A stretch of DNA of 64,000 nt, from contig NZ_LT607803.1 in assembly GCF_900090195.1 (NCBI RefSeq), positions 248,001-312,000 of the forward strand. The letters run 5' to 3'. Below the pieces are notes generated by a model. It was not told the origin of the DNA and did no database searches. It saw nothing but the letters and a program-made list of their open reading frames with translations. Each line of letters opens with the position of its first letter. Position 1 is the first letter of the stretch. Below are positions 1 to 64,000 of this stretch, piece after piece. The translations under genes were made by a program, and so were the position numbers. The DNA comes from Variovorax sp. HW608 (lineage in GTDB: Bacteria; Pseudomonadota; Gammaproteobacteria; Burkholderiales; Burkholderiaceae_C).

Positions 1-1190
1 TCATTGTCGAACAGCATGCGCCCCTTCGCCTGCAGCCAGCGCACACTGTCGTCCGGATGGACGACGCGATACTCGACGGCCAGTTCGCCGGACCGCGTGG
101 CGCACTCGATCGCCTCCTCCATTGCCGGCCAGTCGGCGGGATGTACGCTCTGCCTCCATGCATCGAAGGGCGCGTACTCGCTGTCCAGCGCCCGCCCGTG
201 CATCGAGGCGAGGTCGGGAGTCCACCGGGCCTGCGCTTCACCCGCCCCTGCGGAGTGGAACTCGAAGGCTACGGCGCGCGCCGCCTGCTGCGCGAGGTCG
301 AGCAACTCCTGGCGTGCACGCAGCGCGGCTTCCGCCTGAACACGCCCGGTGATGTCGGCGGAGGTACCGATGTATTCCTCAGCTTCGCCCCCTATTTCCA
401 CGACGGGACGCCCCATGCTGAACATATGTCGCGGTGATCCGTCCGGTAGAACAATGCGGTATTCCAACGCGAACGGTTCTCTGGTTCGAAGGGCGTCATC
501 GAGCACGCGGCGCACCTGCGCGAAGTCGTGCGGGTGGACCGAGTTCAGGAAGCGCTCGACGGTTGGCTCTACGCTGCCGGGCTCGAAGCCGAGCAACCGG
601 TACTGCTCGTCCGACCACAGGGCACGGCCGCTGGCAAGAACCCATCCCCAACTGCCGGTGTGACTGATTCGCTGTCCGTCAGCCAGGAACGCCTCGCTGC
701 GCCGCAATCGCTCGTCGGCTTCCTTGCGCTCGAGACGCTGCTGACCTTCGCGCAACGCCCGGCGCACCGAGTTCACGATCCTGGACCGGCATAGCTTGAG
801 CACGTAGTCCGTGGCGCCGTTCTTGACCGCCTCGATCGCGACCTCCTCGACCAGTACGCTGGCGACGAAAATGAACGGCACATCGGGACAGTGCTCCCGG
901 GCGATTTCCAATGCCGTCATGCCATCGAAAGGGTGGAGCGGAAAATCGGCCAGGATGAGGTCGAGCCCGCCCTTGGTCAATGCTGCGCAGAAGTCGCGTT
1001 GCGTCTCGACGCGATGGACGTCGAATACCAGTCCTCCGGCCTCCAGCGCGCTCTGGATCATCTCTGCGTCCCTGGGGTCATCCTCGAGGTGGAGAACGCG
1101 CAATGGAGAATCTAAGTACGGCACCTTCCGGCCCGTGGTCTCGGACTGGTCATCGCAGTCGCCGCAGTCTTCCTTCGCTGTGCGCGTCAT
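1..1190 (-). CDS. Response-regulator receiver / PAS signalling protein (3' end outside window)
   Basis: About 396 residues are visible and the frame is still open at base 1, so the C-terminus (plausibly a histidine kinase or output domain) lies outside the window. Residues about 30-145 form a CheY-like receiver: acidic pocket LHLEDDP, phospho-acceptor D82 in LILADF and conserved lysine K132 in ATDYVLK. A short helical linker leads into a PAS_3-type domain at about 165-290 (SHTGSWGW, SVHPHD, EYRIVLPDGS) and a second PAS copy begins near 305 (SVHPADW, VEYRVVHPDD). The ATG at 1190 was chosen because it is the first in-frame start, 112 bases downstream of the large hybrid kinase that is read in the same direction; the two are likely co-expressed. 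Receiver plus PAS order is typical of sensory transduction proteins that integrate a phosphoryl signal with a ligand or redox cue. Partner and signal are unknown. Confidence 0.8.
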   Translation of the reverse strand, partial: MTRTAKEDCGDCDDQSETTGRKVPYLDSPLRVLHLEDDPRDAEMIQSALEAGGLVFDVHRVETQRDFCAALTKGGLDLILADFPLHPFDGMTALEIAREHCPDVPFIFVASVLVEEVAIEAVKNGATDYVLKLCRSRIVNSVRRALREGQQRLERKEADERLRRSEAFLADGQRISHTGSWGWVLASGRALWSDEQYRLLGFEPGSVEPTVERFLNSVHPHDFAQVRRVLDDALRTREPFALEYRIVLPDGSPRHMFSMGRPVVEIGGEAEEYIGTSADITGRVQAEAALRARQELLDLAQQAARAVAFEFHSAGAGEAQARWTPDLASMHGRALDSEYAPFDAWRQSVHPADWPAMEEAIECATRSGELAVEYRVVHPDDSVRWLQAKGRMLFDN

Positions 1191-1302
1191 TCATGCATTA
1201 GGTGCGCGCCGAAGCACGGCATTGTGTCTTTCCATCTTGGTTCCGCGTCAACCGACACGATCCCGACGGCCCCTTACCCGGGTGGGATCAGCTCGACTCT
1301 CT

Positions 1303-4300
1303 TCAATGCCCAAGCACTCTTGCGAGACTTGTCGCGAGATCGTGCGCGCGCAGCGGCTTCTTCAGCACCTCGTCAGCGCCCGCGACACGGGCTCGGTCCG
1401 ACAAGCCGGCACCGATGTAGCCACTCATCAACACGATGGGGATCGCGTTACGGATACCCCGCACCTCCCCGATCAGCGCCCCACCGGACATCTGCGGCAT
1501 GCGCTCATCCGTGATCACGGCGTCAAAGCGCTGAGGGTCAGCACGGAACGCTGCGAGGGCCGCAGTGCTGGAGCTGAAGCCGACCGCTACGTAGCCAAGC
1601 TCCTCCAAGGTGCGCGCAGCAAGGGCTACGAGCGCTTCCTCGTCATCGACGACCATCACGCATTGCCCCTGTCCGCCAGGCAGGTTGAGTTCGGCGCCGT
1701 TTTCGGAATCCGTGGCGTCACCCGAGCGCGGCAGGTAGATAGCGAAGGTGCTCCCCTTGCCGATAGTGCTCACGACATCGATCGCTCCGCCAAGTTGGGT
1801 GACGATGCCATGCACGAGCGACAGGCCGAGGCCAGTGCCGGCGCCAGCCTCCTTGGTGGTAAAGAACGGCTCGAACATCCGCTCGATGACAGGCGCAGGA
1901 ATGCCGGAGCCCGTGTCGGCCACGCGGAGCACGATGTAGTCGCCTGTGTCCACGCACCCGATCGTGACCGCGCGTGTCTTCTCGAAGCGCTCCAACCCCA
2001 AGGTGACGGAAAGCACGCCGCCGCTCGGCATCGCCTGTGCCGCGTTGGTGCCCAAGTTCATCACGACCTGATGGACCTGCGTGGCATCGCCGAGCAATGC
2101 CGCCTTCCCAGAAGAGAGATTCACCTCGAGGCGGACGGCCGCAGTGAGCTGGCCCGAAAGCAAGTTCAGCGCCTCGTGCACCACCTTCTCCACGTGTACA
2201 GCGACACGCTCGGCTCCTCCGCTTCTACTGAAAGCGAGAACGCGTTCGACCAACGCGCGCCCGCGTTCGCCCGCAGCCAGGATGGCCTCCAGGTCCCTCC
2301 GCAGTCGCGTTCCCACGGTCGCTTGGCGCAGAGCCATCTCGCCGTATCCGAGGATCGCCCCGAGGATGTTATTGAAGTCGTGAGCGATGCCCCCGGCCAG
2401 CGTCCCCATGGCCTCGAGCCGATGTGCCTTCTGCAGGTCGGCGTAGAGACGGGCGCTCTCGAGCGCGATCGCCGCCTGTGACGCTAGCAAGTTCAGGATG
2501 TCGAACCGAGCCGGCGTGAATGCGCGCGCGGCAAGCGGGTTTTCAAGGTACAACACGCCGATCAGCGCCGTCTGCTTGAGCAGCGGCAGACACAGAACAG
2601 ACCGCGCCCGTTGCTGACGGATGTACGAGTCCGAGGCAAACGGACCTTCCGCCGCTGCGTCGTCGAGGATGACACTCTCGTGCGTGCGCATCACGTAGTG
2701 ATAGACGGATTGCGGCAGGCTGCCCGCTGCGACCTCTTGGTTGCGCATCTGCACGTCGACCGAGCCGCCGACGGCCTTCACCTCCGCGACGATCGAGTGC
2801 TCACCGTGCCGGGCGAGTATCAGCAGTCCGCGTCCGGCGCCGGCATGCTCGATCGCGATGCGCATGAGCGTGTCGATCATCTTCTCCAGCGCGATCTCGC
2901 TAGACAGGGCCTGCGACACCTTGATCACGGTCGCGAGATCGAGCCCTTCGACCGAAGCTCCGATCGTGTTCGTTGGAAGGATCGCTCGTTCCTCCTCACG
3001 AAGGCCCGGATGCGCCTCCTCGAGCTGCCGGACCTTCCCGTCAGCGCCCCATCTCCGGTAACAATTCCGGGCCTTTTGCAGGTACAGAATTCCAATGTCC
3101 TCGAAGCCCCGGGCAAGATAGAAGCGCGCGGCGAGTTCGTAGGCAAGGCCTTCGTTGTTGACGAAATCGTTCTCGCGCGCTGACCTGATCGCCTTTTCGT
3201 AAAGCCGCGCGGCATCGAACTCCCGGCCTTCGATGCGCGCAATTTCGGCGCCGACCAGCGCCACGCGGTTCTCGAAGTTCTCCGGGCAATTGGCCACCCA
3301 CACCTCCTGCTGCTTCTGATGCACGCTCAGGGCTTCGAGGTGTCGCTGGCGCGCGTCGCCTGTCGCGGAATCGAGGGTTGCCGCCCGCGAGAGTGCGCTG
3401 TAGTAGTGGAATTCCGCCGCTTCAAAAAACGAGGGTGATGTCCAGATCAAGCGCTTCGCATTGACTGACGCCTCGATCGCGGACGGATAGTCGCCCGCGA
3501 GGAATCGCGCCTGTATCTTTCGGATCCAATACCAGCATTCCGGCAGAACCAAGGCAGGGTCAGTTGCCAAGTGACGCTCAAACCGAAACTCGTCGAAACG
3601 CTCATCGTTGAACACGCCGAATTTCCCCGTCGAGCCACGGAGCGTTCGGATGAGCGCGAGCTGCACGGTGATGATGTCTATGACGAGGCCAAACTGTGTA
3701 TTCGTCGCGAATTCGAGACCTTTCTCAGCTTCGCGTTGCACTTCGGCCAAAGGATCTCCCGCGGCGAGAAGACTGGTGTACAGATCGTTGCAGCTGTACC
3801 CAGCATGGATGAGATCACCGATCCGGTTCGCGATGTCAAATGTGCGATGAAACAGCCCCTGTGCCGTTTTGATGTGCCTGGTCCATGGCACTATGAGAGT
3901 TCCAAAGGACAGATAGGTACGGGCCAGATGGCGATGCAGCCCGCGTTCCTCCACCAAGTCATAGCCGAGCTTGCCAAGCCGGAACCCGACCTGATAGTTC
4001 CCGAAGTGAGGTCCGGCGAGCATTCCCAACCAAACGTAGGCGTAGCAGGACGCGTCGCTGTTGCCGTGCTTCAGACTGAGGTTGACCATCCGACAGAGCA
4101 CCAGGCCGAGAAGTCGGACATCGGTAAACAACGCAGGTGCCGAGACCTCCGTGAGAACATCCAGAACATCGAGCATGTTCGGATCGGTCATCAGCGGCAA
4201 GTCGACGAGGTCCTCGATCTGACAGTCTCCCAGCAACGACCAGATCCGCTCGTACTCCCGCAATACCTCCGCTTCGGTAGGGTGCGCCGACCAGTCCGTG

Positions 4301-6825
4301 CCGCGACCTTTCATGTATTCGAGAAAGACCTCTACTGCGCGGTCGGCACGGCCTGTATGGAGCGTCAGGCGAAGGCGCGTCACGAGAGCGACTTCGTGGG
4401 CGCTCTTCGCGCGCCCGGCCAACATGGAAAGTCGATTCTCCGCAGCCGCCAGCTCCGCAGTCAGCAATTCGCACTCGGCCAGGAGACATTCGATGGAAAA
4501 GACAAGGGCATGGTTGTGATTCCAAGTCTCGTCCGTCAGCAGGCCGCGTCCCGCGCGGAGGTACTTGAGCGCCGAGGCATACGCCGTCGATGCCTTTGCG
4601 CGCCTGCCCGCGGTGAGATTCAATGCCGCGATGCGTTCACGCTCGGCCATCGACGAGATCAGGTGAAGACCTCGATTGAACTGGTTGACGATCTCAAAGA
4701 TCCCCTCCTCGATCTTGTCCGGCTGCGTGTGCGATGCCATCACCATGCCGATCCGAAGGTGCGTCTCAGCGCGCAATTCCTCAGGGATGAGGGAATAGGC
4801 CGCTTCCTGGACCCGATCGTGAAGGAAGTGATACGAGTCTTTCGAGCGCATGATGAAACCCGCGCCTGCCGCTGCCTCCAGTTGGGCATGCATTTGCTCC
4901 ATGGAGTCCGGGTACACCATATTCAGCATCCCGAAGTCCGCGGTGTTGCCGAGGCAGGCCAGTTGCTTCAATGCGTCCTGGGTTTCGGGGACTAGGCCGG
5001 CCAACTTTCCGACAATAAGGTCCACCACGTTGTCGGAATATCCCTTCGCGTCAATGCGATCGAGATCCCAAGCCCAACGCCCTTCGATATGTTCGAAGGA
5101 AATCAAGCCTTCTTCGAAGAGGGAGGAAATGAACTGGATCGCAAAGAATGGATTGCCGGTGGTCTTGCCATGGACCAATTTTGCAAGCGGGCCGGCACGC
5201 TCTGGAGCGGAGTGAAGAGACTCTGCAACTAACTGCTCCATGTCCTCCCGAGTCAATGGAGCGAGGACAATGTCCTGCACCAATGCTCCTGCCTGGCGCA
5301 GGGCATTCAGCTTGCGTACCAACGGATGAGTCGGGTCCACTTCATTGTCACGGTACGCGCCGATCAACAGCAAGTGCTTCACATCCGGCTGCGTCAGCAG
5401 ATCCTCCACCAGATCGAGCGTTGCCGCGTCGAGCCATTGCAAATCGTCGAGAAAGAGCGCCAGCGGATGCTCCGGCTGGGCGAAGACTCCGATGAACCGC
5501 CGGAACACGAGCTGGAAACGCCCTCGCGCGTCCTGGGGCGAAAGGTCCGGCGCCGGTGGCTGCTCTCCGATGATCGGCGTCAGATCGGGGACCAACTCGG
5601 TCACGAGGCGGCCGTTCGGCCCCAGTGCCTCGCGCAACGCATCGCGCCAAGGGGCGAGATCGACATCGCTCTTGCCGAGGAGGTCCCGAACGAGGGTCTG
5701 AAGGGCCTTGGCGAGCGTTGAGTAGGGGATATTGCGCTTGTATTGATCGAACTTCCCGGACGCGTAGAGGCCACGCGATGGGACCAGCACCTTCTGCAAT
5801 TCGCTCACCACTGACGACTTTCCGATGCCCGAGTAGCCGGACACCAGTACCAGTTCAGCCGGACCACCCCGGACCACTCGGTCGAAGGCGGTGAGCAACG
5901 TCTTGACCTCGCGTTCGCGCCCGTAAAGCTTTTCTGGGATGAGGAGCCGGTCGGACAGGTCCTGCAGACCCAGCGCGAAGTCTTCGTCAATGCGTCCGGA
6001 CTTCCAATGCGAAAGACAGCGGTGCAGGTCAGCAGCCACGCCAGCGGCAGTCTGGTATCGCTCTTCGGGCGTCTTCGAGAGGAGCTTGACGACGATTGCA
6101 GAGATCATGGCAGGCGTTCCAGGAGAACGCTCGACGGGCGGCACCGGCTGGCGTGCGACATGGCAATGGATAAGCTCCATCGGGTCATTGGTAGTGAACG
6201 GCCGTTCGCCCGTGAGCAGCTCGTAGAACGTCGCACCGAGCGAATAAAGGTCGCTGCGAGCGTCGACCGATCTGTTCATGCGTCCCGTCTGCTCGGGCGC
6301 CATGTACGCAAGGGATCCCGCGATCGTTTCCGGCAGGTCCGGTGCTTGGCGCTCGCGTGTCAAGCGCGAGGCGATGCCGAACCCAGTGAGCCAGCCCTCG
6401 CCAGTCGCAAGGTCAATGAGGAAGTGATCAGGCTTCACATCCTTGTGGATCAGACCCTGGGCATGAACGCGGCCGAGTGTGACCGCCATGCCGATGGCGG
6501 CGCGCAAAAAGTCGCCCGTGTTCCAGGGGCGTCGGAGAAGCCCACTCAGGGGTTCGCCGCCAGGATCGCTCAACACGAGCAGGCTGCGTCCGCGCTCCTG
6601 CGTCAAAGTGATCGGCTTGGCCGCCCACCTCGGGTCGAGACTTTCGCTTAATGCGAATTCGTCCTTCAGCCGTTTGACGCTTCTGGGCGCCGGTTGATCC
6701 GAAGCGGCTTCGAGCACCAGAACTGTGTCCGCATCTCGCTCGGCGGCGCGCCGGGACAGGACGAACTCGCCATCGCGACGGAGTACCGTCACGCGGGGCC
6801 ATGCGTCTTGAAGCGAAAGAGCCAT
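1303..6825 (-). CDS. Trifunctional Ser/Thr kinase-like / AAA ATPase / hybrid sensor histidine kinase
   Basis: A giant 1,840-aa signalling protein. Domain order: Ser/Thr kinase-like domain (1-290) with catalytic-loop HKDVKPDH (D129), AYMAPEQTGRMNR and DLYSLG; AAA_16-type ATPase (about 310-600) with Walker A SGYSGIGKSS (K336); a long helical TPR-like region (about 650-1290); GAF domain (about 1310-1465); HisKA with phospho-accepting H1482 in GIAHDFNN; HATPase_c with NAAQAM and DTGSGIP; and a C-terminal receiver with D1773 in VITDERMP. This matches the known trifunctional kinase/ATP-binding/sensor histidine kinase family (HstK-like). Oddity: the DFG triad reads GFG (LTGFGIAS), so the metal-binding Asp is missing and the kinase lobe may be a pseudokinase. 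The ATG at 6825 has a GGAG about 8 bases upstream and is preferred over the in-frame GTG at 6834. Same strand as the following REC-PAS gene. Confidence 0.92.
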   Translation of the reverse strand: MALSLQDAWPRVTVLRRDGEFVLSRRAAERDADTVLVLEAASDQPAPRSVKRLKDEFALSESLDPRWAAKPITLTQERGRSLLVLSDPGGEPLSGLLRRPWNTGDFLRAAIGMAVTLGRVHAQGLIHKDVKPDHFLIDLATGEGWLTGFGIASRLTRERQAPDLPETIAGSLAYMAPEQTGRMNRSVDARSDLYSLGATFYELLTGERPFTTNDPMELIHCHVARQPVPPVERSPGTPAMISAIVVKLLSKTPEERYQTAAGVAADLHRCLSHWKSGRIDEDFALGLQDLSDRLLIPEKLYGREREVKTLLTAFDRVVRGGPAELVLVSGYSGIGKSSVVSELQKVLVPSRGLYASGKFDQYKRNIPYSTLAKALQTLVRDLLGKSDVDLAPWRDALREALGPNGRLVTELVPDLTPIIGEQPPAPDLSPQDARGRFQLVFRRFIGVFAQPEHPLALFLDDLQWLDAATLDLVEDLLTQPDVKHLLLIGAYRDNEVDPTHPLVRKLNALRQAGALVQDIVLAPLTREDMEQLVAESLHSAPERAGPLAKLVHGKTTGNPFFAIQFISSLFEEGLISFEHIEGRWAWDLDRIDAKGYSDNVVDLIVGKLAGLVPETQDALKQLACLGNTADFGMLNMVYPDSMEQMHAQLEAAAGAGFIMRSKDSYHFLHDRVQEAAYSLIPEELRAETHLRIGMVMASHTQPDKIEEGIFEIVNQFNRGLHLISSMAERERIAALNLTAGRRAKASTAYASALKYLRAGRGLLTDETWNHNHALVFSIECLLAECELLTAELAAAENRLSMLAGRAKSAHEVALVTRLRLTLHTGRADRAVEVFLEYMKGRGTDWSAHPTEAEVLREYERIWSLLGDCQIEDLVDLPLMTDPNMLDVLDVLTEVSAPALFTDVRLLGLVLCRMVNLSLKHGNSDASCYAYVWLGMLAGPHFGNYQVGFRLGKLGYDLVEERGLHRHLARTYLSFGTLIVPWTRHIKTAQGLFHRTFDIANRIGDLIHAGYSCNDLYTSLLAAGDPLAEVQREAEKGLEFATNTQFGLVIDIITVQLALIRTLRGSTGKFGVFNDERFDEFRFERHLATDPALVLPECWYWIRKIQARFLAGDYPSAIEASVNAKRLIWTSPSFFEAAEFHYYSALSRAATLDSATGDARQRHLEALSVHQKQQEVWVANCPENFENRVALVGAEIARIEGREFDAARLYEKAIRSARENDFVNNEGLAYELAARFYLARGFEDIGILYLQKARNCYRRWGADGKVRQLEEAHPGLREEERAILPTNTIGASVEGLDLATVIKVSQALSSEIALEKMIDTLMRIAIEHAGAGRGLLILARHGEHSIVAEVKAVGGSVDVQMRNQEVAAGSLPQSVYHYVMRTHESVILDDAAAEGPFASDSYIRQQRARSVLCLPLLKQTALIGVLYLENPLAARAFTPARFDILNLLASQAAIALESARLYADLQKAHRLEAMGTLAGGIAHDFNNILGAILGYGEMALRQATVGTRLRRDLEAILAAGERGRALVERVLAFSRSGGAERVAVHVEKVVHEALNLLSGQLTAAVRLEVNLSSGKAALLGDATQVHQVVMNLGTNAAQAMPSGGVLSVTLGLERFEKTRAVTIGCVDTGDYIVLRVADTGSGIPAPVIERMFEPFFTTKEAGAGTGLGLSLVHGIVTQLGGAIDVVSTIGKGSTFAIYLPRSGDATDSENGAELNLPGGQGQCVMVVDDEEALVALAARTLEELGYVAVGFSSSTAALAAFRADPQRFDAVITDERMPQMSGGALIGEVRGIRNAIPIVLMSGYIGAGLSDRARVAGADEVLKKPLRAHDLATSLARVLGH

Positions 6826-6910
6826 CCTGAGCACTCCGTCTCGAGCCGATGCTTTCTAGTTCGGCGGCGCAGGGCAACGCGACCACCGCCTGACTCACGG
6901 AGTCAGTCTG

Positions 6911-7045
6911 ACATTTTCGCACGCGTCGCGCGAAGGACACCAATTGCGCCGCGAGGAAATCGATGAACAGCCGCACCCGTGCCGGTGCGTCGCGTTCGAA
7001 GGCGTGCAAGGCGTACATCGGCGCCAACGGCAGCGGAACGTCCTT
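6911..7045 (-). pseudogene. Remnant of a LysR-type regulator C-terminus
   Basis: In the minus frame a stretch reading PLPLAPMYALHAFERDAP, then ARVRLFIDFLAAQL, matches the last ~35 residues of the LysR substrate-binding domain (family consensus: small aliphatic-ALYPFER, then a P-RVR-FIDFLA helix). No N-terminal HTH or effector domain is recognisable upstream, where a Tn3 transposase remnant starts within about 150 bases, and no stop codon follows at the usual place. I read it as debris of a regulator destroyed by insertion or deletion. Confidence 0.5.
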
Positions 7046-7189
7046 TGATGGTGCAAAGGGACGGCACATTGACGACAACGGGAAAGGGGCAGCTGATGGG
7101 ATTGCGTCGATGCTGATGGGTCGGGTAACACCGGCTTCAGCCTGCCGCCATCCATGCTCTGGCAAGGACGAATTCGCCAGCCTCTTGCG

Positions 7190-7649
7190 AGCGAGCGGCC
7201 GCCCGATGGACCGATTTGCCGCGGTCCCCAAGGTCCTGTTGCGATCAGTGCGCGAGGCGTTGGGGTCGCCCAGCGTGAGCATCGCCAGCCTCCGGTCGCT
7301 CTATGAACGTCGCCAGACGTTGTACGAGCACCAGGCCTGGGCCCGCACGTATCTTGGCCTGAGCGACTTGGATGAAATTCAGCGGCAGAAGATCGAACAG
7401 GTTCTCGCGGTCGCTGCCCTCGAGGCCGCACATCCCGGCGACCTGGTGCGAACCGCGCGCATCTGGCTGTACGGCCGGCGAATCATCATTCCGGGTCCAC
7501 GCCGAACTGCCGACTGGGCTCGCAAGGCTTTCGACGCCACGGAGGCGGCAATGGCCGCAACGATCGAAGCGGCGATTGGGAAGGCGGCGCTGCGCGAAGC
7601 CATCGACTGGGCCTATGCGCCCTCCCCCGCGACCTCAGGCCGACATTGA
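7190..7649 (+). pseudogene. Tn3-family transposase fragment (DUF4158 part)
   Basis: About 150 residues resemble part of the N-terminal DUF4158 region of Tn3-family transposases: SLRSLYERRQTLYEHQAWA, LGLSDL, then ARIWLYGRRIIIPGP and EAAMAATIEAAIGKA. Intact Tn3 transposases are about 950-1,000 aa; here both the true N-terminus and the whole catalytic DDE part are absent and the frame stops at 7649. No terminal inverted repeats were found next to it. An open frame extends upstream to 6963 but that part runs antisense over the LysR remnant and is not transposase-like. A decayed relic of a Tn3 element. Confidence 0.65.
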
Positions 7650-7781
7650 TTTCCTTTTTTCGGATGGCCGCATTCTGCGGCAACCGACCGTCCGCTTCGG
7701 GGCAAACTGGAGGCCGCCTCCGAATGACTGACAATGTGGCGCGCTGCAGTCAACCCGCAAGTTGCATCGATCTTCCGCAAT

Positions 7782-7880
7782 GGGCACGGAACCGCAATGC
7801 GCAGGCACTTCGGAGAAGGTCGGAAGCGGGCCGCGAAGCTGACGGCCCGCGAGGCACCGCGGACTACCGCTCGCGCTGCA
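7782..7880. repeat. Dispersed repeat, copy A
   Basis: About 99 bases that align with 15204-15303 with 11 mismatches and one single-base indel (about 88% identity). The shared stretch starts at GGGCAC-GA, includes CCGCAATGCGCAG, CGGAAGCGGG and CCCGCGAGGCACCGCGGA, and ends at CTCGCGCTGCA. Weaker similarity extends some 25 bases to the left. Both copies lie in gene-free sequence. Several short self-complementary segments (CTTC with GAAG, CCGCG with CGCGG) suggest a structured element. See the matching finding. Confidence 0.7.
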
Positions 7881-8785
7881 GTCCCGGTGCTCAATCCGGG
7901 CCAACAGCGGAAGTGCGAGCGCGCACGGTAGGTGGGCGCGTCGAAGCGCCTGGTCGAGTAGCTCCAGGCGCACGCTGGTGAGACGACGCCCAGGTGAACA
8001 CTGGCTCGCAGCCCGACCCGCCCAAGGCAAAGGCGACGGCTGCCTGTTCCATGAGCATCTCAGCGGCAAGCCGCGTGGGCTGGTGCTTCGCGTGCCGCCT
8101 TCCTCTGCGAACCCACAACCTTATCCACAGAAATCGGGCGCAACTCGCCAGCCGTCGGTCCAGGTTCGCGGGTTCGACCCCCTCCACGACGCAGACTCGG
8201 AGGCCCAAAATGTGCGGATGACATGTCCCGATGAACGCCTCGATGCCGCAGTACGCAAGGTGCGGCCCTACCAGATGAACCAATGGGTGGGTAACCTCAC
8301 TCCCTCCGAGGCCAAGGCACTGCTGAATGCCGGCGCCACCGCGGCATACGGTGACATCGCCTGGATTGAAGCGGGACTTCAAGCCGGCAACGAAGAAGGT
8401 GTCCGGTGGATCTATTTCGCGGCAAACCCTCCCTTGAGGGCGCTGTTGCGCGCGAGGGGCCCGGCAACCCGACGCGTGAAGTCTCCAGCCGAGACTTGAT
8501 TTCTGCTGTCGGCAGCCGACCCCAGTGTCGCGCAGTGTAGGGCTTTCGACCGTATCACTTGTCCCAGGAAGGCGCAGTGCGCGATTGCCGATGCAATGAA
8601 CTGCTTGGCCCGTGAGCGGCCCGGCGCGTGGAGCGGGCTATGGTCGGCCGACAGTCAAGGGACCGCGTGCAGCCGTGCCGCAATTTCGGCGCCGCCTGCC
8701 TGCGAGCTTGTCCGAATTCACATCCAGCGGTACTTCTCGCTCACCAAGTCCAACGCGAATCGGATGGGATCGCCGCCATCGCCAC
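7881..8785. other. Gene-poor scar region; one doubtful ORF
   Basis: No confident gene. A plus-strand frame at 7978-8499 (173 aa) is open, and its second half (RKVRPYQMNQWVGNLTPSE to WIYFAANPP) has a protein-like composition, but it has no clear ribosome site, no family I recognise, and a comparably long antisense frame (7891-8382). A consensus DnaA box TTATCCACA lies at 8121-8129 but stands alone. From 8500 to the end of the helicase gene I see nothing. Confidence 0.3.
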
Positions 8786-11065
8786 TCAGGCCAGTGAAGC
8801 GCCAGTGCCTGAGCCAGAGTCTGTCTTGGTTGACGATACCTCGTTCGAGCGCACCACAGGGAACGGCGGCAGTCCGGCCAGGATATCGCGCCCGTAGCGC
8901 ATCGTCACCAGACGCGTATCGCACACGGTGATCACGGCATGGTCGCTCACGGTACGCACGCCGCGGCCAGCCCATTGCGCCAGCTTCATCGCCGCGCGCG
9001 GCACGGCGATCTCGAGGAACGGGTCACGACCCTGGCCGCTCAACCATTCGGCCAACGCTTCCTCCACCGGCGAGTTGGGCGGGGTGAAGGGGAGCTTGTC
9101 GATCACCACGTGCTCACACAGTGCCCCCGGCAAGTCGATGCCTTCGCCGAAGGATTGCAACCCGAAGATGATGCTGCGCTTGCCGCGGGCAACGCGACGG
9201 CCGTGCTCGGCCAACAACTCGGTGCGTGAGCGTTCGCCTTGCATCTGAACCTGCTCAGTCAAGTCTCTCGGCAGTGCGGCGTGGCAGGCCTCCATCTGGC
9301 GCCTGGAGGTGAAGAGCACCAGCTGACCATGGCTATGCTCGCGCAGCAGCACCGGCAGCGTGCGGCACAGCTCCTCCGAAAACTCGGGGCTCTTCGGGGA
9401 GTTGCTCATCGGCGCGATGCGCAACTCGCCCTGCCTGGCGTAGTCGAACGGGGACGCGACGATCATGGCGCGCCGTTCAGGGAAGCGGTTCATTCCGCTC
9501 AAGCGGTCGAAGAAATCGAAGCGACCGCAGGCGGTCAGCGTGGCCGAGGTGCACACGGCCGCGCTGACGTTCTTCCACAGGCCGCGCGACAGGAGTTGAG
9601 CCGCCGTCATCGGGCCGGCACACAGCCAGGCGTCGGCATGCACCGCGGCCGGCATGGCTGGGGGTGGCGGCGCAAACTCCATCCACTTGGCCCAGGGAAC
9701 CGTGTCGTGCGCGGCCCACGCGCTGAACAGTCGCTGCAGGGTTTCCAGCCGCGACAGATACACCCCCAATTCAACGCCAACCCGCGTCTGCTCGTCGCGC
9801 TCGGCGGGGGACTGTGACTCGTCAGGCTCCTTCAAAGCTGTGGCGATGCTCGCAACCACTTTGGCGATCGAGCCGAAGAGGGCGCTCAGCTGTTCGCATT
9901 CCGGAATCAGCTCCTCGGGGAGGCGGCCCTGAACAAAGCGGTGAACCGGCTTGTCGGCGCTCACCAGTTGGTTCTGGACCCAGTAGGTTTCAAGGATGCC
10001 GATCTTGTCGGTGCACTCGGTAATGGTTTGCCCAAAGGCCGTCAGATCGGGGCGGGTGGAGGCGGGCAAGCCCCGGCTGTTGCGGTTGGCCAGCGCGCGC
10101 AAGCTGGCGAGCAAGCTGACGCTGGTGCCGAGCCGGGCACGGTAGGCGAACTGCTCGGCGGCGATGCCGGGCAGGTGGTGCGCCTCGTCGAACACGAACA
10201 GCGTCTTGCCAGGCTCGATCAGCGCGCTGTCCGTTTGCAGCGTGGCGAGGATCAGTGCGTGGTTGGCGACCTGGATTGTGGCAGTAGCGGCGCGGCGACG
10301 CGCCTTGAAGAACGCGCAGCTCCTGAAGTGCTCGCATTGGCCCCCGTTGCAAGCGCTGGCGCTGGCCTGGACCATCCGCCAGTCCTGGGGGTCGGGTTGC
10401 TGCTCCAGGCTATCCATGTCACCGTCCCATTTGCCGCTGCGAAGCGTCCTGGCGACCTTCTTGTACCAGCGCATGGCCTGGGTGGCGTCGCGCGGAACGT
10501 TGCGGGCCTGCCAGCTGTCGCCAGTGAACGCACCCTGCAATTCATCGCCGAGCACACCGTCCTGGGCGACATCGTTGACCGCGCCTTCGAGGCGGCTTTC
10601 GCAGACGTAGCGACCCCGGCCCTTGAGCAGATCAAAATGCAGGTCCGGAATGATCTTGGCCAGCCGCGGCAGGTCCTTGTGGAACAGTTGCTCCTGCAGT
10701 GCGACGGTAGCGGTGGAGACGATGACGGTCTTGTCCAGCAATTCCGAGGCCACGATGGCGGCCAGGCAGTAAGCGACGGTCTTGCCGGTTCCGGTACCCG
10801 CTTCGAGCAGGGCCAGGTGATTTCCCGCGCGGCCTTCGTCCTCGGGTGAGCCGGCACTCAGGAAGGTCAATAGGGCCTCCTGCATCATCTGGTGCTGGCC
10901 GCGACGCGCGATGAAGCCGGGCCACGTTCTTGCCACCTCACCGTAGAGAAATTCCAGGCGGGTGCGCGCTTGCTCGAGTAACTCGCGGGAGACGCCGGGC
11001 GCGTCCTTCAAAACGTCAGGTGCTTTCTCCGATCGACGCGTGCGCCTCGGCGCGGAAGAACTCAT
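8786..11065 (-). CDS. dinG: ATP-dependent DNA helicase DinG
   Basis: 759-aa superfamily 2 (XPD-like) 5'-3' DNA helicase. Motif I is EAGTGTGKT near residue 90, motif II is DEAH in VFDEAHHLPG, and motif VI lies in the C-terminal QWAGRGVRT stretch. The four cysteines of the DinG/XPD iron-sulphur domain are present: YVCESR, then ACNGGQCEHFRSCAFF. Length is slightly above the E. coli protein (about 716 aa). DinG unwinds R-loops and D-loops and helps replication forks pass transcribed genes. It lies downstream of, and on the same strand as, the SWIM and SNF2 genes with a 58-base gap, so it may be cotranscribed. No LexA box was seen near the start at 11065. Confidence 0.93.
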   Translation of the reverse strand: MSSSAPRRTRRSEKAPDVLKDAPGVSRELLEQARTRLEFLYGEVARTWPGFIARRGQHQMMQEALLTFLSAGSPEDEGRAGNHLALLEAGTGTGKTVAYCLAAIVASELLDKTVIVSTATVALQEQLFHKDLPRLAKIIPDLHFDLLKGRGRYVCESRLEGAVNDVAQDGVLGDELQGAFTGDSWQARNVPRDATQAMRWYKKVARTLRSGKWDGDMDSLEQQPDPQDWRMVQASASACNGGQCEHFRSCAFFKARRRAATATIQVANHALILATLQTDSALIEPGKTLFVFDEAHHLPGIAAEQFAYRARLGTSVSLLASLRALANRNSRGLPASTRPDLTAFGQTITECTDKIGILETYWVQNQLVSADKPVHRFVQGRLPEELIPECEQLSALFGSIAKVVASIATALKEPDESQSPAERDEQTRVGVELGVYLSRLETLQRLFSAWAAHDTVPWAKWMEFAPPPPAMPAAVHADAWLCAGPMTAAQLLSRGLWKNVSAAVCTSATLTACGRFDFFDRLSGMNRFPERRAMIVASPFDYARQGELRIAPMSNSPKSPEFSEELCRTLPVLLREHSHGQLVLFTSRRQMEACHAALPRDLTEQVQMQGERSRTELLAEHGRRVARGKRSIIFGLQSFGEGIDLPGALCEHVVIDKLPFTPPNSPVEEALAEWLSGQGRDPFLEIAVPRAAMKLAQWAGRGVRTVSDHAVITVCDTRLVTMRYGRDILAGLPPFPVVRSNEVSSTKTDSGSGTGASLA

Positions 11066-11123
11066 GCAACAGATTATCGAGGTTCGTGCTGGGCGAGTAG
11101 CGTCGTCGCGTCAGGCAGTCGCA

Positions 11124-12020
11124 CTACGTCGGCCGTGCTTTCGAGGATCGTGTCTTGACTGGGTCAGTCAGGGTGAGCGGCTTGGTACGGGACTTCTTTG
11201 CCGGCGTACGCGCAGCAAGTGGTTTGTCCGCTGGCTTCTTCCTCTTGGCAGGCGCTGACTTCGGATTCTTTGCGCTCGCCTTTGTTTTCGGCTCAGGCTT
11301 CGCTGTGCTCACCATCTCCAGACCGAAGAGCGCCGAGAGGTCATCGCCCTCAAGAACCTTCGCCGACACGGGCACTGTCGTCCCGAGTGTGCGTCCTTTC
11401 GCGGCGCTGGCGATCAGTTCCCCCTCGTCGACGGCACGAAGCTTGAACACCAGAGCGGGCTGCGCATCGAGCCGGGCGCCGATGCCATAAAGCACGGCGG
11501 CCACGTGCTTGCACATCGAGGCCCAGTCCGGGCAACTGCACGACAGCTTGATCTCCGCTGGAGCCGGGAAAAGCCCCGTCTTTTGCTGGCACACGCGCTC
11601 CATCACCGCCTTGGCCAGGCGCCCCTGCAAGAGATCGACCAGCGAATCGATCGATCCCGAGCAGTCCTTGCAGATCGAATTCCAGCGCGCCTTCGGCAGC
11701 GGCGACACGTTCACCGTCACCTCGTAGAGTTCGGACCCCATCACCATGGCCCTGACCTCACCGCCGTCGACCTGCAGGTCAACCACTGAGCCGTTGCGCA
11801 CGTAGGTGCGCCCGCGGGGGAGCCGGTTGGCGAAGTCGCTGTACGACTCGAGGTTGTCGCCCCACGCCTTGCCCCAGAACGTGGTGGCGAGCTTGCGCCC
11901 TTGAAGCACCACCGGTGCGGCGTTGTATCCCTTCTTGCGCAGCTTGGCCAATTCACGCTCGGCCTTCCTGCGCCGCTCGGCGACGCTCACGTAAGGCTTC
12001 CAGCCGTACTCGTAGGACAT
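11124..12020 (-). CDS. SWIM zinc-finger family protein
   Basis: 298 aa. The N-terminal half (YGWKPYVSVAERRRKAERE, FWGKAWGDNLESY, LPRGRTYVRNGSV) is the conserved core of SWIM-containing proteins that accompany SNF2 helicases. The SWIM metal site is CSCPDWASMCKH (CxC-x7-CxH) near residue 160. The last 70 residues are Lys/Ala/Pro-rich and basic, which suggests nucleic-acid binding. Its start lies 3 bases after the stop of the SNF2 helicase gene, so the two are translationally coupled and probably act together on DNA. The precise function is not established for this family. Confidence 0.9.
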   Translation of the reverse strand: MSYEYGWKPYVSVAERRRKAERELAKLRKKGYNAAPVVLQGRKLATTFWGKAWGDNLESYSDFANRLPRGRTYVRNGSVVDLQVDGGEVRAMVMGSELYEVTVNVSPLPKARWNSICKDCSGSIDSLVDLLQGRLAKAVMERVCQQKTGLFPAPAEIKLSCSCPDWASMCKHVAAVLYGIGARLDAQPALVFKLRAVDEGELIASAAKGRTLGTTVPVSAKVLEGDDLSALFGLEMVSTAKPEPKTKASAKNPKSAPAKRKKPADKPLAARTPAKKSRTKPLTLTDPVKTRSSKARPT

Positions 12021-12023
12021 GAC

Positions 12024-14789
12024 TCAGGTCTCCTCCATGGCGGCACGAATGTCAAGCGCGACAAGCTTGAGCAACTCATCGTCCTTCATCTCGGTCAGCA
12101 TGAGGTCGGCGGCGCCTTCGAGCAGGTTGGACGACAGCTGGCGCTTGGACTCGATGAGGTCGTCGATCTTCTCCTCGACGGTGCCTCGGCAGACAAACTT
12201 GTGAACCAGCACGTTTTTCTTCTGCCCGATCCGAAACGCCCGATCGGTGGCCTGATTCTCCACCGCCGGGTTCCACCAGCGGTCGAAGTGAATGACATGC
12301 GAGGCGGCGGTCAGGTTGAGCCCGGCGCCGCCGGCTTTGAGCGAGAGCACAAAGAAGGGGATCGCCTCGTCGTCCTGGAAGCGATGCACCAGTTCGTGGC
12401 GCTTCTTCACTTCGGTTTCGCCGTGCAGGACCAGGCCGGAGCGCCCGAAGACCGAGGCGAGAAACGTTGCAATCGGCGCCGTCATCTCTCGAAACTGCGT
12501 GAACACCAGCACCTTCTCTTGCTTGGCCGCGATCACCTCGGCGAGCTCACGCAGCCGCGCCCACTTGCCGCTGTCGTCTTCGGCCCAGGCGTTGTCTCCC
12601 AGCCATTGCGATGGGTGGTTGCAGATCTGCTTGAAACGCATCAGGGCCGCGAGCACGACGCCCCGGCGTCGAATGCCGTCGGTCTGTTCGAGGTGTGTTG
12701 CGAGTTCCTGCACCGCCGCCTCGTAGAGCGCCGCTTGCTTGCGGCTCAATGGGCAGTACGCCTTGACCTCCGTCTTGTCGGGCAGGTCGGCGATCACCGA
12801 TTTGTCGGTCTTCATGCGCCGCAGAATGTAGGGGCGCACCAGTTCCCGCAGCGGACCGTAGGGGTTGTGTTCGCGTTCCACCAGTTGCTTGACCAAGGCC
12901 GTGAACTGCTTGGAAGAGCCGAGCAGCCCGGGGTTGATGAAGTCGAAGATCGACCATAGGTCCCCAAGCCGGTTCTCGACCGGCGTGCCGGTCAAGGCAA
13001 TGCGTGCCTCGGCGCCGAGTTGCTTGACGGCGCGGGTCTGTTTGGCATTCGGATTCTTGATTGCCTGCGCCTCGTCGACCACGACCAGGCGCCACGCCGT
13101 GTCCTTCAGCCAGGGCAGGCGCAGCAACGTGCCGTAGCTCGTGATCACGAGATCCATCTGCGCCAGCCGTGCCGCATCGACCGCGGTCAATTCGTTGGCC
13201 GATAGCGTGGACGGATGTGCGGACGGATGCGCAAGCAGCATCTTCAGGCTCGGGGCGAAGCGCGCGATCTCGCTCGCCCAGTTCGCGAGCAGCGAGGCCG
13301 GGGCCACCAGGAGGCTCGGCTTCGCCGGCGTCCAGGCGTCGGCCTGGCGGCTCTTGAGGACCAACAGCAGCGACAGCACCTGGATCGTCTTGCCCAAGCC
13401 CATGTCGTCGGCCAGGCAGGCGCCCAAGCCAAGCCGGGCCAGAAGATGCAGCCACCGCACGCCCACTTGCTGATAGGGCCGCAGCGTTGCTCGCAACGCC
13501 GGGCCCGGGTCGAGCGCTTCCAGCGCCTGCGGGCTGCGCAGCCCCTGCAACGTTTCCGCGAGCCAGGGGCCGGCCATCACCTGCGACCAGTCCACGCCGA
13601 CTTCGGGGGCGGCGAGCGAGCCTTCCGCGTCGGCGCGCGCGAGCATCCGCATGGCGTCGCCAAAGCTCAGCCCCTGCGACGAGGCGGCTTGCTCGACTTT
13701 CTCAAAGTGTTCGAGAGTCGCTGCGAGCTTCTTATGGTCAACCTCGACCCACTGGCCGCGAACCAGCGCGAGCCCGTCAGACTGGGCGAGCAACTCCGTG
13801 ATCTCGCCCGCGCTAAGCGTCTCGCCTTCGAGCGTGACGTCCATGCGGAAGTCCAGCAGCGCGTCTGCTCCCAGTTTCGAGGGTGACGCTGTCCCGAGGG
13901 TTGCCGTCACTTGTGCGCGGGCCGGCCGCCCTGTGCGCCAGCGGGCCGGCATGCGCAGGACGATGCCCGCAGCCTCCAGCGCCTGCGCGTCGCGCAGCAG
14001 CGCAAAGGCGTCCTGCGGCGTCCAGCGCAGGGGATGGAAGATCTCGCCGCTGTCGACCATCGCCTTGAGCCAGGCGCATTGCTGCGCCGCGCGCTGGACT
14101 GGCAGCAGCAACGACAGCAGTTCCTGGTTCGACGCGTCGGCGTACTCTTGCAGTGCTCGCCCCAAGGGAAGGTGCTGGGCCTTGGCTTGCTTCGACAGCC
14201 GGGTCGTGTAGGTGGCGACGAACGCGAACGGGGCTTCCTCGTCCTTGCGGTTTTCGGCCAGGTTGAAGTGCACGCGGCCGACGAGGTTCCAGGCCGGATC
14301 GTGACGCCGCAGAAACTCCTGAACGGTGCTGCCCGATTGGAGCAACTCGGTGGCGAGCGCCGTGTCGAGCTCTTGCCAGAGCGAGGCCAGCGTGGTCCCC
14401 GTGACATATTCGGCGCCCGCCATGGGCGGGGCGGCATCGGCCAGCGACGCCAGCACATCGTAAGCGGGGGGCGCCACGTGAACCTTGGCACCGCTTTCGT
14501 CGGCGTCGGGTAGCGTGCACAGCGCGGTTACGTAGCGAGTTGCGAAATCGCGCCAGTACGACAGGACGGCAGGCAGCGCAGTCGCTACTTCGCCCGCACC
14601 GAGTTGCAGCAGTCCAAGGCCCGAGCCGCGCGCAAACGCCTCCTGAAGACGAGCAGCGGCGGCGGCTTCCAGCAACGGAGCATCGTCCGCCTGGATCAAG
14701 GTGAGACGGCCGTGCGGTGTAAACAAGGGCGCCAGCGAGGCCGCGTGGTGCGCAGTGTGGTCGGGCTGGTCCGGGGACAAGGTGCTCAT
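12024..14789 (-). CDS. SNF2-family DEAD/DEAH-box helicase
   Basis: 921-aa SWI2/SNF2-type ATPase. The N-terminal ~420 residues form the accessory region usual in bacterial SNF2 proteins; the ATPase core follows with motif I DDMGLGKTIQ, motif II VVDEAQAIKN, LTGTPVENRL (motif III), the helicase C domain with LVFTQFREM and GGAGLNLTAA, and motif VI QATDRAFRIGQ. SNF2 proteins translocate on double-stranded DNA and remodel protein-DNA complexes. The ATG at 14789 is preferred to an in-frame GTG at 14837 (16 residues longer, no ribosome site). First gene of a probable SNF2-SWIM-dinG operon. Confidence 0.93.
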   Translation of the reverse strand: MSTLSPDQPDHTAHHAASLAPLFTPHGRLTLIQADDAPLLEAAAAARLQEAFARGSGLGLLQLGAGEVATALPAVLSYWRDFATRYVTALCTLPDADESGAKVHVAPPAYDVLASLADAAPPMAGAEYVTGTTLASLWQELDTALATELLQSGSTVQEFLRRHDPAWNLVGRVHFNLAENRKDEEAPFAFVATYTTRLSKQAKAQHLPLGRALQEYADASNQELLSLLLPVQRAAQQCAWLKAMVDSGEIFHPLRWTPQDAFALLRDAQALEAAGIVLRMPARWRTGRPARAQVTATLGTASPSKLGADALLDFRMDVTLEGETLSAGEITELLAQSDGLALVRGQWVEVDHKKLAATLEHFEKVEQAASSQGLSFGDAMRMLARADAEGSLAAPEVGVDWSQVMAGPWLAETLQGLRSPQALEALDPGPALRATLRPYQQVGVRWLHLLARLGLGACLADDMGLGKTIQVLSLLLVLKSRQADAWTPAKPSLLVAPASLLANWASEIARFAPSLKMLLAHPSAHPSTLSANELTAVDAARLAQMDLVITSYGTLLRLPWLKDTAWRLVVVDEAQAIKNPNAKQTRAVKQLGAEARIALTGTPVENRLGDLWSIFDFINPGLLGSSKQFTALVKQLVEREHNPYGPLRELVRPYILRRMKTDKSVIADLPDKTEVKAYCPLSRKQAALYEAAVQELATHLEQTDGIRRRGVVLAALMRFKQICNHPSQWLGDNAWAEDDSGKWARLRELAEVIAAKQEKVLVFTQFREMTAPIATFLASVFGRSGLVLHGETEVKKRHELVHRFQDDEAIPFFVLSLKAGGAGLNLTAASHVIHFDRWWNPAVENQATDRAFRIGQKKNVLVHKFVCRGTVEEKIDDLIESKRQLSSNLLEGAADLMLTEMKDDELLKLVALDIRAAMEET

Positions 14790-15203
14790 CAGCTGCTTCG
14801 ATGTTGATTTCGCTGCAAGAGATCTGGTGACCTCCACGCGCTCAGGCGCGGCAATTTACCACCTGACGTTCATGACGCTCGCCATCCAACGAGCCGTTGT
14901 ACTCCGCCACTTGTTCGACCGGCCAGAACTCGCAGCGCCAAGGCCAAGCCGTCAGCTTGTATGCAGTCGCTCGGCCCGAATCATAGAAGGCAAGAAGTTC
15001 CGAAGGCTGGCGAGGCGTCCCCGGCCCTCGACCCCGCCCGTCGTGCGCGGAACATGTCAATCAGGATTCCCATTGTTCCCGCTTCTTAGACGCATTGGAG
15101 GTCGTCTCAAGATCGGCTTCTGGGCTGATTCTGCCTCGAGGCCTTACGACCGGTTCTGGGCGCGCCTGCCGAACCACGGGACGCAAAGTTGAATTTCGGC
15201 AAC
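14790..15203. other. Gene-poor upstream region of the SNF2 operon
   Basis: About 400 bases without a confident gene. A short minus-strand frame near 14842-14980 (FYDSGRATAYKLTAW, FWPVEQVAEYNG) has a protein-like composition and could be the tail of a lost gene, but it matches no family I can name. The promoter of the SNF2 operon should be in this interval; no clear -35/-10 pair was picked out by eye. Confidence 0.3.
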
Positions 15204-15303
15204 GGGCACCGAGCCGCAATGCGCAGTCGCTTCGGGGAAGTTCGGAAGCGGGCCCCCAAGCCGACAGCCCGCGAGGCACCGCGGAACTACGGCTCGCGCT
15301 GCA
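15204..15303. repeat. Dispersed repeat, copy B
   Basis: Partner of the copy at 7782-7880 (about 88% identity over 100 bases, same orientation on the plus strand). It keeps CCGCAATGCGCAG, TTCGGAAGCGGG and CCCGCGAGGCACCGCGGA. The minus strand has an open 81-aa frame across it (15061-15306) that is Arg/Ser-rich and looks like a by-product of the repeat rather than a gene. It lies between the SNF2 operon and the DUF3443 gene. Confidence 0.7.
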
Positions 15304-15417
15304 CAACGGTCTTCAGCAATCGTCGGAGCCGCCGAGCGCCCTTTCCTGACATTGCACCCGACGGACAGCGGTCATTTCAATCGCTTACCGTCATCGGTCA
15401 GTGGATGTCCGCGAAGA

Positions 15418-16734
15418 TCAGTAGGCGACGTACGGCCCACGGTCTGCAGGCGTCGAGGCGCCCTCGATTGCGGTGAAGACATTGCGCCCGAAGAAGAAAG
15501 GCAGGCCCCAGTCGAATCCGTCGCCTCCCGGGCTTGTCCCGGCGACGTCGTTGAATGCGGTGGCCGCGTTGTTGTTCGTGAAGAGGCTGCGCGCGTTACC
15601 GACCGAGAAGCCGACCGAGCCGTTCGTGCCGTTCGTCCCCTGGTTCACAGCAGTGAACGTCTGCGTCGATGCCGGGCAATAGAACCCGGTCCAGCCAGCG
15701 CTGGTGCATGTCGGCAGCGCACTGGAATTGAAGAAGAGGAAATTCGAGCCGCTGTCGATGAAGCTGTTGGCATAGGTGTTCCCGTTGAACACCGTCGTGA
15801 AGTCCCCGCCGCTGTCGACGCCGTAGACCTGCGCAGCGCCCAGTGCATTGTTGGCACGCGTGCCGATGCCCAGCACGAGCATGCCGGCGACGTTCGTCGC
15901 GCCGCCGGGGTCGATCGCGGGGAGCTGGATCAGCACCCCGTTGTTGTCCGACGGCAGCATCGCTACCGGATGGGCCACCTGCTTGGCCAGCGCGAGGGCC
16001 GTGGGGGTGCACCCGCGACCGCCGGGGCAGGTGTAGTAGGTGCCGGGGATGGCCGTGCTGGCGCAAGCGCCGCCGCAGTCCTGGAGGAACGAGCCCACGC
16101 CCAGCAGCCCATTGCTGCCCAGGCTCGCCACCGAGTCGTTCGCTGCGCCGGCGTTCGAGCAGGTCGCAGGCACGATGGGGAAAGCAGGGTCCGCGATGAT
16201 CTGCAGCGGCACGGACGCGGCCGTCTCGCCGGCCAAGGTGACGTCGGCCAACCTGACCGAACCCCAGGAATAGCTGCTGACGAACTGCGCGCATTCGGCG
16301 ACCGGATTGTTCGAGGCGTCGGTTTGCTGCGGCAGGCTCGCCAGGTTGCTCACCGCCGAGGCGAGCAGCCGCAGGCCGCTCGATCCGGTGTCGAGAATGA
16401 CGTGATCGATGGTCTGGCAGGATGAGGTGCCCGGCACGCACACCTTGACGCTGACGTAGGGGGTGTTGACGATGCCTGTGGCACCGACGGGCCCTGCATC
16501 AAGAGTGATGGCCGCGACGTTGGATCCGGTGGTGCCCGCTGTCGACGGGCTGGACGCTGCGGACGAGCCACTCCCCGATGCGCTGGTGGCGGTGGTCGGC
16601 AAGCTCGCACCACCACCTCCTCCTCCGCCGCCGCCTCCTCCGCCTCCGCATCCTGTCAGGGCCAGGGCGCAGAGGCCTGCCGCGAACGCAAGGTGCAGAC
16701 TGCGCATGCCGAGTCGCCTAGCGAATGTCTTCAA
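15418..16734 (-). CDS. DUF3443-family lipoprotein with polyglycine linker
   Basis: 438 aa from a TTG start at 16734. The TTG is preferred because AAGGAG lies 6 bases upstream, and it overlaps the stop of the preceding DUF2844 gene, giving coupling; an ATG exists 9 codons later. An N-terminal signal segment (MRSLHLAFAAGLCALALTGC) ends in a lipobox, so the protein is predicted to be a lipoprotein. The lipidated Cys is followed by 13 consecutive glycines and a Ser/Thr/Ala-rich linker. The mature domain has ILDTGSSGLRLL, resembling an aspartic-protease-like DTGS turn, then VAECAQF, GLLGVGSFLQDCGGAC and FIDSGSNFLFFNS (a second D-S-G-S turn). DUF3443 proteins are a Burkholderiales-typical family of unknown role; the two DTGS/DSGS turns recall pepsin/retropepsin-like folds, which is inference. 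Confidence 0.88.
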   Translation of the reverse strand: MKTFARRLGMRSLHLAFAAGLCALALTGCGGGGGGGGGGGGGASLPTTATSASGSGSSAASSPSTAGTTGSNVAAITLDAGPVGATGIVNTPYVSVKVCVPGTSSCQTIDHVILDTGSSGLRLLASAVSNLASLPQQTDASNNPVAECAQFVSSYSWGSVRLADVTLAGETAASVPLQIIADPAFPIVPATCSNAGAANDSVASLGSNGLLGVGSFLQDCGGACASTAIPGTYYTCPGGRGCTPTALALAKQVAHPVAMLPSDNNGVLIQLPAIDPGGATNVAGMLVLGIGTRANNALGAAQVYGVDSGGDFTTVFNGNTYANSFIDSGSNFLFFNSSALPTCTSAGWTGFYCPASTQTFTAVNQGTNGTNGSVGFSVGNARSLFTNNNAATAFNDVAGTSPGGDGFDWGLPFFFGRNVFTAIEGASTPADRGPYVAY

Positions 16735-17173
16735 CGCCGACTCCTTCCGGCAGTTGGCCGGGCAGGTACGCCTTGCCTGCAAAGGCACGCATGTGTCCGC
16801 CGGAATGGATGGCCACTTCCGGCCGGTTGACCGAGGCGTTGCTGCGACCGATGCGCCCCTTGCCGGTTGCGTCCACGAGGGTTGCGAAGTGCTCGCCCAA
16901 CACCTGCTTCAGGTCAGGCATGAAGGGACCCTGCCATGTCACCGCGAAGACCTGTCCGGTTGCGGAAGAGACGAACTCCCGGACGATGGTCCCGCTCGGA
17001 GTGGTCATCTCGTAGAGGGTGTAGACCGAGCCAGCCTCCTCTTGGAGCGTGGCCTTCATGTGCGCCTGGTCCACTGCCACCGACGACGCAGGGCCGCCGA
17101 GTGCGGCGGCGGCTTCGACCGGCGCCAAGGCCGCCAGCAAAAGCATCAATCCGACGCCACGAACGGCCGGCAT
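16718..17173 (-). CDS. DUF2844 domain-containing exported protein
   Basis: 151 aa. A signal peptide (MPAVRGVGLMLLLAALAPVEAAAA) precedes a small mature domain with LYEMTTPSGTIVREFVS, GQVFAVTWQGPFMPDLKQ and HFATLVD, the DUF2844 signature. The ATG at 17173 follows a GGGAGGA ribosome site; an upstream in-frame start at 17230 would give a much poorer signal peptide. Its last 17 bases overlap the TTG start of the DUF3443 gene. DUF2844 and DUF3443 genes commonly occur as neighbours in Burkholderiales; function unknown, envelope location likely. Confidence 0.88.
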   Translation of the reverse strand: MPAVRGVGLMLLLAALAPVEAAAALGGPASSVAVDQAHMKATLQEEAGSVYTLYEMTTPSGTIVREFVSSATGQVFAVTWQGPFMPDLKQVLGEHFATLVDATGKGRIGRSNASVNRPEVAIHSGGHMRAFAGKAYLPGQLPEGVGVEDIR

Positions 17174-17513
17174 GCAGTCCTCCCTGCAAGCGGAACCTCG
17201 ATTAGATGCTGATGGGCGGACTTGGCGCACCTCTTACGGATCCTCAGTGGCGGTATGCAACCTGAGCGTCTCGGCGGTCTGCACTTGGAACGGCGAGAGC
17301 ACTTCCCTCATGTGGCTCGCTGCGTGGCCTTCTGAATCGGATCCACGCTCGAGTGGTACTCGTCCCCATGCGGAGGGTCGAGGCACCGCCCAACCTTCAG
17401 CCCTATCTCTCGGCACGCCGCCCAGCAACTTAGGACGGCCCCGCTCCGCCTCGAGTTCGCGCAGTTCCTGCAAGCAACGTCTGAGCAAGCCCATGCCGCC
17501 CCCCATAGCTAAG
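17174..17513. other. Intergenic region, nothing clear
   Basis: 340 bases between the DUF2844 start and the end of etfA. It should hold the DUF2844 promoter. A 90-codon minus-strand frame (17234-17506) is probably chance in high-GC DNA: no ribosome site and Arg/Glu-rich low-complexity composition. No hairpin with a T-tract was found after etfA. Confidence 0.3.
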
Positions 17514-18458
17514 CTAGAGCATCGTCGAAAGTTCCGGCACAGCCGTGAAGAGGTCGGCCACGAGACCGTAGTCGGCCACAGAGAAGATAGGGGCTTCCTC
17601 GTCCTTATTGATCGCCACGATCACCTTGGAGTCCTTCATGCCGGCCAGGTGCTGGATCGCGCCGGAAATGCCCGCTGCGATATAGAGCTGCGGCGCCACG
17701 ATCTTGCCGGTCTGACCCACCTGCAGGTCGTTGGGTGCATACCCAGCGTCCACCGCGGCGCGGCTCGCGCCGACAGCGGCACCAAGCTTGTCCGCCAGCG
17801 GCGTGATCACTTCCTGGAACTTCTCCGCGCTTCCCAGAGCGCGACCACCAGAGACGACAATCTTGGCGGCCGTGAGCTCTGGACGGTCATTTTTGCTTAC
17901 TGCGCGGCTCACGAAGACGCTTCTGCCGTTGTCGGCCACTGCCAGCGCGGATTGGACCGAGGCGCTACCGCCTGTGGTTCGAGCAGCATCAAAGCACGTG
18001 GTGCGCACGGTGATCACCTTCTTTGCATCTTTCGACTGAACCGTCGCGATGGCATTGCCGGCATAGATCGGCCGCTCGAAGGTGTCGGCGCTCACCACTC
18101 TGGTGACCTCGCTGATCTGCGCTGTGTCCAGCAGTGCCGCTACGCGGGGGGCGGCGTTCTTTCCGCTGGCCGTAGCGGGAAACAGGATGTGGCTGTAGTC
18201 GCTTGCGAGCGCGAGGACCTGAGCTGCCAGGTTCTCTGCCAGCCCTTCTGAGAGGCTCTGGCCATCGGCATGGATGACCTTGGTGACTCCTTCAACACCT
18301 TCCGCAGCGTGGGCTACGGAGACGGCGCCCATGCCCGCGACCAGCACATGCACCTGGCCGTCAGTGAACAGGCTGACCTCTCGAGCTGCAGTGATTGCGT
18401 TCAGCGTCGCTGATTTCAGGGTTTGGTTGTCGTGTTCTGCGATGACGAGTACGGTCAT
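17514..18458 (-). CDS. etfA: Electron transfer flavoprotein, alpha subunit
   Basis: 314 aa, the usual EtfA length. The N-terminal domain opens with [15 protein letters not shown]; the C-terminal FAD-binding domain carries [47 protein letters not shown] and [12 protein letters not shown], the residues that hold FAD and AMP in the alpha/beta heterodimer. ETF takes electrons from flavin dehydrogenases and passes them to ETF-ubiquinone oxidoreductase. It is third in an operon with a DAO-family FAD protein and etfB, so this pair probably serves that enzyme rather than only beta-oxidation. A ribosome site (AGGA) lies 7 bases before the ATG. Confidence 0.95.
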
Positions 18459-18493
18459 GTTGCTTGTCCTATCCTTTGAATTCCAAATGGTCC

Positions 18494-19243
18494 TCAGATG
18501 ACCTTGGCTTCGCTCCTGAGCTTCTCAACCAGCGCGGCCACATCGGGCACCTTGATGCCTGCAACGCGCTTGGGCGGCTCAGCGACTTTCAACGTTTTCA
18601 GGCGCGGCGCAACATCCACGCCCAAGTCGGCCGGGGTGACGATGTCCAACTGCTTCTTCTTGGCCTTCATGATGCTGGGCAGCGTGGCGTAGCGTGGTTC
18701 GTTCAGGCGTAGATCGGTAGTGATCACCGCAGGAAGGCTCAGAGAGACGGTTTCCGAACCGCCGTCGACTTCGCGAGTGACGATGATCTTGTCGCCGGCG
18801 AGCTCAAGCTCGGAGGCGAAGGTGGCTTGCGGTAGGTCAGCCAAGGCCGCCAGCATCTGGCCGGTCTGGTTGGCATCGTCATCGATGGCCTGTTTGCCGA
18901 GGATGACCACCTGGGGGCGCTCTCTCTCGACCAGCGCCTTGAGCAGTTTGGCCACAGCCAGAGGCTGCAGCTCCTCCGAGGTCTCCACCAGGATGCCGCG
19001 ATCGGCACCGATAGCCATGGCGGTTCGCAACGTCTCCTGGCACTGCGCGACGCCACAGGAGATGGCGACCACCTCAGCAACTACGCCCTTTTCCTTTAAC
19101 CGCACCGCCTCTTCAACCGCGATCTCATCGAACGGGTTCATGCTCATCTTGACGTTGGCAATGTCTATTCCGGTACCGTCACCCTTCACGCGAACCTTCA
19201 CGTTGTAATCGACGACCCGTTTGACAGCGACAATGATCTTCAT
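18494..19243 (-). CDS. etfB: Electron transfer flavoprotein, beta subunit
   Basis: 249 aa, normal for EtfB. It starts [17 protein letters not shown] and shows the signature [16 protein letters not shown] and [17 protein letters not shown] (adenine-nucleotide binding loop), plus the C-terminal recognition region near KAKKKQLD. The ATG at 19243 was chosen as the family start; an in-frame start 7 codons upstream is not conserved. It lies 36 bases after the FAD oxidoreductase gene and 35 before etfA. Confidence 0.95.
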
Positions 19244-19279
19244 TTGCTTAATGCACTTTCTCACTAGAGATGAATTGGT

Positions 19280-20467
19280 TCAGGACACTGCCCCAGAGCC
19301 ATACTTGCCCAGCAACAGCTCGCCTTTGGCGAAGCGGTCGATTGCATACGGCGCAAGCGGGACATCAGTTGCCATGCCTAGCGCTGTCTGCGCCAACACA
19401 CGGCCGACCATGGGCGACAGCTTGAAGCCGTGCCCCGAGAAGCCGAATCCCACCACCAGGCCTTCGACACCTGGGACTCGACCGAGCACCGGATTCCAGT
19501 CCGGCGTAACGTCGTACACACCAGTCCACGACGATGCAAGTCCGGCCGCGTCGTAGGCGGGGAACCGTTCAGCAACCTGGGCGCCGATCTCCGCGACGTA
19601 GTCCAGTGGCACATCGCCCTGTTCGGTCTCAGAAAGGTTCACCTTGTCGCCAACCACGCCTTCGCTGACGAGCATCTGCTTTCCGCCGTAGCTGCGGCAA
19701 TACAACATCCCTGGCGACGAAAGATCCTTGAAAACCGGCATCGCGAACGTGTAAGGAGCGTCGGCGCAATCGAGAGCGAGCACGGCATGCCGCTCAGGTA
19801 CGACGGGCATCGTTTGCCCCACCCATTTCGCCAGGTCCGCGGTCCAAATGTTCTGGGTACTAACCAATGTGTCGCAGGCGAAATCTCCCGCCGAGGTCGA
19901 CACACCTACGACGCGCGAGCCCTCGAGGACCAGCTTGTTGACGGTGACGCCTTCTCGGACCTTTACACCTCCGCGGCGTGCGCCCTTCGCGAAGGCGGCG
20001 GCAACCATGTACGCATCGGCAAACCCTGCGTCGGGTTCGTACCCGATCAGCGCTGCATCATTGAACGATGCGATAGGTAGCAACTGCGAGGCTTGCCCCC
20101 GATCGAGATACTCGACGCGAACGCCCTGCTCCTCTTGCTGCTTAAGGGATGCACGCAGCGGCTCCAGCTTCTCGCCTTCGGACGCGCTGATCAGGTAGCC
20201 GCACTTGACGAGCCCGCAGGATGCTTCGGCATCGCCGACGTATTCCTCGAAGTTCGTGAAGACGTCCCAGGAGCGGCGGGCCAGCTCCACGTTCTCGCGC
20301 ACCGAATAGTGCGTGCGAAGGATGCCAGACGACTGCGACGTCGTGCCCGAGCCAATCGTCTCGCGCTCGAGAAGCAGGACGTTCTTCGCGCCGAGCTTCG
20401 AAAGATGAAAGGCCACCGACGCACCGATGACGCCAGCACCAATAACAATCACGTCAAATTTTTCCAA
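19280..20467 (-). CDS. DAO-family FAD-dependent oxidoreductase (sarcosine/gamma-glutamyl-amine dehydrogenase-like)
   Basis: 395 aa. The N-terminal Rossmann motif is VIVIGAGVIGASVAFHLSKLG followed by the acidic residue of ELLERE-type strands (LLLERE) and SGTTSQSSGILRTHYS, typical of glycine oxidase, sarcosine oxidase beta and PuuB-like enzymes. The C-terminus has TPDWNPVLGRVPGVEGLV and GFSGHGFKLSPMVG, closing the FAD site. A TTG start at 20467 is inferred: AGGAGA lies 5 bases upstream and the protein then begins LEKFDVIVIG, as expected. Co-directional etfB-etfA immediately downstream implies that electrons go to ETF rather than to oxygen. The substrate is probably a secondary or gamma-glutamylated amine. 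Divergently transcribed from the M24 hydrolase gene across about 210 bases that hold a LysR-type box. Confidence 0.85.
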   Translation of the reverse strand: MEKFDVIVIGAGVIGASVAFHLSKLGAKNVLLLERETIGSGTTSQSSGILRTHYSVRENVELARRSWDVFTNFEEYVGDAEASCGLVKCGYLISASEGEKLEPLRASLKQQEEQGVRVEYLDRGQASQLLPIASFNDAALIGYEPDAGFADAYMVAAAFAKGARRGGVKVREGVTVNKLVLEGSRVVGVSTSAGDFACDTLVSTQNIWTADLAKWVGQTMPVVPERHAVLALDCADAPYTFAMPVFKDLSSPGMLYCRSYGGKQMLVSEGVVGDKVNLSETEQGDVPLDYVAEIGAQVAERFPAYDAAGLASSWTGVYDVTPDWNPVLGRVPGVEGLVVGFGFSGHGFKLSPMVGRVLAQTALGMATDVPLAPYAIDRFAKGELLLGKYGSGAVS

Positions 20468-20608
20468 GGGAGTCTCCTGTTCGATGCGAGGAGTCTTGAT
20501 CCGTTTGCAAGCGATGCGCAGAACATAAGCAGAACCGATGCTGTGCAAAAGCGGCTCGTGATCGAGCGCAGAATGAGCGCGGCGCGGCCGCCTGAGCGGT
20601 GGTTGCTG

Positions 20609-20622
20609 ATCCAAAAGATAAG
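20609..20622 (+). promoter_or_regulatory. Shared 14-bp motif, copy 1 (ATCCAAAAGATAAG)
   Basis: Identical to 22973-22986 and one base different from 22942-22955. It lies in the divergent promoter between the DAO-family dehydrogenase and the M24 hydrolase and overlaps the dyad at 20619-20631. Confidence 0.55.
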
Positions 20623-20631
20623 CGGTGCTTA
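20619..20631. promoter_or_regulatory. Candidate LysR-type box TAAGC-N3-GCTTA
   Basis: TAAGCGGTGCTTA is a perfect 5-bp dyad with a 3-base centre and meets the T-N11-A rule for LysR-type regulators. It is 148 bases upstream of the dehydrogenase start and about 48 upstream of the M24 start. The LysR regulator at 25216-26217 is the nearest candidate. Confidence 0.5.
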
Positions 20632-20677
20632 AGTTGTGTTGGGCACCGGCGGCCAGGGAAAGAATCGGCGCACGGCA

Positions 20678-21862
20678 ATGTCAAAACCAAGGAGCCAAGA
20701 GATCGTGAACAACCCTGCGAATGACGGCATGGACTTCCCCGCAGAAGAGTATCGAAATCGCCTGCAGCGAACCCAACAGGAGATGGAGAAGCAAGGACTC
20801 CCGCTGCTGCTGCTGCACCAGCCGGAAAACATCCTTTATCTGAGCGGGTTCTATACGACGGGGTATTTCTCGTACCACGCCTTGGCCGTTCCGAGCCGTG
20901 GCGACCCGGTGCTGATCGTGCGCGATGTGGAAGTCCCGGCAGCCAAGGACTCATCCTGGATCAAGAGCTACACGACCTACGCAGATGCGCCCGATCCACT
21001 TCCAGTGTGGCTCGACGCAGCACGTCGCGCGATCGAAGGTCTCGGATTGGGGGGCGGTCGCATCGGAGTCGATGAACACTCATGGTTCATGACGGTGGAG
21101 CGCTGGAAGATGCTCCAAGCCGTACTTCCACATGCGAACGTGGTCGCTGAGCCCAGAATCGTAGACCACCTTCGACTGGTCAAGTCACCGCGTGAGATCG
21201 AATACTTGCGCGGAGCCGCGCGCTGCGTCGAGGCGGGCGTGCAAGCGGGAATAGACGCCATCGCACCGGGCGTTATCGAACGTGACCTCGGCGCCGCCGT
21301 GTTCAGTGCGATGGTGAAAGCCGGATCCGAGATGCCTCTGAGTGGAATCATCACGTCGGGGGCTCGAACAAACCTGATCCATGGCGACTACTCGGACCGG
21401 CGTCTCGAGCCCGGGGACAACGTTTACTTCGAGGTCAGTGGGATCTACCACAAGTACTGGACACGCATCATGCGCACCGCCACTGTGGGTCCCGCAAGCT
21501 CCGAGCAACTGCGCGTGGCAGAAACAATCTTGCGAACCCAGAGCGAGGCGATCGCTCTGATGCGACCTGGAACGCCGGCCTCGGTGATCGATCGGGCGTG
21601 CCGTGAACCGATCCTTGCAAGCGGCCTGAAGGACAGCTATACGAACCGCGTCGGCTATTCGCTCGGCCTCAACTATCGACCCTCTGCCGGTGAATTCATC
21701 CGTGAGTTTGTGCCAGGCGTGGATTGGATTCTCCAATCCGGGATGGTCTTTCACATGCTCATGATGGCTGCAGGAATGGGCTTCAGCGAGACAATTCTGG
21801 TGACGGACAATGGTGCCGAGCGCCTGACCAGCATGGAGCGCAAGCTCTTTTCAAGTCAATGA
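20678..21862 (+). CDS. M24-family hydrolase, ectoine hydrolase (DoeA)-like
   Basis: 394 aa from the ATG at 20678 (MSKPRSQEIV); an in-frame GTG at 20636 is less likely. Creatinase-like N-terminal domain (EEYRNRLQRTQQEMEKQGL, PENILYLSGFYT) and pita-bread C-terminal domain (VKSPREIEYLRGAARCVEAG). Where metal-dependent M24 peptidases have D..D in their ligand strand, this reads VYFEVSGIYHKYWTRIMRT, so both Asp ligands are gone. From memory, this pattern together with GYSLGLNYRPSAGE and a Met/Phe-rich C-terminus (FHMLMMAAG) resembles the ectoine hydrolase DoeA/EutD branch, which opens a cyclic amidine or hydrolyses C-N bonds without the usual two-metal site. It overlaps the C26 gene by four bases (ATGA). 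A likely cytosolic catabolic enzyme; the exact substrate is not known. Confidence 0.82.
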   Translation: MSKPRSQEIVNNPANDGMDFPAEEYRNRLQRTQQEMEKQGLPLLLLHQPENILYLSGFYTTGYFSYHALAVPSRGDPVLIVRDVEVPAAKDSSWIKSYTTYADAPDPLPVWLDAARRAIEGLGLGGGRIGVDEHSWFMTVERWKMLQAVLPHANVVAEPRIVDHLRLVKSPREIEYLRGAARCVEAGVQAGIDAIAPGVIERDLGAAVFSAMVKAGSEMPLSGIITSGARTNLIHGDYSDRRLEPGDNVYFEVSGIYHKYWTRIMRTATVGPASSEQLRVAETILRTQSEAIALMRPGTPASVIDRACREPILASGLKDSYTNRVGYSLGLNYRPSAGEFIREFVPGVDWILQSGMVFHMLMMAAGMGFSETILVTDNGAERLTSMERKLFSSQ

Positions 21863-22581
21863 CAACGAGCACGAATATGAAACCCATAATTGGTGTCGTC
21901 AGCAACTTCGACCTTGAAAAGGACGGCTACTTCTGTTTCGCCCACTATGTCCGCGCGATCGAAGAGGCCGGTGCACTTCCCGTCATCTTGCCGTACGTCA
22001 ATGCGCATGACGTGAGCCCAATGCTCGACTTCATTTCTGGACTCGTGTTAACCGGTGGCGGCGATTTTCCGACCGAGCTCTATGGCGCTGACCCGCACCC
22101 GGCGGTTCAAAGGATGATTCCCGAGCGCGACAAGTTCGAATTCGCGCTCGCCCGGTCAGCACTCGACCGATCCATGCCGATTCTCGGCATCTGTCGAGGG
22201 ATGCAGATCCTCAACGTCCTCGGTGGTGGAACGATCTATCCGCATACGGTCGATGAGGTCACGACAGCAATCGACCATCGCGACGGCACGCCATTGGACC
22301 AATCGGTACATGAAGTTCAAGTGGAGCCCAACACCCGCCTCTGGCAGCTCTGTGGCATGCCCACCAAGTCCTTCCGGGTAAATAGCTATCACCACCAGGC
22401 CGTGAACCGAGTCGCCCCGGGATTCGTCGTTTCTGCTCGTGCCGACGATGGTGTCATCGAGGCGATCGAGGCCCCTGACAGCCCCTTCCTTGTCGGTGTG
22501 CAGTGGCACCCCGAATGGATGTACGAGGCAGAGCCCGCCTGCCGGCAGCTGTTTGACAACTTCGTGAATGCCTGCAAGTGA
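21859..22581 (+). CDS. C26-family gamma-glutamyl hydrolase (PuuD-like)
   Basis: 240 aa, class I glutamine-amidotransferase fold. Nucleophile C112 in ILGICRGMQILN, and H217/E219 in VQWHPEW complete the triad; TGGGDFPTELYG and SYHHQAVNRVAPG are typical of the PuuD (gamma-glutamyl-GABA hydrolase) and YvdE-like family. The ATG at 21859 overlaps the M24 stop codon, so translation is coupled; a second ATG at 21877 is also possible. PuuD releases glutamate from gamma-glutamylated amino acids in the putrescine pathway; here there is no glutamate-polyamine ligase (PuuA) in the window, so the acyl donor step is either elsewhere or different. Confidence 0.88.
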   Translation: MTTSTNMKPIIGVVSNFDLEKDGYFCFAHYVRAIEEAGALPVILPYVNAHDVSPMLDFISGLVLTGGGDFPTELYGADPHPAVQRMIPERDKFEFALARSALDRSMPILGICRGMQILNVLGGGTIYPHTVDEVTTAIDHRDGTPLDQSVHEVQVEPNTRLWQLCGMPTKSFRVNSYHHQAVNRVAPGFVVSARADDGVIEAIEAPDSPFLVGVQWHPEWMYEAEPACRQLFDNFVNACK

Positions 22582-22941
22582 GTCGTTAAAGCTTCATGGG
22601 ATCTCCCGCCCAGAGATCTCCTCAGCAATCGGGATCGACAACGAAGTGTCATGACCCGAAGTACCTGATCGCCTCGTTGTCGCGAGGTTTGATCGGGTAG
22701 AAAGCCAGAAAGCCATCTCCGGCGCGCACCAATCGGCGCGCCATTCATCGCGCAGGGCCATTGCGCGCGGCGTCTTCATGGCTCCGAAGTTCGTCCCTCA
22801 TCGTCTCTCAGATCAAACGCAGCAAGCATGCTGGGCCGTTGCCGCCTCCAGCTGCAAGGGTCACCACGCGCCTGAACAAATCTGCACAGGACGCTGGCCC
22901 TCGAGGCCACGCGCAGCGAGCCGCTGCAGGCCCTCGACGTA
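22582..22941. other. Intergenic region with a weak hairpin
   Basis: No gene seen. At 22600-22618 a 6-bp stem (GATCTC/GAGATC, 7-base loop) follows the C26 gene but has no T-tract, so it is a doubtful terminator. A 60-codon minus-strand frame at 22861-23043 is open and overlaps the motif copies at 22942-22986; no family is recognised. Confidence 0.25.
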
Positions 22942-22986
22942 ATCCAAAACATAAGAGCGTATTTCTGGGGCGATCCAAAAGATAAG
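22942..22986 (+). promoter_or_regulatory. Tandem copies 2 and 3 of the shared 14-bp motif
   Basis: ATCCAAAACATAAG at 22942-22955 and ATCCAAAAGATAAG at 22973-22986, 31 bases apart (about three helical turns, so on one face of the DNA). The second copy also forms the left arm of an inverted repeat CCAAAAGA-N8-TCTTTTGG at 22975-22998. They lie about 180-220 bases upstream of the CocE-like hydrolase gene and match the copy in the divergent promoter at 20609. Confidence 0.55.
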
Positions 22987-23162
22987 TTCTTCTTTTGGGT
23001 TTCGCGAGTCACCAAAGATGCACAAAAGAATCGCGTACTCCATGCGAGGGTGTGGAGGGCAAACGCACCCAAGTCAACGACCGGATCTGAAATGGCATCA
23101 GCCCCGCAAGGTCGGAAATCTTGGGTCGCATTGGATTTTCAATGAACAAGGAGACTGCGAAC

Positions 23163-25163
23163 ATGAGTGAGATGACCAAGAAGACAGCGATCATCAGTGA
23201 GCCTGCGGGCGATGAGAGAGACTCCGCCCCAGTGGAGACGCGCGCAAGCATTTCTCGCCGGCAAGTACTCAGGACCGGTATGTACGCGGGGTTTGGCACG
23301 CTTGCGTCAGCGGGAATCGCCGCTTGCGGCGGCGGGAGCGACGCGGCGGCAGCGCCCGCATCGGCAGCGCCCGCATCGGCAGCAGCTGCAGCTGCTCCAG
23401 ACGCCCGCGCTGAAGCAGCAAAGCCCAAGGTTGGCTCCATCTTCGACTTTGATATTAACGCTCAACCTGCCGCAGGGACGTACCAGGTCGGCCCGCTGGA
23501 ATCGGTGTATGTGCCGATGCGCGATGGCGTGAGGATCGCCCTGGACATTGTCCGCCCATTGGGTGACGCGTCCAACACCAAGCGCGGAACCATTCTGATG
23601 ATGACGCGCTACTGGCGCGGCACAAAGGGATCGACGTCAAACTCAGTTGCAACCGCGTTCGTGCCGTATGGCTATGCCGTGGTGGTTGGAGACGTCCGCG
23701 GCACCGGTGCTTCATTCGGTGTGGGGGTCCATGAGCGCACGAGGGACCAAACCAAGGACTTCGATGAAGTGCTGACCTGGATTGCCGCGCAGGGCTGGTC
23801 CAACGGCAGCGTGGTCGGCTACGGCCATTCCTCCCCCGGCAACATGGCGGAGTTCATGGCAATCTTTGGCAATCCGGCGCTCAAGGGCATCATGCCGGAG
23901 TCCGACGACTACAGCGGCTATCTAACCATCTTCCCGAACGGGGTTCCCAATACCGTCACGTGGCCGGCCTGGAGCGACGGTATCTACCAGCAAGACCACA
24001 ACATCGGCGGCTCCGGTGTCCGTCCCGTCGGAACCGGACCGGCGGCCGAGGCCCTCCTCGCGGCTGCCGTGGCTGAGCACACTGCGGCGCCTCTCTGGGA
24101 TGGGTTGAAGCAGATCACGTACATCGACGATCAGCCCACAACCTGGGGCGGAGACACCATCGACGTTGGATACATTCAGAACTACGTCGAGCAGGTCAAT
24201 CGCTCAAACACCCCAACGCAATACTGGAGCGGCTGGTGGGACGCCGCCACGCCGGAAGGCTCAGCCCGCCGCTTCGTGCAGATGACGAATCCGCAGAACG
24301 TGATCATCGGCCCGTGGCCCCATGGCTACAACAAGCCCTATGATCCCCTGAACCCCACCAAGACGGATTTCCTTCCGGCAACGCCGGGGCAGAAGGCTCA
24401 GGTACTCCACTTCGCGGACGTGTGCCTCACCGGCCAGGCTGCCGGCCAGCAGGGGAAGGTCCTCCACTACTACACGCTCGGAGAGGGCGTTTGGAAATCA
24501 ACCAGTTCGTGGCCGCCCAAGGCCAAGTTCAACCGCCTCTACATGGGCAGCGCCTTCCGCCTGAACTCAAATCCTGAGGCCACGAGGGGCTCGGACTCGT
24601 TCCAGGTTGACCCCGAACTGGCAGACGTAGCCAACGATCGATGGACCAGCACCAGCGGTACCAGGGTGAATTTTGGAGATCGGCGACAGTTCGATGCCGC
24701 CCGGGTCGCGTACACAAGTGATCCGTTGACGGAGGACACCGAGATCACCGGACACCCCGTCGTCCACTTGAACGTGAGCTCCACTCGCGAGGACGGAAAC
24801 TTCTTCGTCTACCTCGAAGGCGTAGCCCCGGACGGATCTTCCTGTTATCTCACCGAAGGTCTGTTGCGCGCCTTGCACCGCAAGGTAGACCACTCTTCAC
24901 CCTTCGCCGCGCTTGGCCCGCAGCACAGCTGTTTGAAGCGCGACGCCGAACCGCTCGTTCCGGGCCAATCTGCCATCTTGGAGTTCGCCTTGCAGCCCAT
25001 CTCCGCACTTCTTCCGAAGGGATACTGCGTCAGGGTCGTTCTTGCCGGGAGCAACAAGACCAGATTCGAAATGGTGCCCGCCGACGGCACACCGCCCCTG
25101 CTGAATTTCAATCGTGGTGGCGGAAACGGTTGCTACATCGACCTGCCGATTGTCCAGCGGTGA
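23163..25163 (+). CDS. Exported CocE/NonD-family hydrolase
   Basis: 666 aa. The ATG at 23163 follows AAGGAG at a 9-base spacing and is preferred over the ATG at 23142. The N-terminus has a twin-arginine-like SRRQVLRTG, a hydrophobic stretch and then GIAACGGG, a lipobox, so it may be a Tat-exported lipoprotein; an Ala/Pro-rich linker follows. The alpha/beta-hydrolase domain shows VPMRDGVRIALDIVRP, VVGDVRGTGASFG and the nucleophile elbow GYGHSSPGNM (S223), with IGPWPHGYNKPYDP carrying the catalytic His; the C-terminal jelly-roll is typical (ITGHPVVHLNVSSTREDGNF). CocE/X-Pro dipeptidyl-peptidase relatives cleave esters, amides or N-acyl bonds. The canonical GxSYxG elbow is altered to GHSSPG. It may release the substrate imported by the ABC transporter nearby; that is inference. 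Confidence 0.87.
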   Translation: MSEMTKKTAIISEPAGDERDSAPVETRASISRRQVLRTGMYAGFGTLASAGIAACGGGSDAAAAPASAAPASAAAAAAPDARAEAAKPKVGSIFDFDINAQPAAGTYQVGPLESVYVPMRDGVRIALDIVRPLGDASNTKRGTILMMTRYWRGTKGSTSNSVATAFVPYGYAVVVGDVRGTGASFGVGVHERTRDQTKDFDEVLTWIAAQGWSNGSVVGYGHSSPGNMAEFMAIFGNPALKGIMPESDDYSGYLTIFPNGVPNTVTWPAWSDGIYQQDHNIGGSGVRPVGTGPAAEALLAAAVAEHTAAPLWDGLKQITYIDDQPTTWGGDTIDVGYIQNYVEQVNRSNTPTQYWSGWWDAATPEGSARRFVQMTNPQNVIIGPWPHGYNKPYDPLNPTKTDFLPATPGQKAQVLHFADVCLTGQAAGQQGKVLHYYTLGEGVWKSTSSWPPKAKFNRLYMGSAFRLNSNPEATRGSDSFQVDPELADVANDRWTSTSGTRVNFGDRRQFDAARVAYTSDPLTEDTEITGHPVVHLNVSSTREDGNFFVYLEGVAPDGSSCYLTEGLLRALHRKVDHSSPFAALGPQHSCLKRDAEPLVPGQSAILEFALQPISALLPKGYCVRVVLAGSNKTRFEMVPADGTPPLLNFNRGGGNGCYIDLPIVQR

Positions 25164-25215
25164 ACACATAGCCAACCGTGACGGAACGCTGACCGGCGCA
25201 AGCCGGTCACTGGTC

Positions 25216-26217
25216 TCAGGCGTCTGACGGCGGAAGCAGAAGCGCGTTCTGCTCAAGGTTCAAACTTGTTGCGATCTCCACCGAGATTTCCTTGCGCACA
25301 GCGATCCTGACTACGTCTCGGATCTCGTTGGGAAGCCTGCCCAGTTCGCCTTGCCGATAGGCCAAATAAAACGTGCGACTCATGTTTGGATAGGGTCGCC
25401 CTTGGCGGGAGAACTGGGACAGAGGCAATATGCGAATTCCGGACGCGAACTGTCTTGACTGCCAAATGCAAATTGGAGTGCTCAACGCAAAGCCCATGCC
25501 GCTTGCGACCAAGCTGAGAAGCGGGTCGGTCGTATCGAACTCGCACGTACGCTCGAGACCGTCGCCGTTGCTCATGAGGTATTCGTCGATCTGCTGGCCG
25601 ATTAGCGATCTCGAGCTGTATCGAATAAACGGGAGATGCCGATTCAATTCGAGCATCGATCCCAGCCTGTTGACCTCGAAGGTCGCCGGCAGTACCACGT
25701 AGAAGTTCTCCGAGAACAGCGGCGTGCGAGAGATTCCCGGTATGGGTGAAACTCCGGTAGTTACCGCGAGGTCCAGTTGTCGCCTTTCGATCTGGGCTTC
25801 GAGGGCCGGGGTGATCCCGGACCACATACGGATTTGGTGCGAAGTACCTGAAAGCGCCTTGATGAGAAGCGGGCCGACCGTCGCGGCAAAAGAATCGACA
25901 CAACCGAATCTGACAACAAGGCGCTTGGCACGACTGACGTTCCGAACACTCTCGGTCATCTGGTCTGCGCGCGTGAGTAGGTCCTTCGCGTGTTCATAGA
26001 GGCGCTGCCCGGCGGCCGTCGGCTGCGCCGGCCGAGTCGAACGATCGAGCAAGGGCGTCGCGAAAACAGTTTCGAGCTGCTTGAGGCGCTGTGAAACCGC
26101 AGCCTGGGAAATGTGAAGGACGTGGGCTGCTTCTGACACGCTGCCTGCTTCGATCACGACGACCCAACTGGACAGCAGGTCCCAGTCAGGGCGCGACTTC
26201 TCGTTGGGAAAGTTCAT
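25216..26217 (-). CDS. LysR-family transcriptional regulator
   Basis: 333 aa. The winged HTH is at the N-terminus (WVVVIEAGSVSEAAHVLHIS, QAAVSQRLKQLE), followed by the periplasmic-binding-like effector domain (LVVRFGCVDSF, LDLAVTTGVSPIPG, LVASGMGFALSTP). It is the last gene of the minus-strand transporter/hydrolase operon, 49 bases after the N-formylglutamate amidohydrolase gene, and ends close to the convergent CocE gene. The T-N11-A dyads at 20619 and 32795 are plausible targets, which would make it the local regulator; not demonstrated. Confidence 0.92.
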   Translation of the reverse strand: MNFPNEKSRPDWDLLSSWVVVIEAGSVSEAAHVLHISQAAVSQRLKQLETVFATPLLDRSTRPAQPTAAGQRLYEHAKDLLTRADQMTESVRNVSRAKRLVVRFGCVDSFAATVGPLLIKALSGTSHQIRMWSGITPALEAQIERRQLDLAVTTGVSPIPGISRTPLFSENFYVVLPATFEVNRLGSMLELNRHLPFIRYSSRSLIGQQIDEYLMSNGDGLERTCEFDTTDPLLSLVASGMGFALSTPICIWQSRQFASGIRILPLSQFSRQGRPYPNMSRTFYLAYRQGELGRLPNEIRDVVRIAVRKEISVEIATSLNLEQNALLLPPSDA

Positions 26218-26266
26218 TCAGGTGGCCGAAAATTGGGGCCCAGTATATGTGGACCCGTTAGCGGGA

Positions 26267-27064
26267 TCACTTGATGACCTGGTCCAGCGCTCCCTCGATG
26301 ACGGATCGAACCGTGGGCGAGACGCGATCGGCTAGTTCGCCCCGCCATCGGAACGGCGCGCTTTCCTCCATGTAAGTGGACTGCGCGAGTTCGAGTTGAA
26401 TCGCATGGACGCCTGCATCGGGCTGCCCATACCGGCGCGTGATGAAGCCACCCTTGAACCGGCCGTTCAGCACCCACGAATACCCCGTCTTCTTGATAGC
26501 CGCAATAGCGCCAGACATCACCCCTTCATCACAGCTATGTCCATCGGCGGTCCCAAAATTGAAGTCGGGGAGGCGGCCGGAAAAAAGTCTGGGCAGTAGG
26601 CTTGCGATGGAATGAGCTTCCCACAACAGGACCTTTTGGTGCCGACCGCGAAGTCGCGAAATCTCTGTCCGCAGGGCGTCGTGGTACGGGCGCCAATACG
26701 CATCCACCCGACGCTCGATCTCGTCTCCGCTTGGAACCTTGTCATCGACATAGATCGCCTCACCCCGAAAGGTTTCAGTGGGACAAAGTGAAGTCGTGAT
26801 CAACCCGGGGTACAAGGATTCACCGCTCGCTGGCCTGTTCAGGTCGACGACGTAGCGCGAAATCGTCGCATTCAACACCGTTGCATTCAGTTCGTCGGCA
26901 AATCCGTAGAGCCTGTCCAGGTGCCAGTCCGTATCGACCAACTCCAGAGCGGCCGGCGTGTAGAGTCGACGTAGATCCTCCGGGATCTCCGTTCCAAGGT
27001 GCGGTACGGAGATGATCAGGGGTGCATCCCCGCGGCGAATTTCGAAACAAGGGACTTTGCTCAT
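26267..27064 (-). CDS. hutG: N-formylglutamate amidohydrolase family protein
   Basis: 265 aa, the full family length. Signature segments: PLIISVPHLGTEIPEDL, DTDWHLDRLYGFA, RYVVDLNRPASGESLYPG, LLWEAHSIASLLPRLF (metal-binding His) and GGFITRRYGQPDAGVHAIQLELAQSTYM. Family members hydrolyse N-formyl-L-glutamate to glutamate and formate in the last step of the HutF/HutG histidine route. No hutH, hutU, hutI or hutF is in the window, so its substrate here may be another N-formyl or N-acyl amino acid. It begins 4 bases after the MmgE/PrpD stop, in the transporter operon. Confidence 0.88.
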   Translation of the reverse strand: MSKVPCFEIRRGDAPLIISVPHLGTEIPEDLRRLYTPAALELVDTDWHLDRLYGFADELNATVLNATISRYVVDLNRPASGESLYPGLITTSLCPTETFRGEAIYVDDKVPSGDEIERRVDAYWRPYHDALRTEISRLRGRHQKVLLWEAHSIASLLPRLFSGRLPDFNFGTADGHSCDEGVMSGAIAAIKKTGYSWVLNGRFKGGFITRRYGQPDAGVHAIQLELAQSTYMEESAPFRWRGELADRVSPTVRSVIEGALDQVIK

Positions 27065-27068
27065 CGTC

Positions 27069-28427
27069 TTACCTGCTCTCTACAACGCTGTTCAACGCTT
27101 CAAACAGCTCCTGACTGGGGCAGTTTCCTGCCAGCAATGCTTCTAGGAAATGGGCGGGTAGCCGCACTTCGTTCCGCTCTGACAGTCGGGTCGCTTTCTC
27201 CAGCAACGATTGATCGGGCAATGGATTGTCAAAATCGCCAACAGGAGAGATGACCAATTTGCTGACAACACCGCGCGTCGAATCAAGATGGACGCGCGCC
27301 GGTACCTTGAGTGGGTACATGGCGTCGAGCTGATCGTCCACCTTCACATGCACCTTCTCGGCAAGTTCGACGATGCGCGGGTCCGCGATCAGGGCATCCA
27401 GGTCTAATTGAAGCAATGCGTCGGCTCCGAGCATGACTCCAACAGCGACCGCAAACGGAACACTAAACTGCGCAGAGATAAGGTCCACAGGACAAGGCTG
27501 GTTCGGCAGAGTTGCCGCCCGTGTGAACGTCTCGATCGAGATGCCGCGGACGACCGCATCGTGCGGAAGCTCGCGAATCAGATCGATTGCCGCATCCACG
27601 GCGCTATGCATCCAACGGCAACACGCGTACCGCTTGAAATATGTCGTGTCGATGAAGAAGCGACCTGGATTGGAGCTAGCATCCCCCCAGTCCCGGTACA
27701 TGCCTGGGTTTGAGAACGAACTGTCGTAGCCACGCATGCCCACCTCCGCCAATCCAGCAGCGCTGAATCCAGCGATCACCGACCACGGAATTCCCTCTTT
27801 CAGGTCGCCGCCTCGAAATCCGGAATGATCCGCGGCCAGCAGGTTGGGCGCATGCGATTCAGCGATGGTCAGCGCATGTTGGGTCCGCGTTGCATCGAAC
27901 CCTCTTAGCTTCGCGACAGCGGCGGCCACACCAATTGCTGACCACCGGCCTGTCGCGACAGTAGCCTGAGCAGCGGCACTGCGCATGCTGGCGCAAGCAA
28001 CGCCGACTTCATATCCCGCGACAATCGCAAGCAGCATCTCCTGGAGCGATGAGTTCCTTTGCTGTGCCTCGGCAAGCACGGCCGGAATGATTGCCGCGCC
28101 GGGATGCCCCGCCGCCACGCGATGCCCATCGTCGAGATCGAGGATAGAGGTTGCAGTCGCATTCACATATGCAGCGCCGACGGGCGACAAGCAGCGCTCA
28201 CTGAACCATACCCCGCTCGACCCCGCCGGGAATGTGAGTTCGGCCCAACGCAGCGCCATCGATGTGGCAGGATGGGCTTGGCCGGCCGCAGCACAGCCCA
28301 CCGCATCGATCAGGCACCGGCGAGCGGCGTGGAGGGTGCTTGCAGGGACGTCCGCGGCATCCAAGGTCACGAGGCGAGAAGCCAATCGCGCGGAAACTTC
28401 GTTTGACATTGTTGAAATTTGAGGCAT
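27069..28427 (-). CDS. MmgE/PrpD family protein
   Basis: 452 aa from ATG 28427 (MPQISTMSNEV; a second ATG at 28409 is also possible). The sequence matches the all-helical MmgE/PrpD fold: ARRCLIDAVGCAAAGQ, ATATSILDLDDGHRVAAGHPGAAIIPAVLA, AIVAGYEVGVACA, GRWSAIGVAAAVAKLRG and FKRYACCRWMHSAVDAAI. PrpD dehydrates 2-methylcitrate, MmgE acts on 2-methylcitrate/citrate, and other relatives are iminodisuccinate epimerase or cis-aconitate decarboxylase, so the family is best read as dehydratase/isomerase/decarboxylase of carboxylic acids. It is in the transporter operon, far from the methylcitrate genes at 57-62 kb, so a role in propionate use is not favoured. Confidence 0.88.
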   Translation of the reverse strand: MPQISTMSNEVSARLASRLVTLDAADVPASTLHAARRCLIDAVGCAAAGQAHPATSMALRWAELTFPAGSSGVWFSERCLSPVGAAYVNATATSILDLDDGHRVAAGHPGAAIIPAVLAEAQQRNSSLQEMLLAIVAGYEVGVACASMRSAAAQATVATGRWSAIGVAAAVAKLRGFDATRTQHALTIAESHAPNLLAADHSGFRGGDLKEGIPWSVIAGFSAAGLAEVGMRGYDSSFSNPGMYRDWGDASSNPGRFFIDTTYFKRYACCRWMHSAVDAAIDLIRELPHDAVVRGISIETFTRAATLPNQPCPVDLISAQFSVPFAVAVGVMLGADALLQLDLDALIADPRIVELAEKVHVKVDDQLDAMYPLKVPARVHLDSTRGVVSKLVISPVGDFDNPLPDQSLLEKATRLSERNEVRLPAHFLEALLAGNCPSQELFEALNSVVESR

Positions 28428-28459
28428 CAGTAGGGTCTGGTTACCAGCGCGACTCCGAT

Positions 28460-30253
28460 CTAATTGGAAGGTCGACCACCCGTTTTTCGAATCGCTTCGA
28501 TGCCAACATGAACGAGAACCGTAAACGCGATCATCAGACTTGACACAGCAGCAATCGTCGGAGTGATCTCTTCGCGGATCCCTGACCACATCTTGACGGG
28601 GAGCGTCATCGTGTCCGGTCCGCTAACAAATAGCGACAGGACGACCTCGTCGAACGAATGCAGGAAGGCGAAGAAGCCTGCCACGATCAACGCCGGACGG
28701 ATGAGGGGCAGGACGATCCGTCTAATGGTCACGATGCGCGAGGCACCTAGACTTGCGGCTGCATGTTCAAGGCGAATGTTCTGGGACTGAAGGCTCGCTG
28801 CGACGATGAGAACGACCAGTGGAACGGCCCCAACGCTGTGGGCCATCACCAACCCAATGGATGTATTCACAAGGTGCAGCTTCGCAAAGAGGAAATAGAG
28901 AGCCACCGCGCTGATGATGACCGGCACGATCATCGGTGCAAGGAGAAGTTGGTATCCGATCCGACGCATTCGAGGGCTAGCACGCACGAGCGCCATTGCA
29001 GCCGCCGATCCAACGGCCAGGCTCACGAGCGCCGCAGCGATGGCGACCCCCAGGCTCTGCCACGTCGCCGAGACCCAAGCATCGCTGCTGAGATAGTCGC
29101 GGTACCACTGCAACGAGAGGCCCGGGGGCGGGAAGTCCAGAAACCGCGACGAGCTGAACGAGATGGGCACGATGATCAGAATTGGACTGACCAGGAACAA
29201 GGCGACGATCAGACTGATTCCTCGCAAGATCGCTCCGCCAGAAGGCAAGCTGTCAGTAATGACTGCTGGAACCGGGACCGCACGCCCAACGGCGCGCGCA
29301 GCCGAAGTCACTAGATCGACCAAACGAACGTAGGTGCTTGTCGGGTTGCGAACAGACGTGCTTGCCAAGACACCAGTGGTGTGTTGTGAGCCAAGGAGTT
29401 TTTCAATGCCGACAAAACGGTTGGACACCGTGTAGAACACGAGCGTGATCGCCAGGAGCACCGTCGCCACCGCGGCCGCAAGAGGCCAGTTGAGCGTGCC
29501 ATTCACCTGCGTCTCGATCAGCATCGGGAGCGTAATTGACTTCGGACCCCCGAGCAGCGCCGGGGTGATGTAGAAGCCGAGGGCGAAGACAAAGACCAGC
29601 AGTCCAGCAGCAGTGACACCCGGAGCGCTTAACGGAAAGTACACCCGCCAGAAGTTCTGCAATGCTGAGGCGCCCAACGAAGCGCCAGCGCGAGACAAGG
29701 TGGATGGAATGCCCTTCATCACGCTCATGAGAATCAGCACCGTGAAGGGCATGAGGATGTACACCATCGCCACCACGACGCTGAACTGGTTGTAGATCAA
29801 GTCGACTGGCCGCTCGGTGATTCCGATCCGCATCAAGAACTGATTGATTAGGCCAAAGCGGCCGAGAAGCACCATCCATGCGTAGGTTCGAACGAGATAA
29901 CTCGTGAAGAACGGCAACACAACGGCAAACAACAAGGCCTTCGCGACCCAACTGCGTGCGCTGACAATCCAGTGTGCGAGCGGATAGCCGAAGAGAAGGC
30001 AAACGGCTGTTACGCTGGTCGCGAGCGTGAAAGTGCGCGCCAAAATGATCCAGTTCGTCCGGTCGAAGAGGAACTCCCGGTAATGCACCAGGGTCGGTTC
30101 GGGATCAAAGAAGCTGAGGGCAAGAAGGCCGACGAGCGGAACAAAAAAGAAGATCCCCAGCAGCACTGCAGCCGGCGTGAGCAAAAGCGATGTTTCGCGG
30201 TTTCGCGGCGGCCGCGCGGCGGCCGTCTTCATCGAGAGGGATGGAGCAAGCAT
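28460..30253 (-). CDS. ABC transporter permease, fused PotB-PotC type
   Basis: 597 aa, about twice a normal permease. Two complete spermidine/putrescine-type permease modules are joined in one chain: module 1 (about 25-300) with an EAA-like loop SRAGASLGASALQNFWRVYFP, and module 2 (about 345-590) with EHAAASLGASRIVTIRRIVLP; the linker of about 45 residues is polar. Each module has about six hydrophobic segments. The ATG at 30253 starts one base after the stop of the binding-protein gene; longer in-frame starts would overlap it. Together with the ATPase and binding protein it makes a polyamine/quaternary-amine class importer, a fused heterodimer in one polypeptide. Confidence 0.9.
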   Translation of the reverse strand: MLAPSLSMKTAAARPPRNRETSLLLTPAAVLLGIFFFVPLVGLLALSFFDPEPTLVHYREFLFDRTNWIILARTFTLATSVTAVCLLFGYPLAHWIVSARSWVAKALLFAVVLPFFTSYLVRTYAWMVLLGRFGLINQFLMRIGITERPVDLIYNQFSVVVAMVYILMPFTVLILMSVMKGIPSTLSRAGASLGASALQNFWRVYFPLSAPGVTAAGLLVFVFALGFYITPALLGGPKSITLPMLIETQVNGTLNWPLAAAVATVLLAITLVFYTVSNRFVGIEKLLGSQHTTGVLASTSVRNPTSTYVRLVDLVTSAARAVGRAVPVPAVITDSLPSGGAILRGISLIVALFLVSPILIIVPISFSSSRFLDFPPPGLSLQWYRDYLSSDAWVSATWQSLGVAIAAALVSLAVGSAAAMALVRASPRMRRIGYQLLLAPMIVPVIISAVALYFLFAKLHLVNTSIGLVMAHSVGAVPLVVLIVAASLQSQNIRLEHAAASLGASRIVTIRRIVLPLIRPALIVAGFFAFLHSFDEVVLSLFVSGPDTMTLPVKMWSGIREEITPTIAAVSSLMIAFTVLVHVGIEAIRKTGGRPSN

Positions 30254-30254
30254 G

Positions 30255-31373
30255 TTAGGAGACCGCCCACTTGGTCCAGCGTTCGACAAGCACTTCGGTA
30301 TTGGTCTTGCCGGAAGCATTTTTCGCCTCCCAGAAAGCCGGATCACGGAAGAATTGCTTTTCCAGATTTGCAGGTGAGGTTGGCAGTAGAGCTGCCACTT
30401 TCGGTTCGATGTACTTGAAGGCAGCGCGGTTCATCGGACCGTAGAAAATGATGTTGTGCAGCCGAGCTTGCGCCTGTGCGGTCGCCATGTACGCTGCAAA
30501 GCGCATGGCCAAAGCTCGCCTCTTGGTGCCTTTGGGGACGACCCAGTAGTTCGGCGAGAGCTCGCCTTCGTCCCAGTGGTAGTCGACGGGTGCGCCTTGC
30601 GCCTTGAGCGCTTCCAATCGGCCATTGAACGCCGAACACATCGCAACCTGTCGATCCGACAGAAGCTGGCCCGGCTCGGCGCCCACGGTCCAGAACTTCG
30701 TGATCTCGGCTTTGATCTTGTCGAGTGATGCGAAGGCCTTGTCGAAGTCGATCGGGTAAATCTTGTCTTTCGGCACACCGGCGGCGAGTAGTGCGAACGC
30801 GATCGATGTCGGGTCTCCGATTGAGCCGGCCCTCAGTGACCGCGGTCCCGGAAACCTGCGAACGTCCCAGAACTCGGCCCAGGTGTGCGGGCGAGGCTTG
30901 TTTGCCGGGTACTCCGCTGTCGAGAACCCCATCACCGTGCTGAACACGTATGAACCGACGCCATATTTGTGCTTGGCTTCCGGCAGCAGGTTGTCCATCG
31001 TTTCCTTGTCGAACCCGCCATAGTCGATTTCTTCGAGGTACTTGGGCGCATCAGGCCGGAACGCGGCGCTGGGGAGCTCTACCAAGTCCCACTGGACGTC
31101 GCCACTGTCCACTTGCGCCTTCAGCTTCGCGTCCGTGGCAGGGGAGACATAAGTGATCTTGATCCCCGTGTCGCGCTGGAACGGTTCGACGATCGCTTTA
31201 CGGAAGGCCTCTTCATAAGAGCCGCCACCCGAGACGACCACCAGCGTTGATGTTTGGGCACGCAAGATGCCCGGCGCTCCAAGCGAGAGCGCAGCGGTGC
31301 CGGCTACAGCGCCGAATTGCACCAGGGCCTTGCGGCGTGTCGGCAAGCCAGAGTTGGTTGTTTCGTGCGTCAT
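30255..31373 (-). CDS. ABC transporter substrate-binding protein, polyamine/iron type
   Basis: 372 aa. An N-terminal twin-arginine-like signal (TRRKALVQFGAVAGTAAL, cleavage near ILRAQ) is followed by a PotD/FbpA-like binding domain: LVVVSGGGSYEEAFRKAIVEPF, VDSGDVQWDLVELPS, GFSTAEYPANKPRPHTWAEFWD and YWVVPKGTKRRALAMRFAAYM. This places it in the extracellular solute-binding family of spermidine/putrescine and related amine transporters. The ligand cannot be read from the sequence. It lies 12 bases after the ATPase gene. Confidence 0.9.
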   Translation of the reverse strand: MTHETTNSGLPTRRKALVQFGAVAGTAALSLGAPGILRAQTSTLVVVSGGGSYEEAFRKAIVEPFQRDTGIKITYVSPATDAKLKAQVDSGDVQWDLVELPSAAFRPDAPKYLEEIDYGGFDKETMDNLLPEAKHKYGVGSYVFSTVMGFSTAEYPANKPRPHTWAEFWDVRRFPGPRSLRAGSIGDPTSIAFALLAAGVPKDKIYPIDFDKAFASLDKIKAEITKFWTVGAEPGQLLSDRQVAMCSAFNGRLEALKAQGAPVDYHWDEGELSPNYWVVPKGTKRRALAMRFAAYMATAQAQARLHNIIFYGPMNRAAFKYIEPKVAALLPTSPANLEKQFFRDPAFWEAKNASGKTNTEVLVERWTKWAVS

Positions 31374-31385
31374 GGACCTCTCTCC

Positions 31386-32573
31386 TTAGGAGTTCAACGT
31401 GGGGATACGATTCGCTGCAACGCTCCTGTGCAATGAAGCGGATTCGGCTTGCGGGCTCTCGACTTGACTGGCGCTTGCGGATTGCGAATCGTCGCAAAGT
31501 AGCCGCCCATCTCGGGCATTCCAGCCAACTCGCACCGTCTCACCGATTTGCATCGTCGGTGCGAGTGCATGGCGTTGCACGGCCACAGTGACGTGCACCG
31601 GGCTCGCCGCACGCAAACAAACGCGGTACTTGACGACATTTCCCCAATAGACCGCGTCCTCGACTACAGCATCAAACTCGTTGTCCGCTCTTGCTCCGTG
31701 CACGAGGGGAATGACCTTTTCGGGACGAATCATCAGGGTCATGGACGCTGCCCGGTCCTCGACGCCTTGCCACGTTGCACACACCTGCAGTCCGCCGACG
31801 TCGAGCAGTGGAGCGTTGTCCGCTTCGCCGATCAGGCGGGCATCGAGAAAATTGGACTCACCAATGAAGCTGGCGACAAACCGGGTCCGAGGAGCCTCGT
31901 AGATTTCTTCCGGGCTTCCAACCTGTTCTACCTTCCCATTGTTCATCACCACGATCCGATCGGACATCGTGAGCGCTTCGCTTTGATCGTGCGTGACAAA
32001 GACCATCGTCGTGCCGAGCGACTTTTGGAGCCGCTTCAGTTCGACCTGCATGTGCTCTCGCAGCTGCTTGTCGAGTGCGCCGAGAGGCTCATCCATGAGA
32101 ACGACCCCCGGACGGAAGACGAGCGCGCGGGCCAAGGCAACCCGCTGCTGCTGTCCGCCGGATAGTTCATGAGGCATGCGCCCTTCGTAACCGCCGAGCT
32201 GCACGAGGCTGAGCGCTTCCTTCACGCCGGCTCGAAGCTCGGAACCGGACATGCCGCGCATCTTGAGCGCGAACGCCACGTTCTCGAAGACTGAAAGATG
32301 GGGAAACAGCGCGTAGTTCTGAAAAACCACGCCGATATTGCGCTTGTGGACCGGCAGCCCCGTAATGGGCCGATCGCCCACGAAAATCTTGCCAGCAGTC
32401 GGCGTTTCAAAACCGGCCACCATCATCAACGTGCTCGTCTTGCCAGAGCCGCTGGGCCCGAGAAAGGACACGAACTCACCGGCCTCGATCTGAACCGAAA
32501 CTTCGTCGACAGCCCGCGCGCTGCCATACAGCTTGGATAGGCGCTCTAGCCGCAGCGATTCACCCTTGAGCAT
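31386..32573 (-). CDS. ABC transporter ATP-binding protein, PotA type
   Basis: 395 aa. Walker A GPSGSGKTST, Q-loop VFQNYALFPHLSV, signature LSGGQQQRVALARALV and Walker B VVLMDEPLGALD are all intact. The C-terminal 150 residues form a TOBE domain (IGESNFLDARLIGE, MIRPEKVIPLV), typical of polyamine, sugar and iron importers. It is first in the six-gene minus-strand operon ATPase, binding protein, fused permease, MmgE/PrpD, amidohydrolase, LysR regulator. The upstream 350 bases contain an operator-like dyad. Confidence 0.94.
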   Translation of the reverse strand: MLKGESLRLERLSKLYGSARAVDEVSVQIEAGEFVSFLGPSGSGKTSTLMMVAGFETPTAGKIFVGDRPITGLPVHKRNIGVVFQNYALFPHLSVFENVAFALKMRGMSGSELRAGVKEALSLVQLGGYEGRMPHELSGGQQQRVALARALVFRPGVVLMDEPLGALDKQLREHMQVELKRLQKSLGTTMVFVTHDQSEALTMSDRIVVMNNGKVEQVGSPEEIYEAPRTRFVASFIGESNFLDARLIGEADNAPLLDVGGLQVCATWQGVEDRAASMTLMIRPEKVIPLVHGARADNEFDAVVEDAVYWGNVVKYRVCLRAASPVHVTVAVQRHALAPTMQIGETVRVGWNARDGRLLCDDSQSASASQVESPQAESASLHRSVAANRIPTLNS

Positions 32574-32770
32574 GTGAACCCCTTGTGATGTTCACCAAAG
32601 CTGCGCCGCTTGCCGGGGCGCAGTTGCCTCGCAAATTTGCAGCGACCAGGGAGCCGCCACACTGGACACCGGCGAGCCAGGTGCCGCCATGGGGGCGAGC
32701 GAGAGAAGGTTGTGAATAGGTCATTGATAGTCTCCGGGCATCATCGTCATGGCTGGGGGACGCAGCGCCG

Positions 32771-32888
32771 TTAGCATCAGCGCCGCTTCGTATCAGCATC
32801 AGAATATGTGATGCTAGTGGCCGGGCGGCCGGCCGTCCTGAAGCGGATCGCGGGCGCGCTGATGCAGATCTCAATCAGCGGTGATGCT
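32771..32888. promoter_or_regulatory. Operator-like cluster of TGATGC half-sites
   Basis: A dyad AGCATCA-N7-TGATGCT at 32795-32815, which also obeys T-N11-A (T32799, A32811), is flanked by further half-sites AGCATCA at 32773-32779 and TGATGCT at 32882-32888. The cluster sits between the divergent ATPase-operon and HutD genes and is a plausible binding region for the operon's LysR regulator or another dimeric repressor. Confidence 0.5.
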
Positions 32889-32926
32889 GCACTCGCAGGC
32901 GTCCGGAGGACGCCACCATTCGTTCG

Positions 32927-33508
32927 ATGAAGGGACCATTTCCAATTCACAGCATCCCGAGCCAACCCTGGAAAAATCAGGCAGGAACAACGCGGCAAAT
33001 CGCATCCGGACAGGGCTGGAGGGTGAGCGTGGCCGCAGTTGGCGCGGACGCCCCGTTTTCTGTATTTCGGAATACTCGGCGTCAGTCAATCGTGATCGAA
33101 GGCGACGGCATACAACTGCGCTGCGGAGACAGGTCTGTCGAACTCTTGCCGCATGTGGTTTCCGGCTACGCGGGCGACATCGAGTGGCAGGGCCACTTGC
33201 GCGGTAGACCCGCGACCGTGCTCAATGTCATCTGCGAGAAGGATGTTGCTGAGGCAGAGATCTTTGTCGGACGGGCAGTGGAGGTCTGCGCGGACCGTCA
33301 GGGGGCCATCGTTGCGCTTCCAATCTGCTGCTCAATGTCATATGTGCTTGAGTCGGGGGAGGCTGGTGTCGCTTCGCGCGGCACGGCCTTCGTGTGCGAC
33401 GATCGCGAGTTCATGGCTTGCCACGCGGTCGCAGAATGGACAACAGGCATTGGTTACATCATCGCCGTTCGCCTGACCCCAGCAACTAACGGCGCTCAAG
33501 GTGATTGA
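32927..33508 (+). CDS. hutD: HutD family protein
   Basis: 193 aa. The family core is visible: PWKNQAGTTRQIASGQGWRV (K-N-x-x-G-x-T-R-x-I-A, first position of the cupin-like pocket), then ADAPFSVFRNTRRQSIVIEG, LLPHVVSGYAGDIEWQG and ATVLNVIC (usual LNVM). HutD is a small cupin-like protein found with histidine utilisation genes and proposed to sense or limit the pathway. Here it is divergent from the ABC/HutG-like operon, with no other hut enzyme in view. The ATG at 32927 has no strong ribosome site; a start further downstream would cut the conserved core. Confidence 0.8.
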   Translation: MKGPFPIHSIPSQPWKNQAGTTRQIASGQGWRVSVAAVGADAPFSVFRNTRRQSIVIEGDGIQLRCGDRSVELLPHVVSGYAGDIEWQGHLRGRPATVLNVICEKDVAEAEIFVGRAVEVCADRQGAIVALPICCSMSYVLESGEAGVASRGTAFVCDDREFMACHAVAEWTTGIGYIIAVRLTPATNGAQGD

Positions 33509-33880
33509 TGTGCCCTGCTAAGGTCTAAATCCCCTCGGATTTCATCGACACCTCTGCGCCTCATCCTTGAGTGCAATAAAAGTGCCATGAGCAAGCGGAG
33601 AGACCGAGGCATCCACGAATTCTGAGGTGAGACCTGCCGGCTGCTTCTGGGCCGCACCGCGACGTCCCCCAGAGATCATCACAAGACTGCAATGGGCACA
33701 AAGTGATCGAGCACCAAGGGCATTGATAAAGACCGCAAGCCGCTCCAATGCGGACCTTGTCACACCCCCACCTAGAGACGGCGAGACATGCGGTACCGGC
33801 ACGAACGCCACTCTCTTTCGCTGGTTTTCGCTCGTGAGGCCCGCCTTCCCTCGCCCGGCGGCCGCCCGATGTCCGCCCGC
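33509..33880. other. Intergenic region, doubtful small ORF
   Basis: No confident gene. An 89-codon minus-strand frame (33542-33811) lies directly after the HTH gene in the same direction, but I see neither a ribosome site nor a recognisable domain. Confidence 0.25.
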
Positions 33881-34231
33881 TCAAGTTGCGTGGAACACCG
33901 CCGAGTTCGCTGCCGGCTGTCCCTGCGCATCTTCGAGCGCCCGGATCACGCCGCGCAGCCGCTCGCATTCTCGCTCGAGGGAGGCCACCCAGGCGCGGGC
34001 GTGCTGGGCTTCGTTGAAGGCCTGCGCGTGCAGGGCGGCCATGCCCCAGCGGCTCTCGATCAAGAGGGCCAGGTAGACGGCGCGGGGTGCATTGCCACTG
34101 GCCTGGTAGCGCCGCAGGGTGCGCAGGCTCACGCCCAGGTGCCGGACGATGGCCTTGCGCGATTCCGTCTGGTCGGCGAGCAGATAGGTGAGGGGCGGCA
34201 GGCGTGAGAACGCGGGCGCGAGGAAGGGCAT
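33881..34231 (-). CDS. Small HTH protein of phage/plasmid type
   Basis: 116 aa from ATG 34231. Residues about 12-60 contain a predicted helix-turn-helix (SRKAIVRHLGVSLRTLRRYQ) followed by APRAVYLALLIESRWG, a pattern I know from small regulators in filamentous-phage-like and other mobile elements of beta- and gammaproteobacteria. A coiled-coil-prone C-terminal helix follows (HARAWVASLERECERLRGVIR), suited to dimerisation. An upstream in-frame ATG at 34363 would add a basic tail with no conservation that I can see. No other phage genes surround it. Confidence 0.6.
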   Translation of the reverse strand: MPFLAPAFSRLPPLTYLLADQTESRKAIVRHLGVSLRTLRRYQASGNAPRAVYLALLIESRWGMAALHAQAFNEAQHARAWVASLERECERLRGVIRALEDAQGQPAANSAVFHAT

Positions 34232-34447
34232 GGCCGTGCGGACTTTCCGGCAGCGTCGGGCCGTTTTGACATAGCGGCGCTTGGAGGCGGCGGCGTTGTG
34301 GCGGCTGATTGGGAATGTCGCGTTTGGGCGAATATGAATGATGGACCTTCGCGCGCTCTCCAACGAAAGCCGATCGTCTGCTTTTTCGCTGTTTCACTGG
34401 TGTTCCAAGCGATCGAGCGGCCAGAAGCGTGACGCTGGCGCAGGGTA

Positions 34448-35203
34448 TCAAGTGTTGTCTTCACTTCCCCCCGCCAGCCAGAACTCATGGAGTTTGGCCT
34501 GCAGCAGCGCCTTGTCAGGCAGTTGGGTTTGATACTCGGCGATGAGGGTGGGACTTGCCGTTCGGCTGAGCGCGTACTCCACCACCTCGTCGTCCTTGCT
34601 GGCGCACAGGAGGACCCCGATCGGTGGGTTCTCATGCGACTTTCTGACATCTCGGTCCAACGCCTCGACGTAGAAAGTGAGCTTGCCCAGATACTCCGGC
34701 TCGAAGCGGCCGACCTCCAGCTCAATGGCCACTAGGCAGTTCAGCCCGCGATGGAAGAACAGCAGATCGAGCGCGAAGTCCCGGCCGCCGACCTGGACGG
34801 GAAACTCAGACCCCACGAAGCAGAAATCGCGCCCCAACTCGATGAGGAACTCGCGCAGCCTGTTCAGCAGACCGGCATGCAGGTCTGCCTCCGAGTGGCC
34901 TGCCGGGAGGCCCAGGAACTCGAGCACGTAGGTGTCCCTGAGGGCACTGATCGCCTCGGGGTGTGCCTGTCTCAGCGCTGCTGAGACTTTCGGGGGCTGA
35001 GCCACGGCACGCTCGAACAGCGCGAGCTTGAGCTGGCGCTCGAGTTGCCGGCTGGACCACTTCTCACGGGCCACAAGCTGCAGGTAGAACTCACGCTCCT
35101 CCGGCCGCTTCGTCTGGCCGAGGATGATGAGATGGTGCGTCCAAGGAATTTGTCTCAGCAGCGCCGAGACTTTCTTGTCCACGCCCGTGTAGGCCTCGTA
35201 GAA
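34448..35203 (-). pseudogene. Truncated YhcG-type PDDEXK nuclease (DUF1016)
   Basis: About 252 residues of the YhcG/DUF1016 family from FYEAY onward: ALLRQIPWTHHLIILGQTK, ERQLKLALFERA, YVLEFLGLP, and the nuclease core EFPVQVGGRDFALDLLFFHR with CLVAIELEVGRFEPEYLGKL (catalytic D..ExK-like arrangement; E-L-E here). Intact members have a further ~100-residue N-terminal DUF1016_N domain; upstream of 35203 the frame runs on to 35371 but is unrelated, and a plus-strand fragment of another gene overlaps it. So the 5' third has been lost by recombination. It may still express from a chance start, but I treat it as a pseudogene. Confidence 0.7.
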
Positions 35204-35210
35204 CTGCGAC

Positions 35211-35483
35211 GTGAAACTCGGCGTGTCGCTGAAGGCGAGCTTCGAGTCGGTGCAACTCGAATTGAAGGATGGTCGGATGAGCGGGCTGAAGTTGGGCAAC
35301 CCGACGGGCAACATCAGCCTGAAATGCGCGAGCCAGGAAGTCGCGGCTTTCAAACGCGACCTCAAGATCAATCAAGCCTATACGTTCGCAACGCCTGTAC
35401 CGATGGCCGTGGCGGCGCCGGCGGCTGAGGCCACACTGGCAGAGGCGGGTTCTGTTGTGCCGTTGAAAAGAAGGGCCATATAG
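35211..35483 (+). pseudogene. Fragment of an unidentified gene
   Basis: 90 codons that begin abruptly at the nuclease truncation point. The sequence SFESVQLELKDGRMSGLKLG, AFKRDLKINQAYTFATPVP and an Ala/Pro-rich tail reads like the C-terminus of a real protein, with even hydrophobic spacing, but I cannot name the family. It is probably the right-hand partner of the deletion that removed the 5' end of the YhcG-like gene. Confidence 0.4.
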
Positions 35484-35806
35484 CTCCGCCGGCATAGGCT
35501 CGTTCCACGACACCATCGGCGCTCAGCCCCGGTGGTTTCCGGCTGCTGACGCGCCAGATCATGGCGAGACCTGTAGCAACGATCACGATGACGATGCGCG
35601 AAGCCGATCGACTGCAGACGATTCTGGCGGTGGTTGCCGACCTCCCTCCCTTCAGGCTGCGAACTTTTTCGCCCGAGTCACCGGAATCCGTGATTTTCAC
35701 AATTGCAAAAATATGTAAAAGTCCGCGCGCCTAACCCGACCTGATCCCTCGCCCCGACGGGCAGCATTCCACATGCGGGACAGATTCGTTTCCTGAGCCC
35801 GCGAAC
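35484..35806. other. Upstream region of the two-partner secretion operon
   Basis: 323 bases without a gene. An AT-rich patch at about 35690-35720 (CAATTGCAAAAATATG) stands out in this GC-rich DNA and is the likeliest place for the tpsB promoter; a precise -35/-10 pair is not assigned. Confidence 0.3.
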
Positions 35807-37570
35807 ATGCCTTTTGCCTTTCCCCCGCCGTCTGCGGACGGCCGCCGTCCGTCTGCCCGGTTACATCTGGCCCCCGTGCTGGCGCTGCCGACCCTGCTGC
35901 TCGGCCTCTCGGCCGAGGCCCAGGTCGATCCAGGCGCCCTCGACCGCCAGAACCAGATCATCCAACGCCAGCAGCAGGAGCGCCTGCGCGAAGAACAGGA
36001 GCGCGCGCTCCAGCAGCAGGCCCCGCGCGGCGGCGCCGACCTGCGCTCGATGCAGCCGCAGGTCACCGTGCCGGATCTCGGCGTGCCCTGCCGCGACATC
36101 CGCGAGATCCGCATCCACGGCGCCGACCTGCTGCCGGACTACGTGCGCCGGGAGGTCGTGCAGGACAACGCCGGCCGCTGCCTCGCCGCGAAGGACCTCG
36201 AAGCGATCCTCGCGACGCTGACCAAGAGCTACATCGACCGCGGCTACATCACCACCCGCGCCTACCTGCCGGCGCAGGACCTGCGCACCGGCGTGCTCGA
36301 GATCACGGTGATCGAAGGCACCATCGAGCGCTTCGACCTGCAGCAGTCGGGCCGCAATGCCAAGGTGTCGATTCCCGGCGCGTTCCCGGCGCGGCCGGGC
36401 GACCGGCTCAACCTGCGTGACCTCGAGCAGGGCATCGACCAGATCAACAGCCTGACATCGAACTCGGCCACGCTTGACGTGCAGCCGGGCACCCAGCCGG
36501 GCCAGAGCGTGGTGGTGGTGCACAACCAGTCGACGCTGCCGGTGAGCCTGTTCGCGACCTACGACAACCTCGGCACGCCCGCCACCGGCCGCGACAACGC
36601 ATCGGCGACGCTGAGCTTCGACAGCCTGCTGGGCCTGAACGAGCTCATCGCGATCACGCGCCGCCAGTCGGTGCCGCACGACAGCGAGCACAACTCCGAC
36701 AACACCGCGCTGCGCGCCGTCGTGCCCTATGGCTACAACACCTTCAGCCTCGACGTCAGCGAGAGCAACTACGTCAACACGCTGGCCCTGCCGAGCGGCA
36801 ACAAGCTGACCTCGTCAGGCACCACCTCGACGCAAAGCCTTGGTGCGGATCGCGTCATCTTTCGCGACCAGGCCAGCCGCTTCTCTCTGGGCACGCGCCT
36901 GACCGCACAGGACACCCGCAATTTCCTCGGCGGCGAGTTCCTCGACGTGAGCAGCCGCAAGCTGACCACCCTCGATCTCGGTGGCACGGGCTTCACGCAA
37001 GCGGCGGGCGGCATCGTCAACGGCCGGCTCGCCTATGTGCGCGGCCTGCGCATCCTCGGCGCGCTCGAGGATCCGGCCTACCTGCCCGGCGACAAGCCGC
37101 ACGCGCAGTTCGGCAAGTTCACGCTCGACCTGGGCTTCAACCGCCGGTTCGAGGCCGGCAGCCAGCCGCTGCTGTGGTCCAGCCAGTTCAGCGGCCAGTA
37201 CGCGAACGACACGCTCTACGGCTCGCAGCAGATCCTGATCGGCGGCGCGAGCTCGGTGCGCGGCTCGATGGTCAACACGCTGAGCGGCGACAACGGCTGG
37301 TTCTGGCGAAACGACGTCTCGCTGCCCTGGCACACCGCCATCGGCGGCGAGCCGGTGTCGGGCCGCGTCTACGCGGGCTACGACTTCGGCAGCGTCGACA
37401 ACCGCCCGGCCGGCGTGCCTTCGGGCTCCATGTCCGGCGTCACGCTCGGTGTCGCCGTTCTGCTGCGCGGCCTGAGCGTGGACCTCTTCGCCTCACGCGC
37501 CGCGCACCTGCCTTCATCGATGACACGCGAAGGGACGATCTACAGCGTCCGCCTCTCGTACGCCCTGTGA
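35807..37570 (+). CDS. TpsB outer-membrane transporter (ShlB/FhaC/HecB family)
   Basis: 587 aa. A signal peptide ends near SAEAQ; a Gln/Arg/Glu-rich segment (QNQIIQRQQQERLREEQER) corresponds to the plug helix H1/linker; two POTRA domains follow at about 95-245 (DIREIRIHGADLLPDYVRR; ITTRAYLPAQDLRTGVLEI). The rest is a 16-strand beta-barrel with the conserved L6 loop motif VRGS (residues near 485) and a C-terminal aromatic/Leu end (SVRLSYAL). TpsB proteins recognise the TPS domain of the cognate TpsA and export it across the outer membrane. Its partner gene starts 19 bases downstream. Confidence 0.95.
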   Translation: MPFAFPPPSADGRRPSARLHLAPVLALPTLLLGLSAEAQVDPGALDRQNQIIQRQQQERLREEQERALQQQAPRGGADLRSMQPQVTVPDLGVPCRDIREIRIHGADLLPDYVRREVVQDNAGRCLAAKDLEAILATLTKSYIDRGYITTRAYLPAQDLRTGVLEITVIEGTIERFDLQQSGRNAKVSIPGAFPARPGDRLNLRDLEQGIDQINSLTSNSATLDVQPGTQPGQSVVVVHNQSTLPVSLFATYDNLGTPATGRDNASATLSFDSLLGLNELIAITRRQSVPHDSEHNSDNTALRAVVPYGYNTFSLDVSESNYVNTLALPSGNKLTSSGTTSTQSLGADRVIFRDQASRFSLGTRLTAQDTRNFLGGEFLDVSSRKLTTLDLGGTGFTQAAGGIVNGRLAYVRGLRILGALEDPAYLPGDKPHAQFGKFTLDLGFNRRFEAGSQPLLWSSQFSGQYANDTLYGSQQILIGGASSVRGSMVNTLSGDNGWFWRNDVSLPWHTAIGGEPVSGRVYAGYDFGSVDNRPAGVPSGSMSGVTLGVAVLLRGLSVDLFASRAAHLPSSMTREGTIYSVRLSYAL

Positions 37571-37589
37571 GCCGACCCAAGGAATCGCC

Positions 37590-40500
37590 ATGAACCACGT
37601 CTATCGCATCGTCTGGAACAACGCCGTTCGCGCCTGGGTCGCCGTCGCGGAAACCGTGCGCGGTCGCGGCAAGAGCAGCCAGTCCGCGCGCCCCGTCGCC
37701 GTCTCCATTGCGGCCGCCCTCGCCGCAGTGCTCGGCACCGGCATCGCCCATGCGCAGGCCACCCCCTCGGTGGTCGTTGCACCGGGCCAGCAGACCAACG
37801 CCTACGTCTCCGGCAACGGCGTCACGGTGGTGAACATCGCCAATCCGAATTCGGCGGGCCTGTCGCACAACCGCTACCAGCAGTTCAACGTGAACACGAG
37901 CGGGCTGGTGCTCAACAACACGACCACGCAGCAGATCTCGTACAGCTCGCAGCTCGCCGGCCAGATCATGGCCAACCAGAACACCGCCAGCACCGCGAGC
38001 GTGATCCTCAACGAGGTGGTGTCGAACAACCGCAGCACGCTGGCGGGCTTCACCGAGGTGCTGGGCCGCAAGGCGGACGTGGTGCTCGCCAACCCCTACG
38101 GCATCACCTGTTCGGGCTGCGGTTTCATCAACACCGACCGCGTGACGCTCAGCACCGGCCTGCCCTTCATGCGCGCGGACGGCAGCCTCGGCGGCTTCAA
38201 CGTGAGCCAGGGCGACATCCTCGTCACCGGCACCGGCCTGAATGCCACCGCGCAGCAGGTGCTGGACCTCGTGACGCGCTCGGTGCGCATCGAAGGCGCG
38301 ATCAACGCGCAGGACCTGGGCGTCACGACCGGCACGAACCAGTGGGACTACGGCACGCGTGCCATCACCGGCAGCGTGGCCGCGCAGGGCACAGCGCCCG
38401 CCTATGCCATCGACAGTTCGGCGCTCGGCGGCATGTATGCCAACCGCATCAAGCTGACCGCGACCGAGGCCGGCGTGGGCGTGCGCATGCTGGGCGACGC
38501 GGCGGCCAGCGCCGACGACTTCACGCTGACGGCCGCGGGTCGCGTGGAGCTGAGCAACAAGATCTCGGCGCAGCGCGACGTGATGATCGCGAGCACGAGC
38601 AACGACGCGGCCGCGGTCGCGCTGACCGGCGCGACGGCCGCCGCCGGACGCAGCATCACCGTCACCGCGGACCAGGGCGCGCTCGGCATCAACGCCAGCA
38701 CCCTCATCGCGGGTGCGGACCTGAAGGCCAGCGGCACACGCATCGAAGCCGGCCAGGGCACGCAGCTGCAGGCGGGCGGCACCCTCTCCGCCAACGCGAC
38801 GGCGGGCGATCTCGTGCTCGGCGCAGCAGCCGTGCGCTCGACCGGCGACATGAACCTCGCCAGCACCGGCGCGGTGTCCATTGGCGGCGGCGACGGCCAG
38901 GCCGTGCAAAGCACCGGTGGCCAGATCAGCATCGACGCCCAGACAGGCTTGACCAACTCCGGCGTGGTGAGCGCGGACCAGGGCAGCGTCACGCTGCGCG
39001 CCGGATCGCAGATCGCCAACAGCGGCACGATCAACGCGGGCCAGAACCTCGACATCGCCGACGCGACGGGGGGCGCGAGCCAGTCGCTCGACAACACCGG
39101 CATCTTGCTGGCCGGGCAGACGATGTCCACGCGAGCCGCGACGATCGGCAACAGCGGATGGATGCAGGCCGGCAGCGCCAACACCATCGATGCGGCAAGC
39201 CTGGACAACAGCGGCAAGGTGATCGCCGTGACCGGCACCGCAACCCTGCGTGTGGATGGCACGCTCGACAACAGCGGCAGCGTGCGCGCCGCACAGGACA
39301 TCATCGTGACCGGCCACGGTGGCAATGCGTCGCAACAGCTGAGCAACAGCGGGGACCTACTCGCGGCCGGCGCGGTGAACTTGCAAGCTAGCTCACTCGC
39401 CAACAGCGCAGCCGGCTGGATCCAGGCCGCCACCGGGACCACCGTCGCCGCGGGCACGCTGGATAACGCAGGCACCTGGCTGCTATCGCAGCAGGCCGGC
39501 GGCGTGGACCACGTCGACGTGACCGGTGCACTGAGCAATGCCGGCACGATGCAGTCGGCTGGTGCAGTGGCACTGAGCGCAGCCACGCTCGACAACCGTC
39601 ACGTACTGGTGGCCGCGGGCGACCTTTCGGCGATCACCAGCGGCGCGCTGAACAACAGCGACGCAGCGGTGCTGCAGGCCGGAGGGACGCTTTCCCTCAT
39701 CAGCGGCACAACACTGGGCAACGGCACCGCTGCCACACTCAGCGGTGCCGGCGTCGCGCTGAAAGCCGCACAGGGTCTCACCAACGACGGAACCATCAGC
39801 GCATCGGCCGGGGACACGATAGTCCGCGCCTCCGGCGCCATCGCCAACAGCGGGAAGATCCACGCCGCCGGCGTGCTCGACCTCGCCGACGCGAGCGGCG
39901 GTGCGACCGAGACATTGGATAACAGCGGCCAATTGATCGCGGACGGCGCCATCGCCGCCGCGTCCACCGATCTGCTCAACAAGAACGGCGGCAAGCTGTT
40001 GGGCGACCGCCTCGACATCCACGCAGCCAGCATCGACAACGCCGGCATCATTCAAGGCGGCAGCGCTGCCGACAGCACGGTGACCGCGAACGGCACGCTC
40101 ACCAACGAAAGCACCGGCGTGTTGACGATGGGCGTGGCGTCCGGCGCCGCAACGGCAGGCGCGGGCACGGTGTCGGCCTCCACCATCGCCAATGACGGCA
40201 CACTGCAATCGCAGGGCGGGCTCACCTTGGCGCTTGGCACCGGCGGCCTGAGCGGCACCGGCGACGTCCTCGCCGCGGGCGACCTGGCGATCCGGGCGCA
40301 AGGCAGCAACGACTACACCGCCAACATCGGCGGCGCACTGCAAAGCGCGGGCGCGTTGAGCGTCAAGGGCGGCGCCGGCTCGACGCTCGCCGTCGCGCAG
40401 GGCCGATCCGCCAGCGGCAACACGGTGGACATCGACGTGGGGACCATCGATCTCCAGAAGGACGCGGTGCTCGCCTCGAGCGGCGACATGACCCTGCACG

Positions 40501-43500
40501 CGTCATCGTTGCAGCTTGCGGGCGACACCGCGAGCACCGCGCGCGTGCTGGCTGCGCAAGGTGGCGGCAGCGCCACCGTGAACGTGGATAACGCATTGAC
40601 CAACAACGGCCTGCTCTTCTCGGGTGGCGACCTGAATCTCACCGCGCCGCAGATCACCAACGGCGCGACCGGCGGCATCGCCGCGCTGGGCACGCTGACG
40701 GCGACCGCGTCCAAAGGCGACTTCACCAACGCCGGTGCGCTCTATGGCGGCACCGCGCTCGTCGCGAACGCGTTGCAGGGCACTCTGACCAACACGGGCA
40801 CTCGCACCGCATACGTGGGTTCGATCGACTCCGATGGCGCGATCACGCTCAATGCCAAGACCCTCGTCAACCAGAGCGCCGTCAACGCCGGCACCGACCT
40901 GACGGTCAATGCAACCTATATCCAGAACGTGGTCTACGGCGGCGACGACCGCACCTGGGTGACCGGTCCGCGCACCACCACCCAGGACGACCACCAGAAA
41001 TGGGACGGCGGCAATGGCTACCGCGAGCGCTGGGACTACACCGACAGCTGGACGATGTACCAGCAGTACGCGAGCGGCGTGGCGCCCGGCGTGAAGCCTC
41101 TTTTGTCGGCCGGCCGCACGCTCAACGCGAACTTCTACCAGTTCGACAACATCGGCGGCGTGGTCTCGGCCGACACGGTCAACCTCGTCGGCACGGCCAC
41201 CGGCGCGCGCTTCATCAACGACGACCTCGCACTGAACCGGCAGTACTACCAGAGCCAGTACTTCTACTACATCCACTGGCAGGCGCTGGTCGGCGCTTCC
41301 GCTACCTACAACGACACCGGCTGGTACCAAGGCCACTGCGCCAGCGGCGACGACTGCTATACCGGCAACAGCACCGTCCTTTCGCAATCGGATGCGATCG
41401 CACGGGGCCAGTCGCAGACCGGCGCCGACGTCATCTCATCGATCGGCGCCGGCGTCTACGCGCGCTCACTGACGGCCGGCGGCTTCGCGCTCTACAACAA
41501 CGGCTCGACCGGGGTGGCCGCGGACGACAGCACGATCCAGGTCGCCCGCGCCGGCGATGCGCAAGCGGTCAATGTCGCGAAGACCGGTAGCGGCAATGGG
41601 CTCACGCCGCAGGACCTCGCGTCGACGTCTGGCGGCGTCTCGGCCGTGGGCGGCAGCGCCTTCGCTGGCGCCGGCAGCGCGACGCTGGCGGCCGGGCGCA
41701 GCTTCCTGGCCGCCAACGCCGCCGACGGCGTGGCCGGGCTTTCCTTCGGCGGCATCAATGTCACGCTGCCGACGAACCCGAACGGGTATTTCGTGACCGT
41801 CAAGACGCCGGGTGCACTCTACCTGGTGGAGTCGAACCCGCTGTACATGGCGGGCTCGGCCACGGTGGGCTCCGACTATCTGGCCAAGCTCCTGGGCTAC
41901 AACCCCGACCAGATCGGCCAACGCCTCGGCGATGCGAGCTACGAGGCCTATCTCGTCAAGCAGCAGCTGATCGCGCAGACCGGCAACACGCTGCTGGCCA
42001 GCTACCAGAGCGCCGGCACGCAGATGCAGGGCCTGATGGAAAACGCTGCTCAGGACAGCCAGGCACTGGGTCTGCAATTCGGCAAGGCGCTCACGCCCGA
42101 GCAGCAGGCGGCGCTCAAGCACGACATCGTCTGGATGGTGCAGACGGAGGTCGATGGCAAGGTGGTGCTGGCGCCGGTGGTCTACCTCGCGCAAAGCACC
42201 AAGAACACCATCGCCACCGGCGCGGTGATCTCGGCACAGGACGCGAACCTCAACCTGACCTCGCTGACCAACACTGGCGGCACGATCGTCGGCGGCAAGT
42301 CGCTGGTGATCGCCTCCACCGGCGACATCACGAATCTCTCGGGCACGATCAAGGGCGGCGACCTGAGCCTCACGTCGACCGAAGGCAGCATCGTCAACAA
42401 GACGGCCAGCAGCGGCAGCGGGAACGACCAGTTCTACAACACGGTCGTCGGCAAGAACGCAGGCATCGAATCCACCGGCACGCTGACGCTGGATGCCGCC
42501 AAGGACATCACGAACATCGGCGCCACGATGGCCGCCGGCACCGACGCAAGCCTCAAGGCCGGCGGCAACGTCACCTTCGACACGATCGAGAAGAAGACCA
42601 CCAACACCACCGTCGGTGAATACAAGGCCGACCACGGCAGCGGCGGAACCTCGACCACGACCACGACGGTCGAACAGCTCACGTCGGGCCTGACCGTCGG
42701 CGGCAACATGAGCGTGGACGCCGGCAAGAACATCACGCTGGCCGGCACCGACGCCAAAGTCGGCGGCAACGCGGACTTGAAGGCAGGCGGCGATCTCAAC
42801 ATCATCGCGCGCGAGAACAGCACGACGACGCACACCGAGAGCAAGGCGAGCGGCTTCGGCATGAACAATTCGCTCTACGGCTCCACCACGACGACGACCG
42901 ACAGCCTCTCGGTGCGCAACGTCGGCAGCAGCCTGCAGGTCGGCGGCGACGCCAGCTTCACCGCCGGCAGGGACATGACGGTGCAGGGCTCGGATCTCAA
43001 CGTGAAGGGCAAGGGCGACATCAACGCCACCAACCTCAACGTGCTGGCCGGTCGCAACTACGACGAGACGAACACGACGACGAAATCCACCGGCGTGATG
43101 CAGGTCAGCGCGTCGGGCAAGGGATCGGCGAGCGCCGATGCGTCGGCCGATGCGTCCTCGGCCCGCGGAAGGGCTTCCGCCTCGGCCGAGGCCTCGGCCG
43201 GCGCAAGCGGAACCGGCGCCGCGGGCCTGGCCTTCAGCTCGACCACCACCACCACCACGAACACCACCGACCTCAAGCACGTCGGCTCCAGTCTCGACTT
43301 TGGCGGCGACCTCACGGTGAACGCGTCGAAGGACGTGAACCTGCAGGGTTCGAGCATCAATGCGGGCGGCACGGCCACCGTCAACGCGCAGAACGTCAAC
43401 CTGCTCGCGGCCGAGGACAAGTCGACCTCGAGTACCACGACTACGACGACGAGCGTCGGCCTCATGGCGAGCACGGACAACAAGATTGCAGGCGATGCGG

Positions 43501-45686
43501 GCGCGAGCGCGCAGGCGGCCGGCGGCAAGGGCACGCCGAGCGCGGGCGCGCAGGCCAGCGCCGATGTATCGGCGACGAGCGAGAACCACCTCGACTTCGC
43601 GCAGCACACCAAGACGACCGCCGACACGCTTGACACCACGCACCAGGGCTCGGCCATCAATGCCGGCGGCAACCTCAACGTGAACGCCACCGGCACGCTC
43701 GCTCTCGAGGGATCGAGCATGAAGTCGGGCGGCGACATGAACCTCAACGCCACCGACATGAGCTTCAAGGCCGTGAACGACGTGCATCAGGTAAGCACCA
43801 CCAGCAACACCACGACGGCGGGGATCTACGTCACCGGCCAGGCCAGCGCCAGCGGCAGCGCCAGCGCGAACGCGGCGCTCGGTGCCCAGGCCGGCGCGCA
43901 AGGCTCTGCGTCGGCGTCGGTCGAGGCGGGCCTGTACGGCTCGAACACGAAGACCAGCAGCGTCGACGGCTCGACCCACGCCGTCACGTCCAGTCTTTCC
44001 TCGGGCGGCAACATCAACCGCACGGCGACCAACAGCATCAGCGACCAGGGCACGCAGATCGAGGGTGCGGGCAACCTCAACCAGTCCGCCAAGACGATCA
44101 CCAGCACGGCTGCGGCCGACACCACCTACAGCTCGTCCAGCAGCACGACGAACACCGCCAAGCTCGGCGGCTATGGCGAAGTCGGCGCCAGCGCTTCGGC
44201 GGATGCGTCGGTGGGCCCCGGCGCCAGCAAGCCAACCCAGAAGGACAAGAGCGTCGGCGGCGGCATCCGCGCGAGCTACCAGTACGACAACTCGTCCGAC
44301 CAGTCCAGCAGCAGCACCGCCGTGGTCTCCACGATCAAGATGGGCGGCAGCGTGAACAGCAAGTCGAGCGGCACGACCACGCTCGAAGGCACGCAGATCT
44401 CCGCGGGCAAGGACGTGTCGCTCGAAGCCTCGTCGCTCGACTACAAGGCTGCGCAGAACACCAGCAGTTCCAGCTCGAAGAGCACCAGCGCGGGCGGTTC
44501 GGTGAGCGTCGACCTCGTCAAGAAGGAAGCCAGCGCCGGCGTCAACTACGACGGCAGCAACGGCAGCAGCAGTTCGAGCGCCGCGGTGGTCGGCGGCATC
44601 CAGGCCGGCGGCAACCTGTCGGTGAAGACCACGGGCGACACGCGCCTCGAAGGCACGAACCTCTCGGCCGGCGGCGCAGCGAGCATCGACGCCGGCGGCA
44701 AGGTCGACTTCGCGGCCGCGAAGAACACGGCGTCGTCGGGCAGCCAGGAGGTGGGCGTCGACGTCGGCGTGACGGCCGGCAAGTCCGGCGGCTCGGGCAG
44801 CGCGGGCGTGGGCTATTCGGGTTCGAAGAGCAGCCAGAGCGAGGACGTGGCCGGCAGCATCACGAGCGGCAGCGGCCCGCTGACGATCAAGAGCGGCGGC
44901 GATGCGAGCTTTACCGGCACGCAGATCTCCAGCCAGCAGGGCGATGTCTCGGTGAGCGCCGGTGGCGCGCTCAACTTCAATGCCGCGCACAACGTGCAAA
45001 GCAGCAGCTCGGTGAGCGTCGATGTGTCCGGCTCGGCATCCGGCGGCAAGAAGGAGAACGTGGGCGGCACACGCGGCTCGGACGGAAAGAAGACCGGCGG
45101 AGAGACCATGGACGAACGCAGCGGCTCGGCATCGCTCGGTGTCGGCACGTCCAAGTCGAACAGCGACACCGCGACCGGCGGCGGCATCACGAGCGGCGGC
45201 TCGATCAAGCTCTCCTCGGGCGGCAACACCACGCTCGAAGGCACGCAGGTGAAGGCGGCCAATGGCGTGACCGCCGATGCCAGCGGCAGCTTCGTGCAGA
45301 AGGAGGCGAAGAGCACCTCGAGTTCGCAGACCGTGGACTTCTCGGCGTCGGCTTCGGGTTCGAGCCTGACGCCGGAAAAGAAGAAGACAGGCACTTCGAG
45401 TCCCGCACCGGCGCCGAAGCCAGCGAGCACGACCGGCGGCAAGACCGGCGCGAGCAAGCCGCCGTCGACCCCGCCGCCGCCTACGCCCACGACGGCGCCT
45501 TCGCCCGCACCGGCGCCGGCAACGACCGCGGCCAAGGCGCCGGTGTCGCCCAACCAGCAGCAGAAGGGCAGCGGCATCGTGGACGTCTACGTGGACAACC
45601 AGAAGAGCAGCAGCTCGCAGGCCACCACGATCGACGGCGGCGCGGGCGGTGTCGTGATCAAGCAGGGCACGGCCGGCTCGAAGTAG
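37590..45686 (+). CDS. TpsA filamentous-haemagglutinin-like exoprotein
   Basis: 2,698 aa. The N-terminus has the extended signal peptide (ESPR) MNHVYRIVWNNAVRAWVAVA and a signal core ending in GIAHAQ. The TPS domain (about 67-330) carries NYQQFNV-type RYQQFNVNTSGL and NPYGITCSGCGFINTDRV (usual NPNGI). A long beta-helix of N-S-G/D-N-T repeats follows to about 1150, then an aromatic-rich insert near 1110-1270 (TWVTGPRTTTQDDHQKWDGG), then nine haemagglutinin repeats from about 1700 to 2590. The C-terminus is a Pro/Ala/Thr linker (about 2600-2660) and a 40-residue tail; no VENN motif and no toxin domain. It therefore looks like an adhesin/biofilm protein rather than a contact-dependent-inhibition toxin. 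Ribosome site AAGGA 7 bases before the ATG; operon with tpsB. Confidence 0.93.
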   Translation: MNHVYRIVWNNAVRAWVAVAETVRGRGKSSQSARPVAVSIAAALAAVLGTGIAHAQATPSVVVAPGQQTNAYVSGNGVTVVNIANPNSAGLSHNRYQQFNVNTSGLVLNNTTTQQISYSSQLAGQIMANQNTASTASVILNEVVSNNRSTLAGFTEVLGRKADVVLANPYGITCSGCGFINTDRVTLSTGLPFMRADGSLGGFNVSQGDILVTGTGLNATAQQVLDLVTRSVRIEGAINAQDLGVTTGTNQWDYGTRAITGSVAAQGTAPAYAIDSSALGGMYANRIKLTATEAGVGVRMLGDAAASADDFTLTAAGRVELSNKISAQRDVMIASTSNDAAAVALTGATAAAGRSITVTADQGALGINASTLIAGADLKASGTRIEAGQGTQLQAGGTLSANATAGDLVLGAAAVRSTGDMNLASTGAVSIGGGDGQAVQSTGGQISIDAQTGLTNSGVVSADQGSVTLRAGSQIANSGTINAGQNLDIADATGGASQSLDNTGILLAGQTMSTRAATIGNSGWMQAGSANTIDAASLDNSGKVIAVTGTATLRVDGTLDNSGSVRAAQDIIVTGHGGNASQQLSNSGDLLAAGAVNLQASSLANSAAGWIQAATGTTVAAGTLDNAGTWLLSQQAGGVDHVDVTGALSNAGTMQSAGAVALSAATLDNRHVLVAAGDLSAITSGALNNSDAAVLQAGGTLSLISGTTLGNGTAATLSGAGVALKAAQGLTNDGTISASAGDTIVRASGAIANSGKIHAAGVLDLADASGGATETLDNSGQLIADGAIAAASTDLLNKNGGKLLGDRLDIHAASIDNAGIIQGGSAADSTVTANGTLTNESTGVLTMGVASGAATAGAGTVSASTIANDGTLQSQGGLTLALGTGGLSGTGDVLAAGDLAIRAQGSNDYTANIGGALQSAGALSVKGGAGSTLAVAQGRSASGNTVDIDVGTIDLQKDAVLASSGDMTLHASSLQLAGDTASTARVLAAQGGGSATVNVDNALTNNGLLFSGGDLNLTAPQITNGATGGIAALGTLTATASKGDFTNAGALYGGTALVANALQGTLTNTGTRTAYVGSIDSDGAITLNAKTLVNQSAVNAGTDLTVNATYIQNVVYGGDDRTWVTGPRTTTQDDHQKWDGGNGYRERWDYTDSWTMYQQYASGVAPGVKPLLSAGRTLNANFYQFDNIGGVVSADTVNLVGTATGARFINDDLALNRQYYQSQYFYYIHWQALVGASATYNDTGWYQGHCASGDDCYTGNSTVLSQSDAIARGQSQTGADVISSIGAGVYARSLTAGGFALYNNGSTGVAADDSTIQVARAGDAQAVNVAKTGSGNGLTPQDLASTSGGVSAVGGSAFAGAGSATLAAGRSFLAANAADGVAGLSFGGINVTLPTNPNGYFVTVKTPGALYLVESNPLYMAGSATVGSDYLAKLLGYNPDQIGQRLGDASYEAYLVKQQLIAQTGNTLLASYQSAGTQMQGLMENAAQDSQALGLQFGKALTPEQQAALKHDIVWMVQTEVDGKVVLAPVVYLAQSTKNTIATGAVISAQDANLNLTSLTNTGGTIVGGKSLVIASTGDITNLSGTIKGGDLSLTSTEGSIVNKTASSGSGNDQFYNTVVGKNAGIESTGTLTLDAAKDITNIGATMAAGTDASLKAGGNVTFDTIEKKTTNTTVGEYKADHGSGGTSTTTTTVEQLTSGLTVGGNMSVDAGKNITLAGTDAKVGGNADLKAGGDLNIIARENSTTTHTESKASGFGMNNSLYGSTTTTTDSLSVRNVGSSLQVGGDASFTAGRDMTVQGSDLNVKGKGDINATNLNVLAGRNYDETNTTTKSTGVMQVSASGKGSASADASADASSARGRASASAEASAGASGTGAAGLAFSSTTTTTTNTTDLKHVGSSLDFGGDLTVNASKDVNLQGSSINAGGTATVNAQNVNLLAAEDKSTSSTTTTTTSVGLMASTDNKIAGDAGASAQAAGGKGTPSAGAQASADVSATSENHLDFAQHTKTTADTLDTTHQGSAINAGGNLNVNATGTLALEGSSMKSGGDMNLNATDMSFKAVNDVHQVSTTSNTTTAGIYVTGQASASGSASANAALGAQAGAQGSASASVEAGLYGSNTKTSSVDGSTHAVTSSLSSGGNINRTATNSISDQGTQIEGAGNLNQSAKTITSTAAADTTYSSSSSTTNTAKLGGYGEVGASASADASVGPGASKPTQKDKSVGGGIRASYQYDNSSDQSSSSTAVVSTIKMGGSVNSKSSGTTTLEGTQISAGKDVSLEASSLDYKAAQNTSSSSSKSTSAGGSVSVDLVKKEASAGVNYDGSNGSSSSSAAVVGGIQAGGNLSVKTTGDTRLEGTNLSAGGAASIDAGGKVDFAAAKNTASSGSQEVGVDVGVTAGKSGGSGSAGVGYSGSKSSQSEDVAGSITSGSGPLTIKSGGDASFTGTQISSQQGDVSVSAGGALNFNAAHNVQSSSSVSVDVSGSASGGKKENVGGTRGSDGKKTGGETMDERSGSASLGVGTSKSNSDTATGGGITSGGSIKLSSGGNTTLEGTQVKAANGVTADASGSFVQKEAKSTSSSQTVDFSASASGSSLTPEKKKTGTSSPAPAPKPASTTGGKTGASKPPSTPPPPTPTTAPSPAPAPATTAAKAPVSPNQQQKGSGIVDVYVDNQKSSSSQATTIDGGAGGVVIKQGTAGSK
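42690..45340 (+). repeat. Nine degenerate haemagglutinin repeats in TpsA
   Basis: Nine copies of a ~55-residue unit (core: S-x-hydrophobic-x-x-GG-(N/D)-x5-G-x6-(L/V)-x-G-(S/T), then a second GG/AG turn) begin near 42690, 42915, 43270, 43630, 43985, 44325, 44585, 44845 and 45180. They are separated by Ser/Thr/Ala-rich spacers, several rich in ACG/ACC codons (42645-42670, 43240-43270, 43425-43455). The spacing is 225-360 bases. Such repeats recombine readily, so the gene length may vary between strains. Confidence 0.75.
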
Positions 45687-45760
45687 CCGGCGGACGCGGA
45701 CAGGGCCGGCGGGGCTGCGACGACAATGAAGGATTCACCCATGACAAGCCGGAACTGACC

Positions 45761-46432
45761 GTGGAAGACATCCTGATCGTCGACGACGACCACGCCGTCC
45801 GCGCGCGCCTCGCGCGCGTGGCCGCTGCGGCCGCGCCTCGCGCGCGCTGCGCCATGGCCGGATCGCTGGCCGAGGCGCGCGAACGGCTCGCCAGCGCGAA
45901 GTACGACCTCGCCCTGCTCGACGTCGGCCTGCCCGACGGCAGCGGGCTCGAACTCCTGCCGTGGATGCAGGCGCACGCGCCCGAAGTCGATGTGGTGGTC
46001 GTCTCCAGCCTCGGCGACGACGCCACCGTGCTGCAGGCGATCCGCAGCGGCGCGGTGGGCTACCTGCTGAAGAACGGCAGCGACACCGAGCTCGAACTGT
46101 CCCTTTGCAGCATGCAGCGCGGTGGCGCGCCGATCGACCCTGTGATCGCCCGGCGCATCCTCAAGCTCGTGGCCGCGCCGCAGCCCGCGTCACCCGCTCT
46201 TGTTACCATCGCCCAAGCGCCGGTTCCGGCGGCAACCGCTGAACTGAGCGAGCGCGAGATGGATGTGCTGCGACTGGTCGCGCAGGGCCACAGCAATCGC
46301 GAGATCGCCCGAAGCCTGACCCTCTCGATCAACACCGTCGAATGCCACGCCAAGAACATCTACCGCAAGCTCGCCGTGCGGTCGCGTGCCGGTGCCGTCT
46401 ACAGCGCCCGGACGCAGGGCCTCTTGCCCTGA
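45761..46432 (+). CDS. NarL/LuxR-family response regulator
   Basis: 223 aa from a GTG at 45761. Receiver domain: ILIVDDDHAVRARL, phospho-acceptor D54 in LALLDVGLPDGSG, VVVSSLGDDA (switch Ser) and GAVGYLLKNG (K). A C-terminal GerE/LuxR HTH occupies about 160-223: LSEREMDVLRLVAQGHSNRE, INTVECHAKNIYRKL. A tiny frame upstream (45727, nine codons) ends just before the GTG. It overlaps or abuts the downstream histidine kinase gene and follows tpsA by 74 bases, so it probably controls the two-partner secretion system. Confidence 0.9.
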   Translation: MEDILIVDDDHAVRARLARVAAAAAPRARCAMAGSLAEARERLASAKYDLALLDVGLPDGSGLELLPWMQAHAPEVDVVVVSSLGDDATVLQAIRSGAVGYLLKNGSDTELELSLCSMQRGGAPIDPVIARRILKLVAAPQPASPALVTIAQAPVPAATAELSEREMDVLRLVAQGHSNREIARSLTLSINTVECHAKNIYRKLAVRSRAGAVYSARTQGLLP

Positions 46433-46440
46433 ACTTGCGG

Positions 46441-48297
46441 GTGGGCGCGCTGTTCTCCTGGTTCGCCTGGCTCGCCCTCCTCGCTTTCTTCCTCGTCCCG
46501 TCGACTGCCGCTGCGCAGGCGCCGCGGCTGCAGGTCGAAGCCGCGCGCTCCGCGTGGGACGCCGCATCGCCGCCCCCTGAAGGCTGGACGCCGGTGACGC
46601 TGCCCGACAGCTGGACCGCCCGCTGGCCCGGCTTCGACGGCGTTGTCTGGTACCGCCTGCGATGGGACGAACCCGCCGACGTGGTTCTGCCGCGATCCAC
46701 CGGCCTGATGATCGAATACATCAACATGGCCGGCGCGGTGTACCTGAACGGCAGCCTGATCGGCGGCGACAGCGAGCTGGTCGAGCCGCTCTCGCGCTCG
46801 TGGAACCTGCCGCGCTACTGGACACTCGACGCGCCGCTGCTGCGCCCCGGCACGAACGAGCTGCTGGTGCGCGTCTCGGGCCTCGCGACCTACCAGCCGT
46901 CACTCGGCGCCGTGACGCTCGGCGAGCCGCACGCGGTGCGCGCGCTGTACCGCGAGGCCGACCTCACGCGCCGCACGATGCAGATCCTCGGGATCGGGCT
47001 CACGCTGGGCATGGGTGTGCTCTATGGCATGTTCTGGCTCTTCCGCCGCCGGGAAGTGCCCTATGGCTGGTTCAGCCTGTTCACGCTGCTGTGGGCGCTC
47101 TACTCGTACAACAACGTCGCGGTCAGCCCGTGGCCCTTCGGCAGCACCGAGGCTTTCCAGCGCTTCAATCACCTGGCGATGTTCGCGAGCGTCGGAGCCT
47201 TCCTGATGTTCGCGCTGACCTACGGCGAGATCACGCACAAGGCGGCGCATCGCGCGGCGCTTGCCTTCACGGCCGCCGCGCTCGCGACGCTGGTGCTCTC
47301 GCCGTCGTCGGTGCAGGGCCCCTTGCGCAATGCCACAGTGCTGCTGACGCTGGCCACCTACTTCGCCGCCATTGCGCTGATCGTGCGCAACGCGATCCGG
47401 TCGCGGCGCACGGAAGCGGCGGTCCTCTCGCTCTGCCTCCTGATCCCGGTGGCCGCCGGGGTGCACGACACGCTGGTGTTCTTCGAATGGCTGCCTGGCG
47501 GCATCTACTACGCCACGCTGTCGGCCAGCGCGACGATGCTGGGCATCGCGTTCACGCTGACATGGCGCATGGTCAAGGGCATGCGGCTGGTCGAGAACTT
47601 CAACGTCGAACTGCAGCAGCGCGTCGCGCGGGCCACCCGCGAGCTCGCCGAAGTCCTGCGCCGCCAGCACGAGGCCGAACTGGAACAGACGCGCCTGGCC
47701 GAGCGCCTGAACCTGGTGCGCGACCTGCACGACGGCCTGGGCATGACCCTGAGCAGCCACATCAACACCCTCGGCAACAGCGAGGACGCGCAGGACGGCG
47801 TGGCGCTCTGGGCGCTGCGCGAGGTCAACGACGACCTGCGCCTGATCATCGAAAGCTCCACCTTCGACGACGACGACGACCTCGCGGAGCGCCTGGCGCC
47901 GCTTCGCCACCGCTGTACGCGGCTGCTGGAGGCGGCGGACATCGAATGCCGATGGACGCTCGAAGGCCTGCACGGCTGCCGGCTGGGCGGCAAGCGCGGC
48001 CTCGACTTCCTGCGCGTGGTGCAGGAGGGGCTCGCGAACGTCATCAAGCACAGCCGCGCCACGCAGGTGGGCATCGGCATCGAAGCCCGCCAGGGCGAAC
48101 TGGTCTTGTCGATCCGCGACAATGGCCGTGGCTTTGCGAGCGAATCGACCGCATCCGCTGGCGCCCTCGCCGGCATGGGCCTGCGCAACATGAAGGTGCG
48201 CGCGTCGCGGCTTCGCGGCGCGTTGGAGATCCAATCCGGCGCTGCGGGCACCGTGCTGATGCTGCGCTGCCCGATCGAAGTGCGCCTGGCCGTCTGA
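46441..48297 (+). CDS. Sensor histidine kinase, 7TMR-DISM / HisKA_3 type
   Basis: 618 aa from GTG 46441; an in-frame TTG at 46435 is equally possible and both follow the regulator's stop within a few bases. A signal/anchor (LFSWFAWLALLAFFLVPS) is followed by a periplasmic beta-sandwich (about 30-180: WTPVTLPDSW, GVVWYRLRWD, INMAGAVYLNG) as in 7TMR-DISM extracellular domains, then about seven membrane helices (185-385), a coiled coil (VARATRELAEVLRRQHEAEL) and HisKA_3 with H430 in LVRDLHDGLGMTLSSH. HATPase_c has NVIKHSRA, SIRDNGRGF and GMGLRNMKVRA. The sandwich suggests carbohydrate or small-ligand sensing. Pairs with the upstream LuxR-type regulator. Confidence 0.9.
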   Translation: MGALFSWFAWLALLAFFLVPSTAAAQAPRLQVEAARSAWDAASPPPEGWTPVTLPDSWTARWPGFDGVVWYRLRWDEPADVVLPRSTGLMIEYINMAGAVYLNGSLIGGDSELVEPLSRSWNLPRYWTLDAPLLRPGTNELLVRVSGLATYQPSLGAVTLGEPHAVRALYREADLTRRTMQILGIGLTLGMGVLYGMFWLFRRREVPYGWFSLFTLLWALYSYNNVAVSPWPFGSTEAFQRFNHLAMFASVGAFLMFALTYGEITHKAAHRAALAFTAAALATLVLSPSSVQGPLRNATVLLTLATYFAAIALIVRNAIRSRRTEAAVLSLCLLIPVAAGVHDTLVFFEWLPGGIYYATLSASATMLGIAFTLTWRMVKGMRLVENFNVELQQRVARATRELAEVLRRQHEAELEQTRLAERLNLVRDLHDGLGMTLSSHINTLGNSEDAQDGVALWALREVNDDLRLIIESSTFDDDDDLAERLAPLRHRCTRLLEAADIECRWTLEGLHGCRLGGKRGLDFLRVVQEGLANVIKHSRATQVGIGIEARQGELVLSIRDNGRGFASESTASAGALAGMGLRNMKVRASRLRGALEIQSGAAGTVLMLRCPIEVRLAV

Positions 48298-48376
48298 ATC
48301 ATTTTCCCCGCCCGCCCCGTCATCCGAAGCGATGACGAAGGCTCGCCGGGCGGCCATCACATGAAAGGAGCTTGAC

Positions 48377-48676
48377 ATGATCGGGCTCGAAGGAATCTCC
48401 GCCCAGCGGGCACCCGTTTCGACGAAAAGCCCGATGGCGGCTGCGGACATCGTCTCCAACGTCGGCGACGTCAACTCCCTGGCCGTCGAAACGCAGCAAC
48501 TGCTCGAAAGCCGCTTCTACCGCGAAGTGCTGGAGCCCTTCGGGCTGACGAACGTCGAAATGACACGGACGCCCCACTGTTTGGTCCTCAGCAGCATGGG
48601 GCGGCGCTCGACCTGCCGGTCGCTCGGTCTATCGCGGAGCAGCGCAGACGCCCTCGCAACGTTCGGACTTTCGTGA
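48377..48676 (+). CDS. Small hypothetical protein after the kinase gene
   Basis: 99 aa. AAGGAG sits 8 bases before the ATG, a strong ribosome site, so translation is credible. The first ~65 residues (MIGLEGISAQRAPVSTKSP, LLESRFYREVLEPFGLTNVE) have ordinary composition; the last third is Ser/Arg-rich and may be read-through into foreign sequence after a break near 48590. No family recognised. It is 79 bases downstream of, and co-directional with, the histidine kinase, so it may belong to the TPS regulatory unit. Confidence 0.55.
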   Translation: MIGLEGISAQRAPVSTKSPMAAADIVSNVGDVNSLAVETQQLLESRFYREVLEPFGLTNVEMTRTPHCLVLSSMGRRSTCRSLGLSRSSADALATFGLS

Positions 48677-48818
48677 ATTCTGACGTGGGTACATCGTCGA
48701 ATTCGGAGGCTCCCCGCTGGAGTGGTCTTTTGGCGCGATAGAGTGACCCCATCATCAGGAAGCAGGGAGAACTGGCGAGTGCCCTACGCAGATTGCAAGG
48801 GTCGCTCGCGCGATTTTC

Positions 48819-49379
48819 ATGACACCCACGAGGATCAGACTCACGGGGATGCACGGCGCGCCGTTCAGGCTTGGCGGGCCGATGCAGGTATTTGAAGGGA
48901 AGACTCTTCTCGGAACGCTGGATCCGGTCTCGGTCTTGAAGGACGGCACGGAAATCCACCTCGAGGCGTTCGCGCCAACCCAGGTCTTCTTGGATGAGCG
49001 TCGCCACGCGGGCCGTCTCCTCCTCTACGAGTTCTGCGCGTACGTCACCGAACACTTCCCGCAGATCCAGGCCATCAGCTTCGCGTTCGCGCGCCCGATC
49101 GACGCGGTCGGCCGGCCCGCGGAGCAGGCGGCATCCCGCGCCGAGGCAATGGAGCGCATCGGCGCCGTAAACATCGTGGTCAAGCCCCTGACGCTGGGAG
49201 CACATGTCGTCTCAGGCGTGTGGTCGTACAGCGAGGCGAACCTTGCGGCCTTGCGGGCGGCGCTTGAAGAGCAGCGGGCGATCTACCGAGACAAGCCCAT
49301 CGTGAGGACGTCCCCTGCCAGGCTCGCTCTGGCCCGGCTGGCCGCCCTCGGGTCGAAGCGCAAGCGCGACGGTGGGTAG
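48819..49379 (+). CDS. Hypothetical protein (duplicated 5' end elsewhere)
   Basis: 186 aa. It begins MTPTRIRLTGMHGAPFRLGG and has a balanced composition (TEIHLEAFAPTQVFLDERR, LLLYEFCAYVTEHFPQIQA, AHVVSGVWSYSEANLAALRA), with a basic C-terminus. I recognise no domain. The first 85 bases of coding sequence recur with 93% identity at 52771-52855, where the rest of the gene is missing, so this is the complete copy and that is a truncated duplicate. Confidence 0.7.
   Translation: MTPTRIRLTGMHGAPFRLGGPMQVFEGKTLLGTLDPVSVLKDGTEIHLEAFAPTQVFLDERRHAGRLLLYEFCAYVTEHFPQIQAISFAFARPIDAVGRPAEQAASRAEAMERIGAVNIVVKPLTLGAHVVSGVWSYSEANLAALRAALEEQRAIYRDKPIVRTSPARLALARLAALGSKRKRDGG
48824..48908 (+). repeat. 85-bp direct repeat, left copy
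   Basis: Matches 52771-52855 in the same orientation with 6 mismatches in 85 bases. It covers the start of the hypothetical gene at 48819. Together the copies bracket 3.9 kb holding the small ORF pair, amidotransferase, nitrilase and LysR genes. Confidence 0.85.
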
Positions 49380-49424
49380 CATGGCGGCCCGCCCTTCCGC
49401 GGCCGCCGCGCAAGCACCCCCGGG

Positions 49425-49430
49425 TAAAAT
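49425..49430 (+). promoter_or_regulatory. Candidate -10 box TAAAAT, leaderless start
   Basis: CGGGTAAAATATAGCC lies just before the ATG at 49441. With the -10 box ending 10 bases before the start codon and no Shine-Dalgarno sequence, transcription would begin at or next to the ATG, an arrangement I know as common for leaderless genes in Burkholderiales. Confidence 0.45.
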
Positions 49431-49440
49431 ATAGCCCCCT

Positions 49441-49632
49441 ATGTCCGACACCCAGCTCTCCCAGGATGGCCTGCGCTATGTCAAGAAGTCGCCAGGCTCC
49501 ATCATCACCACCCCTCGCGCCGAATCCATGATGTCGTGCTTCAAGTGCGGCAAATTCGTACTGCGCACAACCATGACCTCGAAGCGCTTTCTCGGCAAGA
49601 ACCACCTCGTCTGCGCGCCGAGGTGCCCATGA
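49441..49632 (+). CDS. Small CxxC protein
   Basis: 63 aa: MSDTQLSQDGLRYVKKSPGS, then SMMSCFKCGKFVLRTTMTSK, and a third and fourth Cys-containing end (HLVCAPRCP). The CxxC...C...C layout could bind zinc. It overlaps the next small gene by ATGA, so the two are coupled. No family recognised with certainty; the conserved-looking composition and promoter argue that it is real. Confidence 0.6.
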   Translation: MSDTQLSQDGLRYVKKSPGSIITTPRAESMMSCFKCGKFVLRTTMTSKRFLGKNHLVCAPRCP

Positions 49633-49850
49633 GCGAGACCCTCGACCTATTCGCCACCGAACGCTCCGCCGCTGTGCTTCGAACGCCTTCATGGCTCGGG
49701 CAAGGCGTTTATGAGGACATCGAGCTTGCATTCGAGCCAAGCGACTACAAGATCACCCCGGGTGATCGCTGGACGGTCGTCGCGCTGACGACGGGCCAGA
49801 CGGTCTATTCAGGTATCGGGCCCGTGGAAATCGTCCGCGTCAAGGCCTGA
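49629..49850 (+). CDS. Small hypothetical protein coupled to the CxxC gene
   Basis: 73 aa from the ATG at 49629, which overlaps the stop of the upstream gene: MSETLDLFATERSAAVLRTP, FEPSDYKITPGDRWTVVALT, VEIVRVKA. Acidic N-terminus and a short beta-rich C-terminus; no recognised domain. It probably forms a two-gene unit with the CxxC protein. Confidence 0.6.
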   Translation: MSETLDLFATERSAAVLRTPSWLGQGVYEDIELAFEPSDYKITPGDRWTVVALTTGQTVYSGIGPVEIVRVKA

Positions 49851-50072
49851 GACTGCGGCAGCCGGCACCTTCGCGCAACGTGACGCGCCCCTCCCAGCGG
49901 TACCACCTCGATTCACGCAGCGCCGCCGGAACGCTCCAACGGGGCGTAAAGTCAGCACGGGTCTTCCGGTGCGCCTCTCTGGTCTGGATCGCATGGTCGT
50001 CGTTTGAATGATGCGGCCACGCCCCGTTTTCGGCACCAATGCCAACCATGCCCAACACCAAGATTTTCTTGT
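49851..50072. other. Intergenic, with a possible coupled small ORF on the minus strand
   Basis: A 78-codon minus-strand frame (49840-50076, MNKKILVLGMVGIGAENG...) begins with an ATG that overlaps the TGA of the amidotransferase gene (GGATGAAC). That coupling and the plausible first 20 residues are suggestive, but the remainder is Arg/Trp-rich and reads like out-of-frame DNA, so it may be a truncated gene. Confidence 0.3.
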
Positions 50073-50825
50073 TCATCCAAGGAATGATTCGACAGACGAC
50101 GCCTCACGCTCGGCTTGTCGAACACGCTGGGCAAACCGTTGCAACAGTGAGGCCGCCAATTCCGTCGGATGGATATTTGAAAGCAGCGAGGCCACGTCCC
50201 ACCCCTCTGCCCTCAGCTTCTCCGCGCGCAACTCTATGCAGGCGACCAGGATGTCCGGTGTGAATTCTGGATGGAACTGTACCGACCAAACATCGCCACC
50301 ATAGTGCAGGATTTGATGTGGGTCATGGCTTGTCCTGCCCAGAACCCGTGCTCCCTTGGGCGGCTCCAGGACGGTCTGTTCGTGGGTCAAGTTGACCCTG
50401 AAGTGCGGGGGCAGGTCCTTGAGAAGAACGTCCTCTTCATGGCCCTCCACGAGCGAGAGTTCGTATTGCCCGATTTCCCTGCCCTTGGGGTGATAGTCGA
50501 CGACACCACCAAACGCGTAGGACATCAGTTGATGGCCGTAGCAGATGCCAAAGAGTGGCAAGCCGTCGGCGCGAGCTGCACGGAGCCACTGGGCCGTTCG
50601 CTCGCTCCAGTCCTCATGGTCGGTGACGTTGGACCACGAACCGGTCACGATGGCTCCAGCGCACGCGTGCGCGCCGGGCAGAGGCTCACCATCGAACGGG
50701 CGAACCACGCGCACCGCTGCGCCGGTGGTCGCGAGTGCCTTCTTTATCCAATCCGGCTGTTCTGCGACCCTTTGTCGAACGCCCTCGGGCGGATGTCCCA
50801 TCTGCAGGACGAGCAATGGCTTCAT
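50073..50825 (-). CDS. Class I glutamine amidotransferase-like protein
   Basis: 250 aa. GATase1 triad: C95 in LFGICYGHQLMSYAFGG, H185 and E187 in VQFHPEF. The sequence also has IVTGSWSNVTDHEDW and TLTHEQ-type NLTHEQTVLEPPKGARVLG, typical of stand-alone GMP-synthase-like amidotransferases. The ATG at 50825 shares a base with the stop codon of the nitrilase gene (TTTGATGA), so the two are translationally coupled. A function in releasing or transferring ammonia from a glutamine-like amide, alongside the nitrilase, is plausible but not shown. Confidence 0.88.
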   Translation of the reverse strand: MKPLLVLQMGHPPEGVRQRVAEQPDWIKKALATTGAAVRVVRPFDGEPLPGAHACAGAIVTGSWSNVTDHEDWSERTAQWLRAARADGLPLFGICYGHQLMSYAFGGVVDYHPKGREIGQYELSLVEGHEEDVLLKDLPPHFRVNLTHEQTVLEPPKGARVLGRTSHDPHQILHYGGDVWSVQFHPEFTPDILVACIELRAEKLRAEGWDVASLLSNIHPTELAASLLQRFAQRVRQAEREASSVESFLG

Positions 50826-51757
50826 CAAAGTGTCTCGCGCAAGAAGTTCACCGGCTTCTTCGCACGCTCGTCAACCGACAGCGAGAAGACGTCGGAGCGC
50901 GAGTAGTGGCCGACGACATCGAAGTCGTAGCGCGCCCGCACCAGCTCATCCAGGTCGATCCTGGCAACCAGGAGACCCGTCTCGTTCCGCAGAGGTCCGG
51001 CAATCACATCGCCCAGCGGGCCAACGATGACGCTGTTGCCCTGGATGAGCGGGCGCTCCGAATCCCATTGAGGAACCTCTATGCCCAAGGCTTTGGGTGA
51101 CGGCTGGACCTGGCAAGCGCTGATGAGGAACATTCGACCCTCATGCGCGATGTGGCGCATGGATGCCAGCCATACATCGCGCTCATCGACCGTGGGCGCA
51201 CACCAGACCTGGACACCTTTCGCGTACATGGCTGCACGCAGAAGAGGCAAATGGTTCTCCCAGCAGATGGCAGTGCCGAGCTTGCCCGCCGGGGAATCGA
51301 CAACAGGCAGCGTCGAGCCGTCCCCCTGACCCCAGATCAGCCGCTCGGTGCCGGTTGGCATCAGCTTTCGGTGTTTTGCAACCAGCCCTTCATCCGGGGA
51401 GAAGAACAAGGCGGTGCAATAGAGCGTGCTCCCCCCACGCTCAATCACCCCGATGACCAGATGTGCCCCGGTTTCTCGGGACAGCGTGGCCAGTTCGGCG
51501 GTTTCCGGTCCGGGCACATCGATCGCATTCTCGAAGTAGCGCTCGTACGCCTGCCGTCCTTCGGGCGTCCGATACCCAAGATACGTGCCAAAGGTCTCCC
51601 CCTTCGGGTAGCCGCCCAGGAGTGCCTCTGGCAATACGACCAGGCGAGCGCCTGTCTCCTTGATCCGTGGGCCGAAGGCAAGGATGCTGCGCAGGGTTGC
51701 GGCCTTTCCCTCGGGAGAGGCGCCGATCTGAAGCGCGGCGACGATGGTTTGGGGCAC
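50825..51757 (-). CDS. Nitrilase-family carbon-nitrogen hydrolase
   Basis: 310 aa, branch 1 (true nitrilase-like). The catalytic triad is intact: E44 in [15 protein letters not shown]131 in [20 protein letters not shown], and C165 in [18 protein letters not shown]. The CWENHLPL motif and WGQGDGS are typical of nitrilases, which convert a nitrile to a carboxylic acid and ammonia, with aromatic, aliphatic or arylacetonitrile specificity that cannot be read here. Divergent from a LysR regulator across 53 bases, which is the usual inducible layout, and coupled to the amidotransferase gene. Confidence 0.92.
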
Positions 51758-51810
51758 GGGGGTACTCCGACGTTTGATTTGGTTGCGTCGATGGTGGCAT
51801 TCGCGGCATC

Positions 51811-52764
51811 ATGAATCAATATTGTTTCTCTCTTTTTGAGATGAATGAAATTGATTTCGAGCGGATGGACCTCAATCTGCTGAAGGTTTTCGAGGCGCTC
51901 TTCGAGGAAGGTGGTGCCGGTCGTGCTGCAGTTCGTCTCGGACTGACTCAGTCGGCTGTCAGCGCTGCACTCGGCCGCATGAGGAGGCTCTACGGCAACC
52001 GCCTGTTCGAGCGGACGGGGCGGGGGTTGCGTCCCACGCTTCTGGCCCACGAGCTGCGCCCGGTCATCGCTCAGGCCTTGGACAAGTGCCGACAGAGCTT
52101 GGCGCTGGCGAGCGCAGATGACTCGACACAAGCGATGCGCATGCTCGTCGTCGGCCTTTCCGATGACTTCGAGATTGCGATCGGGGCCACCTTGATCGAA
52201 GGGGCGCGGCGCCGGCTTCCTTCGCTGCGTTTGGTGCTGCGCCAGACCCACAGCCTGATCGTGAGCGATCAACTCGTAGACCGGGAGCTCGACTTGGCCG
52301 TCACCGCAGGCGGCGGTGCTTCGCGGCTACTGAGCAGGCAAGGCCTTGGAACCGGCGACTACGCCTGTGTTCTGGATGGGAGTCGAGGCGGTCTTGCACG
52401 ACTCGAGCTCGACGAGTACTTGAGCCGTGAGCACATCCTGGTGTCCTCCGGCGGTTTCGTCGGCGTGGTTGACGATGCTTTGAAGGCCCAAGGGCTCACG
52501 CGCAAGATCAGGGCTTCGACCACCCACTTTGCCGCGCTGCCGCACCTTCTTGCGGGGTCGGATTGCGTCTGCACCCTGCCTCGGCACGCGGCGCTCGCCT
52601 TGGCAAGGCGCTGTGGCCTCCGCTACGCGGAGTGCCCATTGGCGTTGCCTCGCTTCTCGGTTGAGATGGCATGGCGTCGCGATGCACGGCGCGACGAGGT
52701 CATCGCAAAGTTCAGGACGATCGTGGACGAGATTTGCCAAGAGCACCTGGCACACGAACGATAG
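51811..52764 (+). CDS. LysR-family transcriptional regulator (nitrilase-divergent)
   Basis: 317 aa from ATG 51811; ATG 51841 (MNEIDFERMDLNLLKVFEAL) is a plausible alternative. N-terminal HTH: GAGRAAVRLGLTQSAVSAAL, RMRRLYGNRLFERTGRGLRPT. The effector domain follows (LVVGLSDDFEIAIGATLIEG, DLAVTAGGGASRL) and ends AMAWRRDARRD-like EMAWRRDARRDEVIAKFR. The 53-base gap to the nitrilase gene is AT-rich and likely holds the shared promoter and operator. Confidence 0.9.
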   Translation: MNQYCFSLFEMNEIDFERMDLNLLKVFEALFEEGGAGRAAVRLGLTQSAVSAALGRMRRLYGNRLFERTGRGLRPTLLAHELRPVIAQALDKCRQSLALASADDSTQAMRMLVVGLSDDFEIAIGATLIEGARRRLPSLRLVLRQTHSLIVSDQLVDRELDLAVTAGGGASRLLSRQGLGTGDYACVLDGSRGGLARLELDEYLSREHILVSSGGFVGVVDDALKAQGLTRKIRASTTHFAALPHLLAGSDCVCTLPRHAALALARRCGLRYAECPLALPRFSVEMAWRRDARRDEVIAKFRTIVDEICQEHLAHER

Positions 52765-52770
52765 TTGGCA

Positions 52771-52855
52771 ACCCATGAGGATCAGAATCACGGGCATGCA
52801 CGGGGCACCGTTCAGGCTTGGCGGGCCGATGCAGGTATCTGAAGGGAAGACTCTT
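52771..52855 (+). repeat. 85-bp direct repeat, right copy
   Basis: 93% identical to 48824-48908. It encodes MRIRITGMHGAPFRLGG but the frame then diverges from the full-length gene, so this is a truncated duplicate of the 5' end of the gene at 48819. Confidence 0.85.
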
Positions 52856-52984
52856 TTCAGGTCGCTCGTCCCGCTTCAGCGGAGCGATTTCCGCTCAAAT
52901 CACGGATCTCATCCAAGTCGAGAACAGCTCAATCGTCGCGGCCTGCGAACTGTGAGGCATCGAGACGACGTAGAAGCCATAACC

Positions 52985-53826
52985 TGGCAGCGACAGCGGA
53001 TTCCGAACATCCCGACCTGTTCTGGGGCTTGCGCGGTGGAGGCGGCAATTTCGGCATCGTCACGGCATTTGAATATCGGCTTCACAGCGTAGGCCCTGAT
53101 CTGCTGGTCGGCTCCGTCCTTCACCGCTACGACCATGCCCGTGGTGCGATCAAGTTCTATCATGAGTTCTGCCGCCGGGCCGCCGATGAACTCAGCGTCG
53201 ACGCAGGCCTCGTCACCCTTCCAACGGGCGAACGAGCCTTCAGCATTTCCGCCTGCTACATCGGCCGTCCCGAAGCCGGCAAGGACGCCCTCGATCCGCT
53301 CTTGAAGTTCGGCTCGCCCATCGACAGCGGCATCGCTGCCCGCCCCTACCTGCAGATTCAGTCCGCCGGCGACAGTCTCTTTCCGCGCGGCCGCCGCTAT
53401 TACTGGAAAGCCCAGTTCCTCCGCGAGATCAGCGACGGTGCAATCGACGCGCTTTTGGAGATCTATGCCAAGGCCCCTTCACCGTCCGCGCTGCTGGTCT
53501 TCCAGCAGGTTGGCGGTGCGATCGCCCGCATCCCTTCCTCCGAGTCCCCCTATGAGAACCGCGACGCGCTCTACGACTGCTTCCCGCTGGCGATCTGGGA
53601 CAGCCCCGCGGACGACCAGGCCAACATCCATTGGGCCCGCGACCTGTGGAGCGCTGTCAGCCCCTATTCGACGGGCGGCGTCTACGCCAACAATCTCGGC
53701 GATGAAGGCGAGGACCGGGTGCGCGCCGCTTATGGCGAGAACTATGCGCGGCTCGTCGAACTGAAGAACAAATACGACCCGACCAATTTCTTCCGCCTCA
53801 ATCAGAACGTCCGGCCGACGGCCTGA
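52985..53826 (+). pseudogene. FAD-linked oxidase (BBE type), 5'-truncated
   Basis: The sequence ATADSEHPDLFWGLRGGGGN then FGIVTAFEYRLH is the end of an FAD-binding PCMH domain, and the C-terminal BBE domain is complete (YANNLGDEG, YGENYARLVELKNKYDPTNF, RLNQNVRP). Whole enzymes are about 450-480 aa; the first ~180 residues, including the flavinylated His region, are gone and stop codons lie upstream in frame. No proper start exists (first codons TTG/GTG). The breakpoint lies within 130 bases of the truncated repeat copy, suggesting one rearrangement. Confidence 0.8.
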
Positions 53827-53843
53827 TTCCTGTCACGCGCGAC

Positions 53844-53864
53844 GCGTGGGCCCAAGGCCCACGC
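53844..53864. terminator. GC-rich hairpin between convergent genes
   Basis: A perfect 9-bp stem GCGTGGGCC/GGCCCACGC with a CAA loop lies after the oxidase fragment and before the end of the convergent H-NS-like gene. There is no T-tract on either strand, so it is a weak terminator candidate. Confidence 0.4.
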
Positions 53865-53949
53865 TCCGGGGACCTGCGCCGAGCGAAACGGGCCGCAGAG
53901 CTGCCCGTCTTTGGGTGATCTCTTCGGCCGAATCAGCCCGACCGAGTCA

Positions 53950-54687
53950 TCAGGCCGCTGCAGCCGTCTCAGCAGCCTCAGGTGTGGCGGCTGTCACAAC
54001 AGGCGCCGCAGCCTTCGCGGTCGTGCGCGGGCTGCGGGTCTTGGCGGCAGTCTTGTTGGGAGCCTTCGCAGCAGCCCTGGGAGCCTTTGAGGCCTTGGGG
54101 GCAGCGCTTGCCTTCTTGGCCGGTGCGGCCTTCTTCGAAGGAGCACTCTTCTTTGCTGCGGCCTTCTTCGCGACCGGCTTTTCAACCTTTGCTTCGGGAG
54201 CTGCGACTTCGGCAACCTTGGCAGCAACCTTCTTGGCACGAATCGACGTCTTCACCGGCGTAGCAACTGCGCGGGCCTTCCGGGCCGCCTTCTTCGCCGC
54301 CGGCACGACAGGCGCCACGGCCTCTTTGGCCGCAGGTGCTGCAACGACACCCGATTGGTCAATGAGGAACTTGTCACGGTTGCGAGCCGAGGCAATCCAA
54401 CCCGGCGCCTTGCCGAAGCCCGTCCAGGTCTTGCCTGTCTTCGGGTGCCGGTACTTGGGAACACCTGCGCCCTTGCGCACTGCCTTGGCGCCGTCGAGGG
54501 CCTTGCCGGCGACTGCCTTCAACGCCTTGGCGCCACGGCCAAAGATCTGTTCGACCGTCAGGCCAAATGTGGCAATCGATTCCCTGATTTGCGCAACGAC
54601 CTTGGTCGTTTCAGCTGCGCGGAGCGCGGCAGCTTCTTTTTCGAGTTTGGCGATGGTGGCTTTGAGTTGCGCGTAGGACTTCGTCAT
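53950..54687 (-). CDS. H-NS family nucleoid protein with histone H1-like tail
   Basis: 245 aa from ATG 54687 (MTKSYAQLKATIAKLEKEAA); an in-frame ATG at 54720 would add 11 residues. The N-terminal coiled coil (about 1-60) is followed by the H-NS DNA-binding loop PKYRHPKTGKTWTGFGKAPG then WIASARNRDKF, close to the beta-proteobacterial BpH3/Bv3F type. From about residue 120 to the end is Ala/Lys/Pro-rich with repeated AAKK and PSKKAAP units, like eukaryotic H1 tails. H-NS proteins silence AT-rich horizontally acquired DNA; the tail should raise non-specific DNA affinity. It flanks an accessory region. Confidence 0.9.
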   Translation of the reverse strand: MTKSYAQLKATIAKLEKEAAALRAAETTKVVAQIRESIATFGLTVEQIFGRGAKALKAVAGKALDGAKAVRKGAGVPKYRHPKTGKTWTGFGKAPGWIASARNRDKFLIDQSGVVAAPAAKEAVAPVVPAAKKAARKARAVATPVKTSIRAKKVAAKVAEVAAPEAKVEKPVAKKAAAKKSAPSKKAAPAKKASAAPKASKAPRAAAKAPNKTAAKTRSPRTTAKAAAPVVTAATPEAAETAAAA

Positions 54688-54723
54688 TGAGTCTGGAACG
54701 TTTGAAGTTGAAGGAGTCATCAC

Positions 54724-55209
54724 CCGCCGTCAAGAGAAGAACGGCCGGAGCGATACGCCAGACGAACACGCTGAAGGCAGAGCCGAATAGCAGCAAAAGA
54801 GTCTGCGAATCTGAATTCATTCATGCAAGTTCTGGTCGCGCGATTATTGCAGGACCAAAGGCCGGCTCACGCGCATCCAATCGCGGGGCGCTCGTCTGCT
54901 CGAAGGCCCAGACGCCCGCAGGTGCGTTCGCGACGAGGCCCCGGCAAAGCGCGGATCGCAGCTGTCGCCGACCCCCTGTCGCACCCGAGGCTCGCTCCGC
55001 TGGGATTGCCGCTGCCGGCTCTTGACCGACACGAAGCGAATGTTTGGGCCCTGGTTTCCCTGACAGCCGATAGGGGCTGACGAACTTCAGTGCCATCAGA
55101 CGCATGTGGCCGTGCTCGGTGAACAGCCGCTCCCCCCATTGGGGACAAGCGCCCAAGCGCCCGACCCCAAGAAGGCCTGGCCTGGAACGAAGTCGCCTCG
55201 ACGGTCTAC
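54724..55209. other. Intergenic region, no gene seen
   Basis: 486 bases. Several overlapping frames exist on both strands but none has a ribosome site or a recognisable domain. The upstream promoter of the H-NS-like gene should lie near 54720-54800. No terminator hairpin was found after the ScfR-type gene. Confidence 0.3.
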
Positions 55210-56685
55210 TTACGTCGGAAGCGGGGCACTAGCATATGGAGCGAATTGGCGGAGATTTTCATTGACGTGCAGTTCCCGGCCCACAGCCGGGAATGCGCGC
55301 TGAGCGCAGTTTTCCCGATCGCAGATCTTGCAGCCCGCGCCGATGGGTGTCGCGGCATTGGCATCGTTCAGATCGAGTCCCGTGGCGTAGACGAGGCGGT
55401 GGGCATGCCGCACATCGCATCCCAATGCAACCGCGAACGTGCGGCCAGAAGCGCCGAATCCTCCGCGCTGGCGCGAAATGCAGCGCGCAATCCAGAGGTA
55501 AGTGCGCCCATCCGGCATGCGCGCCAGCTGCGTCAGAATCTTGCCCGGCTGTGCGAAGGCCTCGTACACATTCCAGAGCGGACAGGTACCGCCCGTTCGC
55601 GAAAAATGGAAGTCAGTGGCCGACTGGCGCTTGGAGATGTTGCCGGCGCGATCGACACGCACGAAGAAGAACGGGATGCCTTTGGCGTCGGGTCGTTGCA
55701 TGGTGGAGAGCCGGTGGCAAACGGTCTCGAAGCTGACCCTGAATTGCTGGCTGAGCAGTTCGATGTCATAGCGCAAGGCCTCGGCCTCTGCCAAGAACCG
55801 TCGATAAGGCAGGAGCAATGCACCGGCGAAGTAGCTGGCAAAACCAATGCGCGCCAACGCACGTGCCTCGTCACTCCCAAAGCTCTCGTGATTGGCAAAC
55901 GATTCAATGAGATCCGCCGCATCGAGCCGCGCAATCTGGGTCGCGAGCTGAAATGCACGCTGCCCGGGCTCAATGTCGGCCGAGAGGCTCAAGGTACGGT
56001 TGGACGGGCTGAATGCACGCACGACATCGGCGTCGTTGCCGATACGCCGTGCGTTGATCGTTGCAACTCCGTGCACCACGAGCAGATGTCTTTCGAGCAG
56101 GGGCACCATATCGCCCCCCACAGCGACGACATCGTCCAGTGCCTTCCCCCTGGCATCGTCACGATGCAGCCTCTCGAAGAGCTCCTCGGCTCGTTCGTCG
56201 AGCACGGCCATGTGGTTGTGCCGTTCATAGAAGAAGTCGCGCACTTGTTCGTATGGCTGCAGGGGTGCCATCGAGAGCTGGGGATTGCGATCGCCGTCCA
56301 GGCCATCCGCCAGTAGCGTCAGGCGTTCCTCGGCCGTTCTGCAACGCCGGTGCAGGCGCACCAGCACTTGTGCCATGGCGGGCAGCTGTCCGACCAGCGC
56401 CTGTACCTCCGACATTGGAACCGGCTCCTGCCCGCCGGCCTCGGCGACCACTTCGCGCAGTTCCGAAATGAGCCGTGCCTCTTCGTCCTCGGAAAAGAAC
56501 TGCAGGTCGACACCCATGGCCGATTGCAGCCGCAGCAGCACCGGCACCGTGAGCGGTCGCTGATTGTTCTCGATCTGATTCAGGTAGCTCGGCGACAGCT
56601 TGAGGGCCTGCGCCAATGCGGCCTGCGTGATCCCGCGCTGCTCGCGCAAGGTCTTCAGTCGCACGCCCATGTAGGTCTTGTGCAT
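55210..56685 (-). CDS. ScfR/RamB-type short-chain fatty acyl regulator (XRE family)
   Basis: 491 aa from ATG 56685. N-terminal XRE HTH (LKTLREQRGITQAALAQALK, SPSYLNQIENNQRPLT), then an IrrE/ImmA-like middle part around SFANHESFGSDEARALARIG and FASYFAGALLLPYRRFLAEA, and a C-terminal DUF2083-type domain with a cysteine cluster (GCKICDRENCAQRAF). This architecture is known from regulators of propionate and glyoxylate/acetate metabolism (ScfR, RamB, PrpR-like) that respond to acyl-CoA. It is divergent from prpC, and TTGC-containing operator candidates lie between. It probably activates the methylcitrate operon in response to propionyl-CoA. Confidence 0.92.
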   Translation of the reverse strand: MHKTYMGVRLKTLREQRGITQAALAQALKLSPSYLNQIENNQRPLTVPVLLRLQSAMGVDLQFFSEDEEARLISELREVVAEAGGQEPVPMSEVQALVGQLPAMAQVLVRLHRRCRTAEERLTLLADGLDGDRNPQLSMAPLQPYEQVRDFFYERHNHMAVLDERAEELFERLHRDDARGKALDDVVAVGGDMVPLLERHLLVVHGVATINARRIGNDADVVRAFSPSNRTLSLSADIEPGQRAFQLATQIARLDAADLIESFANHESFGSDEARALARIGFASYFAGALLLPYRRFLAEAEALRYDIELLSQQFRVSFETVCHRLSTMQRPDAKGIPFFFVRVDRAGNISKRQSATDFHFSRTGGTCPLWNVYEAFAQPGKILTQLARMPDGRTYLWIARCISRQRGGFGASGRTFAVALGCDVRHAHRLVYATGLDLNDANAATPIGAGCKICDRENCAQRAFPAVGRELHVNENLRQFAPYASAPLPT

Positions 56686-56700
56686 CGTGGCTATATCTTC

Positions 56701-56789
56701 GCAAATATTGCAAATTGGCACCTTGGGCTTCGCAACTCTTCGCCACTTCAGCCCTAGGCAACGCGATTGTCCATTGCGAAGATTGCAAA
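56701..56789. promoter_or_regulatory. Two copies of a 14-bp GCRAAnATTGCAAA site
   Basis: GCAAATATTGCAAA at 56701-56714 and GCGAAGATTGCAAA at 56776-56789, 12 of 14 bases identical, spaced 75 bases, in the divergent ScfR/prpC promoter. Each contains TTGCAAA, resembling the TTTGCAAA core of RamB-type sites. The first is 16 bases before the regulator start, suggesting autoregulation; the second is 35 bases before prpC. Confidence 0.6.
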
Positions 56790-56823
56790 CACAACTTGGG
56801 ATTTGATGAAAGTGAAACCCGCG

Positions 56824-57981
56824 ATGACGACACAAGCCTCCGCTGCATCCTTCAAGCCGAAAAAATCGGTCGCCCTTTCAGGCGTCACCGCCGGCAACAC
56901 CGCGCTATGCACCGTCGGCCGCACGGGCAACGACCTGCACTACCGCGGCTACGACATCCTGGATATCGCCGAGGTATGCGAATTCGAGGAGATCGCGCAC
57001 CTGCTGGTGCACGGCAAGCTGCCCACGAGCGCCGAACTCAGGGCCTACAAGACGAAGCTGCGCGCCATGCGCGGCCTGCCCGCGAGCGTGAAGGAAGCGC
57101 TGGAGCGCCTGCCCGCCGGCGCGCACCCGATGGACGTGATGCGCACCGGCGTCTCGGCGCTGGGCTGCATCCTGCCCGAGAAGGATGACCACAACCTGCC
57201 TGGCGCAAGAGACATCGCCGACCGCCTGATGGCTTCGCTGGGTTCGATGCTGCTCTACTGGTATCACTGGAGCACACAGGGCAAGCGCATTGACGTGGAG
57301 ACGGACGACGACTCCATCGGCGGTCACTTCCTTCATCTGCTGCATGGCGAGAAGCCTTCGGACACCTGGGTGCGGGCGATGCACACCTCGCTGAACCTGT
57401 ACGCGGAGCATGAGTTCAACGCTTCCACTTTCACGGCACGCGTGATCGCGGGGACCGGCAGCGACATGTACTCGGCCATCGCCGGCGCGATCGGCGCGCT
57501 GCGCGGCCCAAAGCATGGCGGCGCGAACGAGGTGGCCTTCGAGACCCAGAAACGCTACGACACCCCGGATGAGGCCGAGGCCGACATCCGGAGCCGCGTG
57601 GAGGCCAAGGAGGTCGTGATCGGCTTCGGCCATCCGGTCTACACAGTGAGCGACCCGCGCAACGTGGTGATCAAGGAGGTCGCGAAGCGGCTGTCCGACG
57701 AGGCGGGCTCGCGCAAGATGTTCGACATCGCCGAGCGGCTGGAATCGGTGATGTGGGAGGTCAAGAAGATGTTCCCCAACCTCGACTGGTTCAGTGCGGT
57801 GAGCTACCACATGATGGGCGTGCCGACGGCGATGTTCACGCCGCTGTTCGTGATTGCGCGCACCAGCGGCTGGGCCGCGCACGTGATCGAGCAGCGCGTG
57901 GACAACAAGATCATCCGCCCGAGCGCGAACTATGTCGGGCCCGAGGACCTGAAGTACGTGCCGATCGGCGAGCGCGGGTAA
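56824..57981 (+). CDS. prpC: 2-methylcitrate synthase
   Basis: 385 aa, the usual PrpC length. Catalytic residues are visible: H231 in [14 protein letters not shown]270 in VIGFGHPVY and D321 in [12 protein letters not shown]. Also [20 protein letters not shown] and [20 protein letters not shown]. It condenses propionyl-CoA with oxaloacetate to 2-methylcitrate, the first step of the methylcitrate cycle. The ATG at 56824 is chosen over 56806 by comparison with family starts. First gene of the operon with acnD 6 bases downstream. Confidence 0.95.
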
Positions 57982-57987
57982 GAAACC

Positions 57988-60618
57988 ATGAATACGAAAT
58001 ACAGAAAGCGGTTACCAGGCACGACGCTGGAGTTCTTCGACGCGAAGGCCGCGGTAGACGCCATTCGACCCGGCGCCTGGGCTACCCTGCCCTACACCGC
58101 GCGCGTGCATGCCGAGAACCTGGTGCGCCGCTGCGACCCGGCGATCCTCGACGCGTGCCTTCAGCAGATCATCGAACGCCGGCGCGACCGCGACTTTCCG
58201 TGGTTTCCGGTCCGCGTGGTCTGCCACGACATCCTGGGCCAGACCGCGCTGGTCGACCTGGCGGGCTTGCGCGATGCGATCGCGGCCGAGGGCGGCGATC
58301 CGGCGCAGGTGAATCCGGTTGTGCCGGTGCAGCTCATCGTGGACCACTCGCTGGCCGTGGAGTGCGGCGGCTTCGACCCCGACGCCTTCGCCAAGAACCG
58401 CGCGATCGAGGACCGTCGAAACGAAGACCGCTTCCACTTCATCGAATGGACGAAGCGGGCCTTCGCCAACGTCGACGTGATCCCCGCAGGCAACGGGATC
58501 ATGCATCAGATCAACCTGGAGAAGATGTCGCCGGTGGTCTACGTACAGGACGGCGTGGCCTTCCCCGACACCTGCGTGGGCACCGACAGCCACACGCCGC
58601 ATGTCGATGCGCTGGGCGTGATCGCCGTGGGTGTAGGTGGACTGGAGGCGGAGAACGTCATGCTGGGCCGCGCGTCGTGGATGCGCCTGCCCGACATCGT
58701 GGGCGTGGAGCTGACCGGACAGCGCCAGCCGGGTATCACCGCCACCGACATCGTGCTCGCGCTCACCGAGTTCCTGCGCAATGAAAAGGTTGTCGGCGCC
58801 TACCTGGAGTTCTTCGGCGAGGGCGCGCGCGGCCTGACCATCGGGGACCGCGCCACCATCTCCAACATGTGCCCGGAGTACGGTGCGACTGCTGCTCTCT
58901 TCTACATCGACCAGCAAACGATCGACTACCTGAAGCTCACCGGCCGTGACGACGAGCAGGTGAAGCTCGTCGAGCACTACGCGAAGACGGCCGGCTTCTG
59001 GGCCAGCGAGCTCGAGAGCGCGCAGTACGAGCGCGTGCTGAAGTTCGACCTGTCCGCCGTCGTGCGAAACATGGCCGGGCCCTCGAATCCGCACCGACGG
59101 CTGCCGACCTCCGCGCTGCAGGAGCGCGGCATCGCGGTCGACCTCGACAAGGCCCGTGCTCAAGAGGCGCAGGGCCTGATGCCCGACGGGGCCGTGATCA
59201 TCGCGGCCATCACGAGTTGCACCAACACGAGCAATCCGCGCAACGTGATCGCCGCAGCGCTGTTGGCGCGCAATGCGAATGCGCGAGGCCTCAAGCGCAA
59301 GCCCTGGGTCAAGACGTCGCTCGCGCCCGGTTCGAAGGCGGTGGAGCTTTATCTGAAGGAAGCGGATCTGCTCGGCGAGCTGGAGCAGCTCGGCTTCGGC
59401 ATCGTCGCTTTCGCGTGCACCACCTGCAATGGCATGAGCGGTGCGCTTGATCCGAAGATCCAGCAGGAGATCATCGATCGCGACCTCTACGCCACGGCAG
59501 TGCTGTCGGGCAATCGCAACTTCGACGGGCGCATCCATCCCTATGCCAAGCAGGCCTTTCTGGCCTCGCCACCGTTGGTGGTGGCCTATGCGATTGCCGG
59601 CACCATCCGGCTCGACATCGAGCAGGATGTGCTGGGCATCGATGCGCAAGGCAAGGAAGTGCGCCTCAAGGACATCTGGCCGAGCGACGAGGAGATCGAC
59701 GCGATCGTCGCTGCGAGCGTCAGGCCCGATCACTTCCGCCAGGTCTACGAGCCGATGTTCGCGATCCGGGCGGATGACGGTGAGCGGGCAAGCCCGCAAT
59801 ACGACTGGCGGCCGCAATCCACCTACATCCGCCGCCCGCCCTACTGGGACACTGATGGCGTGGGCGCGCTCGCGGCCAATCCGCGCACGCTCAAGGGCAT
59901 GCGGCCGCTGGCGCTTCTGCCGGACAACATCACGACCGACCACCTCTCACCGTCCAACGCCATCCTGATGAATTCCGCCGCCGGCGAATACCTTCACCGG
60001 ATGGGCCTGCCCGAAGAGGACTTCAACTCGTACGCGACCCACCGCGGCGACCACCTGACCGCGATGCGCGCGACCTTCGCAAACCCGACGCTGAAGAACG
60101 AGATGGTGCGCAACGCCGACGGCAGCGTGAAGGCGGGCTCGCTGGCCCGTATCGAGCCGGAAGGCAAGGTCGTTCGCATGTGGGAAGCGATCGAGACCTA
60201 TCTCGTTCGCCGGCAGCCGCTCATCGTGATCGCGGGCGCGGACTACGGCCAGGGATCGAGCCGCGACTGGGCAGCCAAGGGTGTGCGCCTGGCCGGCGTG
60301 GAAACGGTGGTGGCCGAGGGCTTCGAGCGCATCCACCGCACCAACCTCATCGGCATGGGTGTGCTGCCGCTGGAATTCAAGCCGGGCACGAACCGCCTGA
60401 CGCTCCGGCTCGACGGCACAGAGACCTACGACGTCATCGGCAAGCGCACGCCGCGCGCGAGTCTGGCCCTTGTCATCCATCGCAAGAGCGGCGAGACGCT
60501 GCATGTGCCCGTGACCTGCCGTCTCGACACGGCCGAGGAAGTCTCGATCTACGAGGCCGGCGGCGTGCTGCAGCGCTTTGCGCAGGACTTCCTGGCCGGA
60601 CAGGAGTGCGTCGCGTGA
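57988..60618 (+). CDS. acnD: Fe/S-dependent 2-methylisocitrate dehydratase AcnD
   Basis: 876 aa. Aconitase superfamily: SCTNTSNPRNVIAAALLARN and CTTCNGMSG supply the three cluster cysteines, with GTDSHTPHVDALGVIAVGVG and the swivel domain GADYGQGSSRDWAAKG. The opening MNTKYRKRLPGTTLEFFDAK and the length are typical of AcnD rather than AcnA/AcnB. AcnD dehydrates 2-methylcitrate to 4-methylaconitate-type product and works with PrpF, replacing PrpD. Its stop overlaps the prpF start. Confidence 0.96.
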   Translation: MNTKYRKRLPGTTLEFFDAKAAVDAIRPGAWATLPYTARVHAENLVRRCDPAILDACLQQIIERRRDRDFPWFPVRVVCHDILGQTALVDLAGLRDAIAAEGGDPAQVNPVVPVQLIVDHSLAVECGGFDPDAFAKNRAIEDRRNEDRFHFIEWTKRAFANVDVIPAGNGIMHQINLEKMSPVVYVQDGVAFPDTCVGTDSHTPHVDALGVIAVGVGGLEAENVMLGRASWMRLPDIVGVELTGQRQPGITATDIVLALTEFLRNEKVVGAYLEFFGEGARGLTIGDRATISNMCPEYGATAALFYIDQQTIDYLKLTGRDDEQVKLVEHYAKTAGFWASELESAQYERVLKFDLSAVVRNMAGPSNPHRRLPTSALQERGIAVDLDKARAQEAQGLMPDGAVIIAAITSCTNTSNPRNVIAAALLARNANARGLKRKPWVKTSLAPGSKAVELYLKEADLLGELEQLGFGIVAFACTTCNGMSGALDPKIQQEIIDRDLYATAVLSGNRNFDGRIHPYAKQAFLASPPLVVAYAIAGTIRLDIEQDVLGIDAQGKEVRLKDIWPSDEEIDAIVAASVRPDHFRQVYEPMFAIRADDGERASPQYDWRPQSTYIRRPPYWDTDGVGALAANPRTLKGMRPLALLPDNITTDHLSPSNAILMNSAAGEYLHRMGLPEEDFNSYATHRGDHLTAMRATFANPTLKNEMVRNADGSVKAGSLARIEPEGKVVRMWEAIETYLVRRQPLIVIAGADYGQGSSRDWAAKGVRLAGVETVVAEGFERIHRTNLIGMGVLPLEFKPGTNRLTLRLDGTETYDVIGKRTPRASLALVIHRKSGETLHVPVTCRLDTAEEVSIYEAGGVLQRFAQDFLAGQECVA

Positions 60619-61826
60619 CCACAATCGGCCCCATGAACGCAGCACCCCAGATCAGAATTCCCGCCACCTACATGCGCGGCGGCACCAGCAAGGGCGTGTT
60701 CTTCCGCCTGCAGGACCTGCCCGACTCGGCTCAGCAACCGGGCCCCGCCCGCGACCGTTTGCTGCAGCGCGTGGTCGGCAGCCCCGATCCCTATGGCAAG
60801 CAGATCGACGGCATGGGCGGCGCCACCTCGTCGACTTCCAAGGCCGTCATCCTGTCGGCCTCCAGTCGCCCGGACCATGAGGTGGACTACCTGTTCGGCC
60901 AGGTGTCCATCGACAGCGCCTTCGTCGACTGGTCGGGCAACTGCGGCAACCTGTCGGCGGCGGTCGGACCTTTTGCGATCGGCAACGGCCTGCTGCCGGC
61001 CGAGCGCATTCCGCAGGACGGCATCTGCACCGTTCGCATCTGGCAGGCCAACATCGGCAAGACCATCGTCGCCCATGTGCCGATCACCGGCGGGCAGGTG
61101 CAGGAGACGGGCGACTTCGAGCTCGATGGCGTGACCTTCCCGGCCGCCGAGGTGCAGCTCGAATTCCTCGATCCGGCGGACGAGGGTGAAGGCGAAGGCG
61201 GCACAACCATGTTCCCGACCGGCCGGTTGGTCGACGAGCTGGAAGTGCCGGGCGTGGGAACGTTCAAGGCCACGCTGATCAATGCCGGCATCCCGACCGT
61301 CTTCGTGAATGCGAGCGACATCGGCTACACGGGCACCGAGCTGCAGGATGCGATCAACAGCGATGCTCAGGCGCTGGCGCGCTTCGAGGCCATCCGTGCG
61401 TGGGGCGCCGTGAAGATGGGCCTGATCAAGGAGATCGGCGAGGCGGCGAAGCGCCAGCACACGCCGAAGGTCGCCTTCGTCGCGCCGCCTGCGGATTACG
61501 TGGCCTCCAGCGGCAAGGCCGTACGGGCGGCGGACGTCGATCTGCTGGTGCGCGCCCTCTCCATGGGCAAGCTGCACCACGCGATGATGGGCACGGCGGC
61601 CGTGGCGATCGGCACCGCGGCGGCGATTCCCGGCACGCTCGTCAATCTCGCTGCGGGCGGCGGCGAGCGCAACGCCGTGCGCTTCGGCCATCCCTCGGGC
61701 ACGCTGCGCGTGGGCGCCGAAGCCATGCGGGCCGATGGGCAGTGGCAAGTGACCAAGGCCGTCATGAGCCGAAGCGCCCGTGTGTTGATGGAAGGCTGGG
61801 TGCGCGTGCCCGGCGACAGTTTCTGA
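60615..61826 (+). CDS. prpF: 2-methylaconitate cis-trans isomerase PrpF
   Basis: 403 aa from a GTG at 60615, whose AGGAG lies 9 bases upstream and which overlaps the acnD stop; the ATG at 60633 is the alternative. Core: YMRGGTSKGVFFRLQDLP (catalytic Lys), DWSGNCGNLSAAVGPFAIG, EGEGGTTMFPTG and RNAVRFGHPSGTLRVGAE. PrpF isomerises the AcnD product so that it can be hydrated to 2-methylisocitrate. Part of the AcnD-PrpF variant of the methylcitrate cycle. Confidence 0.95.
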   Translation: MTTIGPMNAAPQIRIPATYMRGGTSKGVFFRLQDLPDSAQQPGPARDRLLQRVVGSPDPYGKQIDGMGGATSSTSKAVILSASSRPDHEVDYLFGQVSIDSAFVDWSGNCGNLSAAVGPFAIGNGLLPAERIPQDGICTVRIWQANIGKTIVAHVPITGGQVQETGDFELDGVTFPAAEVQLEFLDPADEGEGEGGTTMFPTGRLVDELEVPGVGTFKATLINAGIPTVFVNASDIGYTGTELQDAINSDAQALARFEAIRAWGAVKMGLIKEIGEAAKRQHTPKVAFVAPPADYVASSGKAVRAADVDLLVRALSMGKLHHAMMGTAAVAIGTAAAIPGTLVNLAAGGGERNAVRFGHPSGTLRVGAEAMRADGQWQVTKAVMSRSARVLMEGWVRVPGDSF

Positions 61827-61840
61827 TTGGAAGTTCACGT

Positions 61841-62707
61841 ATGTCCATGTCTACCCGCAAGCAACTCAAATCCCTCGCCGAAGCGCGCCGTGGCGTGCTG
61901 GTGCCGGGTGCCTTCAACGCGCTCTCGGCCAAGGTGATCGAGGACCTCGGCTTCGAGGCAATCTACGTCACCGGCGCCGGCGTCACCAACATGTGGTTCG
62001 GCATGCCCGACCAAGGCTTCATGGGGCTGGCGGAAATCGCGGATCACACCGCGCGCATCCGTGATGCGGTGCGGCTGCCGCTGATCGTCGACGCCGACAC
62101 CGGCTTCGGCAATGCGCTCAACGTGCACCACACCGTGCGCGTGCTGGAGCGTGCCGGAGCGGACTGCATCCAGTTCGAGGACCAGGTTGCGCCCAAGCGT
62201 TGCGGCCATTTCTCGGGCAAGGAGGTGATCTCGACAGAGGAAGCCGTAAGCAAGATCAAGGCGGCCGTCGATGCGCGCCAGGATGCGGACCTCATGATCA
62301 TGGCCCGCACCGATGCGGCAGCCATTCACGGCTTCGAAGCGGCCATCGAACGCGCTCAGAAGTTCGCCGAGGCCGGCGCTGACATCCTCTTCGTCGAGGC
62401 CGTGACCACGGCTGAGGAAGTTCGTGCATTGCCCCGGCGCCTGGGAAAGCCTCAGTTGATGAACATGGTCATCGGTGGTCGTACACCGATCTTCAATGCC
62501 GAGCAACTCGGCGAGCTCGGCTACGGCATCGTGCTCTATGCCAATGCCGCGCTGCAGGGTGCGGTGGCCGGCATGCAGAAGGCACTGACGGTGCTGCGCG
62601 ACGAGAAGGAAGTGCAGGAATCGAGCGGGCTCGTCACGCCCTTCGCTGAACGACAGCGACTGGTCGGCAAGCCGGAATGGGATGCGATGGAGAAACGCTA
62701 CACATGA
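61841..62707 (+). CDS. Isocitrate lyase/PEP-mutase family lyase (2-methylisocitrate lyase slot)
   Basis: 288 aa. The TIM-barrel signature is present: VLVPGAFNALSAKVIEDLGF, LIVDADTGFGNALNVHH (metal Asp), CIQFEDQVAPKRCGHFSGKE (catalytic Cys in KRCGH). Position suggests PrpB, which splits 2-methylisocitrate to pyruvate and succinate. But the C-terminal half (LMNMVIGGRTPIFNAEQLGE, LGYGIVLYANAALQGAVAGM) differs from E. coli-type PrpB (ITEFGATPLF, ALYPLSAFRAM) and is more like oxaloacetate decarboxylase or dimethylmalate-lyase relatives. So the gene symbol prpB is withheld. The start at 61841 gives MSMSTRKQ; the second ATG is at 61847. Confidence 0.85.
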   Translation: MSMSTRKQLKSLAEARRGVLVPGAFNALSAKVIEDLGFEAIYVTGAGVTNMWFGMPDQGFMGLAEIADHTARIRDAVRLPLIVDADTGFGNALNVHHTVRVLERAGADCIQFEDQVAPKRCGHFSGKEVISTEEAVSKIKAAVDARQDADLMIMARTDAAAIHGFEAAIERAQKFAEAGADILFVEAVTTAEEVRALPRRLGKPQLMNMVIGGRTPIFNAEQLGELGYGIVLYANAALQGAVAGMQKALTVLRDEKEVQESSGLVTPFAERQRLVGKPEWDAMEKRYT

Positions 62708-62927
62708 ACCGTCGCGCGGCGCCAACTTCTACCTTGGCCCGCGTGATCGTCCTGGAGATCTGTTCCTCCCCATAAAGGACGGTCATTCCATCAGCGGTCA
62801 ATGTCGCGGGTGACGACGCCCAAAACGCCCGCAACGATGCCCTGACCCACGAACTGAAGTACCGTCACCCCAAGGTGGGCTACCTGTCGAACGGCAGGGA
62901 TGCCCGCCCATAGCTTTTCTTCCGCCC
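62708..62927. other. Intergenic, nothing clear
   Basis: 220 bases between the lyase and the convergent small ORF. No hairpin with a T-tract was found; short frames on the minus strand (to 63055) have no support. Confidence 0.3.
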
Positions 62928-63134
62928 TCAAGCCGGCCTGCGCCGCAGGCGCTCCCGGTAGAGCACAGCTCCAATCCAGCCAAGAACCGCCCAGTCATCA
63001 TCAGTGAGGTGGTCGCGCGCCAGATCCATCCACCCCGCCAGCTCGGCAATCGCATCGTCCAGGCCCTCGTTGCTGCCCTGGAGGTCCAGCGTGAGAGAAA
63101 GCAGCTCGAACAGCTCGATGTTCGGGTGAGACAT
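62928..63134 (-). CDS. Small acidic hypothetical protein
   Basis: 68 aa: MSHPNIELFELLSLTLDLQG, DDAIAELAGWMDLARDHLTD, DWAVLGWIGAVLYRERLRR. Helical and amphipathic, with a protein-like composition, but no recognised family and no clear ribosome site. It lies 53 bases after, and on the same strand as, the 169-aa hypothetical gene. Confidence 0.5.
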   Translation of the reverse strand: MSHPNIELFELLSLTLDLQGSNEGLDDAIAELAGWMDLARDHLTDDDWAVLGWIGAVLYRERLRRRPA

Positions 63135-63187
63135 TAGCCCAGTCTGCGCCGCGTACGCGTCACCTTCAAGACGGCTCGACGAGGGGG

Positions 63188-63697
63188 CTACTTGAGTTCG
63201 TGAAAGTTGGTCTCGATCCAGACCCTGCCCTCCTCATTGAGGGCAAAGGTGAGCGCCTTTTCCTTCGACAGCCGCCCGGCCCGGATGTCCTTGGAAAGCG
63301 GGTTCTCACTCGACAGGTCATCTCGCCGACGGTTGTAGGTGTGCTCATGGCCATCGTCGTCGAAATACGTGTACGACACCGCGATCCCGTCAAGGTTTGC
63401 CAGCGGCTGCAGGAAAGCGATGAACCGTGATGCGCTGATGCCGTCGGCCTTGATGGCGTTCCAGTGCTTCAGGAGCACAGCATTGGTCACGTCGGGCTTC
63501 CCAGTTGGAGCCTCGCGGACCGCATCCACGTGCGAGGAGCCGGCCCTCGCCGGAGCCTCGGCCTCGCTCGCCTGACCGTTCTTGCGGAAGAAGTCGGCCA
63601 CGATTTCCGAGAATGTCCGTGTGTCGGACGGAACTCTCTCCCGTGCAGGAATGGCCTCCAGGCTATGTGGCAATGTACTCATGTCCGCACTGTCCAT
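63188..63697 (-). CDS. Hypothetical protein
   Basis: 169 aa from ATG 63697, which follows a GAAAGGGG ribosome site 4 bases upstream; an in-frame extension to 63934 lacks one. The N-terminal half is polar and probably disordered (PARERVPSDTRTFSEIVADF), the C-terminal half compact: HWNAIKADGISASRFIAFLQ, GIAVSYTYFDDDGHEHTYN, ALTFALNEEGRVWIETNFHE. No family recognised. Confidence 0.7.
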   Translation of the reverse strand: MDSADMSTLPHSLEAIPARERVPSDTRTFSEIVADFFRKNGQASEAEAPARAGSSHVDAVREAPTGKPDVTNAVLLKHWNAIKADGISASRFIAFLQPLANLDGIAVSYTYFDDDGHEHTYNRRRDDLSSENPLSKDIRAGRLSKEKALTFALNEEGRVWIETNFHELK

Positions 63698-64000
63698 GGT
63701 TCCCCTTTCAGGTGTTCGTTGAAAGCGTTGGCCGATCCTACTGCCGGGGTGTGCGCTCAGTGATGTCGCGGCGCAACGAGCGTTCCGAAGCGTGAAGGAA
63801 TTGGCTGGGTGGGGAGATGGCTGTGTCAGCAGTCTTCGATGGCTAAGGCCAGCTGTGTGGGATGGGGGGCTTGCCACTGGCACGAGAGATATGGGCTCAC
63901 CTGGGCGGCATGCGCCCTGACCAGCGTAGATCACGCGGGGGCGACGGTGCGGCTGTGGCGATCGCTCGTCGCCGGCCAGATGTCCACCTGCTTCCGGAAG

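Follow-up and report, generated by a model that had tools for sequence, protein, structure and literature searches.

An ETF-linked DAO and HutG gene module beside an importer/hydrolase unit in Variovorax sp. HW608: a possible N-demethylation route through N-formylglutamate

The window analysed here is a 64,000-nucleotide stretch of Variovorax sp. HW608 DNA, and the genes of interest lie between positions 17514 and 33508. A preliminary description had read them as one amine or amide catabolic locus built from ten families; every gene it named was recovered as an intact open reading frame with the same coordinates and family when ORFs were checked and Pfam and NCBIfam profiles were searched. Comparison with other loci divides these genes into two sub-modules, a core (DAO, etfBA, LysR, HutD and HutG) and a feeder (ABC importer, M24, C26 and MmgE):

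17514..18458, minus strand: etfA, electron transfer flavoprotein alpha (core); PF01012 and PF00766
18494..19264, minus strand: etfB, electron transfer flavoprotein beta (core); PF01012
19280..20467, minus strand: DAO-family FAD dehydrogenase (core); PF01266, 219.7 bits
20678..21862, plus strand: M24-family metal-site-less DoeA-like hydrolase (feeder); PF00557; ATG at 20678, ORF from 20636
21859..22581, plus strand: C26 gamma-glutamyl hydrolase-like protein (feeder); PF07722, 209.6 bits
23121..25163, plus strand: CocE/NonD hydrolase (linkage unsupported); TIGR00976, 260.6 bits
25216..26217, minus strand: LysR regulator (core); PF00126 and PF03466
26267..27064, minus strand: HutG, N-formylglutamate deformylase (core); TIGR02017, 341 bits; groups with DAO-linked HutGs
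27069..28427, minus strand: MmgE/PrpD-family protein (feeder); PF03972 and PF19305; ATG at 28427
28460..30253, minus strand: fused two-domain ABC permease (feeder); PF00528, with PotB- and PotC-like halves (NCBIfam); ATG at 30253, one among several possible starts
30255..31373, minus strand: periplasmic binding protein, GABA/opine-type (feeder); best solved matches 6dgv, 3rpw, 4eq7 and 6hly
31386..32573, minus strand: ABC ATPase, PotA-type (feeder); TIGR01187, 374.5 bits (cut-off 355.6)
32927..33508, plus strand: HutD/Ves family protein (core); weak Ves match, NF008488, 31 bits against a cut-off of 292

The ATPase, binding protein, fused permease, MmgE, HutG and LysR genes all lie on the minus strand, arranged head to tail and separated by short gaps, in agreement with the single operon proposed earlier. 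The polyamine class given to the importer can be refined: the binding protein is only weakly like PotD and its nearest solved relatives are GABA- and opine-binding proteins, including a GABA sensor (6dgv) and an agropine-binding protein (6hly). The DAO and M24 genes diverge from one intergenic region, and the reported ATGA coupling of M24 to C26 was borne out (21859-21862). The DAO gene probably starts at the TTG at 20467; the mechanical ORF extends to 20614, and the database form of the protein has 395 residues. Read off the sequence, the CocE/NonD hydrolase carries a Tat-like signal and a lipobox, and the C26 protein a Cys and a WHPE motif.

DAO homologues occur in 29 of the 43 species of one genus. 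The comparison used 38 DAO loci, counting the window and three near-duplicate pairs (L043/L084, L044/L080 and L081/L082); a 60% cut excluded L066 (53%) and L067 (52%), and L065 ends at a contig edge. Stretches of 12 to 29 kb (64 kb for the window) were fetched from 15 of the 29 DAO genomes, two of the 29 having internal stops, and from 10 of 11 plasmid records; two pairs of same-genome stretches were counted jointly. HutG was present in 34 of the 38 loci, LysR in 32, and etfB, etfA and HutD in 28 each. Homologues of the window LysR (67-77% identity) adjoin HutG in five same-genus loci, the window etfB is 81-89% identical to those of same-genus DAO loci (part of these matches being partial), and HutD is 36-42% identical to its counterparts in loci where no query scored better than the window HutD. 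The core varies: L077 (DAO 65%) has no HutG within 20 kb, etfBA is missing from the surroundings of the DAO in L094-L098 and in two of the gmaS loci, L046 and L063, and the HutG that accompanies the DAO in P. phymatum and P. phenoliruptrix is divergent, matching 33 of the 78 common conserved positions. The expected co-occurrence was thus found for the two sub-modules and not for the full ten-family set: in the 38-locus search, window-type M24, C26, binding protein and CocE were each seen in the window only, and CocE (1/38, the window itself) was rejected as a member of the system.

PutA-like genes stand beside the core in five loci and other ABC transporters in many, so the substrate in vivo may differ. 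Given the PutA-like genes of those five loci, and the MR/MLE, DHDPS and ALDH genes that G461 carries besides, proline-betaine or N-methylproline use was considered as a possible alternative.

The nearest solved structures to the DAO protein are 1y56 chain B, sarcosine oxidase beta chains, monomeric sarcosine oxidase and dimethylglycine dehydrogenase; it fell below the cut-off of every one of the 25 NCBIfam models listed. All 37 distinct DAO proteins share Arg100, Lys398 and Leu315, which align to MSOX positions 52, 348 and 265. Arg100 and Lys398 correspond to the carboxylate-binding residues of sarcosine oxidase. MSOX Lys265 is the oxygen-activating Lys; this residue of the oxidase branch is absent, all 37 proteins having Leu315 instead.

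The window HutG passes the TIGR02017 equivalog cut-off (341 against 278.75 bits). A tree built from 63 HutGs split the 27 of DAO-less loci from all 36 DAO-linked sequences with a support of 0.92, and 32 of these 36 formed one clade (support 0.86); the L050 and L051 HutGs were placed with the DAO-linked clade at a support of 0.06. HutI adjoins 24 of the 27 HutGs of DAO-less loci and none of the 36 DAO-linked ones. Despite this separation in the tree, 78 alignment columns showed the same residue in both groups at 95% conservation or more, and 2 were conserved but different. Because the window protein keeps all 78 common residues, it very likely still acts on N-formylglutamate, as judged from sequence. 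The preliminary description had noted that hutH/U/I are missing, which is true of the locus; some 80-90 kb away, however, this genome carries a hut operon with an aromatic amino-acid lyase, urocanase, HutD, an amidohydrolase and a second HutG. Histidine is served by that operon, and membership of the Hut pathway was rejected. A metformin paper reached through HutG concerns, in its accessible part, formimidoylglutamase, and the accessible parts of a Burkholderia NtrC paper and a HutC paper contain no link to the DAO-HutG cluster.

A possible role for the core emerges from loci that also carry genes for methylamine use. Parts of the N-methylglutamate pathway include glnT-glxBCD and soxBDAG, according to the accessible parts of PMC3160333 and PMC5023235, and the latter describes mgdABCD as having four subunits, with methylene-H4F as the predicted product. 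Genes resembling gmaS-mgsABC were found in 9 of the 38 DAO loci, all nine of which have HutG, and mgdA, mgdB and mgdD were found in none of the nine at the cut-offs used. In one of them, G082, some 27 kb separate the DAO from GlnT, and a weak mgdC-like match (32%) lies beside the DAO. Conversely, the core DAO was absent from all 18 mgd-type loci fetched, and no HutG, etf, HutD or ETF-QO match was found in them even at E <= 1e-5. The sole DAO matches there (17 of 18 loci) were 23-27% identical, the DAO being a distant homologue of MgdA; in L129 this match stands at the mgdA gene position. At the genome level, mutual exclusion could be counted over only three genomes with both DAO and GlnT: SoxD was missing in two of these and on another contig in one, whereas among 39 DAO-less GlnT genomes (at least 63% identity) it lay within 4 kb of GlnT in 32, on another contig in 5 and nowhere in 2 (Fisher p = 0.01). 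As at most four first-look candidates were scored per genome in the large draws, including those behind the GlnT and SoxD counts, these counts are minimum values. Neither a GlnT/GmaS relative (at E <= 1e-60) nor SoxD (PF04267) was found in the window genome, so that for this strain the case for N-methylglutamate as a substrate depends on relatives with a DAO of 65-73% identity.

The feeder appears to have a different history. Three rhizobial loci have importer, M24, C26 and MmgE genes that all point the same way, and C26 homologues (63-71% identity) come after M24 in L008, L010 and L011; rhizobial M24 homologues are 66-76% identical. Identities between the window and the rhizobial loci span 63-80% for importer, M24 and C26, whereas the core matches its own genus; the MmgE of these loci is only 35-37% identical to that of the window. 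No close DAO and no HutG were found in the rhizobial feeder loci, and no other of 101 genus genomes carries the window M24 above 36% identity. By sequence comparison the feeder, an operon in rhizobia, was apparently acquired in the window genome. Creatinase-sarcosine chemistry was considered for M24 and DAO, but the closest solved structure to M24 is DoeA (6twj, 134 bits), and creatinase scores 64 bits. At the prolidase metal-ligand positions, four of five residues are replaced in the window M24 (alignment to 1pv9) and three of five in 6twj. The longest contig of another DAO (P0010) and that of another M24 (P0123) are both 5,898 bases, which hints at a second DAO-M24 pair.

We give about an even chance to the hypothesis that the core takes the place of N-methylglutamate dehydrogenase, is linked to ETF and works via N-formylglutamate, which HutG splits, and that in the window it is joined to the importer/hydrolase feeder. 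The DAO would dehydrogenate N-methyl-L-glutamate or a close N-methyl alpha-amino acid and pass electrons through its own ETF to ETF:quinone oxidoreductase; the N-methyl carbon would be taken on to the N-formyl level, and HutG would convert N-formylglutamate to glutamate and formate, HutD and LysR adjusting expression. In relatives, gmaS-mgsABC-like enzymes would make the substrate from methylamine; the window importer would instead take up a precursor, to be freed by the M24 and C26 hydrolases. More tentatively, and with somewhat less than even confidence, we propose a formaldehyde-free N-demethylation in which DAO and its ETF take N-methylglutamate fully to N-formylglutamate, a dedicated HutG frees formate, mgdABCD has been displaced in part of the Burkholderiales, and the window couples the process to uptake of an N-methyl amino acid precursor, associated with plants or nodules, that M24 and C26 open. 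The literature searched contained no report of a DAO-family enzyme oxidising N-methyl to N-formyl.

The replacement of mgd genes would equally be explained if the DAO were an ETF-linked dehydrogenase of N-methylglutamate, or of N-methyl amino acids, that releases glutamate and formaldehyde, with HutG and HutD serving a side product or some other purpose. The solved relatives of the DAO favour this alternative, as sarcosine oxidases and DMGDH do two-electron oxidations; HutG is however the steadiest neighbour of the DAO, gave no match in any of the 18 mgd loci, and keeps a full residue signature that would be unexpected of a bystander. We regard formaldehyde release as possible though rather unlikely.

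Less probable still is that the locus joins two unrelated neighbours, an acquired rhizobial-type importer/M24/C26 unit and the genus's own DAO-HutG core. The different affinities of the two sub-modules and the isolation of the window M24 in its genus speak for this, but importer and MmgE continue into HutG and LysR in one head-to-tail run, DAO and M24 share an intergenic region, and in P. phymatum the same DAO is joined by an importer, an amidase, a HutG-like gene and a different M24. The scheme first proposed, in which CocE frees an amine, polyamine, gamma-glutamyl amine or ectoine-like ligand outside the cell, the importer brings it in, M24 and C26 open it, the DAO oxidises it and HutG and MmgE finish it, appears very improbable. 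All its genes are present, and importer, M24, C26 and MmgE are co-directional in three rhizobial loci; against it, CocE is unlinked elsewhere, M24 and C26 lie far under the DoeA and PuuD cut-offs, the rhizobial loci have neither a close DAO nor HutG, and the genome lacks a GlnT relative at the threshold given above. Its order of DAO oxidation followed by HutG fits the core, with N-demethylation via an N-formyl amino acid as the likely chemistry in place of polyamine oxidation. The suggestion of an undescribed route survives in part: the three classical pathways do not fit and no description was found in the searchable literature, while the ten-family set is unsupported.

Use of methylamine or N-methyl amino acids obliges bacteria to handle formaldehyde. 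If the formaldehyde-free proposal is true, holding the carbon as N-formyl until its release as formate would offer a new solution to this problem; it would also assign a role to an enzyme set that is widespread but unnamed, and account for HutG genes located away from histidine genes. Surveys of methylamine use that rely on mgdABCD would overlook such bacteria.

Compared with known systems, the core resembles the N-methylglutamate pathway in standing beside gmaS-mgsABC-like genes, and would likewise return glutamate from N-methylglutamate; it differs in having a single DAO, ETF and HutG in place of mgdABCD in those nine loci, and in a window genome with no GlnT at the threshold given above. 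With the Hut pathway it has HutD in common and a HutG expected from its conserved residues to act on N-formylglutamate, whereas the cluster has no hutH/U/I, its HutGs stand apart in the tree and the genome keeps its own hut operon. The M24 protein shares with DoeA the loss of prolidase metal ligands and motifs around the site, but scored 236.6 against 575 bits (NF038259) and 167.3 against 613 bits (TIGR02993), so that Doe membership was rejected and the ectoine analogy is unsupported. C26 is of the same family as PuuD but reached 133 bits against a cut-off of 266; with the GlnT query matching nothing in the genome, Puu membership was rejected as well, and the polyamine analogy is unsupported. 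A further likeness is to the sarcosine oxidase family and the ETF-linked dimethylglycine and sarcosine dehydrogenases, which share the DAO family and the conserved Arg and Lys; by analogy, N-methyl amino acid chemistry would be expected of the window DAO, although it is short (395 aa) and gene-linked to HutG. A precedent for a DAO-family dehydrogenase acting on an N-methyl amine is PbfC, which, in the accessible part of PMC10590968, acts on N-methyl-AEP.

ORF, Pfam and NCBIfam searches of the window (bases 248001-312000 of a genome consisting of one 7.73 Mb contig) confirmed that the genes named in the preliminary description are present as real genes, arranged as follows:

etfA, etfB and the DAO-family protein: minus strand
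M24 and C26 hydrolases: divergent from etfA/etfB/DAO, coupled by ATGA
CocE-type hydrolase: within the locus
ATPase, binding protein (SBP), fused permease, MmgE/PrpD, HutG and LysR: minus strand, head-to-tail run
HutD: divergent, at the far end of the locus

HutG passed a curated NCBIfam cut-off; among the NCBIfam matches listed, M24, C26 and DAO passed no specific model's cut-off. The genome carries a hut operon separate from the locus, and no GlnT/GmaS relative was found in it at E <= 1e-60. Elsewhere in the window, an ORF of 587 aa that weakly matches BamA is followed on the same strand by one of 2698 aa (35807-45686), a pair arranged like TamA/TamB, by position only for the long ORF. An SNF2-type helicase lies at 12024-14837; it matches two NCBIfam models, SCO1167 and ZorD, without reaching the cut-off of either.

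Neighbour-gene counts in 38 DAO loci, the window included (DAO identity >= 60%), did not bear out the earlier idea of ten families travelling as one set. Loci were taken from the window's genus, its order, another genus and plasmid records. DAO was found in 7/101 genomes of the genus and at least 10 of 399 of the order (both including the window's own genome), in 29/43 of the other genus and in 11 plasmid records; its named relatives were Burkholderiales, and a phylum-wide draw of 398 genomes, with up to four candidates scored in each, yielded DAO at E <= 1e-110 in the window genome only. HutG was present in 34/38 loci, LysR in 32, etfB, etfA and HutD in 28 each, ETF-quinone oxidoreductase in 11, GlnT and GlxD in 9 each, and PutA-like genes in 5. 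Window-type M24, C26, SBP and CocE each occurred in a single DAO locus, the window itself. Four loci gave no HutG at the cut-off used: on two symbiotic plasmids HutG is divergent, one stretch is truncated by a contig end, and in L077 HutG was not found within 20 kb.

Some loci showed further peculiarities. In L073/L074 (genome G461 of the window's genus, DAO 78% identical), the core is scattered among ALDH, DHDPS, MR/MLE, FAD-linked oxidase, AMP-binding, PutA and ABC genes, a company that we take to resemble hydroxyproline-type catabolism. Upstream of DAO in L043 and L084, the symbiotic plasmids of P. phymatum and P. phenoliruptrix, ETF-quinone oxidoreductase looks decayed, since it matches as three fragments only. 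For both a DAO homologue (P0010, 85%) and an M24 homologue (P0123, 78%), the longest contig listed measures 5,898 bases, a hint that a metagenome may contain another DAO-M24 pair.

Nine DAO loci carry glnT-glxBCD alongside the core, genes described in PMC3160333 as related to gmaS-mgsABC of the N-methylglutamate pathway. HutG was found in all nine and an Amt transporter in five; mgdA, mgdB and mgdD were found in none, with one weak mgdC-like match (L062). As a control, 18 GlnT loci with SoxD (PF04267, an mgd marker) nearby were used. These contained mgdB, mgdC and mgdD in 18/18 and mgdA, mgsA and mgsC in 17/18, and gave no match to HutG, etf, HutD or ETF-quinone oxidoreductase at E <= 1e-5. 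Their DAO matches reached only 23-27% identity and, where mapped (L129), lay at the place of mgdA.

GlnT was present in at least 55 of 399 genomes of the order. Among 39 genomes with GlnT >= 63% and no DAO, SoxD was located 3.4-3.8 kb from GlnT in 32, on another contig in 5 and absent from 2, whereas it was near GlnT in 0/3 genomes with both DAO and GlnT (p = 0.01). Counting against a replacement, five genomes from a single genus, whose GlnT is 59-62% identical, had neither SoxD nor DAO. In two of their loci, L147 (G273) and L148 (G092), no mgsA, mgsC, mgdABCD or DAO was found nearby; because mgsA and mgsC are missing as well, such GlnT relatives seem to serve something else, probably another gamma-glutamylamide ligase function.

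The nearest solved relatives of DAO are sarcosine-oxidase-type proteins. Arg100 and Lys398, invariant across 37 distinct aligned DAO proteins, align to the carboxylate-binding residues of monomeric sarcosine oxidase, Arg52 and Lys348. Leu315 (Leu in 37/37) aligns to position 265, where the oxidase has its oxygen-activating Lys but the aligned chain, presumably a mutant, carries Met. This pattern agrees with a dehydrogenase role, in which DAO would act on an N-methyl alpha-amino acid and use its own ETF.

A tree of 63 HutGs set the 27 from non-DAO loci apart from all 36 DAO-linked proteins (support 0.92), 32 of which formed one clade (0.86). The HutGs of L050 and L051 (G085/G129) were placed with this clade at near-zero support (0.06), and those of the two symbiotic plasmids lay far out. 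HutI adjoined 24/27 HutGs of non-DAO loci; none was seen in DAO-linked HutG loci. Comparing the 32 clade members with the 27, 78 columns were at least 95% conserved and identical in both groups and just 2 conserved but different. The window HutG has 78/78 of the common residues, those of L050 and L051 70/78 and those of the symbiotic plasmids 33/78. Because these residues are kept, the core HutG very probably still cleaves N-formylglutamate, save in the two symbiotic plasmids.

We propose that DAO and ETF would oxidise N-methylglutamate via a carbinolamine to N-formylglutamate, which HutG would hydrolyse to glutamate and formate. HutD may serve as a regulator here, its role in Hut systems. PMC5023235 gives methylene-tetrahydrofolate and glutamate as predicted products of mgdABCD. 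Since DAO, ETF and an intact N-formylglutamate deformylase stand where this folate-linked dehydrogenase would, a route via N-formylglutamate is the simplest account, and we infer a four-electron step to it from N-methylglutamate. In the window, the importer would take up the substrate or its precursor; the metal-less, DoeA-like M24 and C26, which is of gamma-glutamyl hydrolase type, might, as a guess, release it by ring opening, amide cleavage or both.

Named M24 relatives came from Mesorhizobium, Bradyrhizobium, Sinorhizobium, Agrobacterium vitis and Paraburkholderia phenoliruptrix; one from Mycolicibacterium was distant. ATPase, SBP, permease, M24, C26 and MmgE run in the same direction in 3/6 fetched rhizobial loci (L008, L010, L011), the three on which the proposed linkage of these feeder genes rests. 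Importer, M24 and C26 are 63-80% identical to the window's; MmgE, at 35-37%, may belong to a different subfamily. L009 has importer and M24 without C26 or MmgE after them, and L006 and L007 just M24 and MmgE, or these with a permease fragment. In L009 (Mesorhizobium loti CJ3sym), M24 matches flank one importer, the first of them truncated where the stretch ends. None of the six loci had a DAO above 25% identity or a HutG match, and no window-type M24 above 36% identity was found in other genomes among the 101 of the genus. With close homologues in rhizobial loci lacking the core, the feeder was thus probably acquired by the window genome and joined to its core. A similar layout is seen in the symbiotic plasmids of P. 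phymatum and P. phenoliruptrix, where a DAO of 72% identity, with HutD and etfBA, adjoins a HutG-like gene, an importer, an amidase and another M24.

In the PMC full-text literature, which most subscription papers lie outside, we found no publication with both 'formylglutam' and 'methylglutam'. Of 56 matches to a related search, the 20 listed made no mention of N-formylglutamate, and among the other matches listed none dealt with this cluster in its title or abstract; an earlier description may exist elsewhere. Collectively, the core is a real, conserved and apparently unnamed oxidation module. It is a candidate alternative to N-methylglutamate dehydrogenase, a specific role open to test. DAO matches MgdA-type proteins at 23-27% identity and is therefore a remote relative of MgdA, the protein it is proposed to replace.
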